The notes beneath the pieces were generated by a model. That model saw nothing but the letters and a program-made list of their open reading frames with translations, had not been told where the DNA came from and ran no database searches. The position numbers and the translations under genes were made by a program. DNA of 64,000 nucleotides, taken from assembly GCA_949152475.1 (NCBI GenBank), contig CASCJZ010000520.1:868001-932000 (forward strand), in the 5' to 3' direction. Below are positions 1-64,000 of this stretch, in pieces. The stretch is from Terebella lapidaria. Lineage: Eukaryota; Annelida; Polychaeta; Terebellida; Terebellidae. Position 1 is the stretch's first letter, and every line of letters begins with the position of its first letter.

Positions 1-905
1 GTGGTCTGTGTCACTGTGTGGTCAGTGTAACTGTGTGGTCTGTGTAACTGTGTGCTGAGTGTAACTGTGTGGTCAGTGTAACTGTGTGGTCTGTGTGGTA
101 TGTGTAACTGTGTGGTCTGTGTAACTGTTTAATCTGTGTAACTGTGTGGTCTGTGTAACTGTGCAGTCTGTGTAACTCTGCGGTCTGTGTCACTGTGCGG
201 TCTGTGTCACTGTGTGGTCTGTGTCACTGTGTGGTCTGTGTCACTGTGTGGTCTGTGTCACTGTGTGGTCTGTGTAACTGTGCGGTCTGTGTAACTGTGC
301 AGTCAGTGTAACTGTGCGGTCTGTGTGACTGTGTGGTCTGTGTGACTGTGTGGTCTGTGTGACTGTGGTCTGTGTCACTGTGTGGTCTGTGTGGTCTGTG
401 TGATCTGTGTGACTGTGTGGTCTGTGTCACTGTGTGGTCTGTGTCACTGTGTGGTCTGTGTAACTGTGGTCAGTGTAACTGTGTGGTCTGTGTAACTGTG
501 TGGTCTGTTTGACTGTGGGATCTGTGTAACTGTGCGGTCTGTGTAACTGTGCGGTCTGTGTAACTGTGTGGTCTGTGTCACTGTGGTCTGTGTAACTGTG
601 TGGTCTGTGTGGTCTGTAACTGTGTGGTCTGTGTCACTGTGTGGTCTGTGTGACTGTGTGGTCTATGTAACTGTGTGGTCTGTGTAACTGTGTGGTCTGT
701 GTAGCTGTGGTCTCTGTAGCTGTGTGGTCTGTGTAACTGTGTGGTCTGTGTAACTGTGTGGTCAGTGTAACTGTGTGGTCTGTGTGGTCTGTGTAACTGT
801 GTGGTCTGTGTAACTGTGTGGTCTGTGTAACTGTGTGGTCTGTGTAGCTGTGGTCTCTGTAGCTGTGTGGTCTGTGTAACTGTGTGGTCTGTGTAACTGT
901 GTGGT
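1..905. repeat. 905-bp higher-order block, first copy (second at 6290-7194)
   Basis: This block matches 6290-7194 at a constant offset of 6289 bp, with no difference seen in the stretches I compared. Shared rare markers include GTGCTGAGTG near 52, TTTAAT at 128, CTCTGCGGTC near 178, GTGCAGTCAGTG near 298, CTGTTTGACTGTGGGATC near 505 and two paired TAGCTG modules near 701 and 853. The match stops near 905, where this copy continues with GGTATGTGTGAC and the other with GGTCTGTGTAAC. The window's left edge lies inside this block, so its true start is not visible. Confidence 0.85.
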
Positions 906-2482
906 ATGTGTGACTGTGTGGTCTGTGTCACTGTGTGGTCTGTGTGATGGTGTGGTCTGTGTAACTGTGTGGTATGTGTCCCTGTGTGGTCTGTGTAACT
1001 GTGTGGTCAGTGTAACTGTGTGCTCTGTGTAACTGTGTGGTCTGTGTAACTGTGTGGTCTGTGTCACTGTGTGGTCAGTGTAACTGTGTGGTCTGTGTAA
1101 CTGTGTGCTCAGTGTAACTGTGTGGTCAGTGCAACTGTGTGGTCTGTGTGGTATGTGTAACTGTGTGGTCTGTGTAACTGTTTAATCTGTGTAACTGTGT
1201 GGTCTGTGTAACTGTGCAGTCTGTGTAACTCTGCGGTCTGTGTCACTGTGCGGTCTGTGTCACTGTGTGGTCTGTGTAACTGTGTGGTCTGTGTAACTGT
1301 GTGGTCAGTGTAACTGTGTGGTCTGTGTAACTGTGGTCTGTGTGGTCTGTGTAACTGTGTGGTCTGTGGAACTGTGTGATCTGTGTAACTGTGTGGTCTG
1401 TGTAACTGTGTGGTCTGTGTAACTGTGGGGTCTGTGTGGTCTGTGTGACTGTGTGGTCTGTGTGACTGTGTGGTGTGTAACTGTGTGGTCTGTGTGACTG
1501 TGTGGTCAGTGTAACTGTGTGGTCTGTGTAACTGTGTGCTCTGTGTAACTGTGTGGTCTGTGTAACTGTGTGGTCTGTGTCACTGTGGTCTGTGTAACTG
1601 TGTGGTCTGTGTAACTGTGTGGTCTGTGTAACTGTGTGGTATGTGTGACTGTGTGGTCTGTGTAACTGTGTGGTCTGTGTGACTGTGTGGTCAGTGTCAC
1701 TGTGTGGACTGTGTGACTGTGTGGTCTGTGTCACTGTGTGGTCTGTGTAACTGTGTGGTCTGTGTAACTGTGTGGTCAGTGTAACTGTGTGGTCTGTGTA
1801 ACTGTGGTCTGTGTGGTCTGTGTAACTGTGTGGTCTGTGGAACTGTGTGATCTGTGTAACTGTGTGGTCTGTGTAACTGTGTGGTCTGTGTAACTGTGTG
1901 GTCTGTGTGACTGTGTGGTGTGTAACTGTGTGGTCTGTGTGACTGTGTGGTCAGTGTAACTGTGTGGTCTGTGTAACTGTGTGCTCTGTGTAACTGTGTG
2001 GTCTGTGTAACTGTGTGGTCTGTGTCACTGTGGTCTGTGTAACTGTGTGGTCTGTGTAACTGTGTGGTCTGTGTAACTGTGTGGTATGTGTGACTGTGTG
2101 GTCTGTGTAACTGTGTGGTCTGTGTGATGGTGTGGTCTGTGTAACTGTGTGGTATGTGTCCCTGTGTGGTCTGTGTAACTGTGTGGTCAGTGTAACTGTG
2201 TGCTCTGTGTAACTGTGTGGTCTGTGTAACTGTGTGGTCTGTGTCACTGTGTGGTCAGTGTAACTGTGTGGTCTGTGTAACTGTGTGCTCAGTGTAACTG
2301 TGTGGTCAGTGTAACTGTGTGGTCTGTGTGGTATGTGTAACTGTGTGGTCTGTGTAACTGTTTAATCTGTGTAACTGTGTGGTCTGTGTAACTGTGCAGT
2401 CTGTGTAACTCTGCGGTCTGTGTCACTGTGCGGTCTGTGTCACTGTGTGGTCTGTGTCACTGTGTGGTCTGTGTCACTGTGT
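906..2482. repeat. Higher-order segment related to 4962-6289 (offset 4056)
   Basis: Landmarks fall at a constant 4056-bp offset from the later copy: GATGGTGTGG at 946 and 5002, TTTAAT at 1181 and 5237, TTTAAT at 2361 and 6417. The stretches around 1243-1734 and 5299-5790 are the same, including GGTCTGTGGAACTG and the GGGG-bearing unit near 1427. Small private changes exist, for example CAGTGCAACTG near 1130. The 4056-bp offset is not a multiple of 17, because 15-bp and 9-bp variants lie within the interval. Confidence 0.8.
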
Positions 2483-3570
2483 GGTCTGTGTAACTGTGTG
2501 GTCTGTGTAACTGTGGGGTCTGTGTGGTCTGTGTGACTGTGTGGTCTGTGTGACTGTGTGGTGTGTAACTGTGTGGTCTGTGTGACTGTGTGGTCAGTGT
2601 AACTGTGTGGTCTGTGTAACTGTGTGCTCTGTGTAACTGTGTGGTCTGTGTAACTGTGTGGTCTGTGTCACTGTGGTCTGTGTAACTGTGTGGTCTGTGT
2701 AACTGTGTGGTCTGTGTAACTGTGTGGTATGTGTGACTGTGTGGTCTGTGTAACTGTGTGGTATGTGTGACTGTGTGGTCAGTGTCACTGTGTGGACTGT
2801 GTGACTGTGTGGTCTGTGTCACTGTGTGGTCTGTGTAACTGTGTGGTCTGTGTAACTGTGTGGTCAGTGTAACTGTGTGGTCTGTGTAACTGTGGTCTGT
2901 GTGGTCTGTGTAACTGTGTGGTCTGTGGAACTGTGTGATCTGTGTAACTGTGTGGTCTGTGTAACTGTGTGGTCTGTGTAACTGTGTGGTCTGTGTGACT
3001 GTGTGGTGTGTAACTGTGTGGTCTGTGTGACTGTGTGGTCAGTGTAACTGTGTGGTCTGTGTAACTGTGTGCTCTGTGTAACTGTGTGGTCTGTGTAACT
3101 GTGTGGTCTGTGTCACTGTGGTCTGTGTAACTGTGTGGTCTGTGTAACTGTGTGGTCTGTGTAACTGTGTGGTATGTGTGACTGTGTGGTCTGTGTAACT
3201 GTGTGGTCTGTGTGATGGTGTGGTCTGTGTAACTGTGTGGTATGTGTCCCTGTGTGGTCTGTGTAACTGTGTGGTCAGTGTAACTGTGTGCTCTGTGTAA
3301 CTGTGTGGTCTGTGTAACTGTGTGGTCTGTGTCACTGTGTGGTCAGTGTAACTGTGTGGTCTGTGTAACTGTGTGCTCAGTGTAACTGTGTGGTCAGTGT
3401 AACTGTGTGGTCTGTGTGGTATGTGTAACTGTGTGGTCTGTGTAACTGTTTAATCTGTGTAACTGTGTGGTCTGTGTAACTGTGCAGTCTGTGTAACTCT
3501 GCGGTCTGTGTCACTGTGCGGTCTGTGTCACTGTGTGGTCTGTGTCACTGTGTGGTCTGTGTCACTGTGT
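1395..3570. repeat. Two tandem copies of a 1088-bp higher-order unit (64 x 17 bp)
   Basis: Markers repeat at exactly 1088 bp: the GGGG-bearing unit at 1427 and 2515, TTTAAT at 2361 and 3449, and the GTGTCAC variants near 1732 and 2820. The junction lies near 2483. The left limit is near 1395, because GGTCTGTGGAACTG, upstream of copy 1, is missing upstream of copy 2. The match decays near 3570-3600, where the later copy enters TGCGG-bearing units. A period of exactly 64 x 17 suggests an exchange that kept unit register. This overlaps the 906-2482 block because the two duplications are nested. Confidence 0.8.
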
Positions 3571-4961
3571 GGTCTGTGTCACTGTGTGGTCTGTGTAACT
3601 GTGCGGTCTGTGTAACTGTGCAGTCAGTGTAACTGTGCGGTCTGTGTGACTGTGTGGTCTGTGTGACTGTGTGGTCTGTGTGACTGTGGTCTGTGTCACT
3701 GTGTGGTCTGTGTGGTCTGTGTGATCTGTGTGACTGTGTGGTCTGTGTGACTGTGGTCTGTGTGACTGTGTGGTCTGTGTCACTGTGTGGTCTGTGTGAT
3801 CTGTGTGACTGTGTGGTCTGTGTAACTGTGTGGTCTGTGTGACTGTGTGGTCTGTGTGACTGTGGTCTGTGTCACTGTGTGGTCTGTGTGGTCTGTGTGG
3901 TCTGTGTGACTGTGTGGTCTGTGTGACTGTGGTCTGTGTGACTGTGTGGTCTGTGTCACTGTGTGGTCTGTGTGATCTGTGTGACTGTGTGGTCTGTGTA
4001 ACTGTGTGGTCTGTGTGACTGTGTGATCTGTGTGACTGTGCGGTCTGTGTAACTGTGCGGTCTGTGTAACTGTGTGGTCTGTGTCACTGTGGTCTGTGTA
4101 ACTGTGTGGTCTGTGTGGTCTGTGTCACTGTGTGGTCTGTGTGACTTTGTGGTCTGTGTAACTGTGTGGTCTGTGTGACTGTGGTCTGTGTGACTGTGTG
4201 GTCTGTGTCACTGTGTGGTCTGTGTGACTGTGTGGTCTGTGTCACTGTGTGGTCTGTGTGATCTGTGTGACTGTGTGGTCTGTGTGACTGTGGTCTGTGT
4301 GACTGTGTGGTCTGTGTCACTGTGTGGTCTGTGTGATCTGTGTGACTGTGTGGTCTGTGTTACTGTGTGGTCAGTGTAATTGTGTGGTCTGTGTGACTGT
4401 GTGGTCTGTGTAACTGTGTGGTCTGTGTGACTGTGTGGTCAGTGTTACTGTGTGGTCTGTGTGACTGTGTGGTCTGTGTGACTGTGTGGTCAGTGTAACT
4501 GTGTGGTCTGTGTAACTGTGTGGTCTGTGTGACTGTGTGGTCAGTGTCACTGTGTGGACTGTGTGACTGTGTGGTCTGTGTCACTGTGTGGTCTGTGTAA
4601 CTGTGTGGTCTGTGTAACTGTGTGGTCAGTGTAACTGTGTGGTCTGTGTAACTGTGGTCTGTGTGGTCTGTGTAACTGTGTGGTCTGTGGAACTGTGTGA
4701 TCTGTGTAACTGTGTGGTCTGTGTAACTGTGTGGTCTGTGTAACTGTGGGGTCTGTGTGGTCTGTGTGACTGTGTGGTCTGTGTGACTGTGTGGTGTGTA
4801 ACTGTGTGGTCTGTGTGACTGTGTGGTCAGTGTAACTGTGTGGTCTGTGTAACTGTGTGCTCTGTGTAACTGTGTGGTCTGTGTAACTGTGTGGTCTGTG
4901 TCACTGTGGTCTGTGTAACTGTGTGGTCTGTGTAACTGTGTGGTCTGTGTAACTGTGTGGT
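3571..4961. repeat. Mixed 17-mer segment between 1.1-kb blocks
   Basis: No gene is present. The left part (about 3600-4320) is enriched in GTGTGACTG units, 15-bp units and 9-bp half-unit insertions (GGTCTGTGTGATCTG), with short local reiteration. The right part (about 4360-4961) carries GTGTTACTG, GTGTAATTG and GTGTGGACTG variants shared with segments near 11.0, 17.9, 29.95, 33.2 and 39.4 kb. From about 4780 the sequence is a copy of the stretch starting near 2990, at an offset of 1788 bp (TTTAAT at 3449 and 5237). Confidence 0.75.
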
Positions 4962-6289
4962 ATGTGTGACTGTGTGGTCTGTGTAACTGTGTGGTCTGTG
5001 TGATGGTGTGGTCTGTGTAACTGTGTGGTATGTGTCCCTGTGTGGTCTGTGTAACTGTGTGGTCAGTGTAACTGTGTGCTCTGTGTAACTGTGTGGTCTG
5101 TGTAACTGTGTGGTCTGTGTCACTGTGTGGTCAGTGTAACTGTGTGGTCTGTGTAACTGTGTGCTCAGTGTAACTGTGTGGTCAGTGTAACTGTGTGGTC
5201 TGTGTGGTATGTGTAACTGTGTGGTCTGTGTAACTGTTTAATCTGTGTAACTGTGTGGTCTGTGTAACTGTGCAGTCTGTGTAACTCTGCGGTCTGTGTC
5301 ACTGTGCGGTCTGTGTCACTGTGTGGTCTGTGTAACTGTGTGGTCTGTGTAACTGTGTGGTCAGTGTAACTGTGTGGTCTGTGTAACTGTGGTCTGTGTG
5401 GTCTGTGTAACTGTGTGGTCTGTGGAACTGTGTGATCTGTGTAACTGTGTGGTCTGTGTAACTGTGTGGTCTGTGTAACTGTGGGGTCTGTGTGGTCTGT
5501 GTGACTGTGTGGTCTGTGTGACTGTGTGGTGTGTAACTGTGTGGTCTGTGTGACTGTGTGGTCAGTGTAACTGTGTGGTCTGTGTAACTGTGTGCTCTGT
5601 GTAACTGTGTGGTCTGTGTAACTGTGTGGTCTGTGTCACTGTGGTCTGTGTAACTGTGTGGTCTGTGTAACTGTGTGGTCTGTGTAACTGTGTGGTATGT
5701 GTGACTGTGTGGTCTGTGTAACTGTGTGGTCTGTGTGACTGTGTGGTCAGTGTCACTGTGTGGACTGTGTGACTGTGTGGTCTGTGTCACTGTGTGGTCT
5801 GTGTAACTGTGTGGTCTGTGTAACTGTGTGGTCAGTGTAACTGTGTGGTCTGTGTAACTGTGGTCTGTGTGGTCTGTGTAACTGTGTGGTCTGTGGAACT
5901 GTGTGATCTGTGTAACTGTGTGGTCTGTGTAACTGTGTGGTCTGTGTAACTGTGTGGTCTGTGTGACTGTGTGGTGTGTAACTGTGTGGTCTGTGTGACT
6001 GTGTGGTCAGTGTAACTGTGTGGTCTGTGTAACTGTGTGCTCTGTGTAACTGTGTGGTCTGTGTAACTGTGTGGTCTGTGTCACTGTGGTCTGTGTAACT
6101 GTGTGGTCTGTGTAACTGTGTGGTCTGTGTAACTGTGTGGTATGTGTGACTGTGTGGTCTGTGTAACTGTGTGGTCTGTGTGATGGTGTGGTCTGTGTAA
6201 CTGTGTGGTATGTGTCCCTGTGTGGTCTGTGTAACTGTGTGGTCAGTGTAACTGTGTGCTCTGTGTAACTGTGTGGTCTGTGTAACTGT
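4962..6289. repeat. Second copy of the 0.9-2.2 kb higher-order segment
   Basis: Offset is 4056 bp from 906-2233. It carries the same order of landmarks: GATGGTGTGG at 5002, GGTATGTGTCCCTG near 5028, GTGCTCAGTG, TTTAAT at 5237, CTCTGCGG, GGTCTGTGGAAC, the GGGG-bearing unit and GGACTGTGTGAC. It ends where the copy of the window's first 905 bp begins at 6290. Confidence 0.78.
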
Positions 6290-7194
6290 GTGGTCTGTGT
6301 CACTGTGTGGTCAGTGTAACTGTGTGGTCTGTGTAACTGTGTGCTGAGTGTAACTGTGTGGTCAGTGTAACTGTGTGGTCTGTGTGGTATGTGTAACTGT
6401 GTGGTCTGTGTAACTGTTTAATCTGTGTAACTGTGTGGTCTGTGTAACTGTGCAGTCTGTGTAACTCTGCGGTCTGTGTCACTGTGCGGTCTGTGTCACT
6501 GTGTGGTCTGTGTCACTGTGTGGTCTGTGTCACTGTGTGGTCTGTGTCACTGTGTGGTCTGTGTAACTGTGCGGTCTGTGTAACTGTGCAGTCAGTGTAA
6601 CTGTGCGGTCTGTGTGACTGTGTGGTCTGTGTGACTGTGTGGTCTGTGTGACTGTGGTCTGTGTCACTGTGTGGTCTGTGTGGTCTGTGTGATCTGTGTG
6701 ACTGTGTGGTCTGTGTCACTGTGTGGTCTGTGTCACTGTGTGGTCTGTGTAACTGTGGTCAGTGTAACTGTGTGGTCTGTGTAACTGTGTGGTCTGTTTG
6801 ACTGTGGGATCTGTGTAACTGTGCGGTCTGTGTAACTGTGCGGTCTGTGTAACTGTGTGGTCTGTGTCACTGTGGTCTGTGTAACTGTGTGGTCTGTGTG
6901 GTCTGTAACTGTGTGGTCTGTGTCACTGTGTGGTCTGTGTGACTGTGTGGTCTATGTAACTGTGTGGTCTGTGTAACTGTGTGGTCTGTGTAGCTGTGGT
7001 CTCTGTAGCTGTGTGGTCTGTGTAACTGTGTGGTCTGTGTAACTGTGTGGTCAGTGTAACTGTGTGGTCTGTGTGGTCTGTGTAACTGTGTGGTCTGTGT
7101 AACTGTGTGGTCTGTGTAACTGTGTGGTCTGTGTAGCTGTGGTCTCTGTAGCTGTGTGGTCTGTGTAACTGTGTGGTCTGTGTAACTGTGTGGT
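6290..7194. repeat. 905-bp higher-order block, second copy
   Basis: This is the copy of 1-905 at offset 6289, with the same marker series: GTGCTGAGTG near 6341, TTTAAT at 6417, GTGGGATCTG near 6803 and paired TAGCTG modules near 6990 and 7142. Because the first copy is cut by the window edge, this copy shows the left junction: it follows GTGTGCTCTGTGTAAC units of the preceding 1.1-kb block. Confidence 0.85.
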
Positions 7195-10100
7195 CTGTGT
7201 AACTGTGTGGTCAGTGTAACTGTGTGCTCTGTGTAATTGTGTGGTCTGTGTAACTGTGTGGTCTGTGTCACTGTGTGGTCAGTGTAACTGTGTGGTCTGT
7301 GTAACTGTGTGGTCAGTGTAACTGTGTGGTCAGTGTAACTGTGTGGTCTGTGTGGTATGTGTAACTGTGTGGTCTGTGTAACTGTTTAATCTGTGTAACT
7401 GTGTGGTCTGTGTCACTGTGTGGTCTGTGTGACTGTGTGGTCTGTGTGACTGTGTGTTCTGTGTAACTGTGTGGTCTGTGTGACTGTGTGGTCTGTGTAA
7501 CTGTGTGGTCTGTGTAACTGTGTGGTCTGTGTAGCTGTGGTCTCTGTAGCTGTGTGGTCTGTGTAACTGTGTGATCTGTGTGACTGTGTGGTCTGTTTCA
7601 CTGTGTGATCTGTGTAACTGTGTGGTCTGTGTAACTGTGTGGTCTGTGTGGTCATTGTAACTGTGTGGTCTGTGTGACTGTGTCGTCTGTGTAACTGTGT
7701 AGTCTGTGTCACTGTGTGGTCTGTGTCACTGTGTGGTCTGTGTCACTGTGTGGTCAGTGTAACTGTGTGGTCTGTGTAACTGTGTGGTCTGTGTGACTGT
7801 GTGGTCAGTGTCACTGTGTGGACTGTGTGACTGTGTGGTCTGTGTCACTGTGTGATCTGTGTAACTGTGTGGTCTGTGTAACTGTGTGGTCAGTGTAACT
7901 GTGTGGTCTGTGTAACTGTGGTCTGTGTGGTATGTGTAACTGTGTGGTCTGTGTAACTGTTTAATCTGTGTAACTGTGTGGTCTGTGTAACTGTGCGGTC
8001 TGTGTCACTGTGCGGTCTGTGTCACTGTGTGGTCTGTGTCACTGTGTGGTCTGTGTCACTGTGTGGTCTGTGTAACTGTGTGGTCTGTGTAACTGTGCGG
8101 TCTGTGTAACTGTGTGGTCTGTGTCACTGTGGTCTGTGTAACTGTGTGGTCTGTGTGGTCTGTGTAACTGTGGTCAGTGTAACTGTGTGGTCTGTGTAAC
8201 TGTGTGGTCTGTGTGACTGTGTGATCTGTGTAACTGTGCGGTCTGTGTAACTGTGTGGTCTGTGTCACTGTGGTCTGTGTAACTGTGTGGTCTGTGTAAC
8301 TGTGGTCTCTGTAGCTGTGTGGTCTGTGTGACTGTGTGGTCTGTGTAACTGTGTGGTCTGTGTAACTGTGTGGTCTGTGTAACTGTGGTCTCTGTAGCTG
8401 TGTGGTCAGTGTAACTGTGTGGTCAGTGTAACTGTGTGGTCTGTGTAACTGTGTGGTCTGTGTAACTGTGTGGTCTGTGTAACTGTGTGGTATGTGTCCC
8501 TGTGTGGTCTGTGTAACTGTGTGGTCAGTGTAACTGTGTGGTCTGTGTAACTGTGGTCTGTGTGGTCTGTGTAACTGTGTGATCTGTGTAACTGTGTGGT
8601 CTGTGTGACTGTGTGGTCTGTTTGGTTTGTGTGGTCTGTGTAACTGTGTGGTCTGTGTAACTGTGTGGTCTGTGTAATTGTGTGGTCTGTGTCACTGTGG
8701 TCTGTGTAACTGTGTGGTCTGTGTGGTCTGTAACTGTGTGGTCTGTGTCACTGTGTGGTCTGTGTCACTGTGTGGTCTGTGTAACTGTGTGGTCTGTGTG
8801 GTCTGTGTAACTGTGGTCAGTGTAACTGTGTGGTCTGTGTAACTGTGTGGTCTGTGTGGTCTGTGTAACTGTGGTCAGTGTAACTGTGTGGTCTGTGTAA
8901 CTGTGTGGTCTGTGTGACTGTGTGGTCTGTGTCACTGTTTGGTCTGTGTCACTGTGTGGTCTGTGTAACTGTGTAATCTGTGTAACTGTGTGCTCTGTGT
9001 GACTGTGTGGTCTGTGTAACTGTGTGCTCTGTGTAACTGTGTGGTCTGTGTAACTGTGTGATCTGTGTCACTGTGGTCTGTGTAACTGTGTGGTCTGTGT
9101 AACTGTGTGGTATGTGTGGCTGTGTGGTCTGTGTAACTGTGTGGTCTGTGTGATGGGGTGGTCTGTGTCACTGTGTGATCTGTGTAACTGTGTGGTCTGT
9201 GTGACTGTGTGGTCTGTTTGGTTTGTGTGGTCTGTGTAACTGTGTGGTCTGTGTAACTGTGTGGTCTGTGTAACTGTGTGGTCTGTGTAATTGTGTGGTC
9301 TGTGTCACTGTGGTCTGTGTAACTGTGTGGTCTGTGTGGTCTGTAACTGTGTGGTCTGTGTCACTGTGTGGTCTGTGTGACTGTGTGGTCTGTGTAACTG
9401 TGTGGTCTGTGTGGTCTGTGTAACTGTGGTCAGTGTAACTGTGTGGTCTGTGTAACTGTGTGGTCTGTGTGACTGTGTGATCTGTGTGACTGTGCGGTCT
9501 GTGTCACTGTGCGGTCTGTGTAACTGTGTGGTCTGTGTCACTGTGGTCTGTGTAACTGTGTGGTCTGTGTGGTCTGTGTCACTGTGTGGTCTGTGTGACT
9601 GTGTGGTCTGTGTAACTGTGTGGTCTGTGTGGTCTGTGTGATCTGTGTGACTGTGTGGTCTGTGTGACTGTGTGGTCTGTTTAACTGTGTGGTCTGTGTG
9701 GTCTGTGTAACTGTGTGGTCTGTGTAACTGTGGTCCGTGTAACTGTGTGGTCTGTGTCAGTGTGTGGTCTGTGTCACTGTGTGGTCTGTGTAACTGTGTG
9801 GTCTGTGTGACTGTGTGGTTTGTGTCACTGTGTTCTGTGTAACTGTGTGGTTTGTGTGGTCTGTGTAACTGTGTGGTCTGTGTAACTGTGGTCTGTGGCA
9901 CTGTGTGGTCTGTGTCACTGTGTGGTCTGTGTAACTGTGTGGTCTGTGTGACTGTGTGGTCTGTGTAACTGTGTGGTCTGTGTAACTGTGTAATCTGTGT
10001 AACTGTGTGGTCTGTGTGACTGTGTGGTCTGTGTGACTGTGTGCTCTGTGTGACTGTGAGGTCTGTGTTACTGTGTGGTCAGTGTAACTGTGTGGTCTCT

Positions 10101-12100
10101 GTGAATGTGGTCTGTGTGACTGTGTGGTCTGTGTAACTGTGTGGTCAGTGTCACTGTGTGGTCTGTGTAACTGTGTGGTCTGTGTAACTGTGTGGTCTGT
10201 GTAACTGTGAGGTCTGTGTAACTGTGTGGTGTGTGTGACTGTGTGGTCTATGTAACTGTGTGGTCAGTGTAACTGTGTGGTCTGTGTAACTGTGTGGTTT
10301 GTGTGACTGTGTGGTCTATGTAACTGTGTGGTCTGTGTAACTGTGTTGTCAGTGTAACTGTGTGGTCAGTGTAACTGTGTGGTCTGTGTGGTATGTGTAA
10401 CTGTGTGGTCTGTGTAACTGTTTAATCTGTGTAACTGTGTGGTCTGTGTAACTGTGCGGTCTGTGTCACTGTGCGGTCTGTGTCACTGTGTGGTCTGTGT
10501 CACTGTGTGGTCTGTGTCACTGTGTGGTCTGTGTAACTGTGCGGTCTGTGTAACTGTGCGGTCTGTGTAACTGTGCGGTCTGTGTGACTGTGCGGTCTGT
10601 GTGACTGTGTGGTCTGTGTGACTGTGTGGTCTGTGTGACTGTGGTCTGTGTGACTGTGTGGTCTGTGTCACTGTGTGGTCTGTGTGATCTGTGTGACTGT
10701 GTGGTCTGTGTGACTGTGTGGTCTGTGTAGCTGTGTGGTCTGTGTGGTCTGTGTAACTGTGTGGTCTGTGTAACTGTGGTCTGTGTAACTGTGGTCTGTG
10801 TGGTCTGTGTAACTGTGTGGTCTGTGTAACTGTGTGGTCTGTGTAACTGTGTGATCTGTGTAACTATGTGGTCTGTGTAACTGTGTGGGCAGTGTAACTG
10901 TGTGGTCTATGTGGTCTGTGTGACTGTGTGGTTTGTGTAACTGTGTGGTCTGTGTGACTGTGTGGTCTGTGTTACTGTGTGGTCAGTGTAATTGTGTGGT
11001 CTGTGTGACTGTGTGGTCTGTGTAACTGTGTGGTCTGTGTGACTGTGTGGTCAGTGTTACTGTGTGGTCTGTGTGACTGTGAGGTCTGTGTGACTGTGTG
11101 GTCAGTGTAACTGTGTGGTCTGTGTAACTGTGTGGTCTGTGTGACTGTGTGGTCAGTGTCACTGTGTGGACTGTGTGACTGTGTGGTCTGTGTCACTGTG
11201 TGGTCTGTGTAACTGTGTGGTCTGTGTAACTGTGTGGTCAGTGTAACTGTGTGGTCTGTGTAACTGTGGTCTGTGTGGTCTGTGTAACTGTGTGGTCTGT
11301 GGAACTGTGTGATCTGTGTAACTGTGTGGTCTGTGTAACTGTGTGGTCTGTGTAACTGTGGGGTCTGTGTGGTCTGTGTGACTGTGTGGTCTGTGTCACT
11401 GTGTGGTGTGTAACTGTGTGGTCTGTGTGACTGTGTGGTCAGTGTAACTGTGTGGTCTGTGTAACTGTGTGCTCTGTGTAACTGTGTGGTCTGTGTAACT
11501 GTGTGGTCTGTGTCACTGTGGTCTGTGTAACTGTGTGGTCTGTGTAACTGTGTGGTATGTGTGACTGTGTGGTCTGTGTAACTGTGTGGTCTGTGTGATG
11601 GTGTGGTCTGTGTAACTGTGTGGTATGTGTCCCTGTGTGGTCTGTGTAACTGTGTGGTCAGTGTAACTGTGTGCTCTGTGTAACTGTGTGGTCTGTGTAA
11701 CTGTGTGGTCTGTGTCACTGTGTGGTCAGTGTAACTGTGTGGTCTGTGTAACTGTGTGCTCAGTGTAACTGTGTGGTCAGTGTAACTGTGTGGTCTGTGT
11801 GGTATGTGTAACTGTGTGGTCTGTGTAACTGTTTAATCTGTGTAACTGTGTGGTCTGTGTAACTGTGCAGTCTGTGTAACTCTGCGGTCTGTGTCACTGT
11901 GCGGTCTGTGTCACTGTGTGGTCTGTGTCACTGTGTGGTCTGTGTCACTGTGTGGTCTGTGTCACTGTGTGGTCTGTGTAACTGTGCGGTCTGTGTAACT
12001 GTGCAGTCTGTGTAACTGTGCGGTCTGTGTGACTGTGTGGTCTGTGTGACTGTGTGGTCTGTGTGACTGTGGTCTGTGTGACTGTGTGGTCTGTGTGATC
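7195..12100. repeat. ~6.9-kb higher-order repeat, copy A (partial)
   Basis: This is collinear with about 13.7-19.0 kb. TTTAAT at 7385 pairs with 13906 (offset 6521), GATGGGGTGG at 9152 with 16116 (6964), TTTAAT at 10421 with 17385 (6964) and TTTAAT at 11832 with 18736 (6904). The step in offset from about 6504 to 6964 reflects extra sequence in copy B near 14.7-15.2 kb. Rare shared variants include CTGTTTGGTTTGTG near 8620 and 9212, GGTCCGTG near 9733, GTGTTCTG near 9832, GGTCTCTGTGAATG near 10094 and GTGTTGTCAGTG near 10344. The longest minus-strand open frame in the window (10972-11718) lies here and is judged non-coding. Confidence 0.75.
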
Positions 12101-15100
12101 TGTGTGACTGTGTGGTCTGTGTCACTGTGTGGTCTGTGTCACTGTGTGGTCTGTGTAACTGTGGTCAGTGTAACTGTGTGGTCTGTGTAACTGTGTGGTC
12201 TGTGTGACTGTGGGATCTGTGTAACTGTGCGGTCTGTGTAACTGTGCGGTCTGTGTAACTGTGTGGTCTGTGTCACTGTGGTCTGTGTAACTGTGTGGTC
12301 TGTGTGGTCTGTAACTGTGTGGTCTGTGTCACTGTGTGGTCTGTGTGACTGTGTGGTCTCTGTAACTGTGTGGTCTCTGTAACTGTGTGGTCTGTGTAGC
12401 TGTGGTCTCTGTAGCTGTGTGGTCTGTGTAACTGTGTGGTCTGTGTAACTGTGTGGTCTGTGTAACTGTGTGGTCAGTGTAACTGTGTGGTCTGTGTGAC
12501 TGTGTGGTCTGTGTAACTGTGTGGTCTGTGTAACTGTGTGGTCTGTGTAACTGTGTGGTCTGTGTAACTGTGTGGTCTGTGTAGCTGTGGTCTCTGTAGC
12601 TGTGTGGTCTGTGTAACTGTGTGGTCTGTGTAACTGTGTGGTCTGTGTAACTGTGTGGTCAGTGTAACTGTGTGCTCTGTGTAACTGTGTGGTCTGTGTA
12701 ACTGTGTGGTCTGTGTCACTGTGTGGTCAGTGTAACTGTGTGGTCTGTGTAACTGTGTGGTCAGAGTAACTGTGTGGTCAGTGTAACTGTGTGGTCTGTG
12801 TGGTATGTGTAACTGTGTGGTCTGTGTAACTGTTTAATCTGTGTAACTGTGTGGTCTGTGTCACTGTGTGGTCTGTGTGACTGTGTGGTCTGTGTGACTG
12901 TGTGTTCTGTGTAACTGTGTGGTCTGTGTGACTGTGTGGTCTGTGTAACTGTGTGGTCTGTGTAACTGTGTGGTCTGTGTAGCTGTGGTCTCTGTAGCTG
13001 TGTGGTCTGTGTAACTGTGTGGTCTGTGTAACTGTGTGGTCTGTGTAACTGTGTGGTCAGTGTAACTGTGTGCTCTGTGTAACTGTGTGGTCTGTGTAAC
13101 TGTGTGGTCTGTGTCACTGTGTGGTCAGTGTAACTGTGTGGTCTGTGTAGCTGTGGTCTCTGTAGCTGTGTGGTCTGTGTAACTGTGTGATCTGTGTGAC
13201 TGTGTGGTCTGTTTCACTGTGTGATCTGTGTAACTGTGTAACTGTGTGGTCTGTGTAACTGTGTGGTCTGTGTGGTCATTGTAACTGTGTGGTCTGTGTG
13301 ACTGTGTCGTCTGTGTCACTGTGTGGTCACTGTGTGGTCTGTGTGACTGTGGGATCTGTGTAACTGTGCGGTCTGTGTAACTGTGCGGTCTGTGTAACTG
13401 TGTGGTCTGTGTCACTGTGGTCTGTGTAACTGTGTGGTCTGTGTGGTCTGTAACTGTGTGGTCTGTGTCACTGTGTGGTCTGTGTGACTGTGTGGTCTCT
13501 GTAACTGTGTGGTCTGTGTAACTGTGTGGTCTGTGTAGCTGTGGTCTCTGTAGCTGTGTGGTCTGTGTAACTGTGTGGTCTGTGTAACTGTGTGGTCTGT
13601 GTAACTGTGTGGTCAGTGTAACTGTGTGGTCTGTGTGACTGTGTGGTCTGTGTAACTGTGTGGTCTCTGTAGCTGTGTGGTCTGTGTAACTGTGTGGTCT
13701 GTGTAACTGTGTGGTCTGTGTAACTGTGTGGTCAGTGTAACTGTGTGCTCTGTGTAATTGTGTGGTCTGTGTAACTGTGTGGTCTGTGTCACTGTGTGGT
13801 CAGTGTAACTGTGTGGTCTGTGTAACTGTGTGGTCAGTGTAACTGTGTGGTCAGTGTAACTGTGTGGTCTGTGTGGTATGTGTAACTGTGTGGTCTGTGT
13901 AACTGTTTAATCTGTGTAACTGTGTGGTCTGTGTCACTGTGTGGTCTGTGTGACTGTGTGGTCTGTGTGACTGTGTGTTCTGTGTAACTGTGTGGTCTGT
14001 GTGACTGTGTGGTCTGTGTAACTGTGTGGTCTGTGTAACTGTGTGGTCTGTGTAGCTGTGGTCTCTGTAGCTGTGTGGTCTGTGTAACTGTGTGATCTGT
14101 GTGACTGTGTGGTCTGTTTCACTGTGTGATCTGTGTAACTGTGTGGTCTGTGTAACTGTGTGGTCTGTGTGGTCATTGTAACTGTGTGGTCTGTGTGACT
14201 GTGTCGTCTGTGTAACTGTGTAGTCTGTGTCACTGTGTGGTCTGTGTCACTGTGTGGTCTGTGTCACTGTGTGGTCAGTGTAACTGTGTGGTCTGTGTAA
14301 ATGTGTGGTCTGTGTGACTGTGTGGTCAGTGTCACTGTGTGGACTGTGTGACTGTGTGGTCTGTGTCACTGTGTGATCTGTGTAACTGTGTGGTCTGTGT
14401 AACTGTGTGGTCAGTGTAACTGTGTGGTCTGTGTAACTGTGGTCTGTGTGGTATGTGTAACTGTGTGGTCTGTGTAACTGTTTAATCTGTGTAACTGTGT
14501 GGTCTGTGTAACTGTGCGGTCTGTGTCACTGTGCGGTCTGTGTCACTGTGTGGTCTGTGTCACTGTGTGGTCTGTGTCACTGTGTGGTCTGTGTAACTGT
14601 GTGGTCTGTGTAACTGTGCGGTCTGTGTAACTGTGTGGTCTGTGTCACTGTGGTCTGTGTAACTGTGTGGTCTGTGTGGTCTGTGTAACTGTGTGGTCAG
14701 TGTAACTGTGTGCTCTGTGTAATTGTGTGGTCTGTGTAACTGTGTGGTCTGTGTCACTGTGTGGTCAGTGTAACTGTGTGGTCTGTGTAACTGTGTGGTC
14801 AGTGTAACTGTGTGGTCAGTGTAACTGTGTGGTCTGTGTGGTATGTGTAACTGTGTGGTCTGTGTAACTGTTTAATCTGTGTAACTGTGTGGTCTGTGTC
14901 ACTGTGTGGTCTGTGTGACTGTGTGGTCTGTGTGACTGTGTGTTCTGTGTGACTGTGTGGTCTGTGTGACTGTGTGGTCTGTGTAACTGTGTGGTCTGTG
15001 TAACTGTGTGGTCTGTGTAGCTGTGGTCTCTGTAGCTGTGTGGTCTGTGTAACTGTGTGATCTGTGTGACTGTGTGGTCTGTTTCACTGTGTGATCTGTG

Positions 15101-18100
15101 TAACTGTGTGGTCTGTGTAACTGTGTGGTCTGTGTGGTCATTGTAACTGTGTGGTCTGTGTGACTGTGTGGTCTGTGTGACTGTGTGATCTGTGTAACTG
15201 TGCGGTCTGTGTAACTGTGTGGTCTGTGTCACTGTGGTCTGTGTAACTGTGTGGTCTGTGTAACTGTGGTCTCTGTAGCTGTGTGGTCTGTGTGACTGTG
15301 TGGTCTGTGTAACTGTGTGGTCTGTGTAACTGTGTGGTCTGTGTAACTGTGGTCTCTGTAGCTGTGTGGTCAGTGTAACTGTGTGGTCAGTGTAACTGTG
15401 TGGTCTGTGTAACTGTGTGGTCTGTGTAACTGTGTGGTCTGTGTAACTGTGTGGTATGTGTCCCTGTGTGGTCTGTGTAACTGTGTGGTCAGTGTAACTG
15501 TGTGGTCTGTGTAACTGTGGTCTGTGTGGTCTGTGTAACTGTGTGATCTGTGTAACTGTGTGGTCTGTGTGACTGTGTGGTCTGTTTGGTTTGTGTGGTC
15601 TGTGTAACTGTGTGGTCTGTGTAACTGTGTGGTCTGTGTAATTGTGTGGTCTGTGTCACTGTGGTCTGTGTAACTGTGTGGTCTGTGTGGTCTGTAACTG
15701 TGTGGTCTGTGTCACTGTGTGGTCTGTGTCACTGTGTGGTCTGTGTAACTGTGTGGTCTGTGTGGTCTGTGTAACTGTGGTCAGTGTAACTGTGTGGTCT
15801 GTGTAACTGTGTGGTCTGTGTGGTCTGTGTAACTGTGGTCAGTGTAACTGTGTGGTCTGTGTAACTGTGTGGTCTGTGTGACTGTGTGGTCTGTGTCACT
15901 GTGTGGTCTGTGTCACTGTGTGGTCTGTGTAACTGTGTAATCTGTGTAACTGTGTGCTCTGTGTGACTGTGTGGTCTGTGTAACTGTGTGCTCTGTGTAA
16001 CTGTGTGGTCTGTGTAACTGTGTGATCTGTGTCACTGTGGTCTGTGTAACTGTGTGGTCTGTGTAACTGTGTGGTATGTGTGGCTGTGTGGTCTGTGTAA
16101 CTGTGTGGTCTGTGTGATGGGGTGGTCTGTGTAACTGTGTGATCTGTGTAACTGTGTGGTCTGTGTGACTGTGTGGTCTGTTTGGTTTGTGTGGTCTGTG
16201 TAACTGTGTGGTCTGTGTAACTGTGTGGTCTGTGTAACTGTGTGGTCTGTGTAATTGTGTGGTCTGTGTCACTGTGGTCTGTGTAACTGTGTGGTCTGTG
16301 TGGTCTGTAACTGTGTGGTCTGTGTCACTGTGTGGTCTGTGTGACTGTGTGGTCTGTGTCACTGTGTGGTCTGTGTGGTCTGTGTAACTGTGGTCAGTGT
16401 AACTGTGTGGTCTGTGTAACTGTGTGGTCTGTGTGACTGTGTGATCTGTGTGACTGTGCGGTCTGTGTAACTGTGCGGTCTGTGTAACTGTGTGGTCTGT
16501 GTCACTGTGGTCTGTGTAACTGTGTGGTCTGTGTGGTCTGTGTCACTGTGTGGTCTGTGTGACTGTGTGGTCTGTGTAACTGTGTGGTCTGTGTGGTCTG
16601 TGTGATCTGTGTGACTGTGTGGTCTGTGTGACTGTGTGGTCTGTTTAACTGTGTGGTCTGTGTGGTCTGTGTAACTGTGTGGTCTGTGTAACTGTGGTCC
16701 GTGTAACTGTGTGGTCTGTGTCAGTGTGTGGTCTGTGTCACTGTGTGGTCTGTGTAACTGTGTGGTCTGTGTGACTGTGTGGTTTGTGTCACTGTGTTCT
16801 GTGTAACTGTGTGGTTTGTGTGGTCTGTGTAACTGTGTGGTCTGTGTAACTGTGGTCTGTGGCACTGTGTGGTCTGTGTCACTGTGTGGTCTGTGTAACT
16901 GTGTGGTCTGTGTGACTGTGTGGTCTGTGTAACTGTGTGGTCTGTGTAACTGTGTAATCTGTGTAACTGTGTGGTCTGTGTGACTGTGTGGTCTGTGTGA
17001 CTGTGTGCTCTGTGTGACTGTGAGGTCTGTGTTACTGTGTGGTCAGTGTAACTGTGTGGTCTCTGTGAATGTGGTCTGTGTGACTGTGTGGTCTGTGTAA
17101 CTGTGTGGTCAGTGTCACTGTGTGGTCTGTGTAACTGTGTGGTCTGTGTAACTGTGTGGTCTGTGTAACTGTGAGGTCTGTGTAACTGTGTGGTGTGTGT
17201 GACTGTGTGGTCTATGTAACTGTGTGGTCAGTGTAACTGTGTGGTCTGTGTAACTGTGTGGTTTGTGTGACTGTGTGGTCTATGTAACTGTGTGGTCTGT
17301 GTAACTGTGTTGTCAGTGTAACTGTGTGGTCAGTGTAACTGTGTGGTCTGTGTGGTATGTGTAACTGTGTGGTCTGTGTAACTGTTTAATCTGTGTAACT
17401 GTGTGGTCTGTGTAACTGTGCGGTCTGTGTCACTGTGCGGTCTGTGTCACTGTGTGGTCTGTGTCACTGTGTGGTCTGTGTCACTGTGTGGTCTGTGTAA
17501 CTGTGCGGTCTGTGTAACTGTGCGGTCTGTGTAACTGTGCGGTCTGTGTGACTGTGCGGTCTGTGTGACTGTGTGGTCTGTGTGACTGTGTGGTCTGTGT
17601 GACTGTGGTCTGTGTGACTGTGTGGTCTGTGTAGCTGTGTGGTCTGTGTGGTCTGTGTAACTGTGTGGTCTGTGTAACTGTGGTCTGTGTAACTGTGGTC
17701 TGTGTGGTCTGTGTAACTGTGTGGTCTGTGTAACTGTGTGGTCTGTGTAACTGTGTGATCTGTGTAACTATGTGGTCTGTGTAACTGTGTGGGCAGTGTA
17801 ACTGTGTGGTCTGTGTGGTCTGTGTGACTGTGTGGTTTGTGTAACTGTGTGGTCTGTGTTACTGTGTGGTCAGTGTAATTGTGTGGTCTGTGTGACTGTG
17901 TGGTCTGTGTAACTGTGTGGTCTGTGTGACTGTGTGGTCAGTGTTACTGTGTGGTCTGTGTGACTGTGTGGTCTGTGTGACTGTGTGGTCAGTGTAACTG
18001 TGTGGTCTGTGTAACTGTGTGGTCTGTGTGACTGTGTGGTCAGTGTCACTGTGTGGACTGTGTGACTGTGTGGTCTGTGTCACTGTGTGGTCTGTGTAAC

Positions 18101-19000
18101 TGTGTGGTCTGTGTAACTGTGTGGTCAGTGTAACTGTGTGGTCTGTGTAACTGTGGTCTGTGTGGTCTGTGTAACTGTGTGGTCTGTGGAACTGTGTGAT
18201 CTGTGTAACTGTGTGGTCTGTGTAACTGTGTGGTCTGTGTAACTGTGGGGTCTGTGTGGTCTGTGTGACTGTGTGGTCTGTGTGACTGTGTGGTGTGTAA
18301 CTGTGTGGTCTGTGTGACTGTGTGGTCAGTGTAACTGTGTGGTCTGTGTAACTGTGTGCTCTGTGTAACTGTGTGGTCTGTGTAACTGTGTGGTCTGTGT
18401 CACTGTGGTCTGTGTAACTGTGTGGTCTGTGTAACTGTGTGGTCTGTGTCACTGTGTGGTATGTGTGACTGTGTGGTCTGTGTAACTGTGTGGTCTGTGT
18501 GATGGTGTGGTCTGTGTAACTGTGTGGTATGTGTCCCTGTGTGGTCTGTGTAACTGTGTGGTCAGTGTAACTGTGTGCTCTGTGTAACTGTGTGGTCTGT
18601 GTAACTGTGTGGTCTGTGTCACTGTGTGGTCAGTGTAACTGTGTGGTCTGTGTAACTGTGTGCTCAGTGTAACTGTGTGGTCAGTGTAACTGTGTGGTCT
18701 GTGTGGTATGTGTAACTGTGTGGTCTGTGTAACTGTTTAATCTGTGTAACTGTGTGGTCTGTGTAACTGTGCAGTCTGTGTAACTCTGCGGTCTGTGTCA
18801 CTGTGCGGTCTGTGTCACTGTGTGGTCTGTGTCACTGTGTGGTCTGTGTCACTGTGTGGTCTGTGTAACTGTGCGGTCTGTGTAACTGTGCAGTCTGTGT
18901 AACTGTGCGGTCTGTGTGACTGTGTGGTCTGTGTGACTGTGTGGTCTGTGTGACTGTGGTCTGTGTGACTGTGTGGTCTGTGTGATCTGTGTGACTGTGT
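12101..19000. repeat. ~6.9-kb higher-order repeat, copy B
   Basis: This is the fullest copy. Its left part (12.1-13.4 kb) matches the start of copy C at 19.0-20.3 kb with offset 6887 (TTTAAT 12833 and 19720). The remainder matches copy A. It contains extra reiterated material: a ~0.5-kb segment around 14.69-15.15 kb repeats sequence just upstream (TTTAAT at 13906, 14481 and 14873 are unusually close) and is absent at the corresponding point of copy A. Private differences include GTGTAAATGTG near 14297. Confidence 0.75.
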
Positions 19001-22000
19001 GGTCTGTGTGACTGTGTGGTCTGTGTCACTGTGTGGTCTGTGTAACTGTGGTCAGTGTAACTGTGTGGTCTGTGTAACTGTGTGGTCTGTGTGACTGTGG
19101 GATCTGTGTAACTGTGCGGTCTGTGTAACTGTGCGGTCTGTGTAACTGTGTGGTCTGTGTCACTGTGGTCTGTGTAACTGTGTGGTCTGTGTGGTCTGTA
19201 ACTGTGTGGTCTGTGTCACTGTGTGGTCTGTGTGACTGTGTGGTCTCTGTAACTGTGTGGTCTCTGTAACTGTGTGGTCTGTGTAGCTGTGGTCTCTGTA
19301 GCTGTGTGGTCTGTGTAACTGTGTGGTCTGTGTAACTGTGTGGTCTGTGTAACTGTGTGGTCAGTGTGACTGTGTGGTCTGTGTGACTGTGTGGTCTGTG
19401 TAACTGTGTGGTCTGTGTAACTGTGTGGTCTGTGTAACTGTGTGGTCTGTGTAACTGTGTGGTCTGTGTAGCTGTGGTCTCTGTAGCTGTGTGGTCTGTG
19501 TAACTGTGTGGTCTGTGTAACTGTGTGGTCTGTGTAACTGTGTGGTCAGTGTAACTGTGTGCTCTGTGTAACTGTGTGGTCTGTGTAACTGTGTGGTCTG
19601 TGTCACTGTGTGGTCAGTGTAACTGTGTGGTCTGTGTAACTGTGTGGTCAGAGTAACTGTGTGGTCAGTGTAACTGTGTGGTCTGTGTGGTATGTGTAAC
19701 TGTGTGGTCTGTGTAACTGTTTAATCTGTGTAACTGTGTGGTCTGTGTCACTGTGTGGTCTGTGTGACTGTGTGGTCTGTGTGACTGTGTGTTCTGTGTA
19801 ACTGTGTGGTCTGTGTGACTGTGTGGTCTGTGTAACTGTGTGGTCTGTGTAACTGTGTGGTCTGTGTAGCTGTGGTCTCTGTAGCTGTGTGGTCTGTGTA
19901 ACTGTGTGGTCTGTGTAACTGTGTGGTCTGTGTAACTGTGTGGTCAGTGTAACTGTGTGCTCTGTGTAACTGTGTGGTCTGTGTAACTGTGTGGTCTGTG
20001 TCACTGTGTGGTCAGTGTAACTGTGTGGTCTGTGTAGCTGTGGTCTCTGTAGCTGTGTGGTCTGTGTAACTGTGTGATCTGTGTGACTGTGTGGTCTGTT
20101 TCACTGTGTGATCTGTGTAACTGTGTAACTGTGTGGTCTGTGTAACTGTGTGGTCTGTGTGGTCATTGTAACTGTGTGGTCTGTGTGACTGTGTCGTCTG
20201 TGTCACTGTGTGGTCTGTGTCACTGTGTGGTCTGTGTCACTGTGTGGTCTGTGTCACTGTGTGGTCAGTGTAACTGTGTGGTCTGTGTAACTGTGTGGTC
20301 TGTGTGACTGTGTGGTCAGTGTCACTGTGTGGACTGTGTGACTGTGTGGTCTGTGTCACTGTGTGATCTGTGTAACTGTGTGGTCTGTGTAACTGTGTGG
20401 TCAGTGTAACTGTGTGGTCTGTGTAACTGTGGTCTGTGTGGTATGTGTAACTGTGTGGTCTGTGTAACTGTTTAATCTGTGTAACTGTGTGGTCTGTGTA
20501 ACTGTGCGGTCTGTGTCACTGTGCGGTCTGTGTCACTGTGTGGTCTGTGTCACTGTGTGGTCTGTGTCACTGTGTGGTCTGTGTAACTGTGTGGTCTGTG
20601 TAACTGTGCGGTCTGTGTAACTGTGTGGTCTGTGTCACTGTGGTCTGTGTAACTGTGTGGTCTGTGTGGTCTGTGTAACTGTGGTCAGTGTAACTGTGTG
20701 GTCTGTGTAACTGTGTGGTCTGTGTGACTGTGTGATCTGTGTAACTGTGCGGTCTGTGTAACTGTGTGGTCTGTGTCACTGTGGTCTGTGTAACTGTGTG
20801 GTCTGTGTAACTGTGGTCTTTGTAGCTGTGTGGTCTGTGTGACTGTGTGGTCTGTGTAACTGTGTGGTCTGTGTAACTGTGTGGTCTGTGTAACTGTGGT
20901 CTCTGTAGCTGTGTGGTCAGTGTAACTGTGTGGTCAGTGTAACTGTGTGGTCTGTGTAACTGTGTGGTCTGTGTAACTGTGTGGTCTGTGTAACTGTGTG
21001 GTGTGTGTCCCTGTGTGGTCTGTGTAACTGTGTGGTCAGTGTAACTGTGTGATCTGTGTAACTGTGTGGTCTGTGTGACTGTGTGGTCTGTTTGGTTTGT
21101 GTGGTCTGTGTAACTGTGTGGTCTGTGTAATTGTGTGGTCTGTGTCACTGTGGTCTGTGTAACTGTGTGGTCTGTGTGGTCTGTAACTGTGTGGTCTGTG
21201 TCACTGTGTGGTCTGTGTCACTGTGTGGTCTGTGTAACTGTGTGGTCTGTGTGGTCTGTGTAACTGTGGTCAGTGTAACTGTGTGGTCTGTGTAACTGTG
21301 TGGTCTGTGTGGTCTGTGTAACTGTGGTCAGTGTAACTGTGTGGTCTGTGTAACTGTGTGGTCTGTGTCACTGTGTGGTCTGTGTCACTGTGTGGTCTGT
21401 GTCACTGTGTGGTCTGTGTCACTGTGTGGTCTGTGTAACTGTGTAATCTGTGTAACTGTGTGCTCTGTGTGACTGTGTGGTCTGTGTAACTGTGTGCTCT
21501 GTGTAACTGTGTGGTCTGTGTAACTGTGTGATCTGTGTCACTGTGGTCTGTGTAACTGTGTGGTCTGTGTAACTGTGTGGTATGTGTGGCTGTGTGGTCT
21601 GTGTAACTGTGTGGTCTGTGTGATGGGGTGGTCTGTGTAACTGTGTGATCTGTGTAACTGTGTGGTCTATGTGACTGTGTGGTCTGTTTGGTTTGTGTGG
21701 TCTGTGTAACTGTGTGGTCTGTGTAACTGTGTGGTCTGTGTAATTGTGTGGTCTGTGTCACTGTGGTCTGTGTAACTGTGTGGTCTGTGTGGTCTGTAAC
21801 TGTGTGGTCTGTGTCACTGTGTGGTCTGTGTGACTGTGTGGTCTGTGTAACTGTGTGGTCTGTGTGGTCTGTGTAACTGTGGTCAGTGTAACTGTGTGGT
21901 CTGTGTAACTGTGTGGTCTGTGTGACTGTGTGATCTGTGTGACTGTGCGGTCTGTGTAACTGTGCGGTCTGTGTAACTGTGTGGTCTGTGTCACTGTGGT

Positions 22001-22900
22001 CTGTGTAACTGTGTGGTCTGTGTGGTCTGTGTCACTGTGTGGTCTGTGTGACTGTGTGGTCTGTGTAACTGTGTGGTCTGTGTGGTCTGTGTGATCTGTG
22101 TGACTGTGTGGTCTGTGTGACTGTGTGGTCTGTGTAACTGTGTGGTCTGTGTGGTCTGTGTAACTGTGTGGTCTGTGTAACTGTGGTCCGTGTAACTGTG
22201 GTCCGTGTAACTGTGTGGTCTGTGTCAGTGTGTGGTCTGTGTCACTGTGTGGTCTGTGTAACTGTGTGGTCTGTGTGACTGTGTGGTCTGTGTCACTGTG
22301 TTCTGTGTAACTGTGTGGTTTGTGTGGTCTGTGTAACTGTGGTCTGTGGCACTGTGTGGTCTGTGTCACTGTGTGGTCTGCGTAACTGTGTGGTCTGTGT
22401 GACTGTGTGGTCTGTGTAACTGTGTGGTCTGTGTAACTGTGTAATCTGTGTAACTGTGTGGTCTGTGTGACTGTGTGGTCTGTGTGACTGTGTGCTCTGT
22501 GTGACTGTGTGGTCTGTGTAACTGTGTGGTCAGTGTAACTGTGTGGTCTCTGTGAATGTGGTCTGTGTGACTGTGTGGTCTGTGTAACTGTGTGGTCAGT
22601 GTCACTGTGTGGTCTGTGTAACTGTGTGGTCTGTGTAACTGTGTGGTCTGTGTAACTGTGAGGTCTGTGTAACTGTGTGGTGTGTGTGACTGTGTGGTCT
22701 ATGTAACTGTGTGGTCAGTGTAACTGTGTGGTCTGTGTAACTGTGTGGTTTGTGTGACTGTGTGGTCTATGTAACTGTGTGGTCTGTGTAACTGTGTGGT
22801 CAGTGTAACTGTGTGGTCAGTGTAACTGTGTGGTCTGTGTGGTATGTGTAACTGTGTGGTCTCTGTAACTGTTTAATCTGTGTAACTGTGTGGTCTGTGT
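19001..22900. repeat. ~6.9-kb higher-order repeat, copy C (internally shortened)
   Basis: Copy C begins like copy B, but the B-to-C offset shrinks stepwise: 6887 at 12833/19720, 5990 at 14481/20471, 5506 at 16116/21622 and 5487 at 17385/22872. Copy C is therefore shorter by about 0.9 kb and then about 0.5 kb, consistent with internal deletions, or with later insertions in B. The order of the remaining landmarks is unchanged. The right end passes into the 0.7-kb duplication at 22.3-23.7 kb. Confidence 0.72.
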
Positions 22901-23680
22901 AACTGTGCGGTCTGTGTCACTGTGCGCTCTGTGTCACTGTGTGGTCTGTGTCACTGTGTGGTCTGTGTGACTGTGTGGTCTGTGTCACTGTGTTCTGTGT
23001 AACTGTGTGGTTTGTGTGGTCTGTGTAACTGTGTGGTCTGTGTAACTGTGGTCTGTGGCACTGTGTGGTCTGTGTCACTGTGTGGTCTGTGTAACTGTGT
23101 GGTCTGTGTGACTGTGTGGTCTGTGTAACTGTGTGGTCTGTGTAACTGTGTAATCTGTGTAACTGTGTGGTCTGTGTGACTGTGTGGTCTGTGTGACTGT
23201 GTGCTCTGTGTGACTGTGTGGTCTGTGTAACTGTGTGGTCAGTGTAACTGTGTGGTTTCTGTGAATGTGGTCTGTGTGACTGTGTGGTCTGTGTAACTGT
23301 GTGGTCAGTGTCACTGTGTGGTCTGTGTAACTGTGTGGTCTGTGTAACTGTGTGGTCTGTGTAACTGTGAGGTCTGTGTAACTGTGTGGTGTGTGTGACT
23401 GTGTGGTCTATGTAACTGTGTGGTCAGTGTAACTGTGTGGTCTGTGTAACTGTGTGGTTTGTGTGACTGTGTGGTCTATGTAACTGTGTGGTCTGTGTAA
23501 CTGTGTGGTCAGTGTAACTGTGTGGTCAGTGTAACTGTGTGGTCTGTGTGGTATGTGTAACTGTGTGGTCTGTGTGGTATGTGTAACTGTGTGGTCTGTG
23601 TAACTGTTTAATCTGTGTAACTGTGTGGTCTGTGTAACTGTGCGGTCTGTGTCACTGTGCGGTCTGTGTCACTGTGTGGT
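22255..23680. repeat. ~0.7-kb tandem duplication
   Basis: The segment starting near 22255 is repeated starting near 22947. The rare GTGTTCTG variant is at 22300 and 22992 (offset 692). After an extra 17-mer in the second copy the offset becomes 709, seen in GGTCTGTGGCAC, GTGTAATCTG and the GTGAATGTGGTC unit. TTTAAT at 22872 and 23607 is offset by 735, because the second copy has one further 17-bp plus 9-bp addition (GGTATGTGTAAC repeated). One copy has GTCTCTGTGAATG where the other has TTTCTGTGAATG. Confidence 0.78.
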
Positions 23681-24090
23681 CTGTGTCACTGTGTGGTCTG
23701 TGTCACTGTGTGGTCTGTGTCACTGTGCGGTCTGTGTAACTGTGCGGTCTGTGTAACTGTGCGGTCTGTGTGACTGTGCGGTCTGTGTGACTGTGCGTTC
23801 TGTGTGACTGTGTGGTCTGTGTGACTGTGGTCTGTGTGACTGTGTGGTCTGTGTCACTGTGTGGTCTGTGTGATCTGTGTGACTGTGTGGTCTGTGTGAC
23901 TGTGTGGTCTGTGTAGCTGTGTGGTCTGTGTGGTCTGTGTAACTGTGTGGTCTGTGTAACTGTGGTCTGTGTAACTGTGGTCTGTGTGGTCTGTGTAACT
24001 GTGTGGTCTGTGTGACTGTGTGGTCTGTGTGACTGTGTGGTCTGTGTAACTGTGTGGTCTTTGTGGTCTGTGTGATCTGTGTAACTGTGT

Positions 24091-24126
24091 GGTCTTTGTG
24101 GTCTGTGTGGTCTGTGTGGTCTGTGT
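24091..24126. repeat. Four tandem 9-bp half-units
   Basis: GGTCTTTGT is followed by three copies of GGTCTGTGT before the next AACTG. The 17-mer normally alternates a 9-bp and an 8-bp half, so this is local expansion of the 9-bp half alone. The same run is at 26111-26146. Confidence 0.88.
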
Positions 24127-24310
24127 AACTGTGTGGTCTGTGCAATTGTGTGGTCTGTGTAAATGTGTAACTGTGTGGTCTGTGTGACTGTGTGGTCTGT
24201 GTGACTGTGTGGTCTGTGTAACTGTGTGGTGAGTGTAACTGTGTGGTATGTGTAACTGTGTGGTCTGTGTAACTGTTTATTCTGTGTAACTGTGTGGTCT
24301 GTGTAACTGT

Positions 24311-24440
24311 GCGGTCTGTGTCACTGTGCGGTCTGTGTCACTGTGCGGTCTGTGTCACTGTGCGGTCTGTGTCACTGTGTGGTCTGTGTCACTGTGTGGT
24401 CTGTGTCACTGTGTGGTCTGTGTCACTGTGTGGTCTGTGT
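24311..24440. repeat. Run of seven C-type units, the first flanked by four in-phase CpGs
   Basis: Seven successive units have C at the variable base (TCAC at 24321, 24338, 24355, 24372, 24389, 24406 and 24423). GCGG occurs at 24311, 24328, 24345 and 24362, so four CpGs sit exactly 17 bp apart. Such homogeneous runs are unusual here, where unit types normally alternate. Because C-type units remove the + strand TAA or TGA, this run also opens a short + strand frame, which is not a gene. An identical run occurs 2020 bp downstream. Confidence 0.85.
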
Positions 24441-26330
24441 AACTTTGCGGTCTGTGTAACTGTGCGGTCTGTGTAATTGTGCGGTCTGTGTGACTGTGTG
24501 GTCTGTGTGACTGTGTGGTCTGTGTGACTGTGTGGTCTGTGTGACTGTGGTCTGTGTGGTCTGTGTGATCTGTGTGACTGTGTGGTCTGTGTGACTGTGT
24601 GGTCTGTGTCACTGTGTGGTCGGTGTAACTGTGGTCCGTGTAACTGTGGTCCGTGTAACTGTGTGGTCTGTGTCACTGTGTGGTCTGTGTCACTGTGTGG
24701 TCTGTGTCACTGTGTGGTCTGTGTCACTGTGTGGTCTGTGTCACTGTGTGGTCAGTGTAACTGTGTGGTCTGTGTAACTGTGTGGTCTGTGTGACTGTGT
24801 GGTCAGTGTCACTGTGTGGACTGTGTGACTGTGTGGTCTGTGTCACTGTGTAATCTGTGTAACTGTGTGGTCTGTGTAACTGTGTGGTCAGTGTAATTGT
24901 GTGGTCTGTGTAACTGTGGTCTGTGTGGTCTGTGTAACTGTGTGGTATGTGGAACTGTGTGATCTGTGTAACTGTGTGGTCTGTGTAACTGTGTGGTCTG
25001 TGTAACTGTGGTCTGTGTGGTCTGTGTGACTGTGTGGTGTGTAACTGTGTGGTCGGTGTGACTGTGTGGTCAGTGTAACTGTGTGGTCTGTGTAACTGTG
25101 TGCTCTGTGTAACTGTGTGGTCTGTGTAACTGTGTGATCTGTGTCACTGTGGTCTGTGTAACTGTGTGGACTGTGTAACTGTGTGGTATGTGTGGCTGTG
25201 TGGTCTGTGTAACTGTGTGGTATGTGTGATGGGGTGGTCTGTGTAACTGTGTGGTATGTGTCCCTGTGTGGTCTGTGTAACTGTGTGGTCAGTGTAACTG
25301 TGTGGTCAGTGTCACTGTGTGGTCTGTGTAACTGTGTGGTCTGTGTAACTGTGTGGTCTGTGTAACTGTGAGGTCTGTGTAACTGTGTGGTGTGTGTGAC
25401 TGTGTGGTCTATGTAACTGTGTGGTCAGTGTAACTGTGTGGTCTGTGTAACTGTGTGGTTTGTGTGACTGTGTGGTCTATGTAACTGTGTGGTCTGTGTA
25501 ACTGTGTGGTCAGTGTAACTGTGTGGTCAGTGTAACTGTGTGGTCTGTGTGGTATGTGTAACTGTGTGGTCTGTGTGGTATGTGTAACTGTGTGGTCTGT
25601 GTAACTGTTTAATCTGTGTAACTGTGTGGTCTGTGTAACTGTGCGGTCTGTGTCACTGTGCGGTCTGTGTCACTGTGTGGTCTGTGTCACTGTGTGGTCT
25701 GTGTCACTGTGTGGTCTGTGTAACTGTGCGGTCTGTGTAACTGTGCGGTCTGTGTAACTGTGCGGTCTGTGTGACTGTGCGGTCTGTGTGACTGTGCGTT
25801 CTGTGTGACTGTGTGGTCTGTGTGACTGTGTGGTCTGTGTGACTGTGTGGTCTGTGTCACTGTGTGGTCTGTGTGATCTGTGTGACTGTGTGGTCTGTGT
25901 GACTGTGTGGTCTGTGTAGCTGTGTGGTCTGTGTGGTCTGTGTAACTGTGTGGTCTGTGTAACTGTGGTCTGTGTAACTGTGGTCTGTGTGGTCTGTGTA
26001 ACTGTGTGGTCTGTGTGACTGTGTGGTCTGTGTGACTGTGTGGTCTGTGTAACTGTGTGGTCTTTGTGGTCTGTGTGATCTGTGTAACTGTGTGGTCTGT
26101 GTAATTGTGTGGTCTTTGTGGTCTGTGTGGTCTGTGTGGTCTGTGTAACTGTGTGGTCTGTGCAATTGTGTGGTCTGTGTAAATGTGTAACTGTGTGGTC
26201 TGTGTGACTGTGTGGTCTGTGTGACTGTGTGGTCTGTGTAACTGTGTGGTGAGTGTAACTGTGTGGTATGTGTAACTGTGTGGTCTGTGTAACTGTTTAT
26301 TCTGTGTAACTGTGTGGTCTGTGTAACTGT

Positions 26331-26460
26331 GCGGTCTGTGTCACTGTGCGGTCTGTGTCACTGTGCGGTCTGTGTCACTGTGCGGTCTGTGTCACTGTGT
26401 GGTCTGTGTCACTGTGTGGTCTGTGTCACTGTGTGGTCTGTGTCACTGTGTGGTCTGTGT
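26331..26460. repeat. Second copy of the CpG-bearing C-type run
   Basis: This is the copy of 24311-24440 at offset 2020, with GCGG at 26331, 26348, 26365 and 26382. It was carried along in the ~2.0-kb duplication and has not visibly diverged. Confidence 0.85.
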
Positions 26461-27210
26461 AACTTTGCGGTCTGTGTAACTGTGCGGTCTGTGTAATTGT
26501 GCGGTCTGTGTGACTGTGTGGTCTGTGTGACTGTGTGGTCTGTGTGACTGTGTGGTCTGTGTGACTGTGGTCTGTGTGGTCTGTGTGATCTGTGTGACTG
26601 TGTGGTCTGTGTGACTGTGTGGTCTGTGTCACTGTGTGGTCGGTGTAACTGTGGTCCGTGTAACTGTGGTCCGTGTAACTGTGTGGTCTGTGTCACTGTG
26701 TGGTCTGTGTCACTGTGTGGTCTGTGTGACTGTGTGGTCTGTGTCACTGTGTAATCTGTGTAACTGTGTGGTCTGTGTAACTGTGTGGTCAGTGTAATTG
26801 TGTGGTCTGTGTAACTGTGGTCTGTGTGGTCTGTGTAACTGTGTGGTATGTGGAACTGTGTGATCTGTGTAACTGTGTGGTCTGTGTAACTGTGTGGTCT
26901 GTGTAACTGTGGTCTGTGTGGTCTGTGTGACTGTGTGGTGTGTAACTGTGTGGTCGGTGTGACTGTGTGGTCAGTGTAACTGTGTGGTCTGTGTAACTGT
27001 GTGCTCTGTGTAACTGTGTGGTCTGTGTAACTGTGTGATCTGTGTCACTGTGGTCTGTGTAACTGTGTGGACTGTGTAACTGTGTGGTATGTGTGGCTGT
27101 GTGGTCTGTGTAACTGTGTGGTCTGTGTGATGGGGTGGTCTGTGTAACTGTGTGGTATGTGTCCCTGTGTGGTCTGTGTAACTGTGTGGTCAGTGTAACT
27201 GTGTGCTCTG

Positions 27211-28800
27211 TGTAACTGTGTGGTCTGTGTAACTGTGTGGTCTGTGTCACTGTGTGGTCAGTGTAACTGTGTGGTCTGTGTAACTGTGTGCTCTGTGTAA
27301 CTGTGTGGTCTGTGTAACTGTGGTCTGTGTCACTGTGGTCTGTGTAACTGTGTGGTCTGTGTAACTGTGTGGTCTGTGTCACTGTGTGGTCAGTGTAACT
27401 GTGTGATCTGTGTAACTGTGTGCTCTGTGTAACTGTGTGGTTTGTGTCACTGTGTGGTCTGTGTAACTGTGTGGTCTGTGTAACTGTGTGGTTTGTGTAA
27501 CTGTGTGGTATGTGTCCCTGTGTGGTCTGTGTAACTGTGTGGTCAGTGTAACTGTGTGGTCTGTGTAACTGTGGTCTGTGTGGTCTGTGTAACTGTGTGA
27601 TCTGTGTAACTGTGTGGTCTGTGTGACTGTGTGGCCTGTGTGACTGTGTGGTCTGTGTAACTGTGTGGTCTGTGTAACTGTGTGGTCTGTGTCACTGTGG
27701 TCTGTGTAACTGTGTGGTCTGTGTGGTCTGTAACTGTGTGGTCTGTGTCACTGTGTGGTCTGTGTAACTGTGTGGTCTGTGTAACTGTGGTCAGTGTAAC
27801 TGTGTGGTCTGTGTAACTGTGTGGTCTGTGTGACTGTGTGGTCTGTGTAACTGTGTGGTCTGTGTAACTGTGTGGTCTGTGTCACTGTGGTCTGTGTAAC
27901 TGTGTGGTCTGTGTGGTCTGTAACTGTGTGGTCTGTGTCACTGTGCGGTCTGTGTAACTGTGTGGCCTGTGTGACTGTGTGGTCTGTGTAACTGTGTGGT
28001 CTGTGTAACTGTGTGGTCTGTGTCACTGTGGTCTGTGTAACTGTGTGGTCTGTGTGGTCTGTAACTGTGTGGTCTGTGTCACTGTGCGGTCTGTGTAACT
28101 GTGCGGTCTGTGTAACTGTGTGGTCTGTGTCACTGTGGTCTGTGTGGTCTGTAACTGTGTGGTCTGTGTCACTGTGTGGTCTGTGTCACTGTGTGGTCTG
28201 TGTAACTGTGTGTTCTGTGTAACTGTGTGGTCTGTGTGACTGTGTGGTCTGTGTAACTGTGTGGTCTGTGTAACTGTGTGGTCTGTGTAGCTGTGGTCTC
28301 TGTAGCTGTGTGGTCAGTGTAACTGTTAGGTCAGTGTAACTGTGTGGTCTGTGTAACTGTGTGGTCTGTGTAACTGTGTGGTCTGTGTAACTGTGGTCCG
28401 TGTAACTGTGGTCCGTGTAACTGTGTGGTTTGTGTCACTGTGTGGTCTGTGTCACTGTGTGGTCTGTCACTGTGTGGTCTGTGTCACTGTGTGGTCTGTG
28501 TCACTGTGTGGTCAGTGTAACTGTGTGGTCTGTGTAACTGTATGGTCTGTGTGACTGTGTGGTCAGTGTCACTGTGTGGACTGTGTGACTGTGTGGTCTG
28601 TGTCACTGTGTGATCTGTGTAACTGTGTGGTCTGTGTAACTGTGTGGTCAGTGTAACTGTGTGGTCTGTGTAACTGTGGTCTGTGTAACTGTGTGGTCTG
28701 TGGAACTGTGTGATCTGTGTAACTGTGTGGTCTGTGTAACTGTGTGGTCTGTGTAACTGTGGTCTGTGTGGTCTGTGTGACTGTGTGGTCTGTGTGACTG
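27211..28800. repeat. Mosaic 17-mer segment, short-range reiteration
   Basis: No gene is present. The segment is built from 17-mers, 15-mers and half-units, with a short motif recurring near 27.69, 27.88, 28.02 and 28.13 kb: a C-type 15-mer followed within a few units by GGTCTGTGTGGTCTGTAAC. Unusual single variants include GTGTGGCCTGTG near 27631 and 27962, CTGTTAGGTCAG near 28323 and AACTGTATGGTC near 28536. The right part (28.5-28.8 kb) resembles 24.75-25.05 kb. Confidence 0.7.
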
Positions 28801-29640
28801 TGTGGTGTGTAACTGTGTGGTCGGTGTGACTGTGTGGTCAGTGTAACTGTGTGGTCTGTGTAACTGTGTGCTCTGTGTAACTGTGTGGTCTGTGTAACTG
28901 TGTGGTCTGTGTCACTGTGGTCTGTGTAACTGTGTGGTCTGTGTAACTGTGTGGTATGTGTGACTGTGTGGTCTGTGTAACTGTGTGGTCTGTGTGATGG
29001 GGTGGTCTGTGTAACTGTGTGGTATGTATCCCTGTGTGGTCTGTGTAACTGTGTGGTCAGTGTAACTGTGTGCTATGTGTAACTGTGTGGTCTGTGTAAC
29101 TGTGTGGTCTGTGTCACTGTGTGGTCAGTGTAACTGTGTGGTCTGTGTAACTGTGTGCTCTGTGTAACTGTGTGGTCTGTGTAACTGTGTGGTCTGTGTC
29201 ACTGTGGTCTGTGTAACTGTGTGGTCTGTGTAACTGTGTGGTCTGTGTAACTGTGTGGTCTGTGTAACTGTGTGGTATGTGTCCCTGTGTGGTCTGTGTA
29301 ACTGTGTGGTCAGTGTAACTGTGTGGTCTGTGTAACTGTGGTCTGTGTGGTCTGTGTAACTGTGTGATCTGTGTAACTGTGTGGTCTGTGTGACTGTGTG
29401 GTCTGTGTAACTGTGTGGTCTGTGTAACTGTGTGGTCTGTGTAACTGTGTGGTCTGTGTCACTGTGGTCTGTGTAACTGTGTGGTCTGTGTGGTCTGTAA
29501 CTGTGTGGTCTGTGTCACTGTGTGGTCTGTGTAACTGTGTGGTCTGTGTAACTGTGGTCAGTGTAACTGTGTGGTCTGTGTAACTGTGTGGTCTGTGTGA
29601 CTGTGTGATCTGTGTAACTGTGCGGTCTGTGTAACTGTGT
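28801..29640. repeat. Segment shared with 36218-37057 (offset 7417)
   Basis: GATGGGGTGG at 28996 pairs with 36413. GGTATGTATCCCTG, GTGTGCTATGTG, GTGTGGTCGGTGTGAC and the TGATCTGTGTAACTGTGCGG end are all shared in order. The match ends near 29637, where this copy skips to GTGTAACTTTGTGGTC, a sequence that in the other copy occurs about 0.3 kb later. Confidence 0.75.
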
Positions 29641-31500
29641 GGTCTGTGTAACTGTGTGGTCTGTGTAACTTTGTGGTCAGTGTAACTGTGTGGTCTGTGT
29701 AACTGTGTGGTCCGTGTAACTGTGTGGTCTGTGTAACTGTGTGGTCTGTGTAACTGTGTGGTCTGTGTAACTGTGTGGTCTGTGTAACTGTGTGGTCCGT
29801 GTAACTGTGTGGTCTGTGTAACTGTGTGGTCTGTGTAACTGTGTGGTCTGTGTAACTGTGTGGGCAGTGTAACTGTGTGGTCTGTGTGGTCTGTGTGACT
29901 GTGTGGTCTGTGTAACTGTGTGGTCTGTGTGACTGTGTGGTCTGTGTTACTGTGTGGTCAGTGTAATTGTGTGGTCTGTGTGACTGTGTGGTCTGTGTAA
30001 CTGTGTGGTCTGTGTGACTGTGTGGTCAGTGTTACTGTGTGGTCTGTGTGACTGTGTGGTCTGTGTGACTGTGTGGTCAGTGTAACTGTGTGGTCTGTGT
30101 AACTGTGTGGTCTGTGTGACTGTGTGGTCAGTGTCACTGTGTGGACTGTGTGACTGTGTGGTCTGTGTCACTGTGTGGTCTGTGTAACTGTGTGGTCTGT
30201 GTAACTGTGTGGTCAGTGTAACTGTGTGGTCTGTGTAACTGTGGTCTGTGTGGTCTGTGTAACTGTGTGGTCTGTGGAACTGTGTGATCTGTGTAACTGT
30301 GTGGTCTGTGTAACTGTGTGGTCTGTGTAACTGTGGGGTCTGTGTGGTCTGTGTGACTGTGTGGTCTGTGTGACTGTGTGGTGTGTAACTGTGTGGTCTG
30401 TGTGACTGTGTGGTCAGTGTCACTGTGTGGTCTGTGTAACTGTGCGCTCTGTGTAACTGTGTGCTCTGTGTAACTGTGTGGTCTGTGTCACTGTGGTCTG
30501 TGTAACTGTGTGGTCTGTGTAACTGTGTGGTCTGTGTAACTGTGTGGTATGTGTGACTGTGTGGTCTGTGTAACTGTGTGGTCTGTGTGATGGTGTGGTC
30601 TGTGTAACTGTGTGGTATGTGTCCCTGTGTGGTCTGTGTAACTGTGTGGTCAGTGTAACTGTGTGCTCTGTGTAACTGTGTGGTCTGTGTAACTGTGTGG
30701 TCTGTGTCACTGTGTGGTCAGTGTAACTGTGTGGTCTGTGTAACTGTGTGCTCAGTGTAACTGTGTGGTCAGTGTAACTGTGTGGTCTGTGTGGTATGTG
30801 TAACTGTGTGGTCTGTGTAACTGTTTAATCTGTGTAACTGTGTGGTCTGTGTAACTGTGCAGTCTGTGTAACTGTGCGGTCTGTGTCACTGTGCGGTCTG
30901 TGTCACTGTGTGGTCTGTGTCACTGTGTGGTCTGTGTCACTGTGTGGTCTGTGTCACTGTGTGGTCTGTGTAACTGTGCGGTCTGTGTAACTGTGCAGTC
31001 TGTGTAACTGTGCGGTCTGTGTGACTGTGTGGTCTGTGTGACTGTGTGGTCTGTGTGACTGTGGTCTGTGTCACTGTGTGGTCTGTGTCACTGTGTGGTC
31101 TGTGTGGTCTGTGTGATCTGTGTGACTGTGTGGTCTGTGTGACTGTGTGGTCTGTGTCACTGTGTGGTCTGTGTGGTCTGTGTAACTGTGGTCAGTGTAA
31201 CTGTGTGGTCTGTGTAACTGTGTGGTCTGTGTGACTGTGGGATCTGTGTAACTGTGCGGTCTGTGTAACTGTGCGGTTTGTGTAACTGTGTGGTCTGTGT
31301 AACTGTGGTCTGTGTAACTGTGTGGTCTGTGTGGTCTGTAACTGTGTGGTCTGTGTCACTGTGTGGTCTGTGTGACTGTGTGGTCTATGTAACTGTGTGG
31401 TCTGTGTAACTGTGTGGTCTGTGTAGCTGTGGTCTCTGTAGCTGTGTGGTCTGTGTAACTGTGTGGTCTGTGTAACTGTGTGGTCTGTGTAACTGTGTGG
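29641..31500. repeat. Segment shared with 39.2-40.9 kb
   Basis: The left part contains GTCCGTG and GTGGGCAGTG units. From about 29880 it is collinear with 39366 onward: offset 9486 at the GTGTTACTG/GTGTAATTG cluster (29947 and 39433), 9460 at TTTAAT (30824 and 40284) and 9443 near 31046 and 40489. The 26-bp step equals one 17-mer plus one 9-bp half-unit (the GGTATGTG pair missing downstream). It is thus a relative of the left part of block X1. Confidence 0.78.
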
Positions 31501-32330
31501 TCAGTGTAACTGTGTGGTCTGTGTGACTGTGTGGTCTGTGTGACTGTGTGGTCTGTGTAACTGTGTGGTCTGTGTAACTGTGTGGTCTGTGTAACTGTGT
31601 GGTCTGTGTAGCTGTGGTCTCTGTAGCTGTGTGGTCTGTGTAACTGTGTGGTCTGTGTAACTGTGTGGTCTGTGTAACTGTGTGGTCAGTGTAACTGTGT
31701 GCTCTGTGTAACTGTGTGGTCTGTGTAACTGTGTGGTCTGTGTCACTGTGTGGTCAGTGTAACTGTGTGGTCTGTGTAACTGTGTGGTCAGTGTAACTGT
31801 GTGGTCAGTGTAACTGTGTGGTCTGTGTGGTATGTGTAACTGTGTGGTCTGTGTAACTGTTTAATCTGTGTAACTGTGTGATCTGTGTCACTGTGTGGGC
31901 TGTGTGACTGTGTGGTCTGTGTGACTGTGTGTTCTGTGTAACTGTGTGGTCTGTGTGACTGTGTGGTCTGTGTAACTGTGTGGTCTGTGTAACTGTGTGG
32001 TCTGTGTAGCTGTGGTCTCTGTAGCTGTGTGGTCTGTGTAACTGTGTGGTCTGTGTAACTGTGTGGTCTGTGTAACTGTGTGGTCAGTGTAACTGTGTGC
32101 TCTGTGTAACTGTGTGGTCTGTGTAACTGTGTGGTCTGTGTCACTGTGTGGTCAGTGTAACTGTGTGGTCTGTGTAGCTGTGGTCTCTGTAGCTGTGTGG
32201 TCTGTGTAACTGTGTGATCTGTGTGACTGTGTGGTCTGTTTCACTGTGTGATCTGTGTAACTGTGTAACTGTGTGGTCTGTGTAACTGTGTGGTCTGTGT
32301 GGTCATTGTAACTGTGTGGTCTGTGTGACT
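31380..32330. repeat. Block shared with 12.35-13.3 and 19.24-20.2 kb
   Basis: Two close copies of the paired TAGCTG module, GTGTGCTC units, TTTAAT near 31860, GTGTGTTCTG and the CTGTTTCACTGTGTGATC variant occur in the same order as in copies B and C of the ~6.9-kb repeat. Offsets are 19027 and 12140. This shows that blocks are shared between the left and right halves of the array and not only between neighbours. Confidence 0.75.
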
Positions 32331-33200
32331 GTGTGGTCTGTGTAACTGTGTGGTCTGTGTCACGGTGTGGTCTGTGTCACAGTGTGGTCTGTGTCACTGT
32401 GTGGTCAGTGTAACTGTGTGGTCTGTGTAACTGTGTGGTCTGTGTGACTGTGTGGTCAGTGTCACTGTGTCGACTGTGTGACTGTGTGGTCTGTGTCACT
32501 GTGTGATCTGTGTAACTGTGTGGTCTGTGTAACTGTGTGGTCAGTGTAACTGTGTGGTCTGTGTAATTGTGGTCTGTGTGGTATGTGTAACTGTGTGGTC
32601 TGTGTAACTGTTTAATCTGTGTAACTGTGTGGTCTGTGTAACTGTGCGGTCTGTGTCACTGTGCGGTCTGTGTCACTGTGTGGTCTGTGTCACTGTGTGG
32701 TCTGTGTCACTGTGTGGTCTGTGTCACTGTGTGGTCTGTGTAACTGTGCGGTCTGTGTAACTGTGCGGTCTGTGTAACTGTGTGGTCTGTGTGACTGTGC
32801 GGTCTGTGTGACTGTGTGGTCTGTGTGACTGTGTGGTCTGTGTGACTGTGGTCTGTGTGACTGTGTGGTCTGTGTCACTGTGTGGTCTGTGTGATCTGTG
32901 TGACTGTGTGGTCTGTGTGACTGTGTGGTCTGTGTGACTGTGGTCTGTGTGACTGTGTGGTCTGTGTCACTGTGTGGTCTGTGTGATCTGTGTGACTGTG
33001 TGGTCTGTGTAACTGTGTGGTCTGTGTAACTGTGTGGTCTGTGTAACTGTGTGGTCCGTGTAACTGTGTGGTCTGTGTAACTGTGTGGTCTGTGTAACTG
33101 TGTGATCTGTGTAACTATGTGGTCTGTGTAACTGTGTGGGCAGTGTAACTGTGTGGTCTGTGTGGTCTGTGTGACTGTGTGGTTTGTGTAACTGTGTGGT
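32331..33200. repeat. TGCGG-bearing segment related to 10.4-10.9 and 17.4-17.8 kb
   Basis: No gene is present. TTTAAT at about 32609 is followed by a cluster of TGCGG units, GTGTGAC units and 15-mers, then GTCCGTG, GTGTAACTATGTGG and GTGGGCAGTG variants, as in the matching parts of copies A and B. Private changes near 32363-32390 include CACGGTGTGG and CACAGTGTGG. Confidence 0.7.
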
Positions 33201-35030
33201 CTGTGTGACTGTGTGGTCTGTGTTAATGTGTGGTCAGTGTAATTGTGTGGTCTGTGTGACTGTGTGGTCTGTGTAACTGTGTGGTCTGTGTGACTGTGTG
33301 GTCAGTGTTACTGTGTGGTCTGTGTGACTGTGTGGTCTGTGTGACTGTGTGGTCAGTGTAACTGTGTGGTCTGTGTAACTGTGTGGTCTGTGTGACTGTG
33401 TGGTCAGTGTCACTGTGTGGACTGTGTGACTGTGTGGTCTGTGTCACTGTGTGGTCTGTGTAACTGTGTGGTCTGTGTAACTGTGTGGTCAGTGTAACTG
33501 TGTGGTCTGTGTAACTGTGGTCTGTGTAACTGTGTGGTCTGTGGAACTGTGTGATCTGTGTAACTGTGTGGTCTGTGTAACTGTGTGGTCTGTGTAACTG
33601 TGGGGTCTGTGTGGTCTGTGTGGTCTGTGTGACTGTGTGGTCTGTGTGACTGTGTGGTGTGTAACTGTGTGGTCTGTGTGACTGTGTGGTCAGTGTAACT
33701 GTGTGGTCTGTGTAACTGTGTGCTCTGTGTAACTGTGTGGTCTGTGTAACTGTGTGGTCTGTGTCACTGTGGTCTGTGTAACTGTGTGGTCTGTGTAACT
33801 GTGTGGTCTGTGTAACTGTGTGGTATGTGTGACTGTGTGGTCTGTGTAACTGTGTGGTCTGTGTGATGGTGTGGTCTGTGTAACTGTGTGGTATGTGTCC
33901 CTGTGTGGTCTGTGTAACTGTGTGGTCAGTGTAACTGTGTGCTCTGTGTAACTGTGTGGTCTGTGTAACTGTGTGGTCTGTGTCACTGTGTGGTCAGTGT
34001 AACTGTGTGGTATGTGTAACTGTGTGCTCAGTGTAACTGTGTGGTCAGTGTAACTGTGTGGTCTGTGTGGTATGTGTAACTGTGTGGTCTGTGTAACTGT
34101 TTAATCTGTGTAACTGTGTGGTCTGTGTAACTGTGCAGTCTGTGTAACTCTGCGGTCTGTGTCACTGTGCGGTCTGTGTCACTGTGTGGTCTGTGTCACT
34201 GTGTGGTCTGTGTCACTGTGTGGTCTGTGTCACTGTGTGGTCTGTGTAACTGTGCGGTCTGTGTAACTGTGCAGTCTGTGTAACTGTGTGGTCTGTGTGA
34301 CTGTGTGGTCTGTGTGACTGTGTGGTCTGTGTGACTGTGGTCTGTGTCACTGTGTGGTCTGTGTGGTCTGTGTGATCTGTGTGACTGTGTGGTCTGTGTG
34401 ACTGTGTGGTCTGTGTCACTGTGTGGTCTGTGTAACTGTGGTCAGTGTAACTGTGTGGTCTGTGTAACTGTGTGGTCTGTGTGACTGTGGGATCTGTGTA
34501 ACTGTGCGGTCTGTGTAACTGTGCGGTCTGTGTAACTGTGTGGTCTGTGTCACTGTGGTCTGTGTAACTGTGTGGTCTGTGTGGTCTGTAACTGTGTGGT
34601 CTGTGTCACTGTGTGGTCTGTGTGACTGTGTGGTCTATGTAACTGTGTGGTCTGTGTAACTGTGTGGTCTGTGTAGCTGTGGTCTCTGTAGCTGTGTGGT
34701 CTGTGTAACTGTGTGGTCTGTGTAACTGTGTGGTCTGTGTAACTGTGTGGTCAGTGTAACTGTGTGGTCTGTGTGACTGTGTGGTCTGTGTAACTGTGTG
34801 GTCTGTGTAACTGTGTGGTCTGTGTAACTGTGTGGTCTGTGTAACTGTGTGGTCTGTGTAGCTGTGGTCTCTGTAGCTGTGTGGTCTGTGTAACTGTGTG
34901 GTCTGTGTAACTGTGTGGTCTGTGTAACTGTGTGGTCAGTGTAACTGTGTGCTCTGTGTAACTGTGTGGTCTGTGTAACTGTGTGGTCTGTGTCACTGTG
35001 TGGTCAGTGTAACTGTGTGGTCTGTGTAAC
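33201..35030. repeat. Block shared with the Y duplication (49.2-50.6 and 52.4-53.8 kb)
   Basis: The right part matches at offset 15544 (34213 with 49757; 34751 with 50295), including the TGTGGGATCTG unit, GGTCTATGTAAC and two paired TAGCTG modules. Around 33890 this copy has GGTATGTGTCCCTG, where the Y copies carry a different short insertion near 49.43 and 52.62 kb. The left part (33223-33450) has the GTGTTA/GTGTAATTG cluster seen near 4.36 kb. Confidence 0.75.
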
Positions 35031-37657
35031 TGTGGTCAGTGTAACTGTGAGGTCTGTGTAACTGTGTGGTCTGTGTGACTGTGTGATCTGTGTAACTGTG
35101 CGGTCTGTGTAACTGTGCGGTCTGTGTAACTGTGTGGTCCGTGTAACTGTGTGGTCTGTGTGATCTGTAACTGTGTGGTCTGTGTCACTGTGTGGTCTGT
35201 GTAACTGTGTGGTCTGTGTAACTGTGTGGTCTGTGTAACTGTGGTCTGTGTGGTCTGTGTGACTGTGTGGTCTGTGTGACTGTGTGGTGTGTAACTGTGT
35301 GGTCGGTGTGACTGTGTGGTCCGTGTAACTGTGTGGTCTGTGTAACTGTGTGCTCTGTGTAACTGTGTGGTCTGTGTAACTGTGTGGTCTGTGTCACTGT
35401 GGTCTGTGTAACTGTGTGGTCTGTGTAACTGTGGTCAGTGTAACTGTGTGGTCTGTGTAACTGTGTGGTCTGTGTGACTGTGTGATCTGTGTAACTGTGC
35501 GGTCTGTGTAACTGTGTGGTCTGTGTGACTGTGTGGTCTGTGTGACTGTGTGGTCTATGTAACTGTGTGGTCTGTGTAACTGTGTGGTCTGTGTGATGGT
35601 GTGGTCTGTGTAACTGTGTGGTCTGTGTAACTGTGTGGTCTGTGTCACTGTGTGGTCTATGTAACTGTGTGGTCAGTGTAACTGTGTGGTCTGTGTCACT
35701 GTGTGGTCTGTGTGACTGTGTGGTCTGTGTCACTGTGTGGTCTGTATAAATGTGTGGTCTGTGTAACTTTGTGGTCAGTGTAACTGTGTGGTCTGTGTAA
35801 CTGTGTGGTCCGTGTAACTGTGTGGTCTGTGTAACTGTGTGGTCTGTGTAACTGTGTGGTCTGTGTAACTGTGTGGTCTGTGTAACTGTGTGGTCTGTGT
35901 AACTATGTGGTCTGTGTAACTGTGTGGGCAGTGTAACTGTGTGGTCTGTGTGGTCTGTGTGACTGTGTGGTCTGTGTAACTGTGTGGTCTGTGTGACTGT
36001 GTGGTCTGTGTTACTGTGTGGTCAGTGTAATTGTGTGGTCTGTGTGACTGTGTGGTCTGTGTAACTGTGTGGTCCGTGTAACTGTGTGGTCTGTGTGATC
36101 TGTAACTGTGTGGTCTGTGTCACTGTGTGGTCTGTGTAACTGTGTGGTCTGTGTAACTGTGTGGTCTGTGTAACTGTGGTCTGTGTGGTCTGTGTGACTG
36201 TGTGGTCTGTGTGACTGTGTGGTGTGTAACTGTGTGGTCGGTGTGACTGTGTGGTCAGTGTAACTGTGTGGTCTGTGTAACTGTGTGCTCTGTGTAACTG
36301 TGTGGTCTGTGTAACTGTGTGGTCTGTGTCACTGTGGTCTGTGTAACTGTGTGGTCTGTGTAACTGTGTGGTATGTGTGACTGTGTGGTCTGTGTAACTG
36401 TGTGGTCTGTGTGATGGGGTGGTCTGTGTAACTGTGTGGTATGTATCCCTGTGTGGTCTGTGTAACTGTGTGGTCAGTGTAACTGTGTGCTATGTGTAAC
36501 TGTGTGGTCTGTGTAACTGTGTGGTCTGTGTCACTGTGTGGTCAGTGTAACTGTGTGGTCTGTGTAACTGTGTGCTCTGTGTAACTGTGTGGTCTGTGTA
36601 ACTGTGTGGTCTGTGTCACTGTGGTCTGTGTAACTGTGTGGTCTGTGTAACTGTGTGGTCTGTGTAACTGTGTGGTCTGTGTAACTGTGTGGTATGTGTC
36701 CCTGTGTGGTCTGTGTAACTGTGTGGTCAGTGTAACTGTGTGGTCTGTGTAACTGTGGTCTGTGTGGTCTGTGTAACTGTGTGATCTGTGTAACTGTGTG
36801 GTCTGTGTGACTGTGTGGTCTGTGTAACTGTGTGGTCTGTGTAACTGTGTGGTCTGTGTAACTGTGTGGTCTGTGTCACTGTGGTCTGTGTAACTGTGTG
36901 GTCTGTGTGGTCTGTAACTGTGTGGTCTGTGTCACTGTGTGGTCTGTGTAACTGTGTGGTCTGTGTAACTGTGGTCAGTGTAACTGTGTGGTCTGTGTAA
37001 CTGTGTGGTCTGTGTGACTGTGTGATCTGTGTAACTGTGCGGTCTGTGTAACTGTGCGGTCTGTGTAACTGTGTGGTCCGTGTAACTGTGTGGTCTGTGT
37101 GATCTGTAACTGTGTGGTCTGTGTCACTGTGTGGTCTGTGTGACTGTGTGGTCTATGTAACTGTGTGGTCTGTGTAACTGTGTGGTCTGTGTGATGGTGT
37201 GGTCTGTGTAACTGTGTGGTCTGTGTAACTGTGTGGTCTGTGTCACTGTGTGGTCTATGTAACTGTGTGGTCAGTGTAACTGTGTGGTCTGTGTCACTGT
37301 GTGGTCTGTGTGACTGTGTGGTCTGTGTCACTGTGTGGTCTGTATAAATGTGTGGTCTGTGTAACTTTGTGGTCAGTGTAACTGTGTGGTCTGTGTAACT
37401 GTGTGGTCCGTGTAACTGTGTGGTCTGTGTAACTGTGTGGTCTGTGTAACTGTGTGGTCTGTGTAACTGTGTGGTCTGTGTAACTGTGTGGTCCGTGTAA
37501 CTGTGGTCTGTGTAACTGTGTGGTCTGTGTAACTGTGTGGTCTGTGTAACTGTGTGGTCTGTGTAACTGTGTGGGCAGTGTAACTGTGTGGTCTGTGTGG
37601 TCTGTGTGACTGTGTGGTCTGTGTAACTGTGTGGTCTGTGTGACTGTGTGGTCTGTG
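35031..37657. repeat. Nested duplications of 935 and 1598 bp
   Basis: The GTGTGATCTGTAAC unit occurs at 35162, 36097 (935 bp, 55 x 17) and about 37101. The TATAAA-bearing unit at 35745 recurs at 37343 (1598 bp, 94 x 17). The flanking GTCCGTG, CTTTGTGGTC and GTGGGCAGTG units follow the same order in each copy. About 36218-37057 is the copy of 28801-29640. The final stretch (37.32-37.66 kb) matches the left flank of X3 (54.07-54.40 kb) at offset 16747. Confidence 0.75.
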
Positions 37658-38596
37658 TTACTGTGTGGTCAGTGTAATTGTGTGGTCTGTGTGACTGTGT
37701 GGTCTGTGTAACTGTGTGGTCTGTGTGACTGTGTGGTCAGTGTTACTGTGTGGTCTGTGTGACTGTGTGGTCTGTGTGACTGTGTGGTCAGTGTAACTGT
37801 GTGGTCTGTGTAACTGTGTGGTCTGTGTGACTGTGTGGTCAGTGTCACTGTGTGGACTGTGTGACTGTGGGATCTGTGTAACTGTGCGGTCTGTGTAACT
37901 GTGCGGTCTGTGTAACTGTGTGGTCTGTCTCACTGTGGTCTGTGTAACTGTGTGGTCTGTGTGGTCTGTAACTGTGTGGTCTGTGTCACTGTGTGGTCTG
38001 TGTGACTGTGTGGTCTATGTAACTGTGTGGTCTGTGTAACTGTGTGGTCTGTGTAGCTGTGGTCTCTGTAGCTGTGTGGTCTGTGTAACTGTGTGGTCTG
38101 TGTAAATGTGTGGTCTGTGTAACTGTGTGGTCAGTGTAACTGTGTGGTCTGTGTGACTGTGTGGTCTGTGTAACTGTGTGGTCTGTGTAACTGTGTGGTC
38201 TGTGTAACTGTGTGGTCTGTGTAACTGTGTGGTCTGTGTAGCTGTGGTCTCTGTAGCTGTGTGGTCTGTGTAACTGTGTGGTCTGTGTAACTGTGTGGTC
38301 TGTGTAACTGTGTGGTCAGTGTAACTGTGTGCTCTGTGTAACTGTGTGGTCTGTGTAACTGTGTGGTCTGTGTCACTGTGTGGTCAGTGTAACTGTGTGG
38401 TCTGTGTAACTGTGGTCAGTGTAACTGTGTGGTCTGTGTAACTGTGTGGTCTGTGTGACTGTGTGATCTGTGTAACTGTGCGGTCTGTGTAACTGTGCGG
38501 TCTGTGTAACTGTGTGGTCCGTGTAACTGTGTGGTCTGTGTGATCTGTAACTGTGTGGTCTGTGTCACTGTGTGGTCTGTGTAACTGTGTGGTCTG

Positions 38597-38632
38597 TGTA
38601 ACTGTGGTCTCTGTAACTATATTCTGTGTGGT
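38597..38632. repeat. Private disrupted units in X1
   Basis: The usual GTGGTCTGTGTAACTG context is replaced here by GTCTCTGTAACTATATTC. This combination is seen nowhere else in the window. It lies about 0.15 kb before the point where X1 rejoins its sister copies after the net 289-bp loss, so it may be a scar of the same event. Confidence 0.7.
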
Positions 38633-41092
38633 CTGTGTGACTGTGTGGTCTGTGTGACTGTGTGGTGTGTAACTGTGTGGTCGGTGTGACTGTGTGGTCA
38701 GTGTAACTGTGTGGTCTGTGTAACTGTGTGCTCTGTGTAACTGTGTGGTCTGTGTAACTGTGTGGTCTGTGTAACTGTGTGGTCTGTGTAACTGTGTGGT
38801 GGTCTGTGTAACTGTGTGGTATGTGTCCCTGTGTGGTCTGTGTAACTGTGTGGTGGTCTGTGTAACTGTGTGGTATGTGTCCCTGTGTGGTCTGTGTCAC
38901 TGTGTGGTCTGTGTCACTGTGTGGTCTATGTAACTGTGTGGTCTGTGTAACTGTGTGGTCTGTGTGATGGTGTGGTCTGTGTAACTGTGTGGTCTGTGTA
39001 ACTGTGTGGTCTGTGTCACTGTGTGGTCTATGTAACTGTGTGGTCAGTGTAACTGTGTGGTCTGTGTCACTGTGTGGTCTGTGTGACTGTGTGGTCTGTG
39101 TCACTGTGTGGTCTGTATAAATGTGTGGTCTGTGTAACTTTGTGGTCAGTGTAACTGTGTGGTCTGTGTAACTGTGTGGTCCGTGTAACTGTGTGGTCTA
39201 TGTAACTGTGTGGTCTGTGTAACTGTGTGGTCTGTGTAACTGTGTGGTCTGTGTAACTGTGTGGTCCGTGTAACTGTGTGGTCTGTGTAACTGTGTGGTC
39301 TGTGTAACTGTGTGGTCTGTGTAACTATGTGGTCTGTGTAACTGTGTGGGCAGTGTAACTGTGTGGTCTGTGTGGTCGGTGTGACTGTGTGGTCTGTGTA
39401 ACTGTGTGGTCTGTGTGACTGTGTGGTCTGTGTTACTGTGTGGTCAGTGTAATTGTGTGGTCTGTGTGACTGTGTGGTCTGTGTAACTGTGTGGTCTGTG
39501 TGACTGTGTGGTCAGTGTTACTGTGTGGTCTGTGTGACTGTGTGGTCTGTGTGACTGTGTGGTCAGTGTAACTGTGTGGTCTGTGTAACTGTGTGGTCTG
39601 TGTGACTGTGTGGTCAGTGTCACTGTGTGGACTGTGTGACTGTGTGGTCTGTGTCACTGTGTGGTCTGTGTAACTGTGTGGTCTGTGTAACTGTGTGGTC
39701 AGTGTAACTGTGTGGTCTGTGTAACTGTGGTCTGTGTGGTCTGTGTAACTGTGTGGTCTGTGGAACTGTGTGATCTGTGTAACTGTGTGGTCTGTGTAAC
39801 TGTGTGGTCTGTGTAACTGTGGGGTCTGTGTGGTCTGTGTGACTGTGTGGTCTGTGTGACTGTGTGGTGTGTAACTGTGTGGTCTGTGTGACTGTGTGGT
39901 CAGTGTCACTGTGTGGTCTGTGTAACTGTGTGCTCTGTGTAACTGTGTGCTCTGTGTAACTGTGTGGTCTGTGTCACTGTGGTCTGTGTAACTGTGTGGT
40001 CTGTGTAACTGTGTGGTCTGTGTAACTGTGTGGTATGTGTGACTGTGTGGTCTGTGTAACTGTGTGGTCTGTGTGATGGTGTGGTCTGTGTAACTGTGTG
40101 GTATGTGTCCCTGTGTGGTCTGTGTAACTGTGTGGTCAGTGTAACTGTGTGCTCTGTGTAACTGTGTGGTCTGTGTAACTGTGTGGTCTGTGTCACTGTG
40201 TGGTCAGTGTAACTGTGTGGTCTGTGTAACTGTGTGCTCAGTGTAACTGTGTGGTCAGTGTAACTGTGTGGTCTGTGTAACTGTTTAATCTGTGTAACTG
40301 TGTGGTCTGTGTAACTGTGCAGTCTGTGTAACTGTGCGGTCTGTGTCACTGTGCGGTCTGTGTCACTGTGTGGTCTGTGTCACTGTGTGGTCTGTGTCAC
40401 TGTGTGGTCTGTGTAACTGTGCGGTCTGTGTAACTGTGCAGTCTGTGTAACTGTGCGGTCTGTGTGACTGTGTGGTCTGTGTGACTGTGTGGTCTGTGTG
40501 ACTGTGGTCTGTGTCACTGTGTGGTCTGTGTCACTGTGTGGTCTGTGTGGTCTGTGTGATCTGTGTGACTGTGTGGTCTGTGTGACTGTGTGGTCTGTGT
40601 CACTGTGTGGTCTGTGTGGTCTGTGTAACTGTGGTCAGTGTAACTGTGTGGTCTGTGTAACTGTGTGGTCTGTGTGACTGTGGGATCTGTGTAACTGTGC
40701 GGTCTGTGTAACTGTGCGGTCTGTGTAACTGTGTGGTCTGTGTCACTGTGGTCTGTGTAACTGTGTGGTCTGTGTGGTCTGTAACTGTGTGGTCTGTGTC
40801 ACTGTGTGGTCTGTGTGACTGTGTGGTCTATGTAACTGTGTGGTCTGTGTAACTGTGTGGTCTGTGTAGCTGTGGTCTCTGTAGCTGTGTGGTCTGTGTA
40901 ACTGTGTGGTCTGTGTAACTGTGTGGTCTGTGTAACTGTGTGGTTTGTGTAACTGTGTGGTCTGTGTAACTGTGTGGTCAGTGTAACTGTGTGGTCTGTG
41001 TCACTGTGCGGTCTGTGTGACTGTGTGGTCTGTGTGACTGTGTGGTCTGTGTGACTGTGTGGTCTAGGTGACTGTGGTCTGTGTCACTGTGT

Positions 41093-41137
41093 GGTCTGTG
41101 TGGTCTGTGTGATCTGTGTGGTCTGTGTGATCTGTGT
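41093..41137. repeat. Five tandem 9-bp half-units (X1 marker)
   Basis: Order of 9-mers: GGTCTGTGT, GGTCTGTGT, GATCTGTGT, GGTCTGTGT, GATCTGTGT, then GACTG. The same five lie at 58129-58173 in X3, exactly 17036 bp away. X2 and X4 have instead an additional C-type 17-mer and only three 9-mers. This is one of the best markers pairing X1 with X3. Confidence 0.88.
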
Positions 41138-42643
41138 GACTGTGTGGTCTGTGTGACTGTGTGGTCTGTGTAACTGTGTGGTCTGTGTGGTCTGTGTAAC
41201 TGTGTGGTCTGTGTAACTGTGGTCTGTGTAACTGTGGTCCGTGTAACTGTGTGGTTTGTGTCACTGTGTGGTCTGTGTCACTGTGTGGTCTGTGTCACTG
41301 TGTGGTCTGTGTCACTGTGTGGTTTGTGTCACTGTGTGGTCAGTGTAACTGTGTGGTCTGTGTAACTGTGTGGTTTGTGTGACTGTGTGGTCAGTGTCAC
41401 TGTGTGGACTGTGTGACTGTGTGGTCTGTGTCACTGTGTGATCTGTGTAACTGTGTGGTCTGTGTAACTGTGTGGTCAGTGTAACTGTGTGGTCTGTGTA
41501 ACTGTGGTCTGTGTGGTCTGTGTAACTGTGTGGTCTGTGGAACTGTGTGATCTGTGTAACTGTGTGGTCTGTGTAACTGTGTGGTCTGTGTAACTGTGGT
41601 CTGTGTGGTCTGTGTAACTGTGTGGTCTGTGTAACTGTGATCTGTGTAACTATGGTCCGTGTGACTGTGTGGTCTGTGTTACTGTGTGGTCTGTGTAACT
41701 GTGTGGTCTGTGTGGTCTGTGTAACTGTGTGGTCTGTGTGACTGTGTGGTCTGTGTGACTGTGTGGTCTGTGTAACTGTATGGTCTTTGTGGTCTGTGTG
41801 GTCTGTGTAACTGTGTGGTCTGTGTAATTGTGTGGTCTGTGTGGTCTGTGGGGTCTGTGTGGTCTGTGTAACTGTGTGGTCTGTGCAATTGTGTGGTCTG
41901 TGTAACTGTGTAACTGTGTGGTCTGTGTGACTGTGTGGTCTGTGTGACTGTGTGGTGAGTGTAACTGTGTGGTCTGTGTAACTGTGTGGTCTGTGTGACT
42001 GTGTGGTCTGTGTGACTGTGTGGTGAGTGTAACTGTGTGGTCTGTGTAACTGTGTGGTCTGTGTGACTGTGTGGTCTGTGTAACTGTGTGGTCTGTGTAA
42101 CTGTGTGGTCTGTGTGACTGTGTGGTCTGTGTGACTGTGTGGTCTGTGTGACTGTGTGGTCTGTGTAACTGTGTGGTCTGTGTGACTGTGTGGTCTGTGT
42201 CACTGTGTGGTCTGTGTGGTCTGTGTAACTGTGTGGTTTGTGTAACTGTGTGGTCAGTGTAACTGTGTGGTCTGTGTAACTGTGTGGTCTGTGTGACTGT
42301 GTGGTCTGTGTAACTGTGTGGTCTGTGTGACTGTGTGGTCTGTCTAACTGTGTGGTCTGTGTGGTCTGTGTAACTGTGTGGTCTGTGTAACTGTGTGGTC
42401 TGTGTGACTGTGTGGTCTGTGTGACTGTGTGGTCTGTGTGACTGTGTGGTCTGTGTAACTGTGTGGTCTGTGTGACTGTGTGGTCTGTGTAACTGTGTGG
42501 TCTGTGTGGTCTGTGTAACTGTGTGGTCTGTGTAACTATGTGGTCTGTGTAACTGTGTGGGCAGTGTAACTGTGTGGTCTGTGTGGTCTGTGTGACTGTG
42601 TGGTCTGTGTAACTGTGTGGTCTGTGTGACTGTGTGGTCTGTG

Positions 42644-45600
42644 TTACTGTGTGGTCAGTGTAATTGTGTGGTCTGTGTGACTGTGTGGTCTGTGTAACTG
42701 TGTGGTCTGTGTGACTGTGTGGTCAGTGTTACTGTGTGGTCTGTGTGACTGTGTGGTCTGTGTGACTGTGTGGTCAGTGTAACTGTGTGGTCTGTGTAAC
42801 TGTGTGGTCTGTGTGACTGTGTGGTCAGTGTCACTGTGTGGACTGTGTGACTGTGGGATCTGTGTAACTGTGCGGTCTGTGTAACTGTGCGGTCTGTGTA
42901 ACTGTGTGGTCTGTCTCACTGTGGTCTGTGTAACTGTGTGGTCTGTGTGGTCTGTAACTGTGTGGTCTGTGTCACTGTGTGGTCTGTGTGACTGTGTGGT
43001 CTATGTAACTGTGTGGTCTGTGTAACTGTGTGGTCTGTGTAGCTGTGGTCTCTGTAGCTGTGTGGTCTGTGTAACTGTGTGGTCTGTGTAAATGTGTGGT
43101 CTGTGTAACTGTGTGGTCAGTGTAACTGTGTGGTCTGTGTGACTGTGTGGTCTGTGTAACTGTGTGGTCTGTGTAACTGTGTGGTCTGTGTAACTGTGTG
43201 GTCTGTGTAACTGTGTGGTCTGTGTAGCTGTGGTCTCTGTAGCTGTGTGGTCTGTGTAACTGTGTGGTCTGTGTAACTGTGTGGTCTGTGTAACTGTGTG
43301 GTCAGTGTAACTGTGTGCTCTGTGTAACTGTGTGGTCTGTGTAACTGTGTGGTCTGTGTCACTGTGTGGTCAGTGTAACTGTGTGGTCTGTGTAACTGTG
43401 GTCAGTGTAACTGTGTGGTCTGTGTAACTGTGTGGTCTGTGTGACTGTGTGATCTGTGTAACTGTGCGGTCTGTGTAACTGTGCGGTCTGTGTAACTGTG
43501 TGGTCCGTGTAACTGTGTGGTCTGTGTGATCTGTAACTGTGTGGTCTGTGTCACTGTGTGGTCTGTGTAACTGTGTGGTCTGTGTAACTGTGTGGTCTGT
43601 GTAACTGTGGTCTGTGTGGTCTGTGTGACTGTGTGGTCTGTGTGACTGTGTGGTGTGTAACTGTGTGGTCGGTGTGACTGTGTGGTCAGTGTAACTGTGT
43701 GGTCTGTGTAACTGTGTGCTCTGTGTAACTGTGTGGTCTGTGTAACTGTGTGGTCTGTGTCACTGTGGTCTGTGTAACTGTGTGGTCTGTGTAACTGTGT
43801 GGTATGTGTGACTGTGTGGTCTGTGTAACTGTGTGGTCTGTGTGATGGGGTGGTCTGTGTAACTGTGTGGTATGTATCCCTGTGTGGTCTGTGTAACTGT
43901 GTGGTCAGTGTAACTGTGTGCTATGTGTAACTGTGTGGTCTGTGTAACTGTGTGGTCTGTGTCACTGTGTGGTCAGTGTAACTGTGTGGTCTGTGTAACT
44001 GTGTGCTCTGTGTAACTGTGTGGTCTGTGTAACTGTGTGGTCTGTGTAACTGTGTGGTCTGTGTAACTGTGTGGTGGTCTGTGTAACTGTGTGGTATGTG
44101 TCCCTGTGTGGTCTGTGTAACTGTGTGGTGGTCTGTGTAACTGTGTGGTATGTGTCCCTGTGTGGTCTGTGTCACTGTGTGGTCTGTGTCACTGTGTGGT
44201 CTATGTAACTGTGTGGTCTGTGTAACTGTGTGGTCTGTGTGATGGTGTGGTCTGTGTAACTGTGTGGTCTGTGTAACTGTGTGGTCTGTGTCACTGTGTG
44301 GTCTATGTAACTGTGTGGTCAGTGTAACTGTGTGGTCTGTGTCACTGTGTGGTCTGTGTGACTGTGTGGTCTGTGTCACTGTGTGGTCTGTATAAATGTG
44401 TGGTCTGTGTAACTTTGTGGTCAGTGTAACTGTGTGGTCTGTGTAACTGTGTGGTCCGTGTAACTGTGTGGTCTATGTAACTGTGTGGTCTGTGTAACTG
44501 TGTGGTCTGTGTAACTGTGTGGTCTGTGTAACTGTGTGGTCCGTGTAACTGTGTGGTCTGTGTAACTGTGTGGTCTGTGTAACTGTGTGGTCTGTGTAAC
44601 TATGTGGTCTGTGTAACTGTGTGGGCAGTGTAACTGTGTGGTCTGTGTGGTCGGTGTGACTGTGTGGTCTGTGTAACTGTGTGGTCTGTGTGACTGTGTG
44701 GTCTGTGTTACTGTGTGGTCAGTGTAATTGTGTGGTCTGTGTGACTGTGTGGTCTGTGTAACTGTGTGGTCTGTGTGACTGTGTGGTCAGTGTTACTGTG
44801 TGGTCTGTGTGACTGTGTGGTCTGTGTGACTGTGTGGTCAGTGTAACTGTGTGGTCTGTGTAACTGTGTGGTCTGTGTGACTGTGTGGTCAGTGTCACTG
44901 TGTGGACTGTGTGACTGTGTGGTCTGTGTCACTGTGTGGTCTGTGTAACTGTGTGGTCTGTGTAACTGTGTGGTCAGTGTAACTGTGTGGTCTGTGTAAC
45001 TGTGGTCTGTGTGGTCTGTGTAACTGTGTGGTCTGTGGAACTGTGTGATCTGTGTAACTGTGTGGTCTGTGTAACTGTGTGGTCTGTGTAACTGTGGGGT
45101 CTGTGTGGTCTGTGTGACTGTGTGGTCTGTGTGACTGTGTGGTGTGTAACTGTGTGGTCTGTGTGACTGTGTGGTCAGTGTCACTGTGTGGTCTGTGTAA
45201 CTGTGTGCTCTGTGTAACTGTGTGCTCTGTGTAACTGTGTGGTCTGTGTCACTGTGGTCTGTGTAACTGTGTGGTCTGTGTAACTGTGTGGTCTGTGTAA
45301 CTGTGTGGTATGTGTGACTGTGTGGTCTGTGTAACTGTGTGGTCTGTGGGATGGTGTGGTCTGTGTAACTGTGTGGTATGTGTCCCTGTGTGGTCTGTGT
45401 AACTGTGTGGTCAGTGTAACTGTGTGCTCTGTGTAACTGTGTGGTCTGTGTAACTGTGTGGTCTGTGTCACTGTGTGGTCAGTGTAACTGTGTGGTCTGT
45501 GTAACTGTGTGCTCAGTGTAACTGTGTGGTCAGTGTAACTGTGTGGTCTGTGTAACTGTTTAATCTGTGTAACTGTGTGGTCTGTGTAACTGTGCAGTCT

Positions 45601-47797
45601 GTGTAACTGTGCGGTCTGTGTCACTGTGCGGTCTGTGTCACTGTGTGGTCTGTGTCACTGTGTGGTCTGTGTCACTGTGTGGTCTGTGTAACTGTGCGGT
45701 CTGTGTAACTGTGCAGTCTGTGTAACTGTGCGGTCTGTGTGACTGTGTGGTCTGTGTGACTGTGTGGTCTGTGTGACTGTGGTCTGTGTCACTGTGTGGT
45801 CTGTGTCACTGTGTGGTCTGTGTGGTCTGTGTGATCTGTGTGACTGTGTGGTCTGTGTCACTGTGTGGTCTGTGTCACTGTGTGGTCTGTGTGGTCTGTG
45901 TAACTGTGGTCAGTGTAACTGTGTGGTCTGTGTAACTGTGTGGTCTGTGTGACTGTGGGATCTGTGTAACTGTGCGGTCTGTGTAACTGTGCGGTCTGTG
46001 TAACTGTGTGGTCTGTGTCACTGTGGTCTGTGTAACTGTGTGGTCTGTGTGGTCTGTAACTGTGTGGTCTGTGTCACTGTGTGGTCTGTGTGACTGTGTG
46101 GTCTATGTAACTGTGTGGTCTGTGTAACTGTGTGGTCTGTGTAGCTGTGGTCTCTGTAGCTGTGTGGTCTGTGTAACTGTGTGGTCTGTGTAACTGTGTG
46201 GTCTGTGTAACTGTGTGGTTTGTGTAACTGTGTGGTCTGTGTAACTGTGTGGTCAGTGTAACTGTGTGGTCTGTGTCACTGTGCGGTCTGTGTGACTGTG
46301 TGGTCTGTGTGACTGTGTGGTCTGTGTGACTGTGTGGTCTAGGTGACTGTGGTCTGTGTCACTGTGTGGTCTGTGTCACTGTGTGGTCTGTGTGGTCTGT
46401 GTGATCTGTGTGACTGTGTGGTCTGTGTGACTGTGTGGTCTGTGTAACTGTGTGGTCTGTGTGGTCTGTGTAACTGTGTGGTCTGTGTAACTGTGGTCTG
46501 TGTAACTGTGGTCCGTGTAACTGTGTGGTTTGTGTCACTGTGTGGTCTGTGTCACTGTGTGGTCTGTGTCACTGTGTGGTCTGTGTCACTGTGTGGTTTG
46601 TGTCACTGTGTGGTCAGTGTAACTGTGTGGTCTGTGTAACTGTGTGGTCTGTGTGACTGTGTGGTCAGTGTCACTGTGTGGACTGTGTGACTGTGTGGTC
46701 TGTGTCACTGTGTGATCTGTGTAACTGTGTGGTCTGTGTAACTGTGTGGTCAGTGTAACTGTGTGGTCTGTGTAACTGTGGTCTGTGTGGTCTGTGTAAC
46801 TGTGTGGTCTGTGGAACTGTGTGATCTGTGTAACTGTGTGGTCTGTGTAACTGTGTGGTCTGTGTAACTGTGGTCTGTGTGGTCTGTGTAACTGTGTGGT
46901 CTGTGTAACTGTGATCTGTGTAACTATGGTCCGTGTGACTGTGTGGTCTGTGTTACTGTGTGGTCTGTGTAACTGTGTGGTCTGTGTGGTCTGTGTAACT
47001 GTGTGGTCTGTGTGACTGTGTGGTCTGTGTGACTGTGTGGTCTGTGTAACTGTATGGTCTTTGTGGTCTGTGTGGTCTGTGTAACTGTGTGGTCTGTGTA
47101 ATTGTGTGGTCTGTGTGGTCTGTGGGGTCTGTGTGGTCTGTGTAACTGTGTGGTCTGTGCAATTGTGTGGTCTGTGTAACTGTGTAACTGTGTGGTCTGT
47201 GTGACTGTGTGGTCTGTGTGACTGTGTGGTGAGTGTAACTGTGTGGTCTGTGTAACTGTGTGGTCTGTGTGACTGTGTGGTCTGTGTGACTGTGTGGTGA
47301 GTGTAACTGTGTGGTCTGTGTAACTGTGTGGTCTGTGTGACTGTGTGGTCTGTGTAACTGTGTGGTCTGTGTAACTGTGTGGTCTGTGTGACTGTGTGGT
47401 CTGTGTGACTGTGTGGTCTGTGTGACTGTGTGGTCTGTGTAACTGTGTGGTCTGTGTGACTGTGTGGTCTGTGTCACTGTGTGGTCTGTGTGGTCTGTGT
47501 AACTGTGTGGTTTGTGTAACTGTGTGGTCAGTGTAACTGTGTGGTCTGTGTAACTGTGTGGTCTGTGTGACTGTGTGGTCTGTGTAACTGTGTGGTCTGT
47601 GTGACTGTGTGGTCTGTCTAACTGTGTGGTCTGTGTGGTCTGTGTAACTGTGTGGTCTGTGTAACTGTGTGGTCTGTGTGACTGTGTGGTCTGTGTGACT
47701 GTGTGGTCTGTGTGACTGTGTGGTCTGTGTAACTGTGTGGTCTGTGTGACTGTGTGGTCTGTGTAACTGTGTGGTCTGTGTGGTCTGTGTAACTGTG
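42644..47797. repeat. ~5.27-kb block X2
   Basis: Full-length copy with landmark order: GTGTAATTG cluster, GTGGGATC, CTGTCTCACTG (near 42915), paired TAGCTG near 43040, GATCTGTAAC, GATGGGG at 43844, two GTGGTGGTC 3-bp insertions near 44.07 and 44.13 kb, TATAAA at 44391, TTTAAT near 45558, GGTCTAGGTGAC near 46338, GTGCAATTG near 47158. It matches X3 at offset 11761. Private change: GTGGGATGG near 45347. Homology to X1 stops near 47797, where the sequence turns into the Y duplication instead of restarting X. Confidence 0.85.
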
Positions 47798-50700
47798 TGG
47801 TTTGTGTAACTGTGTGGTCAGTGTAACTGTGTGGTCTGTGTAACTGTGTGGTCTGTGTGACTGTGTGGTCTGTGTAACTGTGTGGTCTGTGTGACTGTGT
47901 GGTCTATGTAACTGTGTGGTCTGTGTAACTGTGTGGTCAGTGTAACTGTGTGGTCAGTGTAACTGTGTGGTCTGTGTAACTGTGTGGTCTGTGTAACTGT
48001 TTAATCTGTGTAACTGTGTGGTCTGTGTAACTGTGCGGTCTGTGTCACTGTGTGGTCTGTGTCACTGTGTGGTCTGTGTCACTGTGTGGTCTGTGTAACT
48101 GTGCGGTCTGTGTGACTGTGTGGTCTGTGTGACTGTGTGGTCTGTGTAACTGTGTGGTCTGTGTGACTGTGTGGTCTGTGTCACTGTGTGGTCTGTGTGG
48201 TCTGTGTAACTGTGTGGTTTGTGTAACTGTGTGGTCAGTGTAACTGTGTGGTCTGTGTAACTGTGTGGTCTGTGTGACTGTGTGGTCTGTGTAACTGTGT
48301 GGTCTGTGTGACTGTGTGGTCTGTCTAACTGTGTGGTCTGTGTGGTCTGTGTAACTGTGTGGTCTGTGTAACTGTGTGGTCTGTGTGACTGTGTGGTCTG
48401 TGTGACTGTGTGGTCTGTGTGACTGTGTGGTCTGTGTAACTGTGTGGTCTGTGTGACTGTGTGGTCTGTGTAACTGTGTGGTCTGTGTGGTCTGTGTAAC
48501 TGTGTGGTTTGTGTAACTGTGTGGTCAGTGTAACTGTGTGGTCTGTGTAACTGTGTGGTCTGTGTGACTGTGTGGTCTGTGTCACTGTGTGGTCTGTGTG
48601 ACTGTGTGGTCTATGTAACTGTGTGGTCTGTGTAACTGTGTGGTCAGTGTAACTGTGTGGTCAGTGTAACTGTGTGGTCTGTGTAACTGTGTGGTCTGTG
48701 TAACTGTTTAATCTGTGTAACTGTGTGGTCTGTGTAACTGTGCGGTCTGTGTCACTGTGTGGTCTGTGTCACTGTGTGGTCTGTGTCACTGTGTGGTCTG
48801 TGTAACTGTGCGGTCTGTGTAACTGTGCGGTCTGTGTAACTGTGCGGTCTGTGTGACTGTGCGGTCTGTGTGACTGTGTGGTCTGTGTGACTGTGTGGTC
48901 TGTGTGACTGTGGTCTGTGTGACTGTTTTGTCTGTGTCACTGTGTGGTCTGTGTGGTCTGTGTGATCTGTGTGACTGTGTGGTCTGTGTGACTGTGTGGT
49001 CTGTGTAACTGTGTGGTCTGTGTGGTCTGTGTAACTGTGTGGTCTGTGTAACTGTGGTCTGTGTAACTGTGTGGTCTGTGGAACTGTGTGATCTGTGTAA
49101 CTGTGTGGTCTGTGTAACTGTGTGGTCTGTGTAACTGTGGGGTCTGTGTGGTCTGTGTGGTCTGTGTGACTGTGTGGTCTGTGTGACTGTGTGGTGTGTA
49201 ACTGTGTGGTCTGTGTGACTGTGTGGTCAGTGTAACTGTGTGGTCTGTGTAACTGTGTGCTCTGTGTAACTGTGTGGTCTGTGTAACTGTGTGGTCTGTG
49301 TCACTGTGGTCTGTGTAACTGTGTGGTCTGTGTAACTGTGTGGTCTGTGTAACTGTGTGGTATGTGTGACTGTGTGGTCTGTGTAACTGTGTGGTCTGTG
49401 TGATGGTGTGGTCTGTGTAACTGTGTGGTCTGTGTCACTGTGGTCTGTGTAACTGTGTGGTCTGTGTGGTCAGTGTAACTGTGTGCTCTGTGTAACTGTG
49501 TGGTCTGTGTAACTGTGTGGTCTGTGTCACTGTGTGGTCAGTGTAACTGTGTGGTATGTGTAACTGTGTGCTCAGTGTAACTGTGTGGTCAGTGTAACTG
49601 TGTGGTCTGTGTGGTCTGTGTAACTGTTTAATCTGTGTAACTGTGTGGTCTGTGTAACTGTGTGGTCTGTGTAACTGTGCAGTCTGTGTAACTCTGCGGT
49701 CTGTGTCACTGTGCGGTCTGTGTCACTGTGTGGTCTGTGTCACTGTGTGGTCTGTGTCACTGTGTGGTCTGTGTCACTGTGTGGTCTGTGTAACTGTGCG
49801 GTCTGTGTAACTGTGCAGTCTGTGTAACTGTGTGGTCTGTGTGACTGTGTGGTCTGTGTGACTGTGTGGTCTGTGTGACTGTGGTCTGTGTCACTGTGTG
49901 GTCTGTGTGGTCTGTGTGATCTGTGTGACTGTGTGGTCTGTGTGACTGTGTGGTCTGTGTCACTGTGTGGTCTGTGTAACTGTGGTCAGTGTAACTGTGT
50001 GGTCTGTGTAACTGTGTGGTCTGTGTGACTGTGGGATCTGTGTAACTGTGCGGTCTGTGTAACTGTGCGGTCTGTGTAACTGTGTGGTCTGTGTCACTGT
50101 GGTCTGTGTAACTGTGTGGTCTGTGTGGTCTGTAACTGTGTGGTCTGTGTCACTGTGTGGTCTGTGTGACTGTGTGGTCTATGTAACTGTGTGGTCTGTG
50201 TAACTGTGTGGTCTGTGTAGCTGTGGTCTCTGTAGCTGTGTGGTCTGTGTAACTGTGTGGTCTGTGTAACTGTGTGGTCTGTGTAACTGTGTGGTCAGTG
50301 TAACTGTGTGGTCTGTGTGACTGTGTGGTCTGTGTAACTGTGTGGTCTGTGTAACTGTGTGGTCTGTGTAACTGTGTGGTCTGTGTAACTGTGTGGTCTG
50401 TGTAGCTGTGGTCTCTGTAGCTGTGTGGTCTGTGTAACTGTGTGGTCTGTGTAACTGTGTGGTCTGTGTAACTGTGTGGTCAGTGTAACTGTGTGCTCTG
50501 TGTAACTGTGTGGTCTGTGTAACTGTGTGGTCTGTGTCACTGTGTGGTCAGTGTAACTGTGTGGTCTGTGTAACTGTGGTCAGTGTAACTGTGTGGTCTG
50601 TGTAACTGTGTGGTCTGTGTGATTGTGTGATCTGTGTAACTGTGCGGTCTGTGTAACTGTGCGGTCTGTGTAACTGTGTGGTCCGTGTGACTGTGTGGTC

Positions 50701-53700
50701 TGTCTAACTGTGTGGTCTGTGTGATTGTGTGATCTGTGTAACTGTGCGGTCTGTGTAACTGTGCGGTCTGTGTAACTGTGTGGTCTGTGTGACTGTGTGG
50801 TCTGTCTAACTGTGTGGTCTGTGTGGTCTGTGTAACTGTGTGGTCTGTGTAACTGTGTGGTCTGTGTGACTGTGTGGTCTGTGTGACTGTGTGGTCTGTG
50901 TGACTGTGTGGTCTGTGTAACTGTGTGGTCTGTGTGACTGTGTGGTCTGTGTAACTGTGTGGTCTGTGTGGTCTGTGTAACTGTGTGGTTTGTGTAACTG
51001 TGTGGTCAGTGTAACTGTGTGGTCTGTGTAACTGTGTGGTCTGTGTGACTGTGTGGTCTGTGTAACTGTGTGGTCTGTGTGACTGTGTGGTCTATGTAAC
51101 TGTGTGGTCTGTGTAACTGTGTGGTCAGTGTAACTGTGTGGTCAGTGTAACTGTGTGGTCTGTGTAACTGTGTGGTCTGTGTAACTGTTTAATCTGTGTA
51201 ACTGTGTGGTCTGTGTAACTGTGCGGTCTGTGTCACTGTGTGGTCTGTGTCACTGTGTGGTCTGTGTCACTGTGTGGTCTGTGTAACTGTGCGGTCTGTG
51301 TGACTGTGTGGTCTGTGTGACTGTGTGGTCTGTGTAACTGTGTGGTCTGTGTGACTGTGTGGTCTGTGTCACTGTGTGGTCTGTGTGGTCTGTGTAACTG
51401 TGTGGTTTGTGTAACTGTGTGGTCAGTGTAACTGTGTGGTCTGTGTAACTGTGTGGTCTGTGTGACTGTGTGGTCTGTGTAACTGTGTGGTCTGTGTGAC
51501 TGTGTGGTCTGTCTAACTGTGTGGTCTGTGTGGTCTGTGTAACTGTGTGGTCTGTGTAACTGTGTGGTCTGTGTGACTGTGTGGTCTGTGTGACTGTGTG
51601 GTCTGTGTGACTGTGTGGTCTGTGTAACTGTGTGGTCTGTGTGACTGTGTGGTCTGTGTAACTGTGTGGTCTGTGTGGTCTGTGTAACTGTGTGGTTTGT
51701 GTAACTGTGTGGTCAGTGTAACTGTGTGGTCTGTGTAACTGTGTGGTCTGTGTGACTGTGTGGTCTGTGTCACTGTGTGGTCTGTGTGACTGTGTGGTCT
51801 ATGTAACTGTGTGGTCTGTGTAACTGTGTGGTCAGTGTAACTGTGTGGTCAGTGTAACTGTGTGGTCTGTGTAACTGTGTGGTCTGTGTAACTGTTTAAT
51901 CTGTGTAACTGTGTGGTCTGTGTAACTGTGCGGTCTGTGTCACTGTGTGGTCTGTGTCACTGTGTGGTCTGTGTCACTGTGTGGTCTGTGTAACTGTGCG
52001 GTCTGTGTAACTGTGCGGTCTGTGTAACTGTGCGGTCTGTGTGACTGTGCGGTCTGTGTGACTGTGTGGTCTGTGTGACTGTGTGGTCTGTGTGACTGTG
52101 GTCTGTGTGACTGTTTTGTCTGTGTCACTGTGTGGTCTGTGTGGTCTGTGTGATCTGTGTGACTGTGTGGTCTGTGTGACTGTGTGGTCTGTGTAACTGT
52201 GTGGTCTGTGTGGTCTGTGTAACTGTGTGGTCTGTGTAACTGTGGTCTGTGTAACTGTGTGGTCTGTGGAACTGTGTGATCTGTGTAACTGTGTGGTCTG
52301 TGTAACTGTGTGGTCTGTGTAACTGTGGGGTCTGTGTGGTCTGTGTGGTCTGTGTGACTGTGTGGTCTGTGTGACTGTGTGGTGTGTAACTGTGTGGTCT
52401 GTGTGACTGTGTGGTCAGTGTAACTGTGTGGTCTGTGTAACTGTGTGCTCTGTGTAACTGTGTGGTCTGTGTAACTGTGTGGTCTGTGTCACTGTGGTCT
52501 GTGTAACTGTGTGGTCTGTGTAACTGTGTGGTCTGTGTAACTGTGTGGTATGTGTGACTGTGTGGTCTGTGTAACTGTGTGGTCTGTGTGATGGTGTGGT
52601 CTGTGTAACTGTGTGGTCTGTGTCACTGTGGTCTGTGTAACTGTGTGGTCTGTGTGGTCAGTGTAACTGTGTGCTCTGTGTAACTGTGTGGTCTGTGTAA
52701 CTGTGTGGTCTGTGTCACTGTGTGGTCAGTGTAACTGTGTGGTATGTGTAACTGTGTGCTCAGTGTAACTGTGTGGTCAGTGTAACTGTGTGGTCTGTGT
52801 GGTCTGTGTAACTGTTTAATCTGTGTAACTGTGTGGTCTGTGTAACTGTGTGGTCTGTGTAACTGTGCAGTCTGTGTAACTCTGCGGTCTGTGTCACTGT
52901 GCGGTCTGTGTCACTGTGTGGTCTGTGTCACTGTGTGGTCTGTGTCACTGTGTGGTCTGTGTCACTGTGTGGTCTGTGTAACTGTGCGGTCTGTGTAACT
53001 GTGCAGTCTGTGTAACTGTGTGGTCTGTGTGACTGTGTGGTCTGTGTGACTGTGTGGTCTGTGTGACTGTGGTCTGTGTCACTGTGTGGTCTGTGTGGTC
53101 TGTGTGATCTGTGTGACTGTGTGGTCTGTGTGACTGTGTGGTCTGTGTCACTGTGTGGTCTGTGTAACTGTGGTCAGTGTAACTGTGTGGTCTGTGTAAC
53201 TGTGTGGTCTGTGTGACTGTGGGATCTGTGTAACTGTGCGGTCTGTGTAACTGTGCGGTCTGTGTAACTGTGTGGTCTGTGTCACTGTGGTCTGTGTAAC
53301 TGTGTGGTCTGTGTGGTCTGTAACTGTGTGGTCTGTGTCACTGTGTGGTCTGTGTGACTGTGTGGTCTATGTAACTGTGTGGTCTGTGTAACTGTGTGGT
53401 CTGTGTAGCTGTGGTCTCTGTAGCTGTGTGGTCTGTGTAACTGTGTGGTCTGTGTAACTGTGTGGTCTGTGTAACTGTGTGGTCAGTGTAACTGTGTGGT
53501 CTGTGTGACTGTGTGGTCTGTGTAACTGTGTGGTCTGTGTAACTGTGTGGTCTGTGTAACTGTGTGGTCTGTGTAACTGTGTGGTCTGTGTAGCTGTGGT
53601 CTCTGTAGCTGTGTGGTCTGTGTAACTGTGTGGTCTGTGTAACTGTGTGGTCTGTGTAACTGTGTGGTCAGTGTAACTGTGTGCTCTGTGTAACTGTGTG

Positions 53701-54067
53701 GTCTGTGTAACTGTGTGGTCTGTGTCACTGTGTGGTCAGTGTAACTGTGTGGTCTGTGTAACTGTGGTCAGTGTAACTGTGTGGTCTGTGTAACTGTGTG
53801 GTCTGTGTGATTGTGTGATCTGTGTAACTGTGCGGTCTGTGTAACTGTGCGGTCTGTGTAACTGTGTGGTCCGTGTAACTGTGTGGTCTGTGTGATCTGT
53901 AACTGTGTGGTCTGTGTCACTGTGTGGTCTGTGTAACTGTGTGGTCTGTGTAACTGTGTGGTCTGTGTAACTGAGGTCTGTGTGGTCTGTGTGACTGTGT
54001 GGTCTGTGTGACTGTGTGGTGTGTAACTGTGTGGTCTGTGTCACTGTGTGGTCTGTGTGACTGTGTG
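47798..54067. repeat. Y region: 3188-bp tandem duplication with nested 707-bp repeat
   Basis: Exact 3188-bp spacing: GTCTAAC at 47616 and 50804, TTTAAT at 48000 and 51188, TTTAAT at 48707 and 51895, GATTGTGTGATC at 50621 and 53809. The repeated unit starts inside the end of X2 (about 47.61 kb) and the second copy ends near 53.88 kb. Each copy contains an internal 707-bp repeat (48000/48707 and 51188/51895) and then the block shared with 33.2-35.0 kb. Rare CTGTTTTGTCTG units near 48925 and 52114 mark both copies. After 53.88 kb the sequence passes to X-type flank with GATCTGTAAC. Confidence 0.85.
50621..50824. repeat. 102-bp local duplication (6 units) at the Y1/Y2 junction
   Basis: GATTGTGTGATC occurs at 50621 and 50723, 102 bp (6 x 17) apart, with CTGTCTAAC following each time. 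Only one GATTG is present at the right end of Y2 (53809). The short duplication thus sits exactly where Y1 is joined to Y2. Confidence 0.8.
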
Positions 54068-57000
54068 GTCTGTGTCACTGTGTGGTCTGTATAAATGTGT
54101 GGTCTGTGTAACTTTGTGGTCAGTGTAACTGTGTGGTCTGTGTAACTGTGTGGTCCGTGTAACTGTGTGGTCTGTGTAACTGTGTGGTCTGTGTAACTGT
54201 GTGGTCTGTGTAACTGTGTGGTCTGTGTAACTGTGTGGTCCGTGTAACTGTGGTCTGTGTAACTGTGTGGTCTGTGTAACTGTGTGGTCTGTGTAACTAT
54301 GTGGTCTGTGTAACTGTGTGGGCAGTGTAACTGTGTGGTCTGTGTGGTCTGTGTGACTGTGTGGTCTGTGTAACTGTGTGGTCTGTGTGACTGTGTGGTC
54401 TGTGTTACTGTGTGGTCAGTGTAATTGTGTGGTCTGTGTGACTGTGTGGTCTGTGTAACTGTGTGGTCTGTGTGACTGTGTGGTCAGTGTTACTGTGTGG
54501 TCTGTGTGACTGTGTGGTCTGTGTGACTGTGTGGTCAGTGTAACTGTGTGGTCTGTGTAACTGTGTGGTCTGTGTGACTGTGTGGTCAGTGTCACTGTGT
54601 GGACTGTGTGACTGTGGGATCTGTGTAACTGTGCGGTCTGTGTAACTGTGCGGTCTGTGTAACTGTGTGGTCTGTCTCACTGTGGTCTGTGTAACTGTGT
54701 GGTCTGTGTGGTCTGTAACTGTGTGGTCTGTGTCACTGTGTGGTCTGTGTGACTGTGTGGTCTATGTAACTGTGTGGTCTGTGTAACTGTGTGGTCTGTG
54801 TAGCTGTGGTCTCTGTAGCTGTGTGGTCTGTGTAACTGTGTGGTCTGTGTAAATGTGTGGTCTGTGTAACTGTGTGGTCAGTGTAACTGTGTGGTCTGTG
54901 TGACTGTGTGGTCTGTGTAACTGTGTGGTCTGTGTAACTGTGTGGTCTGTGTAACTGTGTGGTCTGTGTAACTGTGTGGTCTGTGTAGCTGTGGTCTCTG
55001 TAGCTGTGTGGTCTGTGTAACTGTGTGGTCTGTGTAACTGTGTGGTCTGTGTAACTGTGTGGTCAGTGTAACTGTGTGCTCTGTGTAACTGTGTGGTCTG
55101 TGTAACTGTGTGGTCTGTGTCACTGTGTGGTCAGTGTAACTGTGTGGTCTGTGTAACTGTGGTCAGTGTAACTGTGTGGTCTGTGTAACTGTGTGGTCTG
55201 TGTGACTGTGTGATCTGTGTAACTGTGCGGTCTGTGTAACTGTGCGGTCTGTGTAACTGTGTGGTCCGTGTAACTGTGTGGTCTGTGTGATCTGTAACTG
55301 TGTGGTCTGTGTCACTGTGTGGTCTGTGTAACTGTGTGGTCTGTGTAACTGTGTGGTCTGTGTAACTGTGGTCTGTGTGGTCTGTGTGACTGTGTGGTCT
55401 GTGTGACTGTGTGGTGTGTAACTGTGTGGTCGGTGTGACTGTGTGGTCAGTGTAACTGTGTGGTCTGTGTAACTGTGTGCTCTGTGTAACTGTGTGGTCT
55501 GTGTAACTGTGTGGTCTGTGTCACTGTGGTCTGTGTAACTGTGTGGTCTGTGTAACTGTGTGGTATGTGTGACTGTGTGGTCTGTGTAACTGTGTGGTCT
55601 GTGTGATGGGGTGGTCTGTGTAACTGTGTGGTATGTATCCCTGTGTGGTCTGTGTAACTGTGTGGTCAGTGTAACTGTGTGCTATGTGTAACTGTGTGGT
55701 GTGTGTAACTGTGTGGTCTGTGTCACTGTGTGGTCAGTGTAACTGTGTGGTCTGTGTAACTGTGTGCTCTGTGTAACTGTGTGGTCTGTGTAACTGTGTG
55801 GTCTGTGTAACTGTGTGGTCTGTGTAACTGTGTGGTGGTCTGTGTAACTGTGTGGTATGTGTCCCTGTGTGGTCTGTGTAACTGTGTGGTGGTCTGTGTA
55901 ACTGTGTGGTATGTGTCCCTGTGTGGTCTGTGTCACTGTGTGGTCTGTGTCACTGTGTGGTCTATGTAACTGTGTGGTCTGTGTAACTGTGTGGTCTGTG
56001 TGATGGTGTGGTCTGTGTAACTGTGTGGTCTGTGTAACTGTGTGGTCTGTGTCACTGTGTGGTCTATGTAACTGTGTGGTCAGTGTAACTGTGTGGTCTG
56101 TGTCACTGTGTGGTCTGTGTGACTGTGTGGTCTGTGTCACTGTGTGGTCTGTATAAATGTGTGGTCTGTGTAACTTTGTGGTCAGTGTAACTGTGTGGTC
56201 TGTGTAACTGTGTGGTCCGTGTAACTGTGTGGTCTATGTAACTGTGTGGTCTGTGTAACTGTGTGGTCTGTGTAACTGTGTGGTCTGTGTAACTGTGTGG
56301 TCCGTGTAACTGTGTGGTCTGTGTAACTGTGTGGTCTGTGTAACTGTGTGGTCTGTGTAACTATGTGGTCTGTGTAACTGTGTGGGCAGTGTAACTGTGT
56401 GGTCTGTGTGGTCGGTGTGACTGTGTGGTCTGTGTAACTGTGTGGTCTGTGTGACTGTGTGGTCTGTGTTACTGTGTGGTCAGTGTAATTGTGTGGTCTG
56501 TGTGACTGTGTGGTCTGTGTAACTGTGTGGTCTGTGTGACTGTGTGGTCAGTGTTACTGTGTGGTCTGTGTGACTGTGTGGTCTGTGTGACTGTGTGGTC
56601 AGTGTAACTGTGTGGTCTGTGTAACTGTGTGGTCTGTGTGACTGTGTGGTCAGTGTCACTGTGTGGACTGTGTGACTGTGTGGTCTGTGTCACTGTGTGG
56701 TCTGTGTAACTGTGTGGTCTGTGTAACTGTGTGGTCAGTGTAACTGTGTGGTCTGTGTAACTGTGGTCTGTGTGGTCTGTGTAACTGTGTGGTCTGTGGA
56801 ACTGTGTGATCTGTGTAACTGTGTGGTCTGTGTAACTGTGTGGTCTGTGTAACTGTGGGGTCTGTGTGGTCTGTGTGACTGTGTGGTCTGTGTGACTGTG
56901 TGGTGTGTAACTGTGTGGTCTGTGTGACTGTGTGGTCAGTGTCACTGTGTGGTCTGTGTAACTGTGTGCTCTGTGTAACTGTGTGCTCTGTGTAACTGTG

Positions 57001-59679
57001 TGGTCTGTGTCACTGTGGTCTGTGTAACTGTGTGGTCTGTGTAACTGTGTGGTCTGTGTAACTGTGTGGTATGTGTGACTGTGTGGTCTGTGTAACTGTG
57101 TGGTCTGTGTGATGGTGTGGTCTGTGTAACTGTGTGGTATGTGTCCCTGTGTGGTCTGTGTAACTGTGTGGTCAGTGTAACTGTGTGCTCTGTGTAACTG
57201 TGTGGTCTGTGTAACTGTGTGGTCTGTGTCACTGTGTGGTCAGTGTAACTGTGTGGTCTGTGTAACTGTGTGCTCAGTGTAACTGTGTGGTCAGTGTAAC
57301 TGTGTGGTCTGTGTAACTGTTTAATCTGTGTAACTGTGTGGTCTGTGTAACTGTGCAGTCTGTGTAACTGTGCGGTCTGTGTCACTGTGCGGTCTGTGTC
57401 ACTGTGTGGTCTGTGTCACTGTGTGGTCTGTGTCACTGTGTGGTCTGTGTAACTGTGCGGTCTGTGTAACTGTGCAGTCTGTGTAACTGTGCGGTCTGTG
57501 TGACTGTGTGGTCTGTGTGACTGTGTGGTCTGTGTGACTGTGGTCTGTGTCACTGTGTGGTCTGTGTCACTGTGTGGTCTGTGTGGTCTGTGTGATCTGT
57601 GTGACTGTGTGGTCTGTGTGACTGTGTGGTCTGTGTCACTGTGTGGTCTGTGTGGTCTGTGTAACTGTGGTCAGTGTAACTGTGTGGTCTGTGTAACTGT
57701 GTGGTCTGTGTGACTGTGGGATCTGTGTAACTGTGCGGTCTGTGTAACTGTGCGGTCTGTGTAACTGTGTGGTCTGTGTCACTGTGGTCTGTGTAACAGT
57801 GTGGTCTGTGTGGTCTGTAACTGTGTGGTCTGTGTCACTGTGTGGTCTGTGTGACTGTGTGGTCTATGTAATTGTGTGGTCTGTGTAACTGTGTGGTCTG
57901 TGTAGCTGTGGTCTCTGTAGCTGTGTGGTCTGTGTAACTGTGTGGTCTGTGTAACTGTGTGGTCTGTGTAACTGTGTGGTTTGTGTAACTGTGTGGTCTG
58001 TGTAACTGTGTGGTCAGTGTAACTGTGTGGTCTGTGTCACTGTGCGGTCTGTGTGACTGTGTGGTCTGTGTGACTGTGTGGTCTGTGTGACTGTGTGGTC
58101 TAGGTGACTGTGGTCTGTGTCACTGTGTGGTCTGTGTGGTCTGTGTGATCTGTGTGGTCTGTGTGATCTGTGTGACTGTGTGGTCTGTGTGACTGTGTGG
58201 TCTGTGTAACTGTGTGGTCTGTGTGGTCTGTGTAACTGTGTGGTCTGTGTAACTGTGGTCTGTGTAACTGTGGTCCGTGTAACTGTGTGGTTTGTGTCAC
58301 TGTGTGGTCTGTGTCACTGTGTGGTCTGTGTCACTGTGTGGTCTGTGTCACTGTGTGGTTTGTGTCACTGTGTGGTCAGTGTAACTGTGTGGTCTGTGTA
58401 ACTGTGTGGTCTGTGTGACTGTGTGGTCAGTGTCACTGTGTGGACTGTGTGACTGTGTGGTCTGTGTCACTGTGTGATCTGTGTAACTGTGTGGTCTGTG
58501 TAACTGTGTGGTCAGTGTAACTGTGTGGTCTGTGTAACTGTGGTCTGTGTGGTCTGTGTAACTGTGTGGTCTGTGGAACTGTGTGATCTGTGTAACTGTG
58601 TGGTCTGTGTAACTGTGTGGTCTGTGTAACTGTGGTCTGTGTGGTCTGTGTAACTGTGTGGTCTGTGTAACTGTGATCTGTGTAACTATGGTCCGTGTGA
58701 CTGTGTGGTCTGTGTTACTGTGTGGTCTGTGTAACTGTGTGGTCTGTGTGGTCTGTGTCACTGTGTGGTCTGTGTGACTGTGTGGTCTGTGTGACTGTGT
58801 GGTCTGTGTAACTGTATGGTCTTTGTGGTCTGTGTGGTCTGTGTAACTGTGTGGTCTGTGTAATTGTGTGGTCTGTGTGGTCTGTGGGGTCTGTGTGGTC
58901 TGTGTAACTGTGTGGTCTGTGCAATTGTGTGGTCTGTGTAACTGTGTAACTGTGTGGTCTGTGTGACTGTGTGGTCTGTGTGACTGTGTGGTGAGTGTAA
59001 CTGTGTGGTCTGTGTAACTGTGTGGTCTGTGTGACTGTGTGGTCTGTGTGACTGTGTGGTGAGTGTAACTGTGTGGTCTGTGTAACTGTGTGGTCTGTGT
59101 GACTGTGTGGTCTGTGTAACTGTGTGGTCTGTGTAACTGTGTGGTCTGTGTGACTGTGTGGTCTGTGTGACTGTGTGGTCTGTGTGACTGTGTGGTCTGT
59201 GTAACTGTGTGGTCTGTGTGACTGTGTGGTCTGTGTCACTGTGTGGTCTGTGTGGTCTGTGTAACTGTGTGGTTTGTGTAACTGTGTGGTCAGTGTAACT
59301 GTGTGGTCTGTGTAACTGTGTGGTCTGTGTGACTGTGTGGTCTGTGTAACTGTGTGGTCTGTGTGACTGTGTGGTCTGTCTAACTGTGTGGTCTGTGTGG
59401 TCTGTGTAACTGTGTGGTCTGTGTAACTGTGTGGTCTGTGTGACTGTGTGGTCTGTGTGACTGTGTGGTCTGTGTGACTGTGTGGTCTGTGTAACTGTGT
59501 GGTCTGTGTGACTGTGTGGTCTGTGTAACTGTGTGGTCTGTGTGGTCTGTGTAACTGTGTGGTCTGTGTAACTATGTGGTCTGTGTAACTGTGTGGGCAG
59601 TGTAACTGTGTGGTCTGTGTGGTCTGTGTGACTGTGTGGTCTGTGTAACTGTGTGGTCTGTGTGACTGTGTGGTCTGTG
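54068..59679. repeat. ~5.27-kb block X3 with its left flank
   Basis: The block proper starts at 54405. The flank 54068-54404 matches 37321-37657 (TATAAA at 54090 and 37343, offset 16747), including the 15-mer after GTCCGTG. X3 has X1's five 9-mers at 58129-58173 but does not share X1's 289-bp loss. Offsets: 11761 from X2, 5275 to X4, 17036 from the right part of X1. Private changes include GGTGTGTGTAAC near 55699 and AACAGTGTGG near 57795. Confidence 0.85.
58129..58173. repeat. Five tandem 9-bp half-units (X3 marker)
   Basis: Same order and composition as 41093-41137 in X1, at offset 17036, and absent from X2 and X4. Confidence 0.88.
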
Positions 59680-62600
59680 TTACTGTGTGGTCAGTGTAAT
59701 TGTGTGGTCTGTGTGACTGTGTGGTCTGTGTAACTGTGTGGTCTGTGTGACTGTGTGGTCAGTGTTACTGTGTGGTCTGTGTGACTGTGTGGTCTGTGTG
59801 ACTGTGTGGTCAGTGTAACTGTGTGGTCTGTGTAACTGTGTGGTCTGTGTGACTGTGTGGTCAGTGTCACTGTGTGGACTGTGTGACTGTGGGATCTGTG
59901 TAACTGTGCGGTCTGTGTAACTGTGCGGTCTGTGTAACTGTGTGGTCTGTCTCACTGTGGTCTGTGTAACTGTGTGGTCTGTGTGGTCTGTAACTGTGTG
60001 GTCTGTGTCACTGTGTGGTCTGTGTGACTGTGTGGTCTATGTAACTGTGTGGTCTGTGTAACTGTGTGGTCTGTGTAGCTGTGGTCTCTGTAGCTGTGTG
60101 GTCTGTGTAACTGTGTGGTCTGTGTAAATGTGTGGTCTGTGTAACTGTGTGGTCAGTGTAACTGTGTGGTCTGTGTGACTGTGTGGTCTGTGTAACTGTG
60201 TGGTCTGTGTAACTGTGTGGTCTGTGTAACTGTGTGGTCTGTGTAACTGTGTGGTCTGTGTAGCTGTGGTCTCTGTAGCTGTGTGGTCTGTGTAACTGTG
60301 TGGTCTGTGTAACTGTGTGGTCTGTGTAACTGTGTGGTCAGTGTAACTGTGTGCTCTGTGTAACTGTGTGGTCTGTGTAACTGTGTGGTCTGTGTCACTG
60401 TGTGGTCAGTGTAACTGTGTGGTCTGTGTAACTGTGGTCAGTGTAACTGTGTGGTCTGTGTAACTGTGTGGTCTGTGTGACTGTGTGATCTGTGTAACTG
60501 TGCGGTCTGTGTAACTGTGCGGTCTGTGTAACTGTGTGGTCCGTGTAACTGTGTGGTCTGTGTGATCTGTAACTGTGTGGTCTGTGTCACTGTGTGGTCT
60601 GTGTAACTGTGTGGTCTGTGTAACTGTGTGGTCTGTGTAACTGTGGTCTGTGTGGTCTGTGTGACTGTGTGGTCTGTGTGACTGTGTGGTGTGTAACTGT
60701 GTGGTCGGTGTGACTGTGTGGTCAGTGTAACTGTGTGGTCTGTGTAACTGTGTGCTCTGTGTAACTGTGTGGTCTGTGTAACTGTGTGGTCTGTGTCACT
60801 GTGGTCTGTGTAACTGTGTGGTCTGTGTAACTGTGTGGTATGTGTGACTGTGTGGTCTGTGTAACTGTGTGGTCTGTGTGATGGGGTGGTCTGTGTAACT
60901 GTGTGGTATGTATCCCTGTGTGGTCTGTGTAACTGTGTGGTCAGTGTAACTGTGTGCTATGTGTAACTGTGTGGTCTGTGTAACTGTGTGGTCTGTGTCA
61001 CTGTGTGGTCAGTGTAACTGTGTGGTCTGTGTAACTGTGTGCTCTGTGTAACTGTGTGGTCTGTGTAACTGTGTGGTCTGTGTAACTGTGTGGTCTGTGT
61101 AACTGTGTGGTGGTCTGTGTAACTGTGTGGTATGTGTCCCTGTGTGGTCTGTGTAACTGTGTGGTGGTCTGTGTAACTGTGTGGTATGTGTCCCTGTGTG
61201 GTCTGTGTCACTGTGTGGTCTGTGTCACTGTGTGGTCTATGTAACTGTGTGGTCTGTGTAACTGTGTGGTCTGTGTGATGGTGTGGTCTGTGTAACTGTG
61301 TGGTCTGTGTAACTGTGTGGTCTGTGTCACTGTGTGGTCTATGTAACTGTGTGGTCAGTGTAACTGTGTGGTCTGTGTCACTGTGTGGTCTGTGTGACTG
61401 TGTGGTCTGTGTCACTGTGTGGTCTGTATAAATGTGTGGTCTGTGTAACTTTGTGGTCAGTGTAACTGTGTGGTCTGTGTAACTGTGTGGTCCGTGTAAC
61501 TGTGTGGTCTATGTAACTGTGTGGTCTGTGTAACTGTGTGGTCTGTGTAACTGTGTGGTCCGTGTAACTGTGTGGTCTGTGTAACTGTGTGGTCTGTGTA
61601 ACTGTGTGGTCTGTGTAACTATGTGGTCTGTGTAACTGTGTGGGCAGTGTAACTGTGTGGTCTGTGTGGTCGGTGTGACTGTGTGGTCTGTGTAACTGTG
61701 TGGTCTGTGTGACTGTGTGGTCTGTGTTACTGTGTGGTCAGTGTAATTGTGTGGTCTGTGTGACTGTGTGGTCTGTGTAACTGTGTGGTCTGTGTGACTG
61801 TGTGGTCAGTGTTACTGTGTGGTCTGTGTGACTGTGTGGTCTGTGTGACTGTGTGGTCAGTGTAACTGTGTGGTCTGTGTAACTGTGTGGTCTGTGTGAC
61901 TGTGTGGTCAGTGTCACTGTGTGGACTGTGTGACTGTGTGGTCTGTGTCACTGTGTGGTCTGTGTAACTGTGTGGTCTGTGTAACTGTGTGGTCAGTGTA
62001 ACTGTGTGGTCTGTGTAACTGTGGTCTGTGTGGTCTGTGTAACTGTGTGGTCTGTGGAACTGTGTGATCTGTGTAACTGTGTGGTCTGTGTAACTGTGTG
62101 GTCTGTGTAACTGTGGGGTCTGTGTGGTCTGTGTGACTGTGTGGTCTGTGTGACTGTGTGGTGTGTAACTGTGTGGTCTGTGTGACTGTGTGGTCAGTGT
62201 CACTGTGTGGTCTGTGTAACTGTGTGCTCTGTGTAACTGTGTGCTCTGTGTAACTGTGTGGTCTGTGTCACTGTGGTCTGTGTAACTGTGTGGTCTGTGT
62301 AACTGTGTGGTCTGTGTAACTGTGTGGTATGTGTGACTGTGTGGTCTGTGTAACTGTGTGGTCTGTGTGATGGTGTGGTCTGTGTAACTGTGTGGTATGT
62401 GTCCCTGTGTGGTCTGTGTAACTGTGTGGTCAGTGTAACTGTGTGCTCTGTGTAACTGTGTGGTCTGTGTAACTGTGTGGTCTGTGTCACTGTGTGGTCA
62501 GTGTAACTGTGTGGTCTGTGTAACTGTGTGCTCAGTGTAACTGTGTGGTCAGTGTAACTGTGTGGTCTGTGTAACTGTTTAATCTGTGTAACTGTGTGGT

Positions 62601-64000
62601 CTGTGTAACTGTGCAGTCTGTGTAACTGTGCGGTCTGTGTCACTGTGCGGTCTGTGTCACTGTGTGGTCTGTGTCACTGTGTGGTCTGTGTCACTGTGTG
62701 GTCTGTGTAACTGTGCGGTCTGTGTAACTGTGCAGTCTGTGTAACTGTGCGGTCTGTGTGACTGTGTGGTCTGTGTGACTGTGTGGTCTGTGTCACTGTG
62801 GTCTGTGTCACTGTGTGGTCTGTGTCACTGTGTGGTCTGTGTGGTCTGTGTGATCTGTGTGACTGTGTGGTCTGTGTGACTGTGTGGTCTGTGTCACTGT
62901 GTGGTCTGTGTGGTCTGTGTAACTGTGGTCAGTGTAACTGTGTGGTCTGTGTAACTGTGTGGTCTGTGTGACTGTGGGATCTGTGTAACTGTGCGGTCTG
63001 TGTAACTGTGCGGTCTGTGTAACTGTGTGGTCTGTGTCACTGTGGTCTGTGTAACTGTGTGGTCTGTGTGGTCTGTAACTGTGTGGTCTGTGTCACTGTG
63101 TGGTCTGTGTGACTGTGTGGTCTATGTAACTGTGTGGTCTGTGTAACTGTGTGGTCTGTGTAGCTGTGGTCTCTGTAGCTGTGTGGTCTGTGTAACTGTG
63201 TGGTCTGTGTAACTGTGTGGTCTGTGTAACTGTGTGGTTTGTGTAACTGTGTGGTCTGTGTAACTGTGTGGTCAGTGTAACTGTGTGGTCTGTGTCACTG
63301 TGCGGTCTGTGTGACTGTGTGGTCTGTGTGACTGTGTGGTCTGTGTGACTGTGTGGTCTAGGTGACTGTGGTCTGTGTCACTGTGTGGTCTGTGTCACTG
63401 TGTGGTCTGTGTGGTCTGTGTGATCTGTGTGACTGTGTGGTCTGTGTGACTGTGTGGTCTGTGTAACTGTGTGGTCTGTGTGGTCTGTGTAACTGTGTGG
63501 TCTGTGTAACTGTGGTCTGTGTAACTGTGGTCCGTGTAACTGTGTGGTTTGTGTCACTGTGTGGTCTGTGTCACTGTGTGGTCTGTGTCACTGTGTGGTC
63601 TGTGTCACTGTGTGGTTTGTGTCACTGTGTGGTCAGTGTAACTGTGTGGTCTGTGTAACTGTGTGGTCTGTGTGACTGTGTGGTCAGTGTCACTGTGTGG
63701 ACTGTGTGACTGTGTGGTCTGTGTCACTGTGTGATCTGTGTAACTGTGTGGTCTGTGTAACTGTGTGGTCAGTGTAACTGTGTGGTCTGTGTAACTGTGG
63801 TCTGTGTGGTCTGTGTAACTGTGTGGTCTGTGGAACTGTGTGATCTGTGTAACTGTGTGGTCTGTGTAACTGTGTGGTCTGTGTAACTGTGGTCTGTGTG
63901 GTCTGTGTAACTGTGTGGTCTGTGTAACTGTGATCTGTGTAACTATGGTCCGTGTGACTGTGTGGTCTGTGTTACTGTGTGGTCTGTGTAACTGTGTGGT
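59680..64000. repeat. ~5.27-kb block X4, cut by the window edge
   Basis: It follows X3 at 5275 bp (54878 with 60153; 55605 with 60880; 56152 with 61427), dropping to 5258 after about 61.5 kb, where one 17-mer is missing between GGTCTATG and GTCCGTG. In the 63377-63434 region it carries the X2-type arrangement (two C-type 17-mers, three 9-mers) found at 46358-46415, not the X1/X3 type. The last base corresponds to about 46981 in X2, so the X2-to-Y junction equivalent lies about 0.8 kb beyond the window. Confidence 0.83.

What the first reader, a model, noticed from the sequence alone, without database searches (positions are those of the whole stretch)
37321..64000. ~17.04-kb super-repeat: X1+X2 recopied as X3+X4
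Markers are paired X1 with X3 and X2 with X4, not neighbour with neighbour. The left flank and TATAAA unit are shared at 37343/54090, five 9-mers at 41093/58129, and the alternative arrangement at 46358/63377. So X1 and X2 diverged first, and then a ~17-kb segment carrying both was duplicated. This is a third-order hierarchy above 17 bp and ~5.3 kb.
Basis: seen in the sequence. Interest (0 to 1): 0.7.

Follow-up and report, generated by a model that had tools for sequence, protein, structure and literature searches.

The report
Nested duplications inside a satellite array
A 214-kb block made of one 17-letter DNA word has repeatedly copied chunks of itself; the reported 17-kb super-repeat is one of many such copies, as ordinary unequal exchange would leave behind, so it is real but not a special third level of order.

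Summary
The duplication is real. The window lies inside a 213.7-kb array of a 17-bp repeat on contig C408 of a 761.6-Mb eukaryote assembly. X1-X4 (about 5.0-5.3 kb each) are 99.78-99.94% identical in their cores, with spacings of 16,747, 17,019 and 17,036 bp, far beyond shuffle controls. One marker, the five 9-mers at 41091 and 58127, occurs only in X1 and X3 in the whole assembly and looks derived, so X1 and X3 are sisters at that spot. The rest is weaker. That cluster is the only informative change in the 5.3-kb core; the other differences are private to one copy. X3 is on raw identity closer to X4 and X2 than to X1. X4 is closer to partial copies beyond the window (X5, X6) than to X2. The TATAAA marker occurs 14 times and pairs nothing. 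The 17,036-bp spacing appears composite: about 13.85 kb plus a later, perfect 3,188-bp tandem duplication. It is the strongest offset in the window, but only the third array-wide, where 97 exact repeats of 1 kb or more lie at 86 offsets, so no regular third order. Best reading: ongoing tandem duplication and deletion of random size by unequal exchange, with conversion-like patches.

The parts
1..64000 (+). 17-bp satellite array (GTGGTCTGTGTAACTGT); the whole window is inside it; the full array is about C408:741597-955317
   Evidence: TRF 3814 copies, period 17; array limits
33492..35304 (+). Spacer segment S left of X1, 99.34% identical to 52217-54036
   Evidence: 12 mismatches in 1,811, nine of them in two short clusters
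37274..37515 (+). Left flank of X1, identical to the left flank of X3
   Evidence: 278-bp exact match 37274/54021
37516..42501 (+). X1 core (4,986 bp; lacks 287 bp at 38688 and 2 bp at 38602 that X2-X4 have)
   Evidence: alignment; the 287-bp absence looks derived, since copies at 28799 and 36216 carry the stretch
41091..41144 (+). Five 9-mers marker of X1 (54-mer), in the assembly only in X1 and X3
   Evidence: 2 of 2 places
42502..47776 (+). X2 core (5,275 bp)
46347..46416 (+). Alternative (X2/X4-type, probably ancestral) arrangement in X2
47577..50688 (+). First copy of the perfect 3,188-bp-spaced tandem duplication (holds the right flank of X2 and spacer S')
   Evidence: 3,112-bp exact match
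50765..53876 (+). Second copy of the 3,188-bp-spaced duplication (holds spacer S'')
54021..54262 (+). Left flank of X3
54263..59537 (+). X3 core (5,275 bp)
58127..58180 (+). Five 9-mers marker of X3
59538..64000 (+). X4 core, part inside the window (it runs on to about 64795)
   Evidence: continuation read from L009
63366..63435 (+). Alternative (X2/X4-type) arrangement in X4

Best explanation
The region is part of a 17-bp satellite (large minisatellite) array with no sign of coding. Shown: long exact and near-exact copies at many spacings, some of them adjacent. Inferred: unequal exchange between misaligned copies (or replication slippage with the same outcome) repeatedly duplicates and deletes stretches of a few kb. 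X1/X2 arose by a 5.27-kb tandem duplication. A segment holding spacer, X1, X2 and right flank (about 13.85 kb) was then duplicated, giving X3/X4. A 3,188-bp duplication across the boundary later stretched the spacing to 17.04 kb. Small conversion-like patches and private mutations followed, and the right half of X4 was copied on again beyond the window. The levels follow from random event sizes and need no built-in third period or function.
For: 97 exact pairs of 1 kb or more at 86 distinct offsets (0.9-48 kb), covering 60.2% of the array. Some pairs are adjacent: 7 of 97 have offset within 200 bp of length, e.g. 2,229 bp at 2,207; 3,290 at 3,432; 3,112 at 3,188. The 3,188-bp pair has 0 mismatches in 3,112 bp while X1/X3 has 9 in 4,986. 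Spacers S' and S'' are identical to each other and both match S. Clustered private changes in X1 (a 2-bp gap and four substitutions, 38602-38622) look like a conversion patch. The two markers searched in the whole assembly are private to this array: TATAAA 36-mer 14 of 14 places, five 9-mers 2 of 2. A 30-kb sample of the C407 array shares at most 158 bp exactly with this one yet has its own repeats up to 2,126 bp. Of 24 random tandem duplication/deletion simulations, the 3 with mean event 6 kb and 5 mutations per event gave coverage 0.54-0.61, longest repeat 3.8-5.2 kb and median spacing 12.5-18.2 kb, against 0.602, 4.95 kb and 11.8 kb observed.
Against: The simulation was swept, not fitted. 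Even the 3 best runs gave fewer pairs (58-83 against 97), fewer offsets (44-59 against 86) and fewer adjacent pairs (2-3 against 7); the other 21 of 24 runs were further off overall. Spacings of 5,196-5,351 bp make up 10 of the 97 pairs, though those pairs are not independent. S/S'' differ by more per kb than X1/X3 (12 in 1,811 against 9 in 4,986), so S may not belong to the same duplication. The order X1/X2 first rests on one marker cluster. Only 30 kb of the C407 array and 1 kb or less of array sequence at each other site were compared. No reads, second haplotype or population data were available.
Confidence: 0.8

Rival explanations
1. One reading: an ordered third-order repeat in which X1 and X2 diverged, and a 17-kb unit holding both was copied once as a unit.
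For: Changed marker shared by X1 and X3 only, in the whole assembly; exact 2,801-bp run across both X-X junctions at 17,036; shared left and right flanks; 17,036 is the leading offset inside the window.
Against: Only one informative cluster in the core; X3 closer to X4 and X2 than to X1 on raw identity; X4 closer to X5/X6 than to X2 in the right half; a perfect 3,188-bp duplication is part of the spacing; 17,036 is not a recurring period array-wide.
Confidence: 0.25
2. Recurrent exchange or gene conversion among all X copies has scrambled their history, so no tree of whole blocks exists; X1/X3 likeness at the marker is a conversion tract. This is compatible with the best explanation and differs from it in denying a block tree.
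For: Clustered changes (38602-38622 in X1; 33893-33917 and 34072-34104 in S/S''); 1,282-bp exact identity of X1, X3 and X4, which X2 breaks with one change; near-star distances.
Against: Flank sharing and the exact run across the junctions at one offset are more simply explained by one segmental copy.
Confidence: 0.35
3. Assembly artefact: false tandem expansion or haplotype duplication in a contig made largely of repeats.
For: Tandem repeats are found at many of the places read on this contig; several copies are 100% identical over 3-5 kb. Its size (981 kb) beside contigs of 41.5 and 61.9 Mb suggests that it is unplaced (inference).
Against: Copies differ by scattered private changes and indels; no exact repeat in the array exceeds 4,954 bp, which long reads could span (read type unknown); nested structure is found along the whole array and in the C407 sample.
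Confidence: 0.1
4. The X blocks were spread by copying through extrachromosomal circles or rolling-circle reinsertion rather than unequal exchange.
For: Most exact pairs are not adjacent (90 of 97 by the 200-bp criterion), e.g. 4,954 bp at 11,450 and 4,428 bp at 11,948; later events can also cause this.
Against: The 62795/74245 pair brackets a third copy (68121) in the same order, which fits a tandem triplication; the two markers searched occur in no other array.
Confidence: 0.1

Closest known systems
Irregular higher-order repeats in human simple-sequence and VNTR arrays (Warburton et al. 2008, PMC2588610; passages seen; the author name is recalled)
   Same: Short-unit arrays with kb-scale near-identical super-repeats: HsatII about 5.8 kb, GAATG 3.36-3.6 kb, and a 61-bp VNTR with irregular 1.6- and 2.5-kb repeats in a complex arrangement.
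   Different: Unit sequence, host and size differ; here many offsets are overlaid along a 214-kb array and copy history was polarised with outside copies.
Alpha-satellite HOR arrays and their evolutionary layers (PMC11062924; passages seen)
   Same: Young, highly identical blocks embedded in a satellite array; unequal crossing over and saltatory amplification are discussed.
   Different: No regular HOR was found through this array; centromere function was not tested.
Tandem repeats carried inside transposable elements, e.g. Helitron-linked repeats of Crassostrea gigas (PMC10048060; passages seen)
   Same: Arrays on C408, C2 and C9 begin after the same left flank of about 780-790 bp (96-98% identical); C408 and C2 share the right flank (first 98 bp identical; further on about 84-90%), as if a dispersed segment carries the array.
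   Different: No transposase, Helitron ends or target-site duplication was tested; 214 kb far exceeds the roughly 90 monomers quoted there.

Membership tests
Satellite / large minisatellite array | Head-to-tail copies of a short unit over many kb, non-coding | tested here: met
   TRF: 3814 copies of 17 bp over 64 kb; array 213.7 kb; 42 of 42 ORFs of 100 aa or more lie on the minus strand, start at GTG or TTG and reach at most 248 aa; no protein search was made
Tandem segmental duplication by unequal exchange | Long near-identical copies, in direct orientation, some adjacent, with one offset over a long run | tested here: met
   7 of 97 exact pairs adjacent within 200 bp; the exchange itself is inferred
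Regular higher-order repeat (HOR) array | One multi-monomer block recurring at a constant period over much of the array | tested here: not met
   97 exact pairs of 1 kb or more at 86 offsets; 17,036 third among offsets counted with 1-kb words array-wide, first inside the window
Third-order 17-kb super-repeat | X1/X3 and X2/X4 exclusive pairs across the block | tested here: inconclusive
   One changed cluster for X1/X3; X2/X4 not exclusive in the right half
Helitron-type element with internal tandem repeats | Shared element flanks on both sides, element ends, Rep/helicase or non-autonomous ends | tested here: inconclusive
   Shared flanks seen; element ends and proteins not tested
Centromeric satellite | CENP-A/CENH3 occupancy | not testable with these tools
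   No chromatin data

The most novel reading that the evidence does not exclude
Duplication sizes in this array are not random: blocks near 5.2-5.35 kb were made independently several times (X1/X2, X3/X4, the 62795/68121/74245 triplet, and 5,314-bp pairs about 80 kb left of the window), which would point to a physical unit of about 5.3 kb, such as a loop or circle, that sets the step of amplification.
Probability: 0.06. Interest if true: 0.55.

Novelty: new member of a known kind. Interest (0 to 1): 0.2.

Why it matters
It gives a fully readable case of nested copying in a very short-unit satellite, with private markers that order a few events. It also warns that a spacing seen between marked blocks need not be the size of any unit that was ever copied: here 17.04 kb looks like about 13.85 kb plus a later 3.19 kb. 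Beyond that it is ordinary satellite evolution.

Tried and rejected
Rejected: a regular third-order period (offset spectrum); TATAAA as a pairing marker (14 copies); a coding reading (the minus strand of the 17-mer has no stop codon in any phase, as its letters show, so long ORFs arise by themselves). Technical failures: a BLAST self-comparison timed out and a second setting returned no rows; exact-match chaining replaced it. The first MAFFT alignment took in the unequal flanks and gave X1/X3 24 mismatches, so the core was realigned. The DNA search with the 17-mer found nothing; that tool says that it skips simple repeats, so exact patterns were used instead. No likelihood tree was run: with four copies and one informative cluster the site counts say nearly all there is. 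The organism was not identified; no taxonomy look-up was made. Three papers were seen as passages only; two literature searches were made, and no claim of absence from print is made. The classical theory of unequal crossing over in satellites is recalled, not read.
Full report
Setting. The window is G000:C408:868001-932000 of a 761.6-Mb assembly of 438 contigs, taken to be a eukaryote from its size. All 64 kb is a tandem array of GTGGTCTGTGTAACTGT (3814 copies by TRF), itself a 9+8-bp pair (window tokens: 2,915 of 9 bp and 2,758 of 8 bp among 6,757). The array runs on one strand from about C408:741597 to 955317, 213.7 kb. Of 11 samples of 1 kb between 1 and 721 kb on C408, one (200 kb) holds the array, in the other orientation; the sample at 750 kb is inside the main array. 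Other arrays of the unit lie on C2 (exact 34-mer hits over about 23 kb, with a 10-kb stretch without hits), C9 and C407.

Observation. Chance is excluded: the longest exact repeat is 3,112 bp in the window, against 89-109 bp in 10 token shuffles and 142-256 bp in 10 second-order token-Markov sequences. In the window 17,036 is the commonest offset of shared 200-, 500- and 1000-mers.

Pairing. Cores are X1 37516-42501, X2 42502-47776, X3 54263-59537 and X4 59538-64795. Identity of compared bases: X2/X4 99.943, X3/X4 99.848, X2/X3 99.829, X1/X3 99.819, X1/X4 99.799, X1/X2 99.779. So X2/X4 is the closest pair and X1/X2 the least alike, but X3 is nearer X4 and X2 than X1. In the aligned core the only columns that split the copies two against two lie in one cluster (41102-41112 and equivalents) and support X1+X3 against X2+X4; a further column at the very end of the alignment is an end effect. 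Other differences are private: X1 has a changed patch at 38602-38622, the loss of 287 bp, and single changes at 37552 and 41375; X3 four single changes; X2 two; X4 a 17-bp loss and one change. X1's base at 37552 is also found in a copy at 29811, so it may be old rather than new.

Rooting. Two partial copies right of the window, X5 (68120-70645) and X6 (74244-77131), cover the right half of X only and carry the X2/X4 state of the cluster. The X1/X3 54-mer occurs at 2 of 2 places in the whole assembly, both here. X1+X3 is therefore supported by one change that looks derived and is found nowhere else. X2+X4 is not exclusive in this half: mismatches are X4/X6 1, X4/X5 1 and X2/X5 1 (each with one 9-bp gap), X2/X6 2 and X2/X4 3, the X5 comparisons being shorter (2,526 against 2,888 bases). 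The TATAAA 36-mer occurs 14 times, all in this array, and once inside each X, so it pairs nothing.

The 17.04 kb. Between X2 and X3 lies a perfect tandem duplication, 47577-50688 = 50765-53876, spacing 3,188. Its copies hold the right flank of X2 and spacers S' and S'', which are identical over 1,660 bp and both resemble S left of X1 (99.33 and 99.34%). The simplest reading, inferred, is that a segment S-X1-X2-flank was duplicated at about 13.85 kb (17,036 minus 3,188) and the 3,188-bp event later fell across the boundary. S/S'' carry more differences per kb than X1/X3 (12 in 1,811 against 9 in 4,986), so S may have a separate history.

Array-wide. Exact repeats of 1 kb or more cover 60.2% of the array: 97 pairs at 86 offsets from 0.9 to 48 kb, longest 4,954 bp at 11,450. 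With 1-kb words, 11,948 and 11,450 outrank 17,036. Seven of 97 pairs are adjacent within 200 bp. The 62795/68121/74245 copies look like a tandem triplication with a 0.9-kb internal expansion in the middle copy (inference). A 30-kb sample of C407 has its own repeats (4 exact pairs of 1 kb or more, longest 2,126 bp) and shares at most 158 bp exactly with the C408 array, no more than the Markov control gives. So super-repeats look private to each array, as far as sampled.

Model check. In 24 simulations (8 settings, 3 runs each) of random tandem duplication and deletion with mutation, the 3 runs at mean size 6 kb and 5 mutations per event came near the real array in coverage, longest repeat and spacing spread. 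They fell short in pairs (58-83 against 97), offsets (44-59 against 86) and adjacent pairs (2-3 against 7), and the other 21 runs were further off overall. This shows that random event sizes are enough in kind; it does not estimate rates.

Flanks. The arrays on C408, C2 and C9 start after the same left flank (about 780-790 bp, 96-98% identical). C408 and C2 share a right flank, identical over the first 98 bp and about 84-90% alike further on. A dispersed segment may have seeded arrays that then grew on their own; this was not tested further.

Known kinds. Irregular kb-scale super-repeats in short-unit arrays are described for human HsatII, GAATG and a 61-bp VNTR (PMC2588610, passages); [quoted passage not shown] This is a new member of that kind.

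Noticed in passing
C408 about 190-266 kb (L016 samples it): A second 17-bp array in the opposite orientation on the same contig, with five copies of the left flank at 209.1, 226.8, 243.9, 253.9 and 266.3 kb (a lower bound); spacings of 17.7, 17.1, 9.9 and 12.5 kb suggest that flank and array are amplified together there.
   Followed up: partly
C407 about 8.7-124 kb (L035-L037 sample 30 kb of it): A further large array of the same unit, with its own private duplications (4,755-bp spacing, exact run of 2,126 bp).
   Followed up: partly
C408 about 960.6-969.7 kb and 969.7-981.2 kb (L011-L013): Right of the array lie a 33-bp tandem array of 277 copies and a 61/122/410-bp tandem array that reaches the contig end; no TTAGGG- or TTAGG-type telomere repeats were found from 788001 to the contig end.
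   Followed up: no
C408:955318-959800 and flanks on C2, C9 (L026-L028): Flanks hold about 134-bp tandem units and inverted-repeat motifs of the form AGGTTACCGGACC...GGTCCGATAACCT followed by CGTCCGT runs, like ends of a dispersed element.
   Followed up: no
C2:49828971-49831825: 29 matches to the 98-bp right-flank stretch, many about 90 bp apart (a lower bound), i.e. the flank itself has become a tandem array there.
   Followed up: no
window 1-64000, minus strand: All 42 ORFs of 100 aa or more are on the minus strand, because the reverse complement of the 17-mer has no stop codon in any phase; not evidence of genes.
   Followed up: yes
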